From Closterium sp. NIES-65 (Eukaryota > Streptophyta > Zygnematophyceae > Desmidiales > Closteriaceae), in the NCBI GenBank assembly GCA_948144175.1, contig CANXME010002317.1, positions 2,418,001 to 2,482,000 of the forward strand: DNA of 64,000 nucleotides, written 5' to 3'. The position numbers were made by a program, and so were the translations under genes. The notes below the pieces were generated by a model that had not been told where the DNA came from, did not search any database, and was given only the letters and a program-made list of their open reading frames with translations. Positions 1 through 64,000 of this stretch are shown piece after piece (the first letter of the stretch is position 1; the number at the start of each line of letters is the position of its first letter).

Positions 1-1116
1 TCCCTCACCCCCTCCATTCTTCTTTCCAGCACAACCAACCATCCGGTGATGAGTGAAGCAAGGAGGTGCTTGAGGCCTTCTTTCCCCTCCATTCACCTCT
101 GTCCACACTCCCATTCACCCCCCCACCCACCCCCTTTCCATCACTCCCCAGCACAACCATCCATCCGGTGATGAGCTGAGTGCAGCAAGGTGGTGCTGGA
201 AGATTCCTACCCTGCTGCACTCATAAGATTTCTGCCCCATAAACTCTTCCCCTTCCCCTACCGCCTCCCCCACCCGCCCCTATCCATCGCTCCCCAGGAA
301 GTGATGAGCGCAGCAAAGTGGTTTTGAGAATTCTCAAAAACACTCTGCAGCATCAGGAAGTGATGAGCGCAGCAAGGTGGTGCTGAAAGATTTCTACCTT
401 GCTGCACTCAGCTCCATATACTCTTCCCCTACCCCTACCGCCTCCCCCCAACCGCCCTCAATCCATCACTCCCCAGGAAGTGACGAGCGCAGCAAAGTGG
501 TGCTGAAAGATTCCTACCTTGCTGCACTCAGCTCCATATACTCTTCCCCTTCCCCTACCGCCTCCCCCCACCCGCCCCTATCCATCGCTCCCCGGGACGG
601 GATGAGCGCAGCAAAGTGGTGCTTGACGCTCTCTCCTCCATATAGTCCCCCATCCCCCTTTCCCGCCTCCCCCTCAACCCCCCACGCCCGCCCACCTGTA
701 TTTATCTCCCCCCAGGAAGTGATGAGCGCAGCAAAGAGGTGCTGGAAGATTTCTGCCCCATGAACTCTTCCCCTTTCCCTACCGCCTCCCCCTACCCACC
801 CTCTATCTATCCATCTCCCCCCAGGAAGTGATGAACGCAGCAAATAGGTGCTGGAAGATTTCTCCTCCATATCCCCCCCTTCCCCCCCTTCTTCCTCACC
901 CCCTTCTCCCCCCTCTCCCTCACGCGCTTTCCCCCCCACTCCCTCACCCCCGCCGCCTCCCCCTCAACCCTCAACCCCCACCCGCCCCTGTCCATCACTC
1001 CCCAGCAAGTGATGAGCGCAGCAAAGAGGTTCTGGACGCCTTCTTTTCTCGGCAAGGCCGTAGCAGAGGTGTTTTTCCTCCCCTCTACCCCTCCCCCCTC
1101 GTACATCACTCCCCAG
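1..1116 (+). repeat. Array of about 10 partial copies of the start of a coding exon (splice-acceptor side)
   Basis: A unit of roughly 110-120 bp recurs. Each holds a C-rich intron tail with an acceptor-like CCCAG, then the exon start reading SDERSK-(E/V)VL, then C-rich intron again. Copies of the exon start are seen near 45, 165, 297, 357, 476, 596, 716, 827, 1005 and, intact, 1117. Most upstream copies break off within about 30-60 bp of exon sequence or acquire frameshifts; the one at 1005 has an extra T. I read this as serial tandem duplication of the intron/exon boundary of the gene that ends at 2853, not as a separate gene. Confidence 0.8.
322..339. repeat. 18-bp perfect palindrome, core AATT
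   Basis: TTTTGAG, core AATT and CTCAAAA form a perfect palindrome. It sits between two copies of the exon-start repeat, directly after one copy (ending GCAGCAAAGTG) and before the next. It belongs to the family of variable-core palindromes also found in the aconitase introns. Confidence 0.85.
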
Positions 1117-2853
1117 GAAGTGATGAGCGCAGCAAGGAGGTTCTGGACGCCTTCTTTCTCGGCAAGGCCGTAGCAGAGGTGGTATCAGAGCGGTTGGGGT
1201 CGGCTGTGGGAGAGATTCTGAGTGAGGTGGGGAGGCGGCAGGCGGAGCAGCAGCAGCAACTGAAACAGTTTCAGGTGAGCTGGTGTGTCTAGAGCAAGTG
1301 AATCCAGAGGTGGTATTGGTTTTTGTATGAGCAGGTGGGGTCGGCTGTGGGAGAGATTTTGAGTGAGGTGGGGAGGCGGCAGGCGGAGCAGCAGCAGCAG
1401 CAACCGAAACAGTTCCAGGTGAGCCGGTGTGTCTCGAGCAAGTCAATCAGAGGAAGCATTGGTTGGTAGGAGTGAGATTCAGAAGTGGGAAGGTGCCAGG
1501 CGGAGCAGCAGCAGCAGCAGCAACCGAAACAGTTCCAGGTGAGCCGATGTGTCTCGAGCAAGTCAATCAGAGGAGGCATTGGTTGGTAGGAGTGAGATTC
1601 GGAAGTGGGGAGATGGCAGGCGGAGCAGCAGCAGCAGCAACTGAAACAGTTTCAGGTGAGCCGATGTGTCTCGAGCAAGTCAATCAGAGGAGGCATTGGT
1701 TGGTAGGAGTGAGATTCAGAAGTGGGGAGATGGCAGGCGGAGCAGCAGCAGCAACCGAAACAGTTCCAGGTGAGCCGATGTGTCTCGACCAAGTCAATCA
1801 GAGGAGGCAATGGTTGGTAGGAGTGAGCAACTGAAACAGTTTCAGGTGAGCCGATGTGTCTCGAGCAAGTCAATCAGAGGAGGCATTGGTTGGTAGGAGT
1901 GAGATTCAGAAGTGGGGAGATGGCAGGCGGAGCAGCAGCAGCAACCGAAACAGTTCCAGGTGAGCCGATGTGTCTCGACCAAGTCAATCAGAGGAGGCAA
2001 TGGTTGGTAGGAGTGAGATTCAGAAGTGGGGAGATGGCAGGCGGAGCAGCAGCAGCAACTGAAACAGTTTCAGGTGAGCCGATGTGTCTCGAGCAAGTCA
2101 ATCAGAGGAGGCAATGGTTGGTAGGAGTGAGATTCAGAAGTGGGGAGATGGCAGGCGGAGCAGCAGCAGCAGCAACTGAAACAGTTTCAGGTGAGCCGAT
2201 GTGTCTCGAGCAAGTCAATCAGAGGAGGCAATGGTTGGTAGGAGTGAGATTCAGAAGTGGGGAGATGGCAGGCGGAGCAGCAGCAGCAGCAACTGAAACA
2301 GTTTCAGGTGAGCCGATGTGTCTCGAGCAAGTCAATCAGAGGAGGCATTGGTTGGTAGGAGTGAGATTCAGAAGTGGGAAGGTGCCAGGCGGAGCAGCAG
2401 CAGCAGCAACTGAAGCAGTTCCAGGTGAGCAACTGAGGCCTTATGCAGAGTAACAGAGGTTTTTTCTACAACCGGCGTGTCTTCAAGCAAGTCAAGCCAG
2501 AGACTATGTTGGTAGGCAGGAGCGAGTGGGATCGGCTGTGGGGGAGATTCTCAGTGAAGTGGGGAGGCGGCAGACGGAGCAGCAGCAGCAACTGAAACAG
2601 TTCCAGGTGAGCTTTTGAGGTGTGATACAGAAGTGTTTTCTACTGGCCTGACTCAGATCTTTATCAGACTTGGAAGCAGCTTGCGTCTAACTCTCCACAT
2701 ATGGGAGAGTTAGCAGTGTTTGTTAAGCCAACACAGAGTGTATGTTGAATCAATTTGACTGTTTGTGCCATCTTCATTCACATCTGACAGGAGGAGGTGA
2801 AAGAGAGAGCAAGGGAGGCGTTGGAACGGGCAGCCAAGGATGCCAAACGATAA
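1117..2853 (+). CDS. 3' end of a small gene, probable plastid DUF6825-type protein (partial)
   Basis: Two exons can be joined. The penultimate exon (1117-1274) follows a CCCCAG acceptor and ends CAG before GTGAGC. The last exon (2791-2853) follows TGACAG and ends in TAA. The junction is phase 0. The predicted C-terminus has a helix around AFFLGKAVAEVVSERLGSAV, a Gln-rich stretch and a charged tail ending AAKDAKR. From memory this resembles the small plant plastid-envelope family DUF6825 (Arabidopsis At1g42960 type); that assignment is tentative. The 5' exons lie left of the window. The alternative donors of the array at 1275-2606 could in principle be used. The 184 bp between the last array copy and exon 2791 look like ordinary intron. 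Confidence 0.6.
1275..2606 (+). repeat. Array of 11 partial copies of an exon end (splice-donor side), 114-117 bp units
   Basis: After the intact exon, its 3' end (GGAGCAGCAGCAG... up to CAG) and the following intron start (GTGAGCCGATGTGTCTCG) are repeated. Donor-like CAG|GTGAGC sites fall at 1275 (intact), 1419, 1539, 1656, 1770, 1846, 1960, 2074, 2191, 2308, 2425 and 2607. Spacing is mostly 114 or 117 bp and varies with the number of CAG triplets. The copies at about 1337-1418 and 2526-2606 retain a longer piece of exon (GSAVGEILSEVGRRQ). Because the units are multiples of three, the array reads open in another frame for up to 199 codons. I regard that as a by-product. Confidence 0.85.
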
Positions 2854-2954
2854 GCAGGATCTTGAGGTTGACATGGGGTTCTTCTGGTTAGCAACTGTAC
2901 CTACCGCATGTTATTGGGTGACTGGTGTTTGAAGCCATATCAAAACCCCTCCAC

Positions 2955-3064
2955 TGTCAGAATGAGGAATGGATGTTGCATTGATGTTGGTTGGGGTACA
3001 TATGACAAACCCTAACTTCTGTACCCCCTAACACAAACCTCACTACAGGCTACAACATTCGACA
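2955..3064 (-). repeat. 3' LTR of Copia-1
   Basis: 110 bp, TG...CA ends, matched by the copy at 9993-10102 except at two positions (C/G at the tenth base of the CATATGACAAAC segment and C/G in CCCTAACACA). It is flanked on the left by target duplication TCCAC. Confidence 0.95.
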
Positions 3065-3269
3065 CACCCCCATAGCCTAAGTGAGGGGTGTCTAGCAAAA
3101 ACAAAAAAAGAGTACGGTCACAAGACCAGTCCAAAAGAAAACAAAGCTCAAGGTGGATCACAACGTCACCACACACTCTGAGCACAAGCAACAGTGGCCA
3201 CAAGGCCAGTCCAAGAGATCACAAGTATATATAGTAAGTGTACAGACGAAGCAGGCAATAAACTCAAGT

Positions 3270-6200
3270 CTACGCATGACTAGAACCTGTGTCAACAAGG
3301 CCTAACTGCACACAACACCTCTGGTGGTCACAAGGCGGAAGCGCCTTGGTGAAGATGTCTGCAGTGTTGGCCTCGGACTCTACAAACTCGAAGCGAGCCT
3401 GTCCACGCCTCTGCAACTCTCGCAGAAGAAAGTACCTGACGTGAATGTGCTTCACTCTGCTCTCCAGTCGCGGCTCACGACAGAGGAGGATCGACGCCTT
3501 GTTGTCAGTAAACAAGGTCGGTGCAGAGCTCGGCCGCTCACCAAGGTCGGCGAGCAAGAAGGTCAACCACCGTAACTCCTGTGCCGCCATGGCACCAGCG
3601 TAAATCTCAGCCTCAGCTGTAGAGGTCGAGACAGAAGAGGAGCGCGTGGAACGCCAGGAAACAGCTCCAGAACCCAGACTGAAACAGTACCTCTGAGTAG
3701 ACCTGTGAGTCTCAGCGTCGTCAGCGTAAGAGGAGTCACAGTGACCAGTGAGTACGACAGACTGCTGCCCTCCAAGAACTAGCCCCACGCCTGATGTAGT
3801 CGCTAGGTATTTCGCCACCCTCACAGCTGCCGTCCAGTGAACAGGACGGTGTCTCCCTGGCGCAACAAAGCGCGCAAGGATGCTGAGAGGGAAGGCGAGG
3901 TCCGGGCGAGTACAAGTCATCAGGTACATGAGGCAACCCACAAGCTCTGCGTAGGGACCACTAGGCTCAAACGGCTCGTCAGGAAAGGGACCAGTGAGTC
4001 TGTGGTCAACAGCTAGAGGTGTGCGCTGTACGGTGGAGTGCTGAAGCCCGAACCGCTGAAGGACCTGCTGCACCATGTGTGACTGTGAGAGTGTAATGGT
4101 GCGAGCGGCTCTGTCCCTGGTGATCTGCAGGCCAAGGTAGTGGCGCAGCTCACCAAGATCAGTGCACGTGTGTCTCTTCTGCAGTTCGGACTTCACGTCT
4201 GCCAAAGCAACCCTGTCCGAAGTGGCGAAAACGAGGTCGTCGACGTAGACCAGAACAAAGAACGGTGTGGAGCCACGACGAACGAACAGCGACGGGTCGG
4301 CAGAAGACGGCTGGAACCCAAGGTCAGAGAGGGTAGAACGCAGAGTGTCGTGCCACTCACGAGGGGCCTGGCGAAGACCGTAAACAGGTCGCCTCAGCCT
4401 CCACTGGGTCCCAGGAGGGAAAGTGCCAGTGAAGGCCGAGGGACGACGCAACCAGACCTCCTCGTGTAGGCTGCCCTGAAGGAAAGCAGTGGAGAAGTCG
4501 AGAGAGTGTAACTCGTAGTCTCTCTGTGCTGCTACGTGTAGTAACACCCGAAGAGTGGTCATCTTCGGGGTAGGTGCGAAGGTCTGAAAGAAGTCAACTC
4601 CCTCGCGCTGACTGAAACCTCTAGCCACGTAGCGCGCCTTGAAGACCGAGGGAGATCCCGGTGGCCGCTTCACCCTGTAGATCCACATGCCGTCGACTAC
4701 GTTCGCCCCAGGGGGGGGAACCTCATCGACGTAGGTGCCTGTGGATCTGTAGGAGGCCATCTCTGCGTCCATGGCAGCTCTCCACTGAGAGGCCCAAGGC
4801 CGTGACACTGCCTCAGCGTAAGTGCGAGGAGTCGGAATGTCAAGGGCGTCGGGGTCACCCTCAGGGGCGAGGAGCATGGCACAAAGATGAGGGGAAGCGG
4901 CCGCCAGGAACTCTAGCTCAAACTGCCTGTCCTCTAGGGCGTCACAGCCAAGGGCAGACACACCCCCGACGGCCAGAGGACTGGTAGGAGGAGCAGCCAC
5001 AAGCGTGGTGGCGTAGTCAAGGCGGCGGGTAGAGGCAAAGTCAGTAACTGCGGCAGTAAGAGCGGACACAGAGGACACAGAGGCACGAGGGTGAGTAACA
5101 AGAGAGGCGAGAACACGAGAGAGAACAGGACGGTACGTGCGGTAGTAGTCAGTGACAGGAGTAGGGAGCGACACAGTGAGGGCCGACTCAGGAGGAGACG
5201 GAAGCACAGACTGAGATGGACGAGGTGGACTAGAAAGAAGGAAGGCAGTACGAAGGTCAGTGAAGGGAACAGGAGACGAGGGACGAGCACGAGGGGAGCG
5301 ACGAGTAGCCCAAGAACGAGACGGAGGAGGAGAGGACAAAGGCGGAGAACTGGGGAAAACAGCGGGGGAGGAGTCAGGAGGAGGAAACGTGGGACCGTAG
5401 ACAGGAGGAGAGGCGGAGGAGGGAGGAGAAGGGGAGGGGAGACCAAGGATCCAAAGACCCGAGACAGGAGGAGGAAGTGGCTGCTGCTGCTGCGGCTGCG
5501 ACTGCTGCTGCTGCGGACGCGGCTGCTGCTGGGACTGCTGCTCCTGCGGGTCCAGCTGCTGCTGCTGCTCCTCCAGCCGCTGTAACTCCCTCTCCTCTCT
5601 CTCCAACGCCAGCTGCTCGTCACGGGCACGGCGAACACGAGCCTGGTGCCTAGTCGGGTAGGGGTGGGGGGGTGGAGTAGTGTCCGAAGCAGCGGCAGCT
5701 CCAGAGTCCACCTCAGAAGAACTAGGCGCACCACCCCCAGAGGCAGCACTAACACCAGCTCCAGAACCAGGCTCACCTGAACCCGAAGGAGGCGCACCCT
5801 CACCCCCAGACGCAGCACCCCCAGTGTCCGCGCGGCCAGCACCAGCTCCCGGACAACAAGAGTCCTCTGCACCCACCGGGTCAGCTCCAACTCCAGAACC
5901 AGAAACTCCAGCTCCAACCCCAGCTCCAACTCCAGCACCCCCAGAACCAGAAACTCCAGTGCCAACTCCAGCTCCAACTCCAGCTCCAACTCCAGCACCC
6001 CCAGAACTAGAAACCGGTACAGGAACAGGCGCCGCACCAACCTCTCGAGAGCTAGCACCAGCGGCACGCTGCGAGGAGGACTGTGGGGAGGGAGGCTGTA
6101 CCGGAGGGGCTACCGAAGGAGGAGGGGTAGCCTGGGACACACCTGACGGGGCTGGACCAGGGGGGGGAGGCTGTACCGGGGGAGCAGGAGGGGGAACGGC

Positions 6201-9200
6201 AGTCAGGAAGAGGGGGGGAGGAGGAACCGGGAGACCTCGACTGGGGTACCTGACGTAGTACGGAGTGGACTCCTCGAAACGGACGTCACGGGAGTCAAAG
6301 AACCGGTGAGAGGGAGGGTGGTAAAAGGTGAAGTCAGAGGAGTCCTCAGGGAAACCAAGGAAGACACAGGGGACGGCACGAGGCGAGAGCTTGTCCGCGG
6401 AGGTGTCGCGGACAAGAGCCAAGCACCCCCAGACACGAAACCGCGACGCAACACCAGGGGACCCTGTCCAAAGACTGGTCGGTGAAACCTCTGGTCGAGA
6501 GACACGTGGCCAGAGGTTCAGCTGGTGCGCGGCGTACCTGACCGCGTAGGGCCACAGAAAATGGGGGGCACAGGCGTGAGTCAGGGAGGTGCGGGCGATC
6601 TCCATGACCAGGCCTATGCGGCGCTCAGCAACCCCATTCTGCTGTGGGGACTCTGGAAGCGTCCAGGACTGACGAATGCCCTGCTCGCGACAGAATCCAG
6701 CGAGAATGCCGGAGCGAAACTCACCCCCACGGTCGGAGTGGAGACAGCTGACACGACGACCACGAGTGTCCTCAGTGGTGAGCAACCACCTGATCAGCGT
6801 AGAAGTCACCTCAGACTTCTTTGCCAGAGGGAACACTGTGGTGTAGCGGGAGAAGTCGTCAACTACCACCAGAAAGTAACGCTCACGCTCAGGGCCTAGA
6901 CGAGGGGCTGGGCCCCAGACGTCCAAGTGAAGCGTCTCAAAAGGCTCAGTGGCCGGACGAAGGGAGGAGGAGTGAGGGGTGGCGCGCAGCCTACCCTCGA
7001 CGCAGGGACTACACGGCAGCGCAGGCGAAGGCGGCAGCGACGGCAAGACACGTGGGAGGCCTAGGACAAGACGCTGACTAGACATAGCGCGCAGACGTGG
7101 AAGGGACGGGTGCCCCATCCGGTGGTGCCACAGAACGGTGGGGTGGGCAAGCGACCGGCAGGAGCACGACGCAGCGACTGGAACAGACGTAGGAACCTGA
7201 CACGACACAGACACCTGGGGGGACGTAGCAGCCTGGTGAGACGCGGGGACCCGAACGGGGGGGGGAACCGGGGGCAGTGGCAGTAGGGGGGGCTGCTGCT
7301 GCGGCTGCTGCTGCGGCGCACGCGGGCCAGTGTGAAGAGTGTAGAGACCCGAGCCCGGCTCAGCAGTAAAGGTAGCAAGAGGCTGGTAAGAGTCTCCGTC
7401 AACACACACCGCAGTCTCTCCAGAAGGCTCAAACCACACACCCACGTGCTGACTCACGAGGGGTCGCACGCCCACCAAGTTCCGGGAGAACGAGGGGACG
7501 TGAAACCCAGTGAGAGACCCGGAGGGAGCAGCAGGACACGGTAAAGTGGTAGTGTGACGTGCAGTGACTGGTCCCGTAGTGGGATCAGCCAACGCAACTG
7601 AAACAGGCGCAGGAAGTGGTGTAAGTGTCGTGCTGTCCCGGAAGAAGCAGTGGGAGGCTCCAGAGTCCAGCGTGAACGACAGCGAAGCGTCCTCTGAGGT
7701 AGTCGCTGGTCTAGAGTCTACACAAGAACCTACACTAGCAACAGGCAACTGAGCAAGACTAGCACCTAAGCTAACAACACCAGAGTAAACAGAGTCAGAA
7801 ACACTAGAGTCAACAACAGCATACATAGCATGAGGAGCACTAATCAGATCAACTAACTGCTCAGCAGACATGCCCCACAGAGCGGAGCCGTAGCGCTGAA
7901 CCAGAGGAAGCCAGTCAGGAGCAGGACCGCCAACCCCGTAGGCCAACCGGACCGTGTCAGTGAGCTGAGCAAAGCACTGACCAGGGGGGTGAAAGCGGCC
8001 ACAAGGGTGGCCCCGACGAGGACCTGCCTGAACCTGGTAGGGGCAGGGAGGGTAAGCAGCACCGCGCTGGGGCTGACGCAGCCCCGACCCCGGAGCCAGC
8101 TGCTGACGCTGCTGCTGCTGAGGCTGCTGGGAGGAAAGGGGCTGCTGCTGCTGCTGAAGGTGCTGCTGACGCTGAGCCTGGTACCACGCCGCTGCTCCAC
8201 CTAGCGGGGCCGGCAGTACAGGAGGCGACTGACGAGCTCGAGGGTCGCCGCCACCAGCAGGTGCAGTGGAGTCACCAGCCGCTGCACGAGGGGTCTCTCC
8301 AGACGCTGCACTCCCACCACCGCCAGTCGCAACAGCACCCCCACTACCTCCGCTACCTCCGCCTCCACCTCCACCGGAACCACCTTTCTTGCCCCCCCTG
8401 CCGCGGGACCGCGACGCAGTCGTAACAGCAGCCGCAGTCGCGTCAGTAGCGGCAGTGGCAAGAGAGGCAGTGAAGGTGGGTAACTGCGGGACTGTGCACC
8501 CGTGGAAGAGTGGGGGGGACACAGTACCAGAGGCGGCAGCTACCGAACGAAGGTTGCTCTCGACGTCCTTGAGTGCAGACTCAAGGACCTCGATAGTCAG
8601 CTCACTAGGGTGCTTCAGCAGAAGCGCGTCACGAACGGAGGCAAGGCGGTCAGGGAGGCTAGTGGCGATGAAATAGACAGTAATCGCCATGGGGGGAGGA
8701 AGCAGTGCAAGCTGTGCCTCAGTGCAAGCAGCGCGGTAACTAGCGTCGAGCGAGCGGAGGTGAGCGATCAAGTCAGCAGAGCGCTCAAACGAGGCAAGAT
8801 CAGGAAACAGGAACGGGAGGAAAAGACAGCCAAGAGAGACAGTAGCGGGAGTAGAGTAGCGGGCCTTAATCGCAGTGAGGTACGCAGCAGCGGTGCGAAC
8901 CTGAGTAAAGTGGACCTCCTCGGACTCAGGGAGGAGGCTGCTGAGTGCGATGCAGGCCGCAGCGTCACGCGACGTCCAAGCCGTCCGGTCAGCGCGCTGA
9001 CGGGCAAAGCGAGCCGTAGCAGCGTCGTCAGGAGCAGGGCCTAAAGCGGTAGGCTCGGGGGGCTCGGGGAGGTCACTAGTAGCGTGTGACCAGAGGGTCT
9101 CGCCCCCCTGGACCTGACTCTCTAACAGACGACGAGCGCGAAGAAGCCAGACGGAAAAGTCAAGGGGTCTACCGTCAGCGTCGAAACGAAGAACTCGCGG

Positions 9201-9209
9201 AGTCGCCAT
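3270..9209 (-). CDS. Copia-1 gag-pol polyprotein, intact
   Basis: A single uninterrupted frame of 1979 codons. I choose the Met at 9209 (MATPRVLRFD) because Copia-D starts with the same MATP motif; an upstream in-frame Met at 9245 is less likely. Order of domains: gag with a UBN2-like region (to about residue 230), a Gly-rich stretch, an unusual Cys-His motif C-x13-C-x3-H-x4-C (about residue 400), aspartic protease DSGAS (about 516), integrase with HRMGHPS (about 696), LDVWGPAP, HSDRGGEF and NGVAERR, a Pro/Gly/Gln-rich linker, reverse transcriptase with YVDDLV (about 1653), and RNase H ending in TDNKAS (about 1903). The frame is open throughout, so this copy could be autonomous. Confidence 0.95.
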   Translation of the reverse strand: MATPRVLRFDADGRPLDFSVWLLRARRLLESQVQGGETLWSHATSDLPEPPEPTALGPAPDDAATARFARQRADRTAWTSRDAAACIALSSLLPESEEVHFTQVRTAAAYLTAIKARYSTPATVSLGCLFLPFLFPDLASFERSADLIAHLRSLDASYRAACTEAQLALLPPPMAITVYFIATSLPDRLASVRDALLLKHPSELTIEVLESALKDVESNLRSVAAASGTVSPPLFHGCTVPQLPTFTASLATAATDATAAAVTTASRSRGRGGKKGGSGGGGGGGSGGSGGAVATGGGGSAASGETPRAAAGDSTAPAGGGDPRARQSPPVLPAPLGGAAAWYQAQRQQHLQQQQQPLSSQQPQQQQRQQLAPGSGLRQPQRGAAYPPCPYQVQAGPRRGHPCGRFHPPGQCFAQLTDTVRLAYGVGGPAPDWLPLVQRYGSALWGMSAEQLVDLISAPHAMYAVVDSSVSDSVYSGVVSLGASLAQLPVASVGSCVDSRPATTSEDASLSFTLDSGASHCFFRDSTTLTPLPAPVSVALADPTTGPVTARHTTTLPCPAAPSGSLTGFHVPSFSRNLVGVRPLVSQHVGVWFEPSGETAVCVDGDSYQPLATFTAEPGSGLYTLHTGPRAPQQQPQQQPPLLPLPPVPPPVRVPASHQAATSPQVSVSCQVPTSVPVAASCSCRSLAHPTVLWHHRMGHPSLPRLRAMSSQRLVLGLPRVLPSLPPSPALPCSPCVEGRLRATPHSSSLRPATEPFETLHLDVWGPAPRLGPERERYFLVVVDDFSRYTTVFPLAKKSEVTSTLIRWLLTTEDTRGRRVSCLHSDRGGEFRSGILAGFCREQGIRQSWTLPESPQQNGVAERRIGLVMEIARTSLTHACAPHFLWPYAVRYAAHQLNLWPRVSRPEVSPTSLWTGSPGVASRFRVWGCLALVRDTSADKLSPRAVPCVFLGFPEDSSDFTFYHPPSHRFFDSRDVRFEESTPYYVRYPSRGLPVPPPPLFLTAVPPPAPPVQPPPPGPAPSGVSQATPPPSVAPPVQPPSPQSSSQRAAGASSREVGAAPVPVPVSSSGGAGVGAGVGAGVGTGVSGSGGAGVGAGVGAGVSGSGVGADPVGAEDSCCPGAGAGRADTGGAASGGEGAPPSGSGEPGSGAGVSAASGGGAPSSSEVDSGAAAASDTTPPPHPYPTRHQARVRRARDEQLALEREERELQRLEEQQQQLDPQEQQSQQQPRPQQQQSQPQQQQPLPPPVSGLWILGLPSPSPPSSASPPVYGPTFPPPDSSPAVFPSSPPLSSPPPSRSWATRRSPRARPSSPVPFTDLRTAFLLSSPPRPSQSVLPSPPESALTVSLPTPVTDYYRTYRPVLSRVLASLVTHPRASVSSVSALTAAVTDFASTRRLDYATTLVAAPPTSPLAVGGVSALGCDALEDRQFELEFLAAASPHLCAMLLAPEGDPDALDIPTPRTYAEAVSRPWASQWRAAMDAEMASYRSTGTYVDEVPPPGANVVDGMWIYRVKRPPGSPSVFKARYVARGFSQREGVDFFQTFAPTPKMTTLRVLLHVAAQRDYELHSLDFSTAFLQGSLHEEVWLRRPSAFTGTFPPGTQWRLRRPVYGLRQAPREWHDTLRSTLSDLGFQPSSADPSLFVRRGSTPFFVLVYVDDLVFATSDRVALADVKSELQKRHTCTDLGELRHYLGLQITRDRAARTITLSQSHMVQQVLQRFGLQHSTVQRTPLAVDHRLTGPFPDEPFEPSGPYAELVGCLMYLMTCTRPDLAFPLSILARFVAPGRHRPVHWTAAVRVAKYLATTSGVGLVLGGQQSVVLTGHCDSSYADDAETHRSTQRYCFSLGSGAVSWRSTRSSSVSTSTAEAEIYAGAMAAQELRWLTFLLADLGERPSSAPTLFTDNKASILLCREPRLESRVKHIHVRYFLLRELQRRGQARFEFVESEANTADIFTKALPPCDHQRCCVQLGLVDTGSSHA

Positions 9210-9249
9210 AGTGAGAACCAACGCGAACGAACAGGCGAGTAACAACCGG

Positions 9250-9965
9250 GGGGGAAGAGGACTCGGTCGCAGCGGAAGAGCGGGCTAGGGCGACGGGCCA
9301 AAACGTAGGGTAGGGCAACGGGCCAGGGCCTAGGGTAGGGCGACGGGCCAGAGCCTAGGGAGGGCGACGGGCCAGGGCCTAGGGAGGGCGACGGGCTAGG
9401 GCCTAGGGAGGGCGACGCGACGGGGGAAAGGGCGGGAGCGACGCGACGGGGCAGGGCGACGCGACGGGACAGGGCGACGCGACGGGGCAGGGCGGCGCGA
9501 CGGAGCAGGGCGACGGGACAGGGCAGGGCGACGCGACGGGGTAGGGCGACGCGACGGGACAGGGCGACGGGACGGGACAGGGCGACGCGACGGGACGGGA
9601 CAGGGCAACGCGACGGGACAGGGCGACGCGACGGGACGGGACAGGGCGACGCGACGGGACAGGGCGACGGTACGGGACAGGGCGACGCGACGGGACAGGG
9701 CGACGGGACAGGGCAGGGCGACGCGACGGGACAGGGGGGGGAACAGGCGGGCGCGACGCGACGGGGGGAACAGGCGCGACGCGACGGGGGGAACGGGCGC
9801 GACGCGACGGGGGGAACGGGCGCGACGCGACAGGGGGAACGGGCGCGACGCGACGGGGGAGATGATGCTAGGCTCGGTACTAGGCGCGGTAACAACTAAA
9901 CTGGTACGAACGAGAGGTAGGATCAGGCTCGGGAGGTACGAACGGAGAACGGAGGAACGGGATCC
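9250..9965 (-). repeat. GC-rich tandem-repeat leader of Copia-1
   Basis: The leader between primer site and gag start is built from short repeats around GGCGACGCGACGGGACAG and, nearer gag, GGCCAGGGCCTAGGGAGGGCGAC. It is open in several frames on the minus strand, but the Arg/Pro/Ser-only translations look like repeat artefacts. Confidence 0.8.
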
Positions 9966-9992
9966 CACAGGATCCTAACCTAGCTGATACCA

Positions 9993-10102
9993 TGTCAGAA
10001 TGAGGAATGGATGTTGCATTGATGTTGGTTGGGGTACATATGACAAACGCTAACTTCTGTACCCCCTAAGACAAACCTCACTACAGGCTACAACATTCGA
10101 CA
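9993..10102 (-). repeat. 5' LTR of Copia-1
   Basis: 110 bp. It is followed by target duplication TCCAC (10103-10107) and, on the minus strand, by the primer site at 9979-9992. Confidence 0.95.
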
Positions 10103-10107
10103 TCCAC

Positions 10108-10559
10108 CTCCATTGATGCGGGCACACTGGGTCTAGAAGATGAAACGTGCCAATACAAAGTAGCTGGCAAACCCTTACTGTTGCAGTGCGACTCAAATGT
10201 AAAGCACAGTACTAGCATGTCAGCAGATAAAATAAATCTAATATATTCACAAAACGACCAACAATACAAGATTTGAGGATAAGCAATGGCTGCTAGAACA
10301 ATCAATGGGTAATGTGAGAGCAAGGAGGTGTCTACTCTGACTGCCTACTTTCATGCACCTCCAGTCCATCCAGACAGACCTCATTCTGGTCCAGATTGAA
10401 TCACGCAAAAGTCTCCTCTTTAGACTTTCCATGTCTCCGACTGCCTATACTCCCTCCAGGGATATTTCTTCTGGGAAAATAATGGACTCCCAGCAGCAGC
10501 AAGTGACCGTTTCCAGTCATTCTCTTTTCTTGCACAATAGAAGTGCCAGATTTTGGCAT
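10108..10559. other. Intergenic DNA, probable 3' flank of the eL19-like gene
   Basis: AT-richer unique sequence between the Copia-1 target duplication and the eL19-like stop codon. I see no coding signal on either strand beyond short chance frames. Confidence 0.5.
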
Positions 10560-11300
10560 TCAAGGCTCAGTGGTAACGCTTGACGAGGTTTCTGCAACGG
10601 CTCTTTCCGTGAAGGTGACTCTGCCTGCAAATGCTCTCTGAACTGCTGCTTCCAGGCTCTCCTTCAGCAAATTCTCCCTGTCAACATCCTCGATAAGGTC
10701 ACATCCCTGTACAAGTAAGTCCTCCTTATATCGAGTGCTGCCAGCGATGTCTGCTTGGACGTCCTCGTACAGATTCCGCACCGACTTGCGTGAAGCGCGG
10801 TACTTATGTACGAGCCGGCGTAAATTTCTGAGCCGTTGCATCCACTGCTTCTTTGAACATTGCTCTTGAGCTGCACGCTGGCGTTTAACTGAAACGGAAA
10901 CCGTCAACAGATAATGCAGGCAGGGGGTTGGGTCAATAAACGAACGGCTCAGGCTTACAAACAGGGTTTAAACGTCTAACTAAGACGGGTGCCGAAGACA
11001 AAGCTGCTAAAATGCTTCGCTGGGTGGAGTATAATAATTAGAAAAACGGAATGCTATTAAATGAAGGGATTGGATGTAACAGGACTCACTTTGCCACGCG
11101 TGCCCGTTATCGCGCTTTGCCGCCATGAGTAGACGCATGCGAAGACACGCGGAACGCATGAAGAGCGTCGGATTCCGGAATGGGACGGAGCGATCGGCTA
11201 GACGATGAAGCTGTGCAATCTGCCGGGTTTGACCTCCGTTGAGGGAGACTCCGTTAGGATACCCTCCGTTGAAATCAAGTTCAACTGCGACGAGCGCCAT
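10560..11300 (-). CDS. Divergent ribosomal protein eL19-like gene, two exons
   Basis: On the minus strand, exon 1 (11300-11090) starts at an ATG and ends before GTGAGT. Exon 2 (10888-10560) follows TTTCAG and ends in a stop. The join is in phase and gives 179 residues. Exon 2 contains W-M-x-R-x-R-x-LRRL-x-x-KYR-x-x-x-K, then a Y-x-D and a Gly. From memory this is the pattern of the eL19 core (WMRRMRVLRRL...KYR). AKR and GH-x(4)-KR upstream also match in spacing. The N-terminal 50 residues do not look like eL19. It may be a diverged paralogue, a pseudogene, or a gene whose true first exon I have missed. It faces away from the aconitase gene, so the two may share a promoter region. Confidence 0.45.
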
Positions 11301-12709
11301 GGTAAACCTCTAAACCTTTCAACGAATCAATCAACAAATTAAGGTGGGATTGTAGCTGAAAGAATAGATACTAATCAGGCCATGATCGTGTGAAGCGTAA
11401 TGATCGAAGAGCAGCTGCTTTCAGGCTACCATAGGGAGAGAACGGAAGAGATATGGCTTCATTTCTGAACATCATCCAGCCTAATAAATACTAAAGGAAT
11501 GAGCGATCACAAACCCATGGTGGTTGAGAGTTTATGGATGGATCAATCGTTCAGACATGGTATGCTTGGGTGCTTTTGCTAGTTCTGGCGATTATGTGGA
11601 AGCAGGGAACCCAGCAAGACAGGATTTATGGAAACGAATTCTGTCATCGGTAAGGTCAAGGACCAGAAAGCGTCAGCTCCACGGAAGGTGGAAATTTGGC
11701 GTGGCGGATGGGGAAGGGGAGGGGGGACGGGGAAGAGAGTGCTTGGCTGCAGAGACAGGGTGCTGTAGGTTTTGGGGGTGTGCAGGGGAGTGAGGAAGTG
11801 AGGGAGAGGTCGCGTGCGCTTCAAGTTCTCCCGACAAGTCCCGACTCCCGACCTCCGTTGACCATGCAGAGGCCGCGCGGATAGCTCCCTTCCGCGCAAG
11901 TTTCTCAGTGATTGACAAGATTGGATGGGCGAGCCGCGGGATGTCCCAGGCCACACATTTTTGGCGGCTCTCTGGGTTCAGGGTTTGTGGAAATGCGATT
12001 GAGCTGGAACATTTTATGAAACGTGGTGCGGTTCCTAGTGTTTATCTTTTATCAGCTGAAAGTGTATCGAGGATATCGCGTGCCTAGCGTAACCCGGGCG
12101 TGTGACATCTCCACGAAAACCACACTTCAAAACGAAGTTCGCCGACATTCCAGTTTCCATTCGCCACGCACAAGCTTCAGATTCTTTGCCCCGAACCCGC
12201 CACCTCGACATGTATCCACGTGGATCCCCGACACGGTGACGCCAAATGTGGTCCCCCGGACCCCCGCTGGGTCGCAGATGTGCAATCCAGATCGGTGGTC
12301 CCACCCACCCCATCAGCTTCCTGGTTTCGCTCACTCGTCCAGCTCACCCGATTGGACCACAGGGAACTCCAGCTCATGACCACCATTTCTCATGCAGAGT
12401 GCCCAGGCAATCCAACCAGAACCAGAGTCTGCATTTCCAGATTTCTGAAATCTTGTTTTGCTACAGGCAAGGCAGAAGAGATTCCTGTGACTTGCAAAAG
12501 TGCTTGGATCGCTGCTCGCTAATTACCACGCTATACAGCGTGATAGTCTTGCTCTCTGGTTTGGTATTTCCGAGCGAGATAGTTTCCTTGCGTGAATTGC
12601 GTAGCGTTCCGATTCGATCAGGTACATTACCATTGTCCGTCACCGCTGGAAGTTTCCCCGACCTGACCTCAGATCGACTCTGACGTTAGCGTTTCCCCTT
12701 TGCAGAGCC
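11301..12709. promoter_or_regulatory. Divergent intergenic region, promoter and 5' leader of aconitase
   Basis: This 1.4-kb stretch separates two head-to-head genes. Its right end is a leader intron or exon: TTTGCAG at 12699-12705 is a good acceptor four bases before the aconitase ATG (12710), so at least one upstream leader exon is expected. A mitochondrial presequence encoded upstream cannot be excluded. A 6-bp stem (CACGCT/AGCGTG) lies at about 12527-12542. I could not identify a convincing TATA box or the upstream donor. Confidence 0.4.
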
Positions 12710-15700
12710 ATGGCGAACCCGTACCAGCGCTTGCTGACCGAGCTGCCGAACCCTGATGGCGGCTCCTTTGGCTCGTATTACAGCCTCCCCGCGCTCAACG
12801 ACCCTCGCATCGGTACTTACTGATACGATCCCTTATGTTTTTTCTTATTTCTTTCGCCAATATATATTCAAACTTCCGTTTTCATGACTCGTTCCACCTG
12901 ATGTCTGTTTCTTTGCCATGCAGATGAGCTGCCAATCTCCATTCGGTATCTTTTGGAGTCCGCCATTCGCAACTGCGATAATTTCCAGGTCATGGAGAAG
13001 GATATCGAAAAGATCCTGGACTGGGCCAACACCTCCCAGCACCAAGTCGAGATCCCGTTCAAGCCTGCGCGTGTCATCCTGCAGGTTCGTACTCGCTTCT
13101 CTCGTGTTGTTCGCCCTTTTTCGTTAAATTTAGTCGAATTTGTCGTCAGATTGCGCCGTGTCGCGTGTTGCATTTCTTTGTGTATCAGGCCTGACGACTT
13201 TGTGTGTGGGAATTTCTGTGCCGTTACTGTTTGATCAGGATTTCACTGGCGTTCCCGCTGTTGTGGACCTTGCTGCGATGAGGGACGCCATGAAGGAGTC
13301 TGGCGGCGATCCGAATGCCATCAACCCTCAGGTGCCGTTCAATGATTGAAACTAATTATGCTGTTTTCTGTTGCTTTGACTCACCTAAGATTCAACATCA
13401 ATTCGGCTCATGCTATCGCTTTTCACGCACATGTTGAACTTCATTAAAGCTGTACCGTTTGAATCTGTGAACTTGCTGCTGGTACGCGCCTAATGTTAAT
13501 TACCGGCTCAATGCCATCCAATTATAGGTGCCTGTAGATCTGGTTGTCGACCATGTTTGCAATGCAGGAGCTTTCATCAACTCTGCAGCCTCCAGCTTTC
13601 CCTCGTTTTGAGAACCTTAGCCCTCATTCAGGTCTCAATTCTGTCCTACCGCAGGTCTCTGTGGATCTTATGATCGTCCTCTCGGTGCAAGTGGATTACG
13701 TAGGGGCGTTCAACGCGGTGAGCCTTCTGAGGCACCTCCAAATCTGTCCAACCCGTCCCTCTATTCCCTCCCCCCCCGCAACCCCCCCCCCCCCCCCCCC
13801 CCCTGCAAACCTCGCCCTTCTCCCCACTCCCCCCACCAGGTGCCAGTGGATCTGGTGATCGGCCACTCGGTGCAGGTGGACTACGGGGGGGTATCCAACA
13901 CGCTGAGCCTTCTGAGGCGCCTTGGAGTCAATTCTGTCCATCCCGCGCTTTCCCTCCCCCCTCTTCCCCTTCCCCTCCTCCCCCCTTTCCCCCACCAGGT
14001 TCCCGTGGATCTGGTGATCGACCACTCGGTGCAGGTGGACTACGCGGGGGCGTCCAACGCGCTGAGCCTCAACATGGAGCGCGAGTTCGAGCGCAACAGG
14101 GAGAGGTTCGCGTTTCTCAAGTGGGGCTCCAAGGCCTTCAGCAACATGCTCGTGGTCCCGCCTGGCGCTGGCATCGTGCACCAGGTGCGTTTTCTGGGTT
14201 TCAAGGTCTTCAGCAACAGGGAGAGGTTCCAAGGTCCTCAAGTGGGGCTCCAAGGAGTTCAGCAACATGCTCGTCGTGCCGCCTGGAGCTGGCATTGTTC
14301 ACCAGGTGCGTTCTCTTGGTTAGCCTGCTCTTTCAGTGGGGTTCTTCGAAGTGCCTGGCGCTGGCATCATGGACCAGCTCAGTGCCTTGCTGATCCCTGG
14401 GGGGGGGGTCTTTCAGGATGTTTTTTGGATTACCTGAAATTGGCATCGAGCACCAGTTAACTGCCCTCGCGGCTTTGGGGGAAAGCTCTCAGGATGGTCT
14501 TTGGAGGACTTGGGGATGGCATCACGCACCAGGTGAGTCTCCTCGAATGACCTGGCCCTGCCATCGTGCATCGGGTGATGGCGCTGGCTGTTTTTGAAAG
14601 GGGCGCTCAGGATGGTTTGTTTGAGTACCTGCTGTTGGCATCATGCACCAGGTGACTTCTCTGGCTTCACCTGATCGCTCGTGATATGTACAGGATTACA
14701 TCACTGGTGGGAAGAATTCATCCCCTTTCTTGCTCACATTGCATTGAGAAAAATGGGCATTGGCAGTGTATGTGCGAAGCGCAGGTGAACCAGCAGTACC
14801 TTGCGCAAGCGGTGGTGATGGTCATCAACAGGCTCCTTTTTTTTTTTCAGAACTCCCTGAAATTTTAGTGACGGTCGCATGTCCCTGCATTGCATGTGCA
14901 GGTGAATCTGGAGTACCTGGCACGGGTGGTGATGGACATCAACGGGCTGCTCTACCCGGACAGCGTTGTTGGCACCGACTCCCACACCACCATGATCGAC
15001 GGGCTCGGCGTCGCAGGCTGGGGCGTGGGGGGCATCGAGGCCGAAGCAGCCATGCTCGGGCAGGCTCTTCAGTTTTCCAGGATTTCCACCAAATAGCACT
15101 GTCGCTTGTTCCTGTGGTGCATGTGCAGGTGAATCTGGAATATCTCGCACGGGTGGTGATGGACATCAACGGGCTGCTCTACCCCGACAGCGTTGTCGGC
15201 ACCGACTCCCACACCACCATGATCGACGGGCTCGGCGTCGCAGGCTGGGGCGTGGGGGGCATCGAGGCCGAAGCAGCCATGCTCGGGCAGGCCATGAGCA
15301 TGGTCCTCCCGCAAGTCGTGGGCTTTAAGCTCACGGGAAAACTCCAGCCGGGAGTTACTGCCACGGACCTCGTCCTCACGTGTACGCAGATGCTGAGGAA
15401 GCACGGCGTGGTGGGGAAATTCGTGGAGTTTTACGGGGAGGGGACGAGGGAGCTGTCTCTGGCGGACCGGGCGACGGTGGCGAATATGTCGCCAGAGTAC
15501 GGGGCGACGATGGGGTTCTTTCCTGTGGATTCAGTGACGCTGCAGTATCTGAGGGTGACCGGGAGGGATGAGACGAAGCTGAAGCAGATTGAGACGTACA
15601 TGCGCGCGAACAATCTGTTCATGGACCATACCACTGTGAGTTGACAATCTTTTGTTTCAGCTGTGTATGCTGATTAGCACGGGGAGGGGACGAGGGAGCT

Positions 15701-18700
15701 GTCTCTGGCGGATCTGGCGACGGTGGCGAATATGTCGCCTGAGTACGGGGCGACGATGGGGTTCTTTCCTGTGGATTCGGTGACGCTGCAGTATCTGAGG
15801 GTTACCGGGAGGGATGAGACGAAGCTGAAGCAGATCGAGATGTACATGCGCGCGAACAATCTGTTCATGGACCATACCACTGTGAGTTGACAATCTTTTG
15901 TTTCAGCTGTGTATGCTGATTAGCACGGGGAGGGGACGAGGGAGCTGTCTCTGGCGGACCGGGCGACGGTGGCGAATATGTCGCCAGAGTATGGGGCGAC
16001 CATGGGGTTCTTCCCGGTGGATTCGGTGACGCTGCAGTACTTGAGGGTTACGGGGAGGGATGAGACGAAGCTGAGGCAGATTGAGGCGTACATGCGCGCC
16101 AACCACCTGTTCATGGACCATGCAACCGTGATTTTGACTGTAGCTTCTCAAATTTGCATGCTGATCAGCCTAAACACCCCATCATGGACCATGGCACTGT
16201 GACAGGCATGTCTCATTGGCTCACCTGCAATCTACTCCCCTGCACCTTCCCCCCAGCACCTTCTCCCCTGCACCTTCCCCCCTGCACCTTCCCCCCTGCA
16301 CCTTCCCCCCTGCACCTTCCCCCCTGCACCTTCTCACCTGCACCTTCTCACCTGCACCTTCCCCCCTGCACCTTCCCCCCAGCACCTTCCCCCCTGCACC
16401 TTCCCCCCTGCACCTTCCCCCTTGCACCTTCTTTCCTGCACCTTCTCACCTGCACCTTCTCACCTGCACCTTCTCACCTGCACCTTCTATCTTCATCCTG
16501 ATTCAGCGCATCTGCCTGTGTCTTTCTGTGGATCCTTGCGTGTATCACCTCTCCCCGCCAGGCTGGTGTGTTTAGAGTCGACTCAAAACCCACCTGCACC
16601 TTCTACCTCCATCCTGATTCAGCGCGTTTGCCTGTGTCTTCCCTGTGGATCCTTGTGTGCATCACCTGTTTCCCCCCCAGGCCAGAAAGGCAGACTTATG
16701 AGTTGACTCAAAAGTCAACGTCTACCTTCGTCCTGATTCAACGCGTTTGCCTCTGTCTTCCCCGTGGATCCTTGCGTGCATCACCTTTTCCTACCCCAGG
16801 TTGGAGAGGCGGAGGCCAAGTGCAAGTACTCGCCCTCCTTGGAGCTAGGCCCTGCTACTGTGGAGCCCTGCGCCTTTGGAGAACATACCTCTTAAAGTAT
16901 CCTCCGTATTGCCCTTTTATCCTTGCTTTTCCTGTCATCCGTGTCATCTGTGTCATCTACCAGGCTGGAGAGGCGGAGGCCAAGCGCAAGTACTCGTCCT
17001 ACTTGGAGCTAGACCTCGCCACGGTGGAGCCCTGCGTCTCTGGACCCAAGAGGTGGGGGCGACGTGGCTTTCTAAACCCAGGAAACGAGCAAGCAATATC
17101 ACTGCTCAATTTGTTGTTTTCATCATGCATGAGTGCTCCGCCATCTCTAATTGTTCTCCTTCTCCTGTTGATGCGCCTCTTCCCCTTCCCCTCATTGTAT
17201 TTCCCGTGGCTGGTTACCTGCTTTGCTTGGTTCCTTGCAGGCCGCATGACCTTGTTGACTTTTGAGTCGACTTTTGAGTGGAGTTGACTTTCGAAAAGTT
17301 TTCCCCTTCCCCTCACTCTATCTCCCGTGGCTGGCTGGTTACCTGCTTTGCTTGGTTCCTTGCAGGCCGCATGACCGAGTGACTTTGAAGACCATGAAGT
17401 CCGACTGGCACGCTTGCCTCGACAACCCTGTCGGTTTCAAGGCAAGTCTCTTCATCATTCCAGCACGTCTCTTTCATGTTCCCACCTAGCCCTCTTCCCA
17501 ATCTCAAACCCATCACCTACACTAGTAGTGACTGTGCTATGCTGTCCCGTTTCTACCCAACTTCATGCCCTCGCCCATCCCCAAGGCTTTGCCATTCCCA
17601 ACGCGCTGCAGGGCAAGGCAGTGAAGGTGCTGCTAAACCCTAGACAAAGTGGAATCCGAGCTGGTGCACGGCTCTGTTGCTGTCATCGCCGCCATCACCT
17701 CCTGCACCTCCTGCACCAACACGTCCAACCCGTCTCCTCCTTGTGCCCCTGTGCTGTGCCCTCTCTCCATTTCCCCAGGGTTTTGCTATCCCTAAGGCCC
17801 AGCAGGGCAAGGCAGTGAAGGTGCTGCTAAACCCTAGACAAAGTGGAATCCGAGCTGCTGGTGCACGGCTCTGTTGTTGTCATCGCTGCCATCACCTCAT
17901 GCACCAACACGTCCAACCCCTCCTTGTGCCTGTCTCTTGCCTCAACTTCCCTGTAGGTGACTGACTGACTGTGCTGTTTCTGCCTCTACCCCACTCACTG
18001 CCCTCTCCCGTCCACAGGGCTTCGCCATCCCCAAGGCGCAGCAGGACAAGGCAGTGAAGGTGACTCTCAAGGAAGGGGCGGAGTGTGAGCTGAAGCACGG
18101 ATCCGTGGTCATTGCTGCCACGTCAACCCCTCCTTGTGCCTGTGCTGTGCTCTCTCTCCATTTCCACAGGGCTTCGCGATCCCTAAGGCCCAGCAGGACA
18201 AGGCAGTGAAGGTGACTCTCAAGGAAGGGGTGGAATCCGAGCTGAAGCACGGATCCGTGGTCATTGCTGCCATCACCTCCTGCACCAACACGTCCAACCC
18301 GTCGGTGATGCTGGCGGCAGCGATCGTGGCGAAGAAGGCGAGTGAGAGGGGGCTCCAGGTGAAGCCGTACGTGAAGACGAGCCTGGCCCCTGGCTCCAAC
18401 GTCGTCACCAAGTACCTGGAGGCCAGGTGAGGGGGGCCGGTGGCTGTGTGCTGTTCCTGGTTAGCCAGGGGGTTCTGGGTTTATGCAAGGGGGCGTAGGT
18501 GATGCTGGCGGTAGCCATTGTGGCGAAGAAGGCGAGTGAGAGGGGGCTGCAGGTGAAGCCGTATGTGAAGACGAGCCTGGCGCCTGGCTCCAACATCGTC
18601 ACCAAGTACCTGGAGGCCAGGTGAGAGGGGTTTAGGGTTGGGGTCTTTGGGGTTGTGTTTCCAGTCAGAAGGTTCTGGGTTTAGGCAAGGGTGTAAGTAA

Positions 18701-21700
18701 GGAAGCATCTAGCTGCAGCATAGGGAGAATGAAAGGGGGCTCCAGGTGAAGCCATACGTGAAGACGAGCCTGGCCCCTGGGTCCAACGTCGTCATCAAGT
18801 ACCTCGAGGCCAGGTGAGGAGCTCGGGTTGTGTGTTCCTGGTAGGAAGGTTCTGGGTTTATGCAATTGGCTGAAGGAAGGAAGCATCTGGCAGCAACATA
18901 GACAGAACCCGTCACTTACGCCTGCATTTTATGCTTCGAGAACCGACCCACTTTTTGCGCTTCCTTCTGTTGATTTTCCCCTCTCTCTGCAGTGGCATCC
19001 TCCCGGCTCTCGAGTGTCATGGCTTGCTCGTGGTGAATTTTGCTGCACCACGTGCAATGGGAGCTCATTCTGCCTCTTTTCTTTCCTCCTCTCCGTCTTT
19101 GTTTCCCTCGTTCCTCTCTCTGTGTGCAGTGGTCTTCTCCCAGCTCTGGAGGGGCAGGGCTTCCACGTGGTGGGCTATGGCTGCACCACGTGCATTGGGA
19201 ACTCAGCCATCCTCTGGACCCTCCTCCTCTTGATCCTTATTTCCCCCTATCTTTGTGCAGTGGCCTCCTGCCAGCTCTGGAGGGCCAGGGCTTCCACGTG
19301 GTGGGCTATGGCTGCACCACGTGCACTGACTCATAACCCTCCGCTCCCTCTACCCGCCTTTCCTCCTCTTCCCTCTCTTTTATGCAGTGGACTCCTGCCA
19401 GCTCTGGAGGGCCAGGGCTTCCACGTGGTGGGCTATGGCTGCACCACGTGCACTGACTCATAACCCTCCGCTCCCTCTACCCGCCTTCCCTCCTCTTCCC
19501 TCTCTTTTATGCAGTGGACTCCTGCCAGCTCTGGAGGGCCAGGGCTTCCACGTGGTGGGCTATGGCTGCACCACGTGCATTGGGAACGCATGCGTCTCCT
19601 TTCCCTTTTCTCTCCTTCCCTCCTCTCTCTTGTGTCTTCAGTGGCCTCCTCCCGGCTTTGGAGGGCCAGGGCTTTCACGTGGTGGGCTATGGCTGCACAA
19701 CGTGCATTGGGAACTCGGGGGAGATTCACGAGGCCGTTGGACAGGCCATCGCTGACAACGGTATGTTCAGCAGTGGCATACCCTACAGAGGCCCAAGCTA
19801 GAGTTCATCTCATCTATTCCTACTCATGCTTTCCGATAAGCATATCCGGATAACGCCACGTGCATTGGGAACTCGGGGGAGATTCACAAGGCCGTTGGAC
19901 AGGCCATTGCTGACAACGGTACGTATGCCACGGTTGACGCTGAAAGGGTGTAGCCTGGCAATTATCTTGGCAAAAAACTGCTCTCTCACGTACATCCATT
20001 CACCAGAGCCCATTTTGAGACGTCTCAAAACTGCTCTCTCACGTGCATCCATTCACCAGAGCTAACCTCTTCTCTCACTTCCCCCCTTCCCCCTCTGTTT
20101 CTTCTGTCCCTCTACACAACATCGGGCCTGGTGGCTGCAGCGGTACTTCCTGGTAACCACAACTTCGAGGGTCGCTTTCATCTTCTCACTCGGACTGACT
20201 TTTGAGAATTCTCAAAAGTCATTCCAATATGGCTGCAGTGGTACTTCCTGGTAACCACAACTTCGAGGGTCGCATTCATATTCTCACTCGGACCAAACCC
20301 TCCTCCCTTCTCTCTTCCCTTCAACCCACACATCAACAGACCTTGTCGCAGCAGCAGTGCTGTCTAGTAACCACGACGTTGGGGGCTGTGCCCATCCTCT
20401 TACCCAAGCCTACCCTCCTTCCTTTTCCCTTCGCTGTTTCCCCCCTTCTCTTCCCCTCCATCTCGCCCACGAATCAACAGACCTGGTGGCGGCAGCGGTG
20501 CTGTCCGGTAACCGTAACTTTGAAGGGCGTGTGCATCCCCTCACCCGAGCCAACTACCTTGCATCCCCGCCCCTCGTCGTGGCATACGCGCTTGCTGGCA
20601 CGGTGAGTAGAATGTGCTACTGTCATGGGTGTATGCCTTTGTTCCCCTCACCCGAGCCAACTACCTTGCATCCCCGCCCCTCGTCGTGGCATACGCGTTT
20701 GCTGGCACGGTGAGTAGAATGTGCTACTGTCATGGGTGTATGCCTTTGTTCCCCTCACCCGAGCCAACTACCTTGCATCCCCGCCCCTCGTCGTGGCATA
20801 CGCGCTTGCTGGCACGGTGAGTAGAAAGTGCTACTGTCATGGGTGTATGCCTTTGTTCCCCTCACCCGAGCCAACCACCTTGCATCCCCGCCCCTTGTCG
20901 TGGCATACGTGCTTGCTGGCACGGTAAATTCAGATTGCTTTCTGGCTGGTGGCTGGAATTCATGCTGTGTCGTTGTCAGAAACAACCCTTGTTAGAATCA
21001 ACTGTCTACCTTGCATCCCCGTCCGCCGCCGCGGCATAGCTTTTGCTGGCATGGTAGGTGTTCAGCTGGCTTACTGTTTCTCCTGTATCACTCCCCTTTA
21101 TTGTCACACGCGCCCATGTTTCTTTCGTTCATTACATGACCACAATTTCTCAGGTGGACATTGACTTTGAGACGGAGCCCATCCGCGCGGACGAGGGTGT
21201 GAAGAGGTGTTTCTGAAAGACGTTTTCCTTCCCTTCCACATGCACATGGTTCATTCATTCACAACATGACAATCTTGCCATTCCTCCCCTTTTTCTTTTT
21301 TGCGTGCATGGTTCCTCCATCCATCACATGACCACATTCTCAGGTGGACATTGGCTTCGAGACGGAGCCAATCAGCACGGACGAGGGTGTGAAGAGGTGT
21401 TTCTGAAAGACGTTTTCCTTCGCTCCCACATGCACATGGTTCATTCACATCATGACAATCCTCACAGGTGGACATTGACTTCGAGGCGGAGGTTATTGGC
21501 ACGGACAAGGACGGCAAGGAGGTGTTCCTCCGAGACATCTGGCAACATAAGCCGCACCAGGCCCTACCAAACGTCTCCCCTCTTTCTCCCCTGCACGTGT
21601 TGTCAATTCACATCATGACCACATTCTCAGGTGGACATTGACTTTGAGACGGAGCCCATCGGCACTGACAAGGACGGCAAGGAGGTGTTTCTGAGAGACA

Positions 21701-24700
21701 GAGACATGTGTCTAACATAAGCCCCACCAGGCCCAACAGATCGCCTCCTCTCATCCCCCCTCCTCTCGTTCCCCCCTGTGCACATGTTTCATTCATCCAT
21801 CTCAGGTGGACATTGACTTTGAGACGGAGCCCATCGGCACTGACAAGGATGGCAAGGAGGTGTTTCTGAGGGACATCTGGCCCAGCAAGGAGGAGGTGGC
21901 CGAGGTGCGTGCATCTGAACTGAATCTGAGGCGTGTGTAATTTTTACATGAATGGAGAGCCTACAAGGCAGGTTTGAGGCGCCTCTGTAAGTGTTGTCAC
22001 CAACGCCCTGTCCCCTGCTTCCTCCCCTAGTTTCCAATCCATATTTGCTAAAACGTCCAACCCTGGCCCCTTCAGCTGCAGTTTTTCCAGTCGGTGGACA
22101 AGGCGGTGAAGGAAGGCGCCACCAACGCCCCCATCAACCCCTCAACACCCCTCTGTTCCCTATCATCACCCCTTTATCCCATCAAACCTGATTCTTAAAC
22201 CCTGGCAGGTGGTGGAGAGGGCGGTCCTCCCACAGTTCTTCCAGTCAGTCTACAAGGCAGTGAAGGAGGGCACCACCAACGCCCTCTGGAACCCCTGACC
22301 ACCCCTCTTACTCCTATTTTTACCATTGTGAATCACTAAATCCTTCTCCAGGTGGTTGAAAGGGCGGTTCTCCCTCAGTTCTTCCAGTCAGTCTACAAGG
22401 CAGTGAAGGAGGGCGCCACCAACGCCCTCTGGAACAGCCTGCCTGCGGAGAACGAGCCTCTGTACCGCTGGGAACCGTTCTCCACCTACATCCACGACCC
22501 GCCCTACTTCAAGAACTTCCCCCGCGACCCCCCTGGTGGCAAGGACGTAAAGGACGCCTTCTGCCTGCTCAACGTGGGCGACTCCATCACCACCGATCAT
22601 ATTTCCCCTGCAGGTGGGTGCTTGGAAGAGTGTATGTGTTTGAGAGTGTGGTACACGTGTGTCTACAGTGAGGGTTGGCGTTGTGGGTTGTGGGGTGGCA
22701 AGGACGTGAAGGACGCCTTCTGCCTGCTCAATGTGGGCGACTCCATCACCACCGACCACATCTCCCCTGCAGGTGGGTTTTGTTTTGCGACCCCTCTCTT
22801 CCTCCCTCTCCTCTTCCTCCCTCTCCTCTTCCTCCCTCTCCTCTTCCTCCCTCTCCTCTTCCTCCCTCTCCTCCACCTACATCCACAACCCGCTCTACTT
22901 CAAGAGCTTCCCCCGCAACCCCCCTGGTGGCAAGGACGTGAAGGACGCGTTCTGCCTGCTGAATCTCGGGGAAAAGACTTCAACTCGTATGGTAGCAGGC
23001 GGGGCAATAACGAGGTCATGACTCGTGGCACGTTTGCCAACACCTCTGTCCCCAACTCCCACCCTGTCCTCCCTTCTGTGCTGCTCCCTGTGCGACTCGT
23101 TGGGCACCCCCCTCTGCCTCCCCTCCTCCCATCACACCAGGGAGCATCCACAAGGACAGCGCTGCAGCCAAGTATCTCACAGAGAGAGGCGTTGCTAGGA
23201 AGGACTTCAACTCGTACGGCAGCAGGCGGGGCAACGGCGAGCTGGCATTGTAGGGCGACCCTTCCTCCACCTCTCCTCCCACGTCCTCCCTCCCATCACA
23301 CCAGGGAGCATCCACAAGGACAGCGCTGCAGCCAAGTATCTCACAGAGCGTGGAGTGGCACGCAAGGACTTCAACTTGTACGACAGCAGGCGGGGCAACG
23401 ACGAGGTCATGACTCACATCCTTGGGGTGTATTTTGAGGCGCCACAAAATGCATGACTCACATCCTTGGGGTGTATTTACAGGCGCCTCAAAATACATGA
23501 CTCACATCCTTGTCCACAATTTCCACCCTCTCCACCCCCCCTCCCGTGCTCCAGGAAGCATCCACAAGGACAGTGCTGCAGCCAAGTACCTCACAGAATG
23601 GGGCGTGGCGCGAAAAGACTTCAACTCGTATGGCAGCAGGTGGGGCAACGACGAGGTCATGACCCGCGTGTGCACTTCCTCGTGCGCCTCCCTCTGGTCC
23701 CCCCCCCCCTGTGCTGCTCCAGGGAGCATCCACAAGGACAGTCCTGCAGCAAGGTATCTCACAGAAAGGGGCGTTCCCAGGAAGGATTTCAACTCATATG
23801 GCAGCAGGCGGGGCAACGACGAGGTCATGACTCGCGGCACGTTCGCGAATATCCGGCTGGTGAACAAGCTTGCGGGAGGAGAGGTGGGACCCAAGACGGT
23901 GCATTTGCCCTCTGGAGAGAAGATGAGTGTCTTCGATGCTGCCATGGTGAGTGGACAGGGTTATTAGCAGATTGTAACAGGGTTACCAGCTAGAAGGGGC
24001 ACGTTTGCCAACATCCGGCTGGTGAACAAGCTGGCAGGCAGGGAGGTGGGACCCAAGACGGTGCACCTGCCCTCAGGGGAGAAAATGAGCGTCTTTGATG
24101 CTGCCATGGTGAGTCGAGATAGGGTTAGTGTGAGGGAGGAATAGGGTTACCAGCACGCTGGTGAACAAACTGGCAGGCCGGGAGGTGGGACCCAAGATGG
24201 TGCACCTGCCTTCTGGAGAGAAGATGAGCGTCTTCGATGCTGCCATGGTGAGTGGGGTTGCTAGGGTGTAACAGGGTTACCACCAGGAGCTGGAGATAGG
24301 GCTATCAGCAGGAAAGATGGGCACACTTACTGTCTCTTTCGACCTCACTGTCACACTCACACTCACTGTCACTGTCACTGTCCAATGTATGCCTTAACTG
24401 TATGTGTCTTTGCTCCCTTCTTTTGCCCGTGAGCAGAGGTACAAGGCGGAGGGTTATCCCACCATTGGCTGGCAGGGGCGGAGTATGGAAGCAGCTTGTA
24501 TGTCTGTCACACTCACACTCACTGTCACTCTCGTCTCCAATGTGTGCCTGCATGTGTCTTTGCTCCCTCTGTGAGTCCATGAGCAGAGGTACAAGGCAGA
24601 GGGACATCCCACGATAGTCCTGGCAGGGGCGGAGTATGGAAGCGGCTCTTCCCGTGACTGGGAGTGTGATTGTCCCTGTTATTAATGGGTCTGTTTGCCT

Positions 24701-26606
24701 GTCTGTTCGTCTGTATGTGTGTCTCCCTCTCCCTCTGTGTGTCCATGAGCAGAGGTACAAGGCGGAGGGCCATCCCACCATTGTGCTGGCAGGGGCGGAG
24801 TATGGAAGCGGCTCTTCCCGTGACTGGGCTGCCAAGGGACCGTATCTGCAGGTATGGCAATGCGATGCGAGGGTGTGCCTGTGTGTGTGCGTGTGTGCAC
24901 GCAAGGGAGTGTGTCAAGAGACAGTATTTGCAGGTGTTTAGCATGTAAGGGCATAAACGCAAGTGCTCATACGTGCTTACAAAGGCTAGGAAATCAAGTT
25001 TGTCAAGCTGAACTGGAGAGTCCGGAATCAGACTGGCATGAGGGATCATTCCCCCCTGCTTTATCCCCCTCAATTGCCATCCTCCCATCCTGTTTCCTTG
25101 GTCTCACTGCGTCCTCTCTGTTTCACCTCATCCCAGGGTGTGCGAGCCGTCATCTCTGTTTCCTTTGAGCGCATCCACTGCAGCAACCTGGTGGGGATGG
25201 GCATCATCCCGCTCTGCTTCAAGCCCCTCACCAAGCTCCCTCACTCTTGCCACCACCTTTTCTGCCTTGTCATACACACCTACAGGGAGTGCGGGCGGTG
25301 ATCTCCGTCTCATTCGAGCGCATTCACCGCAGCAACCTGGTGGGGATGGGCATCATCCCGTTGTGCTTCAAGCCCGGCCAAAACGCCGAGACGCTGGGGC
25401 TCACCGGCAAGGAGCGCTTCTCCTTCTCCCTGCCGCCGGTGGATCAGATCCAGCCCGGGCAGGACGTGGTGGTTTCCACGGACAACGGAAATTCGTTTAC
25501 CTGCACGCTGCGCTTTGATACTGAGGTGAGCACGACTGGCCGCGCTTCGATTCTGAGATGACAAGAGGATTCTCCTTCTCCCTGCCGCCGTTGGATCAGA
25601 TCCAGCCCGGGCAGGACGTGGTGGTTTCCACTGACACTGGGAAGAGCTTCACCTGCACCCTGCGCTTCGACACAGAGGTGAGAATCAGAGTCACCAAGGG
25701 TCTGTCTACATGTATAGGCCTAAGGAAGGGGAGGCAGGGAGCAATTCTCCTTCTCGCTGCCGTCGGTGGATCAGATTCAGCCCACAAAACATAACGGTTT
25801 CCACGGACAACGGAAAGTCGTTAACCTGCACGCTGCGTTTTGATACTGAGGTGAGCACGACTGGCCGCGCTTCGATTCTGAGATGACGAGAGGATTCTCC
25901 TTCTCCCTGCCGCCGGTGGATCAGATCCAGCCTGGGCAGGACGTGGTTGAGTCAACCGACAACGGCAAGTCGTTTACCTGCATGCTGCGCTTCGACACGG
26001 AGGTGAGTACCGTAGCCACGCAGAGTATACATGTGAAGGCCCGCAGGGAAGGAGGTGGGGGTTGGTAGTGGATTCTCCTTCTCGCTGCCGCCGGTGGATC
26101 AGATCCAGCTCGGTCAAGACGTGGTGGTTTCCACCGATTGTGGAAGTCGTTCACCTGCACCCTGCGCTTCGACACGGAGGTGAGCCGTGGAAGCACACAA
26201 GGTGTACATGTACAGACAATGAGGGTATGCGCCAAGCAGGCAAGCAGTCATGAAGGACTTTTGAGGCGCCTCAAAAGTCGCTTTCGACACAGAGGTGAGC
26301 CGTGGAAACCGATGAGGTGTACATGTACAGGCAATGAGGGTATGAGCCAAGCAGGCAAGCAGTCATGAAGGCAGAGAGTGCTTTTTTGTCTCCCTGTCGC
26401 CAGTGGATCGGATCAAGCCTGGCCACGCACAACGTGGATATGACTAAAAGTGAACCGAATCTTCCAAGTCAAAGTTGGTCTTGATGTTTCCGTGGTTTCT
26501 TTCTCCTGCTGTGCTGTGCGTGCAGCTCGAAAAGGCCTACTACAATCACGGGGGCATTCTGCACTTTGTGCTGCGTCAACTGCTGGCCAAGTCCACTGCT
26601 GCTTGA
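12710..26606 (+). CDS. ACO: Aconitate hydratase, cytosolic/IRP1 type, 16 exons
   Basis: Intact exons: 12710-12812, 12924-13084, 13239-13331, 13999-14184, 15129-15635, 16964-17052, 17366-17441, 18170-18426, 19642-19760, 20481-20602, 21806-21904, 22352-22613, 23723-23946, 24753-24851, 25286-25525 and 26526-26606. They join in phase to 2718 nt (905 residues), the usual size of plant aconitases without presequence. The enzyme isomerises citrate and isocitrate through a [4Fe-4S] cluster. The cluster cysteines are in exon 8 ([10 protein letters not shown]) and exon 9 ([12 protein letters not shown]). Active-site motifs are GTDSHTT (exon 5), YGSRRGN (exon 13) and [14 protein letters not shown] (exon 14). 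All introns are GT-AG except intron 7, which begins GC. Exons 4-15 are flanked by tandem partial copies, listed separately. Where several copies of a boundary exist I chose the one that continues into a complete exon. Confidence 0.93.
13528..13998 (+). repeat. Three decayed acceptor-side copies of aconitase exon 4
   Basis: Acceptor plus exon start (V-PVDLV...) recurs at 13528, 13655 and 13840 before the intact exon at 13999. Copies share the sequence up to GCGCTGAGCC-like ends and then run into CTTCTGAGGCGCCT and an ATTCTGTCC motif. A poly-C tract lies at about 13782-13802. Confidence 0.85.
14185..14665 (+). repeat. Donor-side copies of aconitase exon 4 (at least five)
   Basis: The exon end (PGAGIVHQ before GTGCGT) recurs. 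The best copy is 14211-14306. More decayed ones lie near 14355-14378, 14438-14456, 14512-14532, 14550-14575 and 14632-14652, each ending in a CACCAG|GT-like sequence. Confidence 0.75.
14776..15128 (+). repeat. Acceptor-side copies of aconitase exon 5
   Basis: A decayed copy starts near 14786 and runs into a poly-T tract. A near-perfect copy (14902 to about 15061, [10 protein letters not shown] to EAAMLGQA) has its own TGTGCAG acceptor but no following donor. The intact exon begins at 15129 after an identical acceptor context. Confidence 0.85.
15636..16205 (+). repeat. Donor-side copies of aconitase exon 5
   Basis: Exon sequence from [11 protein letters not shown] to MDHTT, with the following GTGAGTTGACAATC intron start, recurs at about 15680-15885 and 15926-16130. 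A short fourth fragment (ATGGACCATGGCACTG) lies at 16184-16200. The third copy has lost the donor consensus (GTGATT). Confidence 0.85.
16238..16492 (+). repeat. 14-bp minisatellite in aconitase intron 5
   Basis: About 18 units of TGCACCTTCCCCCC, drifting to TGCACCTTCTCACC at the right end. Confidence 0.9.
16571..16588. repeat. Palindrome, core TCGA, one arm mismatch
   Basis: TTTAGAG, TCGA, CTCAAAA. It lies just after a CAGGCTGG exon-6 start fragment, at the junction of two 115-bp repeat units. Confidence 0.7.
16693..16716. repeat. 24-bp imperfect palindrome, core TTGA
   Basis: Arms GACTTATGAG and CTCAAAAGTC with one mismatch. The core TTGA is one transition away from TCGA. It occupies the same place in the next 115-bp unit. 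Confidence 0.7.
17236..17365 (+). repeat. Acceptor-side copy of exon 7 with palindrome half-sites
   Basis: CCTTGCAG|GCCGCATGACC occurs at 17241-17251 and again as the intact exon start at 17366. Between them, at 17254-17299, are two head-to-tail copies of ACTTTTGAGT separated by CG and a further GAGTTGACTTTCGAAAAG. These are half-sites of the palindrome family rather than a clean palindrome. Confidence 0.65.
17583..18169 (+). repeat. Three acceptor-side copies of aconitase exon 8
   Basis: Copies of the exon start ([14 protein letters not shown]) lie at about 17586, 17779 and 18018 before the intact exon at 18170. The first two continue into a shared variant (CTGCTAAACCCTAGACAAAG) and then into decayed [10 protein letters not shown] sequence. 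The third stops after HGSVVIAA. Confidence 0.85.
18427..18820 (+). repeat. Two donor-side copies of aconitase exon 8
   Basis: Exon end sequence ([27 protein letters not shown] to KYLEA) recurs at about 18500-18620. A shorter piece recurs at about 18733-18814. Both end in AG|GTGAG. The intron segment GGTTCTGGGTTTATGCAA repeats with them. Confidence 0.85.
18993..19641 (+). repeat. Five acceptor-side copies of aconitase exon 9 (iron-sulphur exon)
   Basis: Acceptor plus TGG-C exon start lies at 18994 (decayed), 19130, 19261, 19389 and 19515 before the intact exon at 19642. The later four encode an intact [19 protein letters not shown] segment, then leave the exon within a few codons without a matching donor. 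Two units are near-identical with 126-bp spacing. Confidence 0.9.
19853..19925 (+). repeat. Donor-side copy of aconitase exon 9
   Basis: CCACGTGCATTGGGAACTCG to GCTGACAACG followed by GTACGT. It matches the end of exon 9 with a few substitutions. Confidence 0.85.
19974..20062 (+). repeat. Direct repeat flanking a palindrome in intron 9
   Basis: An approximately 35-bp sequence (CTGCTCTCTCACGT-CATCCATTCACCAGAGC) occurs twice. The palindrome at 20013-20030 lies exactly between the copies. Confidence 0.85.
20013..20030. repeat. 18-bp perfect palindrome, core ACGT
   Basis: TTTTGAG, ACGT, CTCAAAA. It lies at the junction of a tandem duplication in aconitase intron 9. Confidence 0.9.
20130..20480 (+). 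repeat. Three acceptor-side copies of aconitase exon 10
   Basis: Exon start ([20 protein letters not shown]) recurs at about 20129, 20227 and 20340 before the intact exon at 20481. The copies carry substitutions relative to the functional [10 protein letters not shown] sequence. Confidence 0.85.
20196..20221. repeat. 26-bp perfect palindrome, core AATT
   Basis: Eleven-base arms (TGACTTTTGAG and its complement) around AATT. It lies between the first and second exon-10 copies, whose shared sequence ends CACTCGGAC just before it. It is the longest perfect member of the family. Confidence 0.92.
20603..21055 (+). repeat. Donor-side copies of aconitase exon 10, 107-bp units
   Basis: The exon end ([21 protein letters not shown]) and intron start GTGAGTAGAATGTGC repeat with exact 107-bp spacing at 20603, 20710 and 20817. 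A more decayed copy lies at about 20996-21054. Confidence 0.92.
21154..21805 (+). repeat. Four acceptor-side copies of aconitase exon 11
   Basis: CTCAG|GTGGACATTG-like starts occur near 21154, 21344, 21469 and 21631 before the intact exon at 21806. The first two share a frameshifted end (GGTGTTTCTGAAAGACG). The others keep DKDGKEVFL. Confidence 0.88.
21973..21988. repeat. Decayed palindrome, core GCGC
   Basis: TTTGAG, GCGC, CTC, then TGTAA. It sits inside what looks like a remnant of an exon-12 copy (CTACAAGGCAG before it, CACCAACGCC after it). Confidence 0.55.
22070..22351 (+). repeat. Two acceptor-side copies of aconitase exon 12
   Basis: A decayed copy lies at about 22075-22140 ([17 protein letters not shown]). 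A better one begins at 22210 ([21 protein letters not shown]). The intact exon begins at 22352. Confidence 0.85.
22614..23041 (+). repeat. Donor-side copies of exon 12 and an exon 12/13 chimera
   Basis: Exon 12 end ([26 protein letters not shown]) recurs at 22694-22772 with a donor. After a CTCTTCCTCCCT repeat tract, a second piece (22873 to about 22970) runs from STYIHNP to CLLNLG. It then joins directly, without an intron, to exon-13 sequence [12 protein letters not shown] to FAN (about 22974-23041). Confidence 0.8.
23431..23450. repeat. 20-bp palindrome, core GCGC, one mismatch
   Basis: ATTTTGAG, GCGC, CACAAAAT. It separates two copies of the CATGACTCACATCCTTGGGG repeat. Confidence 0.8.
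23473..23496. repeat. 24-bp palindrome, core GCGC, two mismatches
   Basis: Arms GTATTTACAG and CTCAAAATAC around GCGC. It lies between the second and third copies of the same repeat. Confidence 0.75.
23947..24250 (+). repeat. Two donor-side copies of aconitase exon 13
   Basis: Exon end sequence recurs at about 23999-24109 ([14 protein letters not shown] to FDAAM) and 24158-24247 (LVNKLAG to FDAAM), both followed by GTGAGT. Confidence 0.9.
24437..24752 (+). repeat. Two acceptor-side copies of aconitase exon 14
   Basis: GAGCAG|AGGTACAAGG starts at 24437 and 24587. They extend to EYGS and to SRDW respectively before diverging. The intact exon begins at 24753. Confidence 0.9.
25137..25285 (+). 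repeat. Acceptor-side copy of aconitase exon 15
   Basis: GGTGTGCGAGCCGTC to CTTCAAGCCC ([30 protein letters not shown]) after CCCAG. It then leaves the exon. The intact exon begins at 25286. Confidence 0.9.
25526..26360 (+). repeat. Donor-side copies of aconitase exon 15 (four good, one remnant)
   Basis: The exon end ([19 protein letters not shown] to LRFDTE) recurs at about 25565-25678, 25738-25851, 25890-26002 and 26070-26180. A last 18-bp remnant lies at 26281-26295. All are followed by GTGAG. The copies differ by substitutions and small indels. Confidence 0.9.
26256..26279. repeat. 24-bp perfect palindrome, core GCGC
   Basis: Arms GACTTTTGAG and CTCAAAAGTC around GCGC. It lies exactly between two copies of an approximately 90-bp repeat that starts TTTCGACAC-GAGGTGAGCCG and ends GCAGTCATGAAG. 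Confidence 0.92.
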
Positions 26607-27145
26607 GTCGGTTGTTGAGCAATGAGCTCTATTACGCACGAATAGGATGGCTTACGCTTGAGAAACATGTGGAGTTGAGCGTGCTGTTACAGTGCATTGG
26701 AGGGGTACATCTCTCGTTGGTGTTTTTTGTTGTGGTAGCAAGACCTGGCTTGGAGAATACTGGAAGCAAGCAGCATGAGACATCATGATATGGATTTCAT
26801 GCGTTCATTGCTTCCTGTTCACGCCCTGACTTTTGGTTATAGGGGTGACTGCTGATCATCATTCAAACGTAAGTAAGGGTACATTCCGCTGTGGACACAT
26901 GTCCCAATCGATGTGTCCCAATCCCACTTATGCCGAGTCGCGATCAAATTTCTCGAATTGTATGTCCCAATCGATTGATGTATTGCGACTTTGGGCATCA
27001 TCGCGACAATTATATGCGACCCACTGTGATTGGTCAACTTCCAACCTGGCACGTACCTACACTAACAGCACAAACACCGGCGATCCAGATCCGCGGAAGG
27101 GACTTGGTTATGTACGAGGTGGGCGAGGACAATATAGTACATGTC
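26607..27145. other. Aconitase 3' flank and intergenic DNA
   Basis: I see no gene here. The motif TGTCCCAATCGAT occurs twice near 26902-26980. The segment ends at AGCGC (27146-27150), the presumed left target duplication of Copia-A. Confidence 0.5.
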
Positions 27146-27150
27146 AGCGC

Positions 27151-27428
27151 TGTTGGGAACAAATAGTCTTATACGCCTCTGTCGTGTCGAAACTCAAGAC
27201 ACAAGCGAAGCAGCTCAAATCGAAGCACCGCGAGTCAACCCTCGGAGGTTAACGTAACCGCTGGAGGTTACGAGAAAGTCAAAGGTCAGCGACCTTTGAC
27301 CTGACGCAGCGCAAGAGCAAGGACACACAACTGACTCGACATTGAGCAGTTGCTCGAGTCGCACTGTATCGAACCGCAACAGTAAAACAATTACAATTAC
27401 GGTATGTTTCTTCATATTCTGTGTACTC

Positions 27429-27464
<36 letters not shown>

Positions 27465-27610
27465 TCCTGTATCTCTTTGCTTTAATTAACTTACTTTGCC
27501 CTCACATACTAGCGCAAGGTGGTTCAAGGACTTTATTCAAACGCTTCCGCTACTACATCATTTACTCAGACTTTAACTCTATTAAAGATCCTAGGGCGTT
27601 CAGCCCAACA
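27151..27610 (+). repeat. 5' LTR of Copia-A
   Basis: 460 bp with 7-bp inverted ends TGTTGGG/CCCAACA. It contains a (TA)n tract at about 27429-27462. Confidence 0.85.
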
Positions 27611-28253
27611 TGGTATGAGAGTTGGTTAGAGTTAAAAATTTCTCTTCAACACTTAATACATCAAGAAGACATGTCTGCTAGAAAGGAGAGGAGCTCCTCC
27701 AACGGCTCTCCCGGTACTAGCCCTACTCCACCTCCTGCCTCTGGCCTACTAACAGAGGAAGGGACAACAACTAGACCAGCAGCTGGGTCTACGGAAACAC
27801 CCGCGAACCAAGGAGCGGGCTTCGATCCAAGTATGATGGAGAAACTCTTCTCCTTCATGTCCTTCTACGAGCAGCATCAGCAAGTAGTATCTGCGCAATC
27901 AAACAACAGCAACAACAACAACAACGTGACGCCCATGAGTCTCGATGGCTCATCCTACGCACGCGGGAATCAACATCAACAACCTACCTTCGCTCCGTAC
28001 AATCAGAATCCCAACCACTAGACCATTGGAATAAAATGGCTTGTTTCAGTAGCGGGTCAGTGCGCCCATAACCCCCTAGGCGAACGCGCCTGTAACCCTC
28101 TCCAGGATCAATCGGGCATCCACAATGCAGATCTACTGACACCCCCCCACACTGGGAGGCCCAGGACTAAGCACAGCGGCAACGGCCTACATGTGCATAT
28201 ACCGGGAAACGAACCCGAGACCGCTCTGATACCATGTCAGAATCCCAACCACT

Positions 28254-29620
28254 CAGGGCCTCAGATTCACTTTTAGGGTCGTCGACCCATCAGGGTACCC
28301 CTATGTAGAAACCCTGATTGACAGTGTTCCTAAAAAAAAAAGCCTGAAATATCAGTGTTGCCTTTGAAAAAAGGCTGATGCATCAGTGTTCAATAATATA
28401 AAAGGCTGTTATTACTAGAAATCTCTATTTTAATTAATAGGTCAGTAGCGGCCTTCCGAAACATTGCTAAGCTAACATGCCTCATGAATCATCACCAGCC
28501 GTGCTATCATCACTGCCCTTAGCCTTTGGTTTTTCTCTCTCATCCTCAGCTTGGGACACCAGTACGTGACAGTGCTCTGCTGCAGCACACACCCCGTCTT
28601 CACTTCTGCTTGCGACACATACACGTTGAAGCTGCAGGGGCAGGGTTTGGGGGAGGAACCTGATTGACAGGCAGGGTGAGGCAGGGAAAGAGAGAACAGG
28701 AGGGAGAGAGGAGGGAAGACTGGCATGGTTGGGGGGGAAACGACCGGGGGAGACAGGGAGTGGACGGAGTGCGGGGTAAAGGGAGCGGGGGAATGGACGG
28801 TGGGCGCGCGGGTCATGCGCGGGTCATGCCGTCGCGCAGCACGACGCTATGCGCGCCGCCCGCGACGCAGATGGCCTTTCAACCGCGGTTCGTGCTGGCG
28901 ACGAGGCAGCCTTCGGTCGTCGCCATTAGCACGAAAAACCACGCGTCGTCGAGTCGTAGCGGGCCTGCGACGCCGACGGGCATCTCGCAGGCCCGCTACG
29001 ATTCGACGACGCATGCGCTGCGGATCGCGTCGAACGGGAGCGATGTGTTCGGCGAGACTAGAGGAGGTTCGGCGGCGCTCGCAATGGGTTCGATTCCAGA
29101 CAGCCCGCCGTTTCTGGTGCTGGTGGCGCCATGTAATAGTGCAGACGAGAAAGCACGAGAGGAATCTGGCTGAGAGGGAGGGAGAGAGAAACAGGAGGAA
29201 AAGAAACAAGAGAGATTAGATTGGAGGGAACGGGACCATCAGAGCTCGCCAGCACAGTCAACGGTGCAGAAACCCTCGCAGCCCTCCAGCACCACATGGT
29301 TGCCACATTCTGATTAGCCAACGCTTATGCTGCAGCGAAACTGCCCAATGGAGTGCTGGCACCGCAGGAATATGAGATTCCCGGTAATTGCGGGCAAATT
29401 CACACGGAACAAGTCAGAATTGCATTCAGTGGTAGTTTCATTACAACGTTGTGGAATCAGTGTACTTGGGAAAAAAAGTCTGAAATTTCAGTGTGGCCTA
29501 ACAAAAAAGGCTAAAAGATCAGTCCCACAAAAATCCCAACACTGATTTTTCAGTGTAGGTAAAAAAACGACTGCCAAAATCAGGAATTTCAGGGTTTTTT
29601 TCCTGATATCTGAGGCCCTG
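28254..29620. mobile_element. hAT-like non-autonomous DNA transposon
   Basis: Terminal inverted repeats CAGGGCCTCAGAT (13 bp) at both ends and an 8-bp target duplication CAACCACT (28246-28253 and 29621-29628) are hAT hallmarks. Both ends carry subterminal repeats such as CTGAAAT-TCAGTGT and AAAAAAGGCT. No transposase is encoded. The centre (about 28450-29290) is GC-rich and unlike the ends. On the minus strand it holds an acidic tail (SQAEDEREKPKAKGSDD..., stop near 28478) and a second VSQAE fragment upstream, which suggests captured host-gene sequence. Confidence 0.85.
28472..28640 (-). pseudogene. Possible captured 3' exon of a host gene inside the hAT-like element
   Basis: In one minus-strand frame the sequence reads HVLVSQAEDEREKPKAKG and ends DDS before a TGA. 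A related fragment NVYVSQAEVK lies just upstream, which mirrors the exon-duplication pattern of nearby host genes. I do not recognise the gene. Confidence 0.3.
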
Positions 29621-30188
29621 CAACCACTAGACCATTGGGATAAAAGGGCTTGTTTTAGTAGCGGGTCAGTACGCCCATAACCCCTCAGGCGCACGCGCCT
29701 GTAACCCTCTCCAGGATCAATCGGGCATCCACAGTGCAGATCTACTGACACGTACGAGCCCCAGCGTGGCTCCGTCAGCTTCATGCCGCAACCACAACCT
29801 GCACCGGGACAAGAAAGAGCACTAGACGCACTACAAGTTCAGTCGCAATTCGCGCATGTTCTGAAACTACAAACGACAAAACCTTTCGATAGGAAGGATT
29901 TCTTTACCTGTTCGTTCGAATTCGAGCTGATGATGGAAGGAGTGCAGATCCTTGGCTTCTTCGACGGGTCCCTGCCATATCCAACAAACGGCACGCAGTA
30001 TGAGAAGCAGCAGTACACCTATCAATCGATGATGGCGTACACTGTGAGAGTACGACGGCTTATGCCAGCTATGCTTGCTTGCCTCTACTTTATCATGCTA
30101 TTTTTCTAGCATAGGATAATCATATGCATGCATGAATTGCTTGATTTCCTAGGCTAGGTGCTTTCCTATATTTTATTATAGTTATAGC

Positions 30189-30327
30189 TCTCAGAATCCC
30201 AACCACTAGACCATTGGGATAAAAGGGCTTGTTTCAGTAGCGGGTCAGTGCGCCCATAACCCCCCAGGCAAACGTGCCTGTAACCCTTCCCTAGGATCGA
30301 TCGGGGATCACCAGTGGACCTCTGACA
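30189..30327 (-). mobile_element. Solo LTR of the TRIM family inside the Gypsy-B1 5' LTR
   Basis: 139 bp, clearly related to the TRIM LTRs at 28001 and 29629. It is flanked by target duplication ATAGC (30184-30188 and 30328-30332). The intact LTR copies at 35967 and 39307 show the empty site. Confidence 0.93.
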
Positions 30328-31001
30328 ATAGCACCGAGCTAGGTTGCGTGCACCGAATTCTGGATTTTCGGTTGCCACCGAATTGCCTTCTACCGAATTC
30401 GGTAAGGATCTGTTCGGGACGCTTCGCGACCCGCGGAACCTTCGCGTAACACCTGGTTACGGGGCCTTGTGTCGAGCCTATATATAGCCTCGTGTTGTAC
30501 CCAGGTGGACATTCAATTCAATTCAATTCAATTTGAATCATCTTTTCTGAGCTCGATCCCAGATCCTCACACTTGGTAATCAGAGCGGGTTTACACGCGA
30601 GGTCTTCAACCGCTTAGTTCCGGCCTTTAAAAACCGCGGGGGCGACGACGAAAGCGCCGATACGGGTATGTAAAACCAGTTCCGCGCAATTTTTCTAAGT
30701 CCCCCTCGATTCGGTTCTCGAACACCCCTCAGATTTACTGGTGGAAAGGTTGGAGTTTCGACCGTTCGATCGAGTTTCATCTCAACGGCCCAGAGAATTT
30801 CGCCCAAAAAAGTTGGAATTTGGAGCGTTGGATCGATTTTCTCCTCAACGGCCAAGATCGGACGCGAATTTCGCCTAAGGGAGATTTACGCAACCTACAG
30901 AATTCGCGCTCGTCGATTCTACAGTCAACTTGACTCGCAGTAAGTCGACCAGCACCTAGAATTCGATTATTTTCGTCGCGCATCTTCCTGTAAATCACCA
31001 A

Positions 31002-31952
31002 ATGGAGGGCCAAGGCGACAACTACGCGACTACGAGCGACATCGCGAGCCTCCGCACCGACATGGAGCAGACGCAGGCGACGCTTCGTCGACTCGAGGCT
31101 TTTCTGACAAGCCAACCAGGGTTCGTCACCGCAGCAGCAGCGGCCACAGCAATTGCAGCACCGACAACTCCAGCAGCAGTGGCGACACCGACATTTCACG
31201 GACCAATGGCACCACTGTCGCCGAACCTCGAAGCAGCACGACCGAGGCTCCCGGAGGCGTTCGATCCAAGCGCGAAGGGATCCGACGTCCGGCGATTCGT
31301 GGCCACCCTCGAAATTTACTTCGAGGCCATTGGCTGTTCGACCTCGCAACACGACGCAACAAGGATTCGGGCGACACTGTTACGTGGACCGGCTCTCGAA
31401 TGGATTTACTACACCGACGTAGCCCGCGGGGAGAAAACGTGGCAGCAGTTTCGGGCAGATTTAATCGAGCGTTTCGAACCAATTAATACAACCTACATGA
31501 CGCGGCAGCAGATACACCGACACAAGCAATACAGTAGTGTAACACAGTACACGCAGCAGATGGAGTTACTGTTCAACCGCATCACCGACCTGACCGAAGG
31601 CGGAAAAATCCAGGCGTACACCGAAGGATTAAAAATGGAGATTCGGCGGCAGGTGATTGCGGCGAATTACAACAGCTACAGAGACATCGTGCGTGCTGCC
31701 GAGCGATACGACGCGCTGACTCGAAGTCAACCCGAAACACGACGCTTCACGCCGAATCGTACATCCGGCACGGAGCGATCGGCACCCCCCACGTTCACCG
31801 AACCGATGGATATCGACAAATACGACGCGAAGTAGCAGCCGACAAAATGCAAATTTTGCGGCGCAGCAGGACATCAGTTTTTGTCGTGCTATAAAATGAA
31901 GAAAGCACGTGCGGCACTCCGGGACGGAAACAGTGGAGCACCCCCGAAGTAA
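31002..31952 (+). pseudogene. Gypsy-B1 gag with one nonsense codon
   Basis: Starts MEGQGDNYATTSD, contains a retrotransposon gag domain (WQQFRADLIERFEP...) and ends with a zinc knuckle C-KF-C-GAAG-H-QFLS-C. A TAG at 31833 lies just before the knuckle. The same codon is CAG in Gypsy-B2 (48412-48414 region). The natural stop is TAA at 31950. Confidence 0.88.
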
Positions 31953-32515
31953 AAAAACGGGAATCGCCAGTAGCCGCGGATCGACCTGGCGATCGCGTAA
32001 AGATCCGAAAAGCAGGAAAAGGCGACGACGTGGCGACTTCGGAGCGGGTGAAAAAAGGAGAAAATGATGGCGCGAATTTAAAACGTCACGACCGGCCGGC
32101 ATCAGGGGAAATCGCGGAGGCGAATGGAGACTCCGCGAAAAAAGACTCTGCACCGACCGGGAAACTCCAGCCGAACACCCACGAAAGTAAGAATTCGTTA
32201 AAACTATCCTATAAAGATGCTCTAACGAAGAATATTGCTTCTCGTGGTTTACAATCCTTCAAAAAATTCAGGGGAGGTCTAGAGGCCAAGAAAAAGGCTT
32301 TCGAAATTATTCAGGTACCTGAGAAGTTGGGCAAATTACTACGGAGCGTAGAGAAGGGTCGTGCGTTCCGTGGAGTTAATATTCTCTCCCTGCAGCACAG
32401 TGTTAAGGCTCCCCGTCGCCCACAGGTGAAGCCTACACAGCTGCCAAGGCTTAGAGGAGACATCCAGGCTCAGGAAAAATTATACAAGCCTCGGAAAAAT
32501 CCTCCTACCCCCTAG
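31953..32515 (+). CDS. Gypsy-B1 open frame between gag and protease, ending in UAG
   Basis: A basic, Lys-rich segment in the -1 frame relative to gag, open from within the gag end (VKKRESPVAAD...) through GENDGANLKRHDRPASGE to NPPTP, then TAG (32513-32515). It has no recognisable domain. It is in frame with pol. Gypsy-B2 has the same TAG at 56580-56582, so this stop predates both insertions. Confidence 0.6.
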
Positions 32516-35500
32516 GTGAAGCTGGAAAGCGCTGAGTCAGGTATAGGAAAAAGGGAAGGTATTAAGTTTGATGTACCCTATGATCCTGTTAACGAGACCC
32601 TCTTTGGCTACTCAGCACAGCAGAAACCACTACTCCTCAAGGTGTTATGCAATGGGCGACGCCTCCAGGCACTGGTGGACAGCGGTGCATCTCACCCGGT
32701 GTGTGACCGCGGAGCATTGGAGAAAATTGGAGAGAAGGCGGAAGAGGCCCAGTTTTCAGCAACCATGGTGGACGGTACGAAGCTTCCTATCCACGGCGAA
32801 GCATCACTGCAACTGCATATAGGTGCGTTGAGGTGGAAGCCGAAGCTACCAGTCACCAACATCAAAGGATTAGATTTTATCTTGGGGCGAGATTTCCTGA
32901 AGCAGTTCAACCCCGAGATCGATTGGGTCAACAGCAAGGTGTGCATCTACAACAACGGGAAACGAGTGGAGCTGCGAAGCTGGACGGATACAGGGGACAT
33001 ACCTGAAACGACACTGGCACGGTTCGAACAGACGGTGAACAAGAGTAACACGGGTTACCTAGCACTGGTTATGGCAGCAGCAGAGGAGGAGAAGCCGAGT
33101 TCCGAGCTACCTGCAGCAGTGAAAGAGGTCTTGGAGCAGTACAAGGATATAATGCCCGACGACCTACCTGCAAGCGTACCTCCAGCACGCACCCACGAGC
33201 ACGAGATCGTGGAGGAACCAGGTGCGAAACCCGTCTCACGTGCACCATACCGACTGAGTCCGAGTGAACTGACAGACATGAAAAAACAGATAGAGTATCT
33301 ACTGGACAGACAACTGATCCGCCCATCCACCTCTCCCTACGGCGCACCAGTTCTCTTCACTCCAAAACCAGACGGCAGTCTACGGATGTGCATCCACTAC
33401 CGCGCACTGAACAAACAGACAGTCAAAAACAAATATCCCATACCGCGCACAGACGACCTACTCGATCAACTGCGTGGAGCAACAGTATTTTCGAAACTGG
33501 ACCTACGATCGGGCTACTGGCAGATCAAGATGGCAGACAACTCCGTCCACAACACAGCGTTACGTACCAGATACGGCTCCTACGAATACTTGGTGATGCC
33601 GTTCGGACTCTGCAACGCACCAGCAACGTTTCAGGCGGAGATGAATCACATCTTACGACCCCTGCTGGACGAATGCGTGGTGGTGTACCTGGACGACATT
33701 CTCATCTACTCCAAGAACATGAAGGAGCACGTGGAGCATCTGCGGAAGGTGTTCGAGATCCTGCGGAAAAACAAGTTCTACGTGAAGCTGTCAAAGAGCG
33801 ACTTCGCCCTGAAGAAGGTGCAGTTTCTCGGGCACATGGTGAGTGCCGAGGGCGTACACGTGGACCCACGGAAGATCGAAGCCGTCAAGAAGTGGAAAGT
33901 ACCAGAGAACGTGAAGGAGTTACAGCAGTTCCTAGGCTTCGCCAACTACTACAACAGGTTCGTGCCGCAGTACGCTAAGATAGCAGCGCCACTAACCGAC
34001 CTACTGAAAAAGGATACGCCCTACAAATGGGATACCCTTCATCAGCAAGCCATGGAGCAGCTACAGACAGCACTGACTACAGCGCCAGTACTCATCTTGC
34101 CGGATCCAGACAAGGACTACGTGGTGGAAGCAGACGCTAGTGACCAAGCAGTCGGAGCAGTACTGATGCAGGATCACGGACGCGGTTTACAGCCCATCGC
34201 CTACCTCAGTAAGAAGCTACACGGAGCAGAACTAAACTACCCCATTTACGACAAGGAAGCCTTCGCGATAGTCATAGCCTTCAAGGCGTGGAGGTGTTAC
34301 CTAGAGGGAGCCAAGACTACAGTCTATACTGACCACTGCAGTCTCAAATACCTGAAGTCACAGCCGACACTCTCACGACGACAGGTGCGGTGGGTGGACT
34401 TCCTGGAAACTCACTTCCACTACGACATCGTCTACAAGCCCGGGCTACACAACAAGGCAGACGCGTTGAGCCGCCCCGGACATGTAGCAGGCATCCAGCT
34501 CGATGGGATGAACCCTCTGCTCAAGGGTCTATTCCAACATGGGTACTCCGTGGACGCAGAGATTGCTACAGCACAGACCAAGAAGCTATTACAGTGGGAG
34601 AAAGACTTAGCTGTAAGGAAGGGTTCAGGAAAGATTTGGGTACCGAATTACGCCCCGCTACGGCAGATCCTATTGGAGGAGTTTCACGACGTACCTTACG
34701 CGGGACATTTCGGGAGCAACAAGACGTTAGCAGGGATAGCGAAGTATTACTACTGGCTCGGGATGGCAGCAGACGTGCAGCAGTTCGTCACCTCTTGCGA
34801 CACGTGCCAGCGGATGAAGAGCAGCAAGCAGAAAAAAGCAGGGTTACTTCAGCCTCTACCTGTACCGGAGCAGCCATGGCAGGTCGTTAGCCTCGACTTC
34901 ATCACAGGGCTTCCTTCGACCTCACGGGGTCATGATTCCATCCTCGTGGTGATCGATAAGTTCTCCAAAATGGGTCACTTCATACCGACCAACGCCACAG
35001 CTACAGCTGAAGCAACTGCTCGACTCTTCTTCGACCGCATCATCACCATCCACGGCATCCCCGCTACACTCATCTCAGACAGAGACCCCAAATTCACGAG
35101 TAAGTTCTGGAAGGAGCTCATGGGACTGTTGGGGACAAAGCTTGCAATGTCTTCAGCATACCACCCCCAGACTGACGGTCAGACAGAGCGACTCAATCAA
35201 GTGGTTGAACAGTTACTGCGCACAGCTTGCAAGGACGACGTCAGCCACTGGGACACACAGTTACCAACCCTACAGTTCGCTTACAACAATGCATCACATG
35301 CGGCCACAGGGACAACTCCTTTCTTCCTGTGTTACGGACGGGAACCACTCACACCACAGCAGCCAACTACACCGGCACACGTCCAAGCCGCACATGACTT
35401 CGTCACCACCATGCAGCAGCTATGGGAGAAGACTCAGTGACGTCTCACCACAATGCAGAACTCCCAGAAGCAGTATGCCGATCGTCAGTGACGTGATCAC

Positions 35501-35956
35501 TCAGTAGCAGTCGGAGATCAGGTGCTTCTTGACACGCGCAACTTGAACCTGTCTCACCTCCCATCCAAACTCCGGCCTCGCTTCTGTGGTCCTTTTCTCG
35601 TTGAGGCACAGGTGACACCAGTTACATTCCGCTTGCGCTTACCAGATACATGGAAGCTTCACAACGCTTTCCATGTCCAGCTACTGAAGCCCTAAAAGGA
35701 CCCCAACCAACAGTTCCAGGGACGGCAACTACCGCCACCACCACCTGTTCTCATACAGGATGAACCCGAGTACGAGATCGAGCGCGTTCTCTCTCATCGG
35801 TGCCACGGTGGCAAGACTCTCGAGTTCCTGATACGCTAGAAGGGATACGACCCCACTGAGGACAGTTGGGTTGCAGAAGCTGATATGGGCAACGCACGCC
35901 GTGCTCTCAAGGACTATCTTGTCAAGCAGGGTGTATCTCACGCCACCCCGCTTTGA
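32516..35956 (+). pseudogene. Gypsy-B1 pol: protease, RT, RNase H, integrase, chromodomain
   Basis: Open to 35437. Motifs in order: protease [10 protein letters not shown] (YLDDILIYS), RNase H ([22 protein letters not shown]), integrase zinc-binding (GHFGSNKT...CDTCQRMK), and catalytic [15 protein letters not shown] and [10 protein letters not shown]. The frame then continues through four stops, TGA 35438, TGA 35489, TAA 35693 and TAG 35837, to its natural end at 35954. The last of these replaces the conserved Trp of a chromodomain (EYEIERVLSHR ... KGYDPTEDSW), which classes the element as a chromovirus. Confidence 0.88.
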
Positions 35957-35966
35957 GGGGGGGACG

Positions 35967-36349
35967 TGTGAGAGTACGACGGCTTATGCCAGCTATGCTT
36001 GCTTGCCTCTACTTTATCATGCTATTTCTAGCATAGGATAATCATATGCATGCATGAATTGCTTGATTTCCTAGGCTAGGTGCTTTCCTATATTTTATTA
36101 TAGTTATAGCACCGAGCTAGGTTGCGTGCACCGAATTCTGGCTTTTCGGTTGCCACCGAATTGCCTTCTACCGAATTCGGTAAGGATCTGTTCGGGACGC
36201 TTCGCGACCCGCGGAACCTTCGCGTAACACCTGGTTACGGGGCCTTGTGTCGAGCCTATATATAGCCTCGTGTTGTACCCAGGTGGACATTCAATTCAAT
36301 TCAATTCAATTTGAATCATCTTTTCTGAGCTCGATCCCAGATCCTCACA
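35967..36349 (+). repeat. 3' LTR of Gypsy-B1
   Basis: 383 bp with a TATATATAG-containing core and an AATTC-rich repeat (ATTCAATTCAATTCAATT). It differs from the 5' LTR by a few substitutions and a 2-bp indel. Confidence 0.95.
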
Positions 36350-39300
36350 TACACAATACTACTGAGGAACATCACCCCGACTCAACAGCATAACATAAGG
36401 ACTTACCGAGGTTACGGTAACTCCGCGGAGCTCGCGTACAACCACTTGAAGAACCTGTATCAAGCAACAGACAGCGTAAACCAAAGCCGGTTAATGGCGT
36501 AGCTGACAACAATCGAAATGAAACCAGGCGAGAAGGGCATGGCATATATCAGTCGCTGCCGCGAACTGCGCGACAAGCTTCTTCGATGTGGAGGATCGAT
36601 TTCAGAAGACGCCTTTGTCACGGTTGTCATCGGTGGTCTTGGCCCTCACTGGCGCTCCACTCGCGCCATATTACAGGCACACGGGAGAATCTCCGAAGCA
36701 GCACTCTGCGCCGAAATCCATGCTGAACAGCAGGACATGGACCTGCAAGAAGAACGACATAAGAAGAAAACGTCAGTACCAGAGTTCGCGTTTCACACCC
36801 AGCGACGCTACAACAACAACAATCGGCAGCAACAACAATTGAAGCCAGTACCTCCGTTTTGCCATATCTGCAAGACTTTAGGGCATCCTCGTACGCACTG
36901 CCCGTATCGCCAGCAATCGACAACACCACAGCGACAACTTCGGCCTTCAAGCTCCCAAGTCACTTCAACGCAAGCAACTCCCACGACAAAGATTCAAACC
37001 TCAACGACTCCAACAGGACAACCTGCACAAGGGGCAAGAAACATCGTCAACTGCATGGCAAAGACAACAGATTCCTGCATCACCGAATCAACGCCGCACT
37101 ACTCACCAGAAGAACGACTTGACGAAACCACACCTCGCCGCGAGTCACTTTAGCCGAACCCGACATACACCGCCATCGCTCAAAACGAGCCATCCGGAAG
37201 AGACACTTGGTTCTTGGACAGTTGCTGCGGACAACACATGTGCTCCTCAGGACGTTTCGTTCAACGCGAGCACCGACTTCAACGAGAAGTCGTCATCACT
37301 GTCGCCAATAATCAGAACCTGCGAACAAGACGACAAGGCATAGTACAGCTTCAGTCACGGGAGACGAACGTCGTACTACAAATGTCGAAAGTCCTAATAG
37401 CAGAGGGACTCGGCTACAACTTACTGAGCGTCAGTCAGCTGATGGCGAAAGGCATACACCTGGAAGCCGACAGTACCACCCAGGAGCTCAAACAGTACCA
37501 CGGGAAGGGCGGCCTTTACATCGGAAAGGCGGTTCTAAAGAATAGCGTCTTTGTCCTTGACTTCGTCCCAGACCTGGGCACCGCAGACAGCGACGCCATC
37601 GTGAACTTCGCCGACTGGACGCACCCTCCAGATCTTGATCCAGACTTCAGCCCGAAAGGCTTCTGGTATTCGCATACCATCCCTGAAGCAGAATGAACAC
37701 GCGCGTTAGCAACAATTCAACATCCGGCAGCAACAGAAACAACATCGGCAGTAGCAGAAACATTATCAGCAGCAACAGAGACAACATCGGCAGCAGCAGA
37801 AGCAGCAGAGACAACATCGGCAGCAGCAGAAACATTATCGGCAGTAGCAGAACCATCGTCAGCGACACCAGTTCTCGTTGACGAAGCACCACCAACACTC
37901 GCACAGCAGCTGAACCCAACTCTACGAGAAGTCCACAGAAGCGCAAACTTCGTCGCCAGCTTCTACTCCAACTCCGATGCGTATCGACGCTCACCCGGAC
38001 ACCGCGCCTCCGAACACATCTGGCACGCACGCATGGGACATCCAAGCAACACCGTGTTACATAATACAATAAGAGCAGGAGTCCTAGACAAGGATTCATT
38101 ACTACTACCCGACGGCAGAGAACTTCAACGGGCACGAGGAACTTGCCTCACCTGCCCCGAAGCCGACTTACCACATCGACCGTTTACTCCTCACCACAAC
38201 CCGAGCGCACCCGCGTACGCACCTCTCGAGAAGGTGTACAGTGATATTCTCTTCAATCGAGAACCAGGACCAGTTACTTACAACTATACGATAACCTTCA
38301 TTGACGCCGCCACTCGATACGTCTGGCACCTAAACCTACCCAGCCGCGACATGGCACCCGCAGCGTTCGCCGCCTGGCTACCAGTAGCAGAGAGAGAGTC
38401 GAGAGCACAGCTAAAAAGCTTCTAGTCAGACGGAGGAGGAGAATACACCTCTCAGCGCTTCAAGCAGTACCTGGCGGAAAGAGGAATCAAGCAGCTCCTC
38501 TCCCTTCCCTACGCCCATCAGCAGCAAGGTGTCGTAGAAAGAATGAACAGGACTCTGCAGAACAGCATGCGCAAACTGCTACGTGGCATGCGGCTACCCA
38601 ACCACCAGTGGCCTGCAGCAATGGACCACGCTGTCATGCTGCACAACTTGATGTCGTCGTCCTCACTTCCGAACAACGCATCACCGCATCTGCTGTGGAC
38701 AGGGAAACAGGGCAGCACAAAAATGTTACGAGTTTTCGGGTGCATGGTGCAGTACCGACCCCCAGAAGCACGAGCGGGAAGATTTTCACAACGCGCACAA
38801 TGGGGACTACACCTCGGCATCGAAAAGAATTACAACACGTGGAAAATCTTCGACGTCCACTCCAAGGAAACAGTAGCAGCACGTGACGTGATCTTCTACG
38901 AACGACTCACGCTTCAGACGTACCTCGCCAACTTGCACGAAAATCAGGACCCCACAAGTGGCATTCGTGGTAACCGAGCCTTCGCCTCAGCAGCGGACGA
39001 AGTAGACTGGGACGAGCAGAACGTCGACAACGCATCAGAAGAAGCCGGACCCCTACCGTTCTGCTCCGTCAACGTCCCCCTGGACGAAGAAAATCCTCGC
39101 GAAAGCGCCAACGCCGAAGTCTTCTACCACTTTGCCGACAACGGTTACGTAACACCTGCGACAGTCAACACCAATGAAGCAGAACGGATAGGGCCGAATT
39201 TCATACCCGACCCAGAAGCGGGAGATGAAGCAGCTTATCCCGAGGACACAACTCTCCCCCGCTACTCACAGACTGGACTGCAGATTCTCGGCCTTGTCAC

Positions 39301-40859
39301 CGCAGTTGTGAGAGTACGACGGCTTATGCCAGCTATGCTTGCTTGCCTCTACTTTATCATGCTATTTCTAGCATAGGATAATCATATGCATGCATGAATT
39401 GCTTGATTTCCTAGGCTAGGTGCTTTCCTATATTTTATTATAGTTATAGCACCGAGCTAGGTTACGTGCACCGAATTCTGGCTTTTCGGTTGCCACCGAA
39501 TTGCCTTCTACCGAATTCGGTAAGGATCTGTTCGGGACGCTTCGCGACCCGCGGAACCTTCGCGTAACACCTGGTTACGGGGCCTTGTGTCGAGCCTATA
39601 TATAGCCTCGTGCTGTACCCAGGTGGACATTCGATTCAATTCAATTCAATTTGAATCATCTTTTCTGAGCTCGATCCCAGATCCTCACACTTGGTAATCA
39701 GAGCGGGTTTACACGCGAGGTCTTCAACCGCTTAGTTCCGGCCTTTAAAAACCGCGGGGGCGACGACGAAAGCGCCGATACGGGTATGTAAAACCAATTC
39801 CGCGCAATTTTTCTAAGTCCCCCTCGATTCGGTTTTCGAACACCCCTCAGAGTTACTGGTGGAAAGGTTGGAGTTTCGACCGTTCGATCGAGTTTCATCT
39901 CAACGGCCCAGAGAATTTCGCCCAAAAAAGTTGGAATTTGGAGCGTCGGATCGATTTTCTCCTCAACGGCCAAGATCGGACGCGAATTTTGCCTAAGGGA
40001 GATTTACACAACCTACAGAATTCGCGCTCGTCGATTCTACAGTCAAATTCACTTGCAGTAAGTCGACCAGCACCTAGAATTCGATTATTTTCGTCGCGCA
40101 TCTTCCTGTAAATCACCAAATGGAGGGCCAAGGCGACAACTACGCGACTACGAGCGACATCGCGAGCCTCCGCACCGACATGGAGCAGACGCAGGCGACG
40201 CTTCGTCGACTCGAGGCTTTTCTGACAAGCCAACCAGGGTTCGCCACCGCAGCAGCAGCGACCACATCGACTGCAGCACCGACAACTCCAGCAGCAGTGG
40301 CGACACCGACATTTCACGGACCAATGGCACCACTGTCGCCGAACCTCGAAGCAGCACGACCGAGGCTCCCGGAGGCGTTCGATCCAAGCGCGAAGGGATC
40401 CGACGTCCGGCGATTCGTGGCCACCCTCAAAATTTACTTCGAGGCCATTGGCTGTTCGACCCCGCAACACGACGCAACAAGGATTCGGCTCGCAGCGACA
40501 CTGTTACGTGGACCGGTGTGAAAGATAAGAGAACAGGAATGAAATGACTAAGTCAGATTTGGGTACAAATACAACCCTAGAAAGCTGTACCCCATATGTG
40601 CTACCCCACTATAGCCTAAAAACATGCATCAGTTATAATACTCTGACACACCCCCATAGGCAAAGTGGGGGAGAACAAGGGGTCACAAGACCAGTCAAGC
40701 AAAGCAAAGCAAAGCAAGCTCAGGGTGGATCACAAAGTCACCACACAGTCCGAGCACAAGAGCAGGGCCAAAGGCCAGTTCACATGCAGGAGGACAGACA
40801 AATATATAAAACTAGACAAGCAAGAGCAGGTATATATATATGTCACAGTACAAGTGAAG

Positions 40860-43800
40860 TCAAGAGGAGAGCAAGTGAGGCAAGACAGGCACAAGACCCA
40901 GCTGGGTGCAAAAGCGCTGATGGTCACAAGGCGCGAGTGCCTTGGTGAACACATCAGCAGTGTTGGCCTCAGAGGCCACGTACGCAAGTCGCAACTGACC
41001 ACGCTGATGCAGCTCACGAGCAAGGAAGTAGCGGAGAGCAATGTGCTTCGTTCAGTGCTCCAAGCGCTGCTCTCGACACAAGGCCAGCATGGCCTTGTTG
41101 TCTACGTACAGCACTGGAGGAGAACGAGGCGGCTCTCCAAGGTCAGTCAGCAGGTAGGTGAGCCAGCGAAGCTCCTGTGCAGCCATGGCCCCGGCGTAGA
41201 TCTCAGCCTCACAACTGGAGCCGAGAACTGAAGACGAGCGAGTAGACCGCCACGAGACAGAGCCGGAACCAAGGCTGAAGGTGTAACCCTGTGACGACCG
41301 CTGCGTAGCCTGGTCGTCAGCCCAAGAAGCGTCCGCGTGGCCTGTAAGGACCACTGGACTCCGCCCTCCAAGCACTAGCCCCATGCCCGACGTACTGCAC
41401 AGGTAGCGCAATACCCTCTTCGCTGCTGCCATGTGCTCTGGTCGGTGTCTCCCAGGAGCAACATAGCGTGCAAGAATGCTCAGAGGGTATGCAAGGTCAG
41501 GTCGTGTGCAGGTCATCAGGTACATGAGGCAGCCAACAAGCTCTGCATACGGACCACTCGACTCTACGGATTCATCCGAAGGCAGAGCTGAGAGTGAGTG
41601 GCGAGTAGGCAGAGGAGTGGCCTGAGGCGAGGAGTACGTGAAGCCGAAGCGCTGAAGGACCTGCTGCACCATGTGTGACTGAGTCAAGGTAATGGTGCGG
41701 CGTGCTCTGTCCCGGGTGATCTGCAAGCCAAGGTAGCTGCGCAGTTCACCCAGGTCTGTGCACGTGTGTCTCTTCAGCAGCTCGGACTTCACGTAGGCGA
41801 GTCCAGCAGTGTCCGCTGTGGCAAAGACCAAATCGTCGACGTACACGAGGATGTAGAACAGCGGCAGTGAAGTGTCGGTGCGCAGAAACAGCGACGGGTC
41901 AGCAGTAGAGGGAGCAAACCCAAGAGCCGCAAGCGTAGTCCTCAGTGTGTCGTGCCACTCACGCGGTGCCTGGCGGAGACCGTAGACTGGCCGTCGGAGG
42001 CTCCACTGGGTGCCAGGAGGGAAAGTCCCAGTGAAGCCAGGCGGACGGCGCAGCCAGATCTCCTCATGCAGGCTACCCTGTAAGAACGCAGTGCTGAAGT
42101 CGAGAGAGTGAAGCTCGTAGTCGCGCTGAGCGGCTATGTGCAGCAGCACCCGAAGAGTGGTCATCTTCGGGGTGGGAGAGAAGGTCTGAAAGTAGTCAAC
42201 TCCCTGCCGCTGACTGAAGCCACGAGCAACGTACCGCGCCTTGAAGACAGGTGGAGAGCCCGGCGGCTGCTTCACCCTGAAGATCCACATGACACTGACG
42301 ATGTTCGCCCCAGGAGGGGGAACTGCGTCAACGTAGGTGCCTGTGGACTTCCAGGAAGCCATCTCTGCATCCATAGCTGCCTGCCACTGAGAGGAGTAGG
42401 GACCCTCTACGGCCTCCGCGTAAGAGCGCGGAGTCGGGATGTCTAGTGCATCCGGGTCTCTCTCAGGAGCAAGCAGTACAGACGCGAGATGAGGTGAAGC
42501 AGCAGCCAGACACTGTAACTCCTCCTGCCTGTCCTCTAGGACGTCCGTGCCAAGAGCACACTCACCCCCGACGGACGGAGGACAGACAGACGCAGACTCA
42601 GCAACAAGACCAGCAGCGTAGTCTAGACGGCAGCGAGCAGCAAAGTCGACGAGCTCAGCGACAAGAGCAGACGCAGCAGTGGACTCAAAAGAGGGGTCAG
42701 TGACGACAGTAGCAAGCAGACGCGTGACAGTAGGACTGGCAGCACGAAGAGAGTCCGACTCAGGGTCGGCAAGCGCAGGAAGAGAGGACTCAGGAGGAGA
42801 AGGCAAAGGGGCACGCAGAGGAGCAGTGGACGGACGCAGAGACATCCGGTGCGTGCAAGGGACAGGAGGAGGACGCTGACGCGAACCGCGACCACTAGCG
42901 CGAGCAGCACGAACCGGCGACGTGGGACGAGACGCAGGCTCACGACGCTCAGCAAGACCTCCAGTAGGACCAGTGTAAGGGGAGGGAGCAGGCAGAGGAG
43001 AGGAAGGCTCCAACAGTGACTGCGACTGGACAGGCTGTGGACACTCTACCGAAGGAGAAAGACCAAGAACCTGCTGTAGGAGCGGAACGAAGTACGGCCG
43101 AGGCCGCGCGGCAGCTCCAGACTCAGCAGGGACAGCACCAGCACCCTCAGCGACAGCACCAGCGCCACCAACACCTCCAGCGGCAGGACCTCCAGCAGCA
43201 CCAGCAGCAGAACCACCGCCAGGACAGACAGCAGTAGTCTCAGCACCAACACCCTCAGCAGCTCCAGCTCCAGTAGGACCCGCAGGCCCAGCAGCTCCGG
43301 GACCTGCAGCACCAGCACCCTCGACGGTCGACGAAGCTCCAGCTCCAGCAGCACGCCTCCAGCGGCGAGCAAACCACTCGCGCAGCTCCTGTGGAGAGAG
43401 GGGCTCCCGGCGAGACGCAGCAGCAGGAGAAACCCCAGGCTTAGCAGCTCCAGACTCAGCACCCCCAAGCACAGCAGCTCCAGACGTAGCACCTCCAGGC
43501 TCAGCAGCTCCAGACTCAGCACCTCCAGGCTCAGCAGCTCCAGACTCAGCACCCCCAGGCTCAGTAGCTCCAGCTCCAGTAGGACCCGCAGGCCCAGCAG
43601 CTCCGGGACCGGCAGCACCAGCACCCTCGACGGTCGACGAAGCTCCAGCTCCAGCAGCACGCCTCCAGCGGCGAGCAAACCACTCGCGCAGCTCCTGTGG
43701 AGAGAGGGGCTCCCGGCGAGACGCAGCAGCAGGAGAAACCCCAGGCTCAGCAGCTCCAGACTCAGCACCCCCAGGCACAGCAGCTCCAGACGTAGCACCC

Positions 43801-46373
43801 CCAGGCTCAGCAGCTCCAGACTCAGCACCTCCAGGCTCAGCAGCTCCCGACTCAGCACCCCCAGGCTCATTAGCTCCAGCTCCAGTAGGACCCGCAGGCC
43901 TAGCAGCTCCGGGACCGGCAGCACCAGCACCCTCAGCAGGCGAAGAAGCTCCAGCTCCAGCAGCACGCCTCCAGCGGCGAGCAAACCACTCGCGCAGCTC
44001 CTGTGGAGAGAGCGGCTCCCGCCGAGACGGAAGAACCGGAGAGCCCCCAGGTCCAGCAGGCGCAGGCTCCGGACCTCCAGGCCCAGCACCCCCAGACTCA
44101 GCACCCCCCGGCCTCGCACCCCCAGGCCCAGCACCCCCAGCAGCAGCACCCCCAGGTTCAGCACTCGCAGCAGGACCAGACTCAGCAGCAACCTCGACTG
44201 GCTCGACTGTGTCTACCTGGGACACACCTGAAGGGGCAGGAACCTGAGGGGGGAGGGGGTCTACCGGGGGGGGAACTGGTACCAGGAAGTCCGGTGGGGG
44301 GGGGAGGGAAGGAGTACGGTAGGGGAAGAGGCGGTAGAAGGGGACTGACTCGTCGAACGTGACGTCCTGGGAGGACAGAACACGACGAGAGGAGGGGTGG
44401 TAGAACTGCCACCCCGGAGCGTCAGAGGGGAAGCCAAGGAAGACACAGGGAGCAGCACGGGGGGACAGCTTGTCCGCAGACAAGTCGCGGACAAACGCGC
44501 GAGATCCCCAGACACGGAACGCAGACGCATCGCCGACCTTCCCCGTCCACAGTAACACTGGGGACATCGCGGGCCGAGAGACCCTGGGGTGAAGGTTTAG
44601 CTGATGCGCCGCGTATCGAACCGCAAACGGCCACAGAAAATGGGGGGCAGCCGCATGCATCATGGACGTACGAGCGACATCCATGACCATGCCAATGCGG
44701 CGCTCAGCAATCCCATTTTGCTGTGGAGAGTCCGGAAGCGTAAAGGTCTGGCGGATCCCCTGTGCACGACAGTAGTCTCGCAGAAGGCGAGAGGAGAACT
44801 CCCCACCTCGGTCAGAGTGCAGACGCATAACAGGAAGGTCCGAGCCGAAGCTCCTCCTGAGCTGGAGACGAGCCTCGCGGATCCAGGCGATCAGCACCTC
44901 AGTGACAGCACCCTTGCTGCGCAAGGGGAGGACTGTGGTGTAACGCGAGTAGTCGTCAACCACCAACAGGAAGTAGCGCTCGTAACCCTGCCCACGGACG
45001 GGGGCTGGGCCCCACACGTCCATGTGAAGCGTCTGCAGAGGAGCCTCTGTCGGGGGAAACTGGGAGGAGTGAGGAGCAGCCCTGAGGCGCCCCTCGACAC
45101 AGGGGACACAGGAAGGTCCTGGTCCCGAAGGAAGGGGAGGGAGAGACTGGGGAAGACCAGAGACAAGGACACGGGAAGCCATGCCCCGAAGACGGGGCAA
45201 GGAGGGGTGGCCTAGACGGTGGTGCCACAGGAGAGTCTCGTGAGACAGGAGGCGACACGAACAGGGGGCAGACTCAGGACCAGACCTGGACGCAGCAGCA
45301 AACACCTGACCCGACGCTGCTACCTGACCGGACGCGGGGACAGGAGGAGACTCAGTGGTCAGGGTGTAGAGGCTCGACCCCGGCCGACGCGAGAACGTGG
45401 CCAGGTGCCGGCCTGTGCGTGCGTCCGTGCAGTGGGTCACCCGCTGACTCGCAGGAGTGAACTGGTGAACCCCCGCATCCTGTAGGTGTGCACCACTCAC
45501 CAAGTTCGTCGAGAACGAGGGGAGGTACAGGCCAGACAGGGTGCCCGAGGGGGCAGCCGGACACGGGAGGACAGTGGAAAAGTGAGCGAGGACAGGACCC
45601 CTAGAGGGGTCAGCCAGGGAGACTGCAACCGGCCGACCAAGCGGCGTGAGTGTGGTGCGGTCCCGAAAGAAGGAGCGAGAAGCCCCAGAGTCAAGTGTAA
45701 AGGTGAGGGAGGCCGAAGCCAACGCGGTACCTGAGAGCGCAGCCTCACCCGCACCTGAGGAAGCAGACTCACTAGCACCTAGAGCAGCAGCCGCACCTAT
45801 ACCTGGAGCAGGAGACTCACTAGCACCCAGAGCAGCAGCCTCACCAGTAGCTAGAGCAGCAGGTCCTATACCTGGGTCAAGCGGGACGCACAGGTGACCG
45901 GCACGGTCAGCACTAGTAGGCAATGCATACATGGCAGTGAGAATAGCATCATAGTCAAGAGCAAATATATCTACCCTCTGCCTAAGCAACTCCACCCAGT
46001 CGGGAAGCTCAGCCTCGTCGCCAAACACGGTACACCAGGCGTCGCTCAGACGGGCGAAGTAGCGGGACTGTGTATGACTAGGTGTCCCACAAGGCTGACC
46101 AGTCCGAGTACCAGTGCGAATCACGTAAGAGCAGCGAACAGCACTGAGAGACCCTCCACTCTGAGCGTACCACTCACGAAGCTCGCGAGGCGTGAGAGAC
46201 ACGCGAGAGGGTCGCGGGAGCTGCATCTGGCCGCCACCACGAGTAGAAGCAGCAGGAGTGGTAGTAGGAGTAGTGCCGCCACCCCTACAGCCCCAACCAG
46301 CGTACCACTCACGCAGCTGCTGGGGCGTGAGGGACTCACGCAGGCGTCGCTGGGGCTGCATCTGGCTCCGCAA
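40860..46373 (-). pseudogene. Copia-C polyprotein, gag-truncated, one nonsense codon
   Basis: The frame begins MRSQMQPQRRLRESL. The first 350-400 residues present in Copia-D are missing. It has two LREWYA motifs, a damaged Cys-His motif (C-x13-C then H but no final Cys), protease DSGAS, integrase (HHRLGHPS, MDVWGPAP, HSDRGGEF, NGIAERR), a linker with three 102-residue repeats, RT (YVDDLV) and RNase H. A TGA at 41052 interrupts RNase H. Copia-D has AGA there, so the change was A to T. Beyond it the frame runs to its natural TGA at 40860. Confidence 0.88.
43260..44190 (-). repeat. Three 306-bp coding repeats in the Copia-C linker
   Basis: Repeats are spaced exactly 306 bp (anchor GCACGCCTCC at 43351, 43657 and 43963). 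Each encodes a LSPQELREWFARRWRRAAGAG box followed by Gly/Ala/Glu/Pro repeats (EPGGAESGAA). Copia-D has only one such unit, at about 51420. Confidence 0.9.
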
Positions 46374-46439
46374 GTAGAAGCAGGAGCAGGACTAGCAGCA
46401 GGAAGGCAGGCAGCCAGGTAAGCCAAAAGGCAAGCAGGC

Positions 46440-47560
46440 AGGCAAGCAGGCGACGCGCAGTGTGCTAGCAGGGCAAGAGCTCACCAGTGGTGGGAAGAGT
46501 AGGCTCGGCGACTCAGCGGCTCGGCAGCTCGGCGGCTCTGCGGCTCGGGCGACGCGGGCGGCTCGGCGGCAAGGCGGCTCGGCAGCAACTGCAGCTCAGC
46601 AGCTCGGCGACTCGGCGGCTCGGCGGCAGGGCGGCTCGGCAGCAACTGCAGCTCAGCAGCTCAGCGACCCGGCAGCTCGGCGGCAGGGCGGCTCGGCTGC
46701 TGGGCGGCTCGGGTGCAGGGCGGCTCGGCGGTGGGGCGGCTCGGCTGCTGCAGGTGAGCTGCTCGGCTGCTGCAGCGGGAGATGAAGGAGGAGGAGAAGC
46801 AGGGGAGGCCACACACCTGCCACCCCTCTGCTGGCCTCTCCTGACGGGAAAAGGGGGGGGGGGGGGGGGGGGGGCGGTAGGTGCAGCGGCGGGGCCAGCA
46901 GGTGCAGTTGCGGGGCCGGTAGAAGGGGACGGCGGGGCCGTCAGGAGGGGACGGAGGGGCCGTCAGGAAGGGACGGCGGGGCCGTCAGGAAGGGACGGCG
47001 GGGCCGTCACGAAGGGACGGCGGGGCCGTCAGGAGGCGACCGGGCTGCGACGGGGCGGCAAGAGAGCCGGCGGCGGGGCCGCAAGAGAGTCGGCGACGGG
47101 GCCGCGTGAGAGCCGGGGCGGGGCCGCGTCAGGGCCGGCGGCGAGGCCGCGAGAGAGCCGGGGCGGGGCCGCAATCAGGAGGCAGCGGCGGGGCCGCGTC
47201 AGAGCCGGCGGCGGGGCCTCGTCGAGGCGGGCGGCGGGGCCGCGGTGGAGCCGGCGGCGAGGCCGGCTAAGAGCCGGCGGCGGGGCCGCGTCAGGGCCAG
47301 CGGCGGGCCGCGATCAGCGAGCGGCGGGGCCGCGTCAGAGCCGGCGGCGGGGCCGCGTCAGAGCCGGCGGCGGGGCCGCGATCAGCGGGCGGCGGAGCCG
47401 CTGCAGAGGAGGCGGCGGGGCCGCGTCAAGCAGGGGTGGCGGGGCCGCGTCAGAGGGACAGCGGGGCCGCGAGAGTAATGGCGACCCGAAGGGTCGCGAA
47501 AAAAAATGCGCGCCTCGGGGCGCTCTTCGGTGGGCCCTAAAAAAACGGTCCTTAGGAAGG
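46440..47560 (-). repeat. GC-rich tandem-repeat leader of Copia-C
   Basis: CGGCTCGGCGGC-type repeats (46500-46760), a G homopolymer at about 46852-46874, and GCCGGCGGCGGGGCCGCGTCAGA-type repeats (47040-47460). The leader ends near the primer site. Confidence 0.8.
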
Positions 47561-47595
47561 ACCCGCTCTATACCATGTGAAAGATAAGAGAACAG

Positions 47596-47850
47596 TGTCA
47601 GAATTATATTTATTATAGCTGCATGTAGTTCTAGCTGTAGTGTAGTTATTAAATTTGTAGGTGGTGCACCTCTTCATGTGTTCCTTTGCTATATGTACCT
47701 CGAATCCTATAGTGAAAACACATTCTCCAATTTTCCTCTCTCAACTCACTCGACACTCTCCTAGGGAAAAACCCGCTCGATACCTAACTACGGGCCTAGG
47801 CTACTAAGCCTAGGCCCCACCTTTCAACTCTTGTTCTTAGACTCTCGACA
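47596..47850. mobile_element. Solo LTR of an unrelated family inside the Copia-C 5' LTR
   Basis: 255 bp starting TGTCAGAATTATATT and ending CTCTCGACA, with target duplication AACAG (47591-47595 and 47851-47855). The left Copia-C LTR shows the empty site. No other copy is in the window. The orientation is uncertain. Confidence 0.85.
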
Positions 47851-48941
47851 AACAGGAATGAAATGACTAAGTCAGAGTTGTGTACAAATACAACCCTAGA
47901 AAGCTGTACCCCATATGTGCTACCCCACTATAGCCTAAAAACATGCATCAGTTATAATACTCTGACAACCGGCTCTCGAATGGATTTACTACACCGACGT
48001 AGCCGCAGGGAGAAAACGTGGCAGCAGTTTCGGGCAGATTTAATCGAGCGTTTCGAACCAATTAATACAACCTACATGGCGCGGCAGCAGATACACCGAC
48101 ACAAGCAATACAGTAGTGTAACACAGTACACGCAGCAGATGGAGTTACTGTTCAACCGCATCACCGACCTGACCGAAGGCGAAAAAATCCAGGCGTACAC
48201 CGAAGGATTAAAAATGGAGATTCGGCGGCAGGTGATTGCGGCGAATTACAACAGCTACAGAGACATCGTGCGTGCTGCCGAGCGATACGACGCGCTGACT
48301 CAAAGTCAACCCGAAACACGACGCTTCACGCCGAACCGTACATTCGGCACGAAGCGATCGGCACCCCCCACGTTCACCGAACCGATGGATATCGACAAAT
48401 ACAACGCGAAGCAGCAGTCGACAAAATGCAAATTTTGCGGCGCAGCAGGACATCAGTTTTTGTCGTGCTATAAAATGAAGAAAGCACGTGCGGCACTCCG
48501 GGACGGAAACAGTGGAGCACCCCCGAAGTAAAAAAACGGGAATCGCCAGTAGCCGCGGATCGACCTGGCGATCGCGTAAAGATCCGAAAAGCAGGAAAAG
48601 GCTGTGAAACAATGAGAAGAGGAATGAAATGACTAATTCAGAAATTGGTACAAATAACAAACACTAGGAATCTGTACCCCATATGTGCTACCCCACTACA
48701 GCCTACAAACATGTATCAGCTATAATGTTCTGACACACCCCCATAGGCAAAGTGGGGGAGAACAAGGGGTCACAAGACCAGTCAAGCAAAGCAAAGCAAG
48801 CTCAGGGTGGATCACAAAGTCACCACACAGTCCGAGCACAAGAGCAGGGCCAGAGGCCAGTTCACATGCAGGAGTACAGACATATATATATTACTAGACA
48901 AGCAAGAGCAGGTATATATATATATCACAGTACAAGTGAAG

Positions 48942-51900
48942 TCAGGAAGAGAGCAAGTGAGGCAAGACAGGCACAAGACCCAGCTGGGTACAGAAGCGCT
49001 GATGGTCACAAGGCGCGAGTGCCTTGGTGAACACATCAGCAGTGTTGGCCTCAGAGGCCACGTACGCAAGTCGCAGCTGACCACGCTGCTGCAGCTCACG
49101 AGCAAGGAAGTAGCGGAGAGCAATGTGCTTCGTTCTGTGCTCCAGACGCTGCTCTCGACACAAGGCCAGCATGGCCTTGTTGTCTACGTACAGCACTGGA
49201 GGAGAACGAGGCGGCTCTCCAAGGTCAGTCAGCAGGTAGGTGAGCCAGCGAAGCTCCTGCGCAGCCATGGCCCCGGCGTAGATCTCAGCCTCACAACTGG
49301 AGCCGAGAACCGAAGACGAGCGAGTAGACCGCCACGAGACAGAGCCAGAACCAAGGCTGAAGGTGTAACCCTGTGACGACCGCTGCGTAGCCTGGTCGTC
49401 AGCCCAAGAAGCGTCCGCGTGGCCCGTAAGGACCACTGGACTCCGCCCTCCAAGCACTAGCCCCATGCCCGACGTACTGCACAGGTAGCGCAATACCCTC
49501 TTCGCTGCAGCCATGTGCTCAGGTCGGTGTCTCCCAGGAGCAACATAGCGTGCAAGGATGCTCAGAGGGTATGCAAGGTCAGGTCGTGTGCAGGTCATCA
49601 GGTACATGAGGCAGCCAACAAGCTCTGCATACGGGCCACTCGACTCTACGGACTCATCCGAAGGCAGAGCTGAGAGCGAGTGGCGAGTAGGCAGAGGAGT
49701 GGCCTGAGGCGAGGAGTACGTGAAGCCGAAGCGCTGAAGGACCTGCTGCACCATGTGTGACTGAGTCAGGGTAATGGTGCGGCGTGCTCTGTCCCGAGTG
49801 ATCTGCAAGCCAAGGTAGCTGCGCAGTTCACCCAGGTCTGTGCACGTGTGTCTCTTCAGCAGCTCGGACTTCACGTAGGCGAGTCCAGCAGTGTCCGCTG
49901 TGGCAAAGACCAAGTCGTCGACGTACACGAGGATGTAGAACGGCGGCAAGGAAGTGTCGGTGCGAAGAAACAGCGACGGGTCAGCAGTGGAAGGAGCAAA
50001 CCCAAGAGCCGCAAGCGTAGTCCTCAGTGTGTCGTGCCACTCACGCGGTGCCTGGCGGAGACCGTAGACTGGCCGTCGGAGGCTCCACTGGGTGCCAGGA
50101 GGGAAAGTCCCAGTGAAGCCAGGCGGACGGCGCAGCCAGATCTCCTCGTGCAGGCTACCCTGCAGGAACGCAGTGCTGAAGTCGAGAGAGTGAAGCTCGT
50201 AGTCGCGCTGAGCGGCAACGTGCAGCAGCACCCGAAGAGTAGTCATTTTCGGGGTGGGAGAGAAGGTCTGAAAGTAGTCAACTTCCTGCCGCTGACTGAA
50301 GCCACGAGCGACGTAACGCGCCTTGAAGACAGGCGGAGAGCCCGGCGGCCGCTTCACCCTGAAGATCCACATGCCACTGACGATGTTCGCCCCAGGAGGG
50401 GGAACTGCGTCAACGTAGGTGCCTGTGGACTTCCAGGAAGCCATCTCTGCATCCATAGCTGCCTGCCACTGAGAGGAGTAGGGACCCTCTACAGCCTCCG
50501 CGTAGGAACGCGGAGTCGGGATGTCTAGTGCATCCGGGTCTCCCTCAGGGGCAAGCAGTACAGACGCGAGATGAGGTGAAGCAGCCGCTAGACACTATAA
50601 CTCCTCCTGCCTGTCCTCTAGGACGTCCGTGCCAAGAGCACACTCACCCCCGACGGACGGAGGACAGACAGACGCAGACTCAGCAACAAGACTAGCAGCG
50701 TAGTCTAAGCGACAGCGAGCAGCAAAGTCGACAAGCTCAGTGAGTAGGGCAGACGCAGCAGAAGACTCGAAAGAAGGGTCAGTGACCACAGTAGCAAGGA
50801 AACGCGTGACAGTAGGACTGGCAGCACGCAGAGAGTCCGACGCAGGGTCGGCAAGCGCAGGAAGAGAGGACGCAGGAGGAGAAGGCAAAGGGGCACGCAG
50901 AGGAGCAGTGGACGGACGCAAAGACATCTGGTGCGTGCCAGGGACAGGAGGAGGACGCTGACGCGAACCGCGACCAGTAGCGCGAGCAGGACGAACAGGC
51001 GACGCAGGACGAGACGCAGGCTCACGACGCTCAGCAAGACCTCCAGTAGGACCAGTGTAAGGAGAGGGAGCAGGTAGTGGAGAGGAAGGCTCCAGCAGGG
51101 ACTGCGACTGGACAGGCGGTGGACTCTCTACCGGAGGAGAAAGACCAAGAACCTGCTGCAGTAGCGGAACGAAGTACAGTCGAGGCCGCTCAGCAGCTCC
51201 AGGCGCAGCAGGGACAGCTCCAGCACCCTCAGCGACAGCACCAGGGCCACCAACTCCTCCAGCAGCAGGACCAACAGTAGCAGTCTCAGCACCAACACCC
51301 TCAGCAGCGCCAGCTCCAAGAGGACCCGCAGGCCCAGCAGCTCCGGGACCGGCAGCACCAGCACCCTCGTCAGTCGAAGAGGGTCCAGCTCCAGCTCCAG
51401 CAGCACCCCCAGACTCAGCAGCACGCCTCCAACGACGAGCGAACCACTCGCGCAGCTCCTGTGGAGAGAGAGGCTCCCGGGGAGGCTGAGCAGCAGGAGA
51501 AACCCCAGGCGCAGTAGCTCCAGACGCAGCACCCCCAGGCGCAGCAGCTCCCAACTCAGCACCCCCAGGCTCAGCAGCTCCCGACTCAGCACCCCCAGAC
51601 CCAGCACCTCCAGTGACAGCACCCCCCGGCGCAGCACTCCTAGGCTCCGCACCCTCCGCACTAGCACCCCCAGGCTCAGGACCCCCAGCAGCAGCTCCTC
51701 TAGGCTCAGCACCCCCGCGGACAGCACCCCCAGAGTCAGCACCCCCAGGCTCAGCACCCGCAGCAGCACCAGAGTCACCAGTAACCTCGACCGGGTCAAC
51801 GGCGTCTACCTGGGACACACCTGAGGGAGCAGGAACCTGAGGGGGAAGGGGGTCTACCGGGGGGGGAACCGGCACAAGGAAGTCCGGGGGAGGGGGGAGG

Positions 51901-54884
51901 GAAGGAGTGCGGTAGGGGAAGAGACGGTAGAAGGGGACCGACTCGTCGAACGTGACGTCCTGGGAGGAAAGAACACGACGAGAGGAGGGGTGGTAGAACT
52001 GCCACCCTGGGGCGTCAGTGGGGAAGCCAAGGAAGACACAGGGAGCAGCACGAGGGGACAGCTTGTCCGCTGACAAGTCGCGGACAAACGCCCGAGATCC
52101 CCAGACACGAAACACAGACGCATCGCCAACCTTCCCCGTCCACAGCAAGGCTGGGGACATCGCAGGCCTAGAGACCCGCGGGTGAAGGTTGAGCTGATGC
52201 GCCGCGTACCTCACCGCAAACGGCCACAGAAAATGGGGGGCAGCCGCATGCATCATGGACGTACGAGCGACATCCATGACCATGCCAATGCGGCGCTCAG
52301 CAATCCCATTTTGCTGTGGTGAGTCCGGAAGCGTGAAGGTCTGGCGGATCCCCCGTGCACGACAGTAGTCTCGCAGAAGGCGAGAGGAGAACTCTCCGCC
52401 TCTGTCCGAGTGCAGACGCAGAACAGGAAAGTCCGAGCCGAAGCTCTTCCTGAGCTGGAGACGAGCCTCGCGGATCCAGTCGATCAGCACCTCAGTGACA
52501 GCACCCTTGCTGCGCAAGGGGAGGACTGTGGTGTAACGCGAGTAGTCGTCAACCACCAACAGGAAGTAGCGCTCGTAACCCTGCCCACGGACGGGGGCCG
52601 GGCCCCACACATCCATGTGAAGCGTCTGCAGCGGAGCCTCTGTCGGGGGGAAGTGGGAAGAGTGAGGAGTAGCCCGGAGGCGACCCTCGACACAGGGGAC
52701 ACAGGAAGGCCCTGGCCCGGGGGGGGGAGGAGGGAGAGACCGGGGAAGACCAGAGACAAGGACACGGGAAGCCATGCTCCGAAGACGAGCCAAGGAGGGG
52801 TGGCCTAGACGGTGGTGCCACAGGAGAGTCTCGTGAGACAGGAGGCGACAGGAACAGGGGGCAGACTCAGGACCTGACCGGGACGCAGCAGCAAACACCT
52901 GACCTGACGCAGCTACCTGACCAGACACAGGGACAGGAGGAGACGAAGTGGTCAGGGTGTAGAGACTCGACCCCAGCCGACGCGAAAAGGTGGCCAGGTG
53001 TCGGCCTGTGTCTGCGTCCGTGCAGTGGGTCACCCGCCGCCTCGCAGGAGTGAACTGGTGAACCCCCGCATCCTGTAGGTCCGCACCACTCACCAAGTTC
53101 GTAGAGAACGAGGGAAGGTACAGACCAGACAGGGTGCCCGAAGGGGCAGCCGGACACGGGAGGACAGTGGAGAAGTGAGACAGGACAAGACCCCCAGAGG
53201 GGTCAGCAAGGGAGACCGCAACCGGTCGGCCAAGTGGCGTGAGGGTAGTGCGGTCTCGAAAGAAGGAGCGAGAAGCCCCAGAGTCAAGTGTGAAAGTGAG
53301 GGAGGACGAGGGCGACGCAGTACCTGAGAGCGCAGTCTCACCAGCACCTGAGAGCGCAGTCTCACTAGTACCTGAGAGCGCAGACGCACTGGCACCTAGA
53401 GCAGCAGCCTCACAAGTACCTAGGGCAGCAGTACCAATGCCCGGGTCGGGCTGGAAACACCGGTAACCCTCATTCTCCTCACTATAAGTCACAGCATACA
53501 TAGCAGAAAGGATAGCATCAAAATCAAGATCAAAGATCGCTACACCAGCCCTAAGGAGCTCATCCCAGCGAGGGATCTCACTAGCCCCGGGGAACTGCTG
53601 ACGCCAAGCGTCCGTCAGGCGGCCAAAGCAGCGCTGGGTGGAGTGGGCACCCCCACACTGCTCACCCGTGCGGTCGCCGGAACGAAGAACGTAGGCGCAG
53701 GGACCAGTACCCCCACCCCTCTGACGCGCAGTGTACCACTCACGAAGCTGCTGAGGCGGAGGGATGTCCCGCGAACGCTGCTGCTGCTGCCGCTGCGAGC
53801 GCTGGCCACCACCACCGCCGCTCCGCTGCTGGGTACCACCACGACCAGCTCCACCTCCTCCACCACCACCGCCTCCTCCGCCGCCGCCTCCACCGCCTCC
53901 ACCTCCACCGCCTCCACCTCCACCGCCTCCACTCCCGCTGCTGCCTCCACCACCACCGGTGCCACCACCACCACCGTCTCCGCCGCTGCTGCCACCACCA
54001 CCACCACCACTACCACTACTCCCGCCGCCACCCCCACTCCCTCCGCCGCCTCCGCCGCCACCGCCACCGCCCCCTCCAGCTCCGCCCGCGCCCTTGCCCC
54101 CCTTGCCCTTGCCAGAGCGACGTCTCCCACTAGGGGCAGACGCCGCGCCGACCGACTCAAGACCAAGCAGGTCGGCCGCAGCAGCAGAGGCAACAGAGGG
54201 CAGCAAGGGGGAAGGAGAGCACCCCTCAAAGATGGGGGTGCGAGGGTCACCACGAGAGGCACCGACAGCGACTATGCTCTTCTCCGCTGCGAGGAGGGCC
54301 TTCTCGAGGAGGTCGACGGTGAGAGTGGTGGGACAGACTGCGAGAAAGTGGTCCCTGACTACGCGGAGGGAGTCAGGGAGGCGTGCGACTACGTAGTAGA
54401 GAGTGATGTACATGGGGGGGGGGTTCTTAGCGCAAAACTCAGCAGGAAGGGCGGCGCGGTAGCGAGTGTCACTAGTGCGGAGGTGCGTAATGAGGTCAGC
54501 GACAGTGGGAAAGGCAGAGAGGTCAGGAAAGAGGTAGGGAAGCATGAGACGGCTCAGTGCAGCAGTGGCAGGAGAGGAGTAGCGTGCAACTACAGCGTCG
54601 TACAAGGTCTGAGCACTCTTGTACTGACTAAAATGCGCACGCTCAGAGGTAGGGAGGTGGCGACGCACAGCAAGACGTGCAGCAGCATCGCGGGTGGCCC
54701 ACTGAGAGCGGACAGTGGGATCAGCATCGGCAGTAGGAGCAGGAGAGGCGCCAGAGGTGAGGTCAAAGAGAGAAAGGCTGTCAGCTCTGTCGCACTGTAA
54801 GAAAAGCTGCAGGTCATCTAGCCAGACCTCGAAATCAATGGCGCGACCCTCGGCGTCAAAGGCTAGGACACTAGGGGTGGCCAT
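48942..54884 (-). pseudogene. Copia-D gag-pol with a single nonsense codon
   Basis: Frame of 1981 codons from MATPSVLAFD (54884) to TGA at 48942. Gag contains a run of about 90 Gly-rich residues (53840-54105), PPPQQLREWY and the motif C-x13-C-x3-H-x4-C. Protease DSGAS lies at about residue 531, integrase HHRLGHPS at about 695 with MDVWGPAP, HSDRGGEF and NGIAERR, one LREWF linker repeat, RT YVDDLV at about 1656, and RNase H VDNKAM. The only defect is TAG at 50595-50597. Copia-C has CAG at that place (EEL-Q-CLAAASPH), so a C-to-T change is the cause. Confidence 0.9.
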
Positions 54885-54984
54885 GATGACGACAGCGAAG
54901 CAGTGCAAGCAGTAGGGAAAGAGGGCGCAGTGACAGAGGGACTGTGCTCACCAGGCAGGGAAGGCCGTGCAGCTCGACAGAAAA

Positions 54985-55870
54985 GCAGAGTGGCGACCGG
55001 GCGGCTCGGGTGTACAGCTGCTCAGCTCCCGGGCGGCTCGGCGGCAGGGCGGTTCGGGTGCAGGGCGGCTCGGCTCCCGGGCGGCTCGGCGACGGACGGC
55101 TCGGGTGCAGGGCGACTCGGCTCCCGGGCGGCTCGGCGACTGGGCGGGTCGGCTGCCCGGCCGCCCGACTGCTGCAGGTGAGGCGGCGGGGTCGCGTAAG
55201 AGAACCGGGGCGGGGCCGCGAAGGGGCCGGCGGTAGGGCCGCGTAGGAGCCGGGGCAGGGCCGCGTTGGAGCCGGCGGCAGGGCTGGCGGTAGGGCCGGC
55301 TTAGGAGCCGGGGCAGGGCCGCGTTGGAGCCGGCGGCAGGGCCGCGCAGGGGTCGGCGCAGGGCCGAGCAGAGGCCGGCGGCAGGGCCGCGTAAGGGGCC
55401 GGCGGACAGGGCCGTGAAGGAGCCGGGACGGGGCCGCGTGAGAGCCGGCGCGGGGCCGAGTAGGAGCCGGCGGCGGGGCCGCGTAGGAGCCGGGGCAGGG
55501 CCGCGTAGGAGGCCGGCGCGGGGCCGCGTAAGGGGCCGGCGCGGGGCCGCGTAAGGGGCCGGCGGCGGGGCCGCGTAAGGGGCAGGCGGACAGGGCCGCG
55601 TAGGAGCCGGGGCGGGGCCGCAATGGAGCCGGTGGCGGGGCCGCGTAGGAGCCGGGGACGGGGCCGCGTAGGAGCCGGCGCGGGGCCGCTTAGGAGCCGG
55701 CGCGGGGCCGCGTAAGGGCCGCGTAAGGGGCCGGCGCGGGGCCGCGTAAGGGCCGCGTAAGGGGCCGGCGCGGGGCCGCGTAAGGAGCAGGCGGCGGGGC
55801 CGCGTAAGGGTCAGGGCGGGGCCGCGACAGAGTGGGCGGCGAGGCCGCAGGGGAGAGGGCGACTCGAGGG
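54985..55870 (-). repeat. GC-rich tandem-repeat leader of Copia-D
   Basis: GGGCGGCTCGGCG-type repeats (55010-55160), then GGGGCCGCGTAGGAGCCGG-type repeats to about 55800. It lies between primer site and gag, as in Copia-1 and Copia-C. Confidence 0.8.
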
Positions 55871-56090
55871 GTCGCTAAAAAAAAGCCGCGCCTCGGGGCG
55901 CGCTTCGGTGGGCCCAAAAAAATCGGTCCTGGAGGGACCTAGCTCTATACCATGTGAAACAATGAGAAGAGGAATGAAATGACTAAGTCAGAAATTGGTA
56001 CAAATAACAAACACTAGGAATCTGTACCCCATATGTGCTACCCCACTACAGCCTACAAACATGTATCAGCTATAATGTTCTGACAAAGGC

Positions 56091-56582
56091 GACGACGTGG
56101 CGACTTCGGAGCGGGTGAAAAAAGGAGAAAATGATGGCGCGAATTTAAAACGTCACGACCGGCCGGCATCAGGGGAAATCGCCGAGGCGAATGGAGGCTC
56201 CGCGAAAAAAGACTCTGCACCGACCGGGAAACTCCAGCCGAACACCCACGAAAGTAAGAATTCGTTAAAACTATCCTATAAAGATGCTCTAACGAAGAAT
56301 ATTGCTTCTCGTGGTTTACAAGCCTTCAAAAAATTCAGGGGAGGTCTAGAGGCCAAGAAAAAGCCTTTCGAAATTATTCAGGTACCTGAGAAGTTGGGCA
56401 AATTACTACGGAGCGTAGAGAAGGGTCGTGCGTTCCGTGGAGTTAATATTCTCTCCCCGCAGCACAGTGTTAAGGCTCCCCGTCGCCCACAGGTGAAGCC
56501 TACACAGCTGCCAAGGCTTAGAGGAGACATCCAGGCTCAGGAAAAGTTATACAAGCCTCGGAAAAATCCTCCTACCCCCTAG
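56091..56582 (+). CDS. Gypsy-B2 frame between gag and protease, ending in UAG
   Basis: Counterpart of 31953-32515 in Gypsy-B1, nearly identical, beginning after the Copia-D target duplication and ending PPTP then TAG (56580-56582). Confidence 0.6.
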   Translation, partial: DDVATSERVKKGENDGANLKRHDRPASGEIAEANGGSAKKDSAPTGKLQPNTHESKNSLKLSYKDALTKNIASRGLQAFKKFRGGLEAKKKPFEIIQVPEKLGKLLRSVEKGRAFRGVNILSPQHSVKAPRRPQVKPTQLPRLRGDIQAQEKLYKPRKNPPTP

Positions 56583-59235
56583 GTGAAGTTGGAAAGCGCT
56601 GAGTCAGGTATAGGAAAAAGGGAAGGTATTAAGTTTGATGTACCCTATGATCCTGTTAACGAGACCCTCTTTGGCTACTCAGCACAGCAGAAACCACTAC
56701 TCCTCAAGGTGTTATGCAATGGGCGACGCCTCCAGGCACTGGTGGACAGCGGTGCATCTCACTCGGTGTGTGACCGCGGAGCATTGGAGAAAATTGGAGA
56801 GAAGGCGGAAGAGACCCAGTTTTCAGCAACCATGGTGGACGGTACGAAGCTTCCTATCCACGGCGAAGCATCACTGCAACTGCATATAGGTGCGTTGAGG
56901 TGGAAGCCGAAGCTACCAGTCACCAACATCAAAGGATTAGATTTTATCTTGGGGCGAGATTTCCTGAAGCAGTTCAACCCCGAGATCGATTGGGTCAACA
57001 GCAAGGTGTGCATCTACAACAACGGGAAACGAGTGGAGCTGCGAAGCTGGACGGATACAGGGGACATACCTGAAACGACACTGGCACGGTTCGAGCAGAC
57101 GGTGAACAAGAGTAACACGGGTTACCTAGCACTGGTTATGGCAGCAGCAGAGGAGGAGAAGCCGAGTTCCGAGCTACCTGCAGCAGTGAAAGAGGTCTTG
57201 GAGCAGTACAAGGATATAATGCCCGACGACCTACCTGCAGGCGTACCTCCAGCACGCACCCACGAGCACGAGATCGTGGAGGAACCAGGTGCGAAACCCG
57301 TCTCACGTGCACCATACCGACTGAGTCCGAGTGAACTGACAGACATGAAAAAACAGATAGAGTATCTACTGGACAGACAACTGATCCGCCCATCCACCTC
57401 TCCCTACGGCGCACCAGTTCTCTTCACTCCAAAACCAGACGGCAGTCTACGGATGTGCATCCACTACCGCGCACTGAACAAACAGACAGTCAAAAACAAA
57501 TATCCCATACCGCGCACAGACGACCTACTCGATCAACTGCGTGGAGCAACAGTATTTTCGAAACTGGACCTACGATCGGGCTACTGGCAGATCAAGATGG
57601 CAGACAACTCCGTCCACAAGACAGCGTTACGTACCAGATACGGCTCCTACGAATACTTGGTGATGCCGTTCGGACTCTGCAACGCACCAGCAACGTTTCA
57701 GGCGGAGATGAATCACATCTTACGACCCCTGCTGGACGAATGCGTGGTGGTGTACCTGGACGACATTCTCATCTACTCCAAGAACATGAAGGAGCACGTG
57801 GAGCATCTGCGGAAGGTGTTCGAGATCCTGCGGAAAAACAAGTTCTACGTGAAGCTGTCAAAGAGCGACTTCGCCCTGAAGAAGGTGCAGTTTCTCGGGC
57901 ACATGGTGAGTGCCGAGGGCGTACACGTGGACCCACGGAAGATCGAAGCCGTCAAGAAGTGGAAAGTACCAGAGAACGTGAAGGAGTTACAGCAGTTCCT
58001 AGGCTTCGCCAACTACTACAACAGGTTCGTGCCGCAGTACGCTAAGATAGCAGCGCCACTAACCGACCTACTGAAAAAGGATACGCCCTACAAATGGGAT
58101 ACCCTTCATCAGCAAGCCATGGAGCAGCTACAGACAGCACTGACTACAGCGCCAGTACTCATCTTGCCGGATCCAGACAAGGACTACGTGGTGGAAGCAG
58201 ACGCTAGTGACCAAGCAGTCGGAGCAGTACTGATGCAGGATCACGGACGCGGTTTACAGCCCATCGCCTACCTCAGTAAGAAGCTACACGGAGCAGAACT
58301 AAACTACCCCATTTACGACAAGGAAGCCTTCGCGATAGTCATAGCCTTCAAGGCGTGGAGGTGTTACCTAGAGGGAGCCAAGACTACAGTCTATACTGAC
58401 CACTGCAGTCTCAAATACCTGAAGTCACAGCCGACACTCTCACGACGACAGGTGCGGTGGGTGGACTTCCTGGAAACTCACTTCCACTACGACATCGTCT
58501 CTAAGCCCGGGCTACACAACAAGGCAGACGCGTTGAGCCGCCCCGGACATGTAGCAGGCATCCAGCTCGATGGGATGAACCCTCTGCTCAAGGGTCTATT
58601 CCAACATGGGTACTCCGTGGACGCAGAGATTGCTACAGCACAGACCAAGAAGCTATTACAGTGGGAGAAAGACTTAGCTGTAAGGAAGGGTTCAGGAAAG
58701 ATTTGGGTACCAAATTACGCCCCGCTACGGCAGATCCTATTGGAGGAGTTTCACGACGTACCTTACGCGGGACATTTCGGGAGCAACAAACGTTAGCAGG
58801 GATAACGAAGTATTACTACTGGCCCGGGATGGCAGCAGACGTGCAACAGTTTGTCACCTCTTGCGACACGTGCCAGCGGATGAAGAGTAGCAAGCAAAAA
58901 AATGCAGGGTTACTTCAGCCTCTACCCGTACCAGAGCAGCCATGGCAGGTCGTTAGCCTCGACTTTATCACAGGACTTCCTTCGACCTCACGGGGGCACG
59001 ATTCCATCCTCGTGGTGATCGATAAGTTCTCCAAAATGGGTCACTTCATACCGACCAACGCCACAGCTACAGCTGAAGCAACTGCTCGACTCTTCTTCGA
59101 CCGCATCATCACCATCCACGGCATCCCCGCTACACTCATCTCAGACAGAGACCCCAAATTTGCGAGTAAGTTCTGGAAGGAGCTCATGGGACTGTTGGGG
59201 ACAAAGCTTGCAATGTCTTCAGCATACCACCCCCA
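56583..59235 (+). pseudogene. Gypsy-B2 pol, frameshifted and truncated
   Basis: Protease ([14 protein letters not shown]), RT (YLDDILIYS) and RNase H are open to 58796. A one-base loss at about 58788-58790 (CAACAAACG against CAACAAGACG in B1) shifts the frame within the integrase zinc-binding region. Integrase then continues in the new frame ([28 protein letters not shown]) to SAYHPQ, where it joins Copia-A sequence. Confidence 0.88.
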
Positions 59236-59899
59236 ACCTAAAGCTCATGGGACTGTTGGGGAACCTAACCAAATTTGCCAGCTACTGAAATCGCTCTACG
59301 GTATCAAACAAGCCCCGCGGCTGTGGCAACAGCACCTACACACTCGCCTCACTCGCATCGGATTCTGCCAACTACCTCACGACCAAGGAATGTATCGACT
59401 CACCAAAAACGCCGACTATATCCTGCTGATCGTCTACGTCGACGACCTACTCTACATTGGCTCCACCGACGACGTCACCACCTGGTTCGAAGGGGAGCTG
59501 CAGAGGGATCTTACACCCACGGTCTCCTCTACCGTCACTCAGTACCTCGGACTCAACATCCGCGAAGAAGAGAACGCAATCTATATCAGCGCTGAAAAGT
59601 ATGCCGACACTATCGCCAAACGCTTCTCGCTCACACCTACCACTATCTCCACGCCATACCGCTACACGGCAGGGAACGACAAAGGAGGTCCCGCTCTACT
59701 CAAAACCGCCGGAATACGCGACTACCAGAGGAAGCTGGGCTGCCTTCTCTTCGCAGCCGTCACCTGCCGCCCAGATCTGTCCTACTCCGCAAGTCAACTT
59801 GCTACCTATCTCAAAAGGCCCGAAACAAAACACCTGGCAGAACTCGGCCGCGTTCTCCACTACTTCGTGAGCACCTCGACGATCGGCCTGACATACTAG
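58797..59899 (+). other. In-frame gypsy-integrase / copia-RT chimera
   Basis: A single open frame runs from the Gypsy-B2 integrase (TLAGITKYY) through the junction at 59235-59268 into the Copia-A RT (PNQICQLLKSLYGIKQAPRLW, YVDDLLY) to a TAG at 59897. At the junction, a 21-bp stretch of gypsy integrase (59181-59201) is repeated at 59242-59262, bordered by AACCTAA on both sides. This looks like a templated insertion during repair. No start codon belongs naturally to this frame, so a protein product is doubtful. Confidence 0.75.
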
Positions 59900-60440
59900 A
59901 AGAGTAAAACTACACCGACGAAACTAATCGGCTACGTCGATGCCGATCACACCGGCGATTCAGACAACAGACGCTCCCGCACTGGCTACATCTACCGCCT
60001 CAAACCTATCGGACCTATCTCCTGGCAATCGAGCAAGCAGGAACTAGTCGCTCTCTCCTCAGCTGAAGCAGAATATATCGCACTCTGCTCAGCCACCAAG
60101 GAAGGACTCTATCTTCGCGAGCTGCTGGAAGAAGCGAAGTTAGCCGAGTTACCCAACTTCACTCTGCTCTGCGACAACCAATCTGCGATTCGCATCGCCA
60201 ACAAGAGCGGATTCGCGAACAGAACGAAGCATATCGCCCTACAATATTTCTTCGTGAAAGACGAGATCGAGAAAGGGAAACTCAAACTATCCTACTGTCC
60301 CACGTCTGAGATGGCAGCTGACTACTTGACCAAGAAGCTCGGAAAACAGAAGTTCGAGTACTGCATGCTGCTGACTGGACAAAGCCACGTCACCATCAGC
60401 GACACTCCAGAAGCGAAGGGGAGTGTTGGGAACAAATAGT
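59263..60440 (+). pseudogene. Copia-A RT (C-terminal part) and RNase H
   Basis: RT from SLYGIKQAPR through YVDDLLYIG, then a TAG at 59897. In the same frame RNase H follows (GYVDADHTGD, SSAEAEYIALC, CDNQSAIRIA, RTKHIALQYFFVKD) to the stop at 60437-60439, just inside the 3' LTR (GSVGNK). The N-terminal RT part is lost. Confidence 0.85.
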
Positions 60441-60496
60441 CTTAAGCGCCTCTGTCGTGTCGAAACTCAAGACGCTCACGAGCAGTCCTCATCGCT
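60424..60496 (+). repeat. 3' LTR of Copia-A, truncated
   Basis: The first 50 bp match the 5' LTR with one or two changes. The next 20 bp match weakly. At 60497 the sequence changes to an unrelated element end. Confidence 0.75.
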
Positions 60497-61270
60497 CAGG
60501 GACAGGGCTGATTTTATCAGGGTAATTACCCTGATTTCAGGGTGATTTCAGACTTTCCACTTTGCGGAGACTGAGATTTCAGAATTATTGAGTTCTCAAC
60601 CCTGTTCAAATCAGAGAAGTAGTTTTCCTATCCCTGATTTTGAGTTTAGTGTAACAGACTAGCCTGTTAGTGGACCCTGACTTAATAGGGTATCGAATCT
60701 GTGGTCCCTGATTTTGACCTTATCGAGAGAAAGGTTCTTGGAAATTTCCTTCCGATATCCCCCTTCGGTTTGATCGCAGTACAGCCAGCGCGTGAGCGAT
60801 GGACAGCAGCATGTCTGACAGGCGAGTAAACTCGATGTTTGTTATTTTCATGAACTGCGAATAAGTTGTTCCACTGTTGTAAGTGCGTGTGCGTAAAGTT
60901 TCCATAACCTATTTTGCGTTTCGCATAGCGATGTTGGCCACATTCAGGTATCGAATCGAAATGTTTGGTTGAGCGAAATCGCTCATCTCTTCCCCCCACT
61001 AAAACGTGTGCATAAATACCATTTCGTAACACTGAAAGGGTGGAAATTAGCGCGCTCAAAGTGTGCGCGAAACACAGAGCGCAAACTTTACGCAGAGGGA
61101 GACTTTCCCTCCTGTAACAAAGGGCGCGTTACTACTCTGATCCTCGATTTTGACCCTGAACAATCAGAGTTATATACTTATCAACCCAGAGCAATCAGAG
61201 TAGCATTATTCTGAAAAATGTGCACTCATAATAGAGGGGAAATTTTTTCCCCGGAATCAGGGAGGCCTAA
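60497..61270. mobile_element. Probable left end of a hAT-type element or of the Harbinger element
   Basis: Begins CAGGGACAGGGCTGATTTTATCAGGG, reminiscent of the hAT-like end at 28254, and is rich in CCCTGATTT motifs. If it is a hAT end, the 8-bp target would be TCATCGCT (60489-60496). The other end is not in the window. No coding signal is seen up to 61270. Confidence 0.4.
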
Positions 61271-62396
61271 TATGAAACAACAGCCCTGCTCGGGGACGAT
61301 TACGGGGAGAACCGCCGTCACAGAGCGAGAGTACGGCGGCGACGTCATACATTGTGGGTTGAAGACCTGCAGCACATGCGGGAGAACGATTTCCAAGACC
61401 TTTTCAGGATAAACCGTGCCATACTAGATCATATCAAAACCGGGATGCAACTCTATCTGGAGCCAATAGTGCACAGGTCAATACTCACAATGGACACCGC
61501 GGTGCTCATCCCTATCAAGTACCTGGCGTCAGGAATCTCCTACGTCGACATGTGGTACCTGTTCGGCGTCTCCAAGACACTTTGCCACGAGGTTGTCGAC
61601 GTGTTCCTCACTGAGTTCCCCTTCAATCTTCAAGGCCGCCTGGGTGCGCTTCCCCATACGCGAAGAGCTTCCCGAGATGGCACGGGAATTCGCTGTCATC
61701 AAAGGTGTACCTGCTGTGGTGGGGGCTATGGACGGGACTCATATCCACATGAAAGGGATGGAAGGGCACAGAGTGGAGTACTGGACAAGGAAGTCGGCCT
61801 ATGCCGTACAACTCCAGCTCACGTATGATGCACGAGGCAGGATATGGGACTACCTGATCGGCTATCCCGGTAGCGCGCACGACATGCGGGTTTTCAAAGA
61901 GTCTGCACTACTTGAGAGGTTACACAACGGGGACATAGCCCCATACCAAATTGTCGGGGACACGGCCTACCCTCTACAAGAGTACTGCCTAACACCCCTG
62001 CATGCCCCTCGAGGAGAGGACCTCATGGACGATTGGGCGCAATGTTTCAACTACTGTCAGAGCGCCACACGCATGGCGGTGGAGAGGTGCATCGGCGCCT
62101 TCAAAGGGAGATGGCGCATCTTCGCCCAGCGCAACGACTGCAGGTTGTGGCGCATTCTCGCTGGGGCCGCGTGTTGTGTGATCCTGCACAACATGTGTGA
62201 AGAGAACCTTCCCCGCAACCATGATCCATGGTGGACGCGGGGAGCTATTGCGACACACAAGTGGAAACCGTGTGTCCCACCAACACAACAGGCACTGAGG
62301 GAGAGGCGGAAATGGCTGGGAGAGGCACTCCAGGACTCTTACTCTAATCGGCGGCGCCGCGCACCCATATCTCCACATCCTCATCAGCCGGAGTGA
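61271..62396 (+). pseudogene. PIF/Harbinger transposase (DDE_Tnp_4), one frameshift
   Basis: The frame is open from 61271 (after TAA at 61268) with no convincing ATG, so a 5' exon may exist. It begins RRRHTLWVEDLQHM. The first frame (to KTLCHEVVDVFLTEFP) joins the second (IFKAAWVRFPIREELPEM) only across a one-base shift at the C-run 61618-61621. Catalytic D, D and E are visible in VGAMDGTHIH, VGDTAYPLQ and ATRMAVERCIGAFKGRW. It ends at TGA 62394-62396. Its end overlaps the converging Myb-like gene by about 50 bp. Confidence 0.85.
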
Positions 62397-63786
62397 CGGT
62401 GTTGACGTCGCCCATATCTTCACGCGGCTGTGCGGCTTCGGGGGGTGGCGCGGACTCCCCGCGTGGCGGTGGAGGGGAGAAATCTGGCGGCGCACGGTGC
62501 ACATCCGGGGGTGCCGATTTAGTCATGCGCTCGCGGGCAAGTCGCAGGTCTTGCGCCATCCATTCTCGGACGAGGCCTTCAACGACTCTCATCGCATCAT
62601 CGTGGCAGTCCTTGATGGTGGCGGACACCAACATCGCCGCTTGCATGGTAGCCGTCTCATGCACCCGGGCGGGCTTAGGTGTGGCAGTGTTCGTCGGCGG
62701 CGGAGCTGTGAAACAAGAGAAGACGGGAAGATAGTAGTTTAGATTGGTACTTTGCACACAATGGTGATGTATCGTGCATGTCAGACAATAGTCTAAACAA
62801 CAGTTTGAAACTAAAACTTGTATGGCAAGCATGCAAACCAAACAACATGGAACCGGGATCATGTCTCACCCGTAAAACATGGCGTTGACGTGCTTGGCTG
62901 GGACGAAGTTGGAACCTCCATGCCGGCCAGCACGTTGACGTTGGTCGCGCCTCCACCGTCCACCGCATGCGGCGCGGCTGCGGCGGTGTCTTGGTTGTGC
63001 AGCTCCATGTACGGATACAATGGTGGTTTCTCCACCGAGCCGTTGCCTGAACCCCCGTCGGCACGCTTGTACTCCCGCCAAAGGAGCGTCAACTTACGCC
63101 ACTGCTTCTGCAGTGCGTTGACTCCCCTGCACCATCCGGGGCTCGACTCCTTGATGTGTGCAAGCAGCCGGGCCCAGTATTGCGTCCCCTGCTTTCCCTT
63201 GAGTGGCTCGAGCTCATCTTTAAAGAACCATTTCGCCGCGGCGAAAATGGTGCTCTCCTTGTCAGACCATAAGCCGCGCTCGACAGGTGCTGCCGCACGT
63301 TTCTTCCGCGGCTCCGGGCGCGCTGCATGTTGCGCAGCCTTGCCTTTGCCCTTGTCAGACCCTTGTTTGCGTGCGGCGCGCCGTTTCGGCGGCGGAGCGA
63401 CAGGCTGTGCTTCCTCCGGGGAGTCCTCCTCGGCATCCTCATCGTCGTCGTCGTCGCTGGGCGACATTCCCTGGTCTTCGGGCTCCTCCTCCTCGTGATC
63501 GGAGTCATCCCCTTCTTCGCGGTCGTCGTCGTCAGCATCGTCATCGTATTGCTCCACGACTGGCCGCTGCGTTGCTGCCGTCTTTGCAGGCTGACGGCGC
63601 ACACGTGACGGGGCCGCTGTGGGCGACTGGGCAGTGGATCCCTGGCCGTCAAGCACGGGCGGCGCGGATAATCCCCTAGGATGGCGACCGCTGGCGATCT
63701 GCTGGTTCATCCAGCGGATGTAAGGAATGTCGTTTAGATCCTTGGGGCAGTCGTTAAGGGCCTGCCCCTTACGCTTACGAGCCATG
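62344..63786 (-). CDS. Harbinger-associated Myb/SANT-like protein, two exons
   Basis: Exon 1 (63786-62870) starts MARKRKGQALND. It has a long acidic run (DDDADDDDREEGDDSDHEEEEPED), a Lys/Arg-rich nuclear-localisation-like stretch and a SANT/trihelix-like region (GLWSDKESTIFAAAKWFF ... WRKLTLLWREYKRADGG). It ends before GTGAGA. Exon 2 (62705-62344) follows TTTCACAG and encodes HDDAMRVVEGLVREWMAQDLRLARER and a Pro-rich tail. PIF/Harbinger elements typically encode such a DNA-binding partner that helps the transposase bind the element ends. No stop or frameshift is seen. Confidence 0.8.
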
Positions 63787-64000
63787 CTGGTGGGTAGAAG
63801 GTGTCTAGATCTAGAACTAGAGGGAGCGGAGGCTGTGAGAGAATCACAGATTGGTACTTTGCAGCTGTTGCACAAACTTGACCTTGTAAGGGATGGGGAT
63901 GAAATTGGAGTTGTGGGGGAGGTGCACTGGAACTGGCGGAAGGCGCAATGTCGGGGGGGTGCGCGTCCCTGTCAATAACTCTGGAAAGGTCGTTTCGACC
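63787..64000. other. Sequence right of the Myb-like gene, window edge
   Basis: Presumed leader of the Myb-like gene and part of the Harbinger element. No inverted repeat partner for the left side is recognised, so the element end lies beyond the window. Confidence 0.4.

Follow-up and report, generated by a model that had tools for sequence, protein, structure and literature searches.

Short palindromes set between direct target duplications in Closterium: a candidate family of ultra-short mobile elements

The palindromic repeats of Volvox carteri organelles are short (14–79 nt in plastid DNA), non-coding and present in many copies, and they are regarded as selfish (PMC2670323). In fungal mitochondria, double-hairpin elements, ultra-short invasive elements and palindromic repeats have been described in a report that also refers to works on Allomyces and Podospora, and these palindromes are present or absent between related species and linked to nearby indels (PMC7218506). 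Moreover, tandem duplications formed at staggered breaks by fill-in are an established repair outcome in other systems (PMC8355091).

The palindrome family of Closterium described here has in common with the Volvox repeats that it is short, non-coding and present in many copies, and that it shows a recurrent central motif and nested insertions (PMC2670323). With the fungal mitochondrial palindromes it shares the short length and a presumed mobility (PMC7218506). However, the Volvox repeats are organellar, their nuclear copies being considered inert transfers, whereas the Closterium family is nuclear by its surroundings. The Volvox hairpins have loops of 3–5 nt, mostly TAAA/TTTA, whereas the Closterium palindromes have a self-complementary core, and the main text of the Volvox paper never uses the word "duplication", whereas the Closterium family leaves long target duplications (PMC2670323). 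The fungal palindromes are mitochondrial, those of Fusarium being runs of A and T, and "duplicat" is absent from the main text of that report (PMC7218506). Small tandem duplications at staggered breaks, in which the overhang sets the duplication length before end joining, correspond to what is proposed for Closterium (PMC8355091 and the plant paired-nick work cited there), but no recurrent insert is reported for these systems there, whereas the filler in Closterium is one sequence family. As expected of staggered-break repair, the family shows a direct duplication of variable length with filler or microhomology at the junction.

MITEs are non-coding, have inverted arms and a target duplication and reach thousands of copies. 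In contrast to them, the Closterium family has no interior, its longest form seen is 54 bp and its duplication is not fixed in length. It has the symmetrical arms of terminal-inverted-repeat (TIR) elements, including a CACGTG-N12-TTTTGAG arrangement in copies with an ACGT core, and it lacks the fixed duplication of TIR transposons and MITEs (16–89 bp in Closterium). The nearest known kinds are the Volvox organelle palindromic repeats and the fungal mitochondrial palindromic elements. A sequence-only reading of the locus had known of no described element of such form, and in the open-licence literature we likewise found no description of the family under Closterium palindromes, short nuclear palindromic elements or tandem-duplication fillers, nor any occurrence of any of its four 18-mers.

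The whole 64,000-nt stretch of DNA (the window) was scanned for TTTTGAG-N4-CTCAAAA at no more than two mismatches and compared with shuffles. Nine matches were obtained, where 0.21 were expected and the largest shuffle gave two. Four were exact (322, 20013, 20200 and 26259), three had one mismatch (16571, 16696 and 23432) and two had two mismatches (23476 and 13725). Apart from 13725, the matches with mismatches are decayed members. The match at 13725 was rejected as a family member, since it shows no duplication and reads as aconitase coding sequence. Nine of the ten places named in the sequence-only reading stand (Table 1), the half-sites given at 17254 being part of a complex insert between two copies; the tenth, 21973, is no member, only the 10-mer GAGGCGCCTC, a 10-base palindrome without flanking duplication. 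All nine members lie between tandem copies, as had been proposed, not always exactly so: up to about 14 extra bases occur on one side, and an indel at 16571 interrupts the ungapped match. Within positions 1–26,500, every palindrome with an arm score of at least 8 belongs to the family (4/4).

Table 1. Palindromes of the family and the host-gene frame in the window, with the flanking direct copies of target DNA (D)
Feature	Position	Strand	Context
Palindrome, core AATT, exact	322..339	.	insert 323-353; D copies 295-322 / 354-381
Palindrome, core TCGA, 1 mismatch	16571..16588	.	between first and second copy of a ~115-bp repeat; ungapped core 16475-16531 / 16591-16647
Palindrome, core TTGA (= TCGA after one transition), 1 mismatch	16696..16713	.	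D 16602-16681 / 16721-16800
Complex 49-nt insert, two TTTTGAG units, core TCGA	17252..17300	.	between D copies, ungapped core 17191-17251 / 17316-17376
Palindrome, core ACGT, exact	20013..20030	.	D 19974-20009 / 20027-20062; 4-nt AAAA microhomology
26-bp perfect palindrome TGACTTTTGAG-AATT-CTCAAAAGTCA	20196..20221	.	D 20132-20195 / 20230-20293
Palindrome, core GCGC, 1 mismatch	23432..23449	.	first of two in D-P-D-P-D array 23408-23512, period 44
Palindrome, core GCGC, 2 mismatches	23476..23493	.	second copy in D-P-D-P-D array 23408-23512
24-bp perfect palindrome GACTTTTGAG-GCGC-CTCAAAAGTC	26256..26279	.	D 26168-26256 / 26283-26371
Open frame of host aconitase gene	14748..15641	+	Pfam PF00330, E 9.1e-67

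Every window member except the one at 322 is housed in the aconitase gene, which, read from its frames, extends over roughly 13–26.5 kb; the palindrome at 20200 breaks into an aconitase exon copy by the same reading. In this gene (window 13000–26500) many tandem partial exon copies occur, and most of their junctions are without palindrome. The transposon block of the window contains none of the nine matches, in agreement with the sequence-only reading. Frames resembling Copia-type retrotransposons were read at 3270–9284, 41052–46391 and 48942–54947 (RVT_2 by Pfam in 48942–50591) and Gypsy-type ones at 32516–35440 and 56583–58796, and Pfam places a DDE_Tnp_4 transposase frame at 61470–62393. 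The best protein matches of a retrotransposon frame of the window are from Closterium, one of them being 93% identical along the full query. Neither Rfam nor tRNA scans gave a match in the window.

The scan of the whole assembly (874,075,685 bases in 2,400 contigs) revealed 30,327 exact places of TTTTGAG-N4-CTCAAAA, against 4 places for the reversed-pattern control in the same genome, far above chance. With a spacer of 5 in place of 4 only 76 matches were found, and a chance origin of the palindromes is ruled out by this count together with the window shuffles and the reversed control. The arm also stands out in the sampled sequence, where among 7-base arms at spacer 4 TTTTGAG was the most frequent with 11 occurrences, followed by an arm with 4; at other spacers, other arms reached up to 17, presumably as local repeats. 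The palindromes measure 18 to about 54 letters. The family is nuclear as judged by its surroundings, since the window copies are set in or near an intron-bearing aconitase gene close to LTR-type and transposase frames and some copies sit on contigs that measure from 2 to more than 5 Mb; additional organelle copies are possible. The TCGA form was found on 4 contigs of a 257-Gb prokaryote collection, and a search of viral contigs gave no match to it.

The core was self-complementary in 46 of the 50 first-listed genome places (TCGA 22, ACGT 12, GCGC 10, AATT 2; four non-palindromic), so that no unpaired hairpin loop of 3–5 nt is left in these 46. The earlier statement that the core differs and is nevertheless self-complementary is thus largely borne out, except that the core does not vary freely, these 46 being restricted to four kinds. 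Genome-wide, TCGA (13,080), GCGC (5,851) and ACGT (5,047) together account for 23,978 of the 30,327 exact places. TCGA, GCGC and ACGT are unlike in the outer pair, and ACGT and AATT are unlike in the inner pair. Among the 50 sites tested for duplications, the non-palindromic cores TTGA, TCAA, ACAT, GCAC and AATC occurred once each; each is one change away from a palindromic core, four of the five by CpG-type transitions, as expected from decay after insertion. The cores seen represent four lineages rather than free variation. The arms differ between sites and are tied to core lineage, three of the four lineages having characteristic arms. TCGA arms continue outward mostly as GTCA(C/A)C, AATT arms for example as GTCACTC or ACAC.CTGC, GCGC arms are mostly short, and a longer form of ACGT copies ends in CACGTG, 12 bases outside the box. 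Beyond the boxes, the two arms of a site stay symmetrical for 3.1 bases on average (36 exact sites), compared with 0.78 when arms are paired across sites.

The usual unit is D-P-D, in which a direct copy of target DNA (D) stands on each side of the palindrome (P). In our anchored test, two direct copies had to end and begin no more than 35 bases from the palindrome, with a score of at least 16. The sample consisted of 20, 12 and then 6 short stretches around first-listed places, taken from the first contigs listed and with dense arrays left out, and of 28 stretches of 10 kb (22 chosen blind to sites, 6 as neighbours of matches), altogether about 0.04% of the genome. Fifty exact sites with at least 60 known bases per side were tested, of which the first 32 short stretches contributed 39, the 10-kb stretches 7 and the window 4. 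They are not fully independent, since two palindromes share an array or insert at L025, L035, L049 and L050; L033 and L056 sit in tandem repeats. Direct copies flanked 42 of the 50 sites compared with 83 of 600 random positions, 14% of which pass because the genome is repeat-rich. In the 42 passing sites D ranged from 16 to 89 bp without a fixed length. Four of the failing sites have a short D of 11–16 bp (L009:3287, L042:267, L044:301 and L057) and four showed no clear D in this test (L018:9169, L030, L038 and L043:301). Four of six further ACGT sites passed the same score when the reach was extended from 35 to 45 bases.

A gapped and less anchored test gave 32 of 49 sites compared with 193 of 2000 random positions. 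It was stricter than the loosest test (score at least 12 anywhere), which was discarded, since it passed 623 of 1000 random positions along with 49 of the 50 sites. Flanking copies were found at 9 of 11 family members, compared with 2 of 13 other palindromes that are similarly strong and are not A/T-only runs; these two lie in one tandem array, and a further one gave a weak match (E 0.8). Substitutions are independent between D copies and palindromes. The D pairs are sometimes completely identical (L037 60/60, L041 23/23 and L069 41/41), which indicates that insertion is recent or ongoing. In the exon array that contains 322, two neighbouring units are empty sites, without second D and without palindrome, so that insertion and duplication were one event.

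The inserts of the anchored-test sites are mostly 17–64 nt long, and element ends are often truncated, with microhomology. Of 88 sides, 31 were informative for a microhomology test, being shorter than the other side and agreeing with it, and on 20 of these D opens with the base that would come next in the opposite arm (shuffles averaged 8.6 and reached at most 18 in 2000). The outer edges of D showed no motif or base preference, no base exceeding 0.38 (32 sites, both edges pooled). The variability of D, the arm microhomology and the absence of a base preference at these outer edges point to break repair with microhomology rather than to a rigid integrase. The sequence-only proposal is partly supported: that the duplications are marked by insertion or break repair agrees well with the joint origin at 322, the duplications in the anchored test and the microhomology at D edges, whereas its hairpin step is hypothetical.

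In the family unit, a palindrome whose core is self-complementary and whose arms measure at most about 25 bp each is set between two target copies. With slightly better than even confidence, we interpret these units as mobile, non-coding palindromes of very small size that form a new family in Closterium and would be copied from existing palindromes into staggered breaks. Two offset nicks would expose overhangs of length D, which would become two D copies once filled in. While they are being joined, the ends might anneal by a few bases to an arm of an existing palindrome elsewhere and then copy this arm. The symmetry about the core could arise either when one end copies across the self-complementary centre, or when both ends copy one arm each and are then joined through the 4-base core. 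Every insertion could then serve as a new template and an enzyme of its own would not be required, though one may exist, the palindrome being preferred as filler, as we assume, through its self-complementarity. This explanation is weakened by the expectation that templated insertion in general would copy other sequences too.

A bolder form of this explanation, which we put forward only tentatively, is that of a gene-free and perhaps enzyme-free replicator, a palindrome that multiplies as the favoured filler at staggered breaks, the ends being joined via the core. If each end copies one arm and both are joined through the core, the core may vary by lineage and would still stay self-complementary; the ends would be truncated independently, and most sampled insertions would lie within a target duplication.

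The outer box of the ACGT copies bears on a different explanation, in which the palindrome is a DNA transposon reduced to its terminal inverted repeats, i.e., two ends fused back to back (TTTTGAG box, 12-base linker, outer CACGTG) and mobilised by a transposase whose gene lies elsewhere. Five of 28 sides of ACGT copies have CACGTG at offset 12, the remaining sides being truncated or without box, and the half-element GACGTCTCAAAA-N12-CACGTG has 1,120 genome matches compared with 0 for the control. Forty-nine of the 84 linkers listed are distinct; these have C at position 6 in 94% of cases and T at position 7 without exception, with G being rare. A transposon of this kind would show conserved boxes kept at a constant distance by linkers of variable sequence, as is the case here. 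The near-complete element L048, a 53-nt insert between identical 19-bp D copies, begins with CACGTG directly at the D edge, and the window itself contains the DDE_Tnp_4 frame. The fixed 12-base distance of the outer box hints at a protein that recognises the element. However, TIR transposases give a target duplication of fixed length, whereas D is variable at the 42 passing sites, and the frequent truncation of the ends with microhomology also speaks against this origin, which we consider unlikely.

The hexamer, the variable 12-base linker and the A-rich box of the ACGT copies have a layout that resembles the heptamer-12-nonamer arrangement of Transib ends and of the recombination signals in V(D)J joining, which could likewise point to a protein binding the element. 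A host-templated fold-back, resembling the opening of P-nucleotide-like hairpins, was considered for L048 and rejected: the arm CACTCCTTCTTT-CACGTG recurs at many listed places, which indicates that it belongs to the element and is not folded-back host DNA. The long arm at 322 is likewise likely to be element rather than fold-back, to judge from the resemblance of its right arm to the AATT copy at L025:194. At L042 the arm may be a fold-back, and its linker occurs once among those listed.

Insertion through RNA is less probable still. A small hairpin RNA with the motif would be copied into nicked DNA by LINE-type machinery. In its favour, target-primed insertions show variable duplications, truncation and microhomology at one junction. 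However, the inserts of the anchored-test sites have no constant 3' poly-A or simple-repeat tail, the D edges have no preferred base, and a self-complementary core is unexpected for the loop of an RNA.

We give slightly less credit again to the idea that the palindrome predates the duplications, being a fragile or protein-binding site around which they formed later. It could appeal to D-P units that amplify into arrays, as in the run of 11 copies at spacing 42 on C21 (C21:1006431-1006868). A palindrome present beforehand would, however, be copied together with D (D-P-D-P) or stay outside, whereas the usual unit has one palindrome between two D, and the two sibling units at 322 lack both the D duplicate and the palindrome. 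That the structures are assembly or library artefacts (adapter dimers, chimeric reads) is extremely improbable: template switching in libraries can give such palindromes at duplicated junctions, but it would have to account for a copy number of 30,327, for four cores and the arms linked to them, for the independent substitutions in D copies and palindromes, and for the window matches where only 0.21 are expected.

If the preferred explanation of copying into staggered breaks is true, a single genome would preserve staggered-break repair in tens of thousands of datable instances, whose filler, duplication length and age could all be read, and the mechanism of small tandem duplication could be studied at scale without inducing breaks. 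Ultra-short selfish palindromes would then be not only organellar but also include an active nuclear family, and one route to internal duplications in the genes of close land-plant relatives would be known.

Most of the tandem duplications here are not marked by the palindrome. Of 40 near-tandem structures (gap 12–90) collected from the sampled sequence without regard to the motif, 6 carry it, although the filters of this list missed some true sites, e.g., 20013 and 23432; 33 are without palindrome and the remaining one was a false flag of the search expression. The palindrome was accordingly rejected as driver of all exon-copy arrays, and the earlier suggestion that it seeds these arrays finds no support. 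Insertions do seem to seed minisatellites, and besides the run on C21, palindromes follow each other at constant spacing at C6:131439-131668 (53), C18:9243-9638 (63) and C277:792827-793051 (39). Concatemer inserts were found at L009:5028-5097, L059 and L053. Other palindromes within near-tandem repeats, outside the family, occur at L023:7016-7083 and L004:3183-3239 (GCCACTAGTGGC; CGCCACTGGCGCCAGTGGCG twice).
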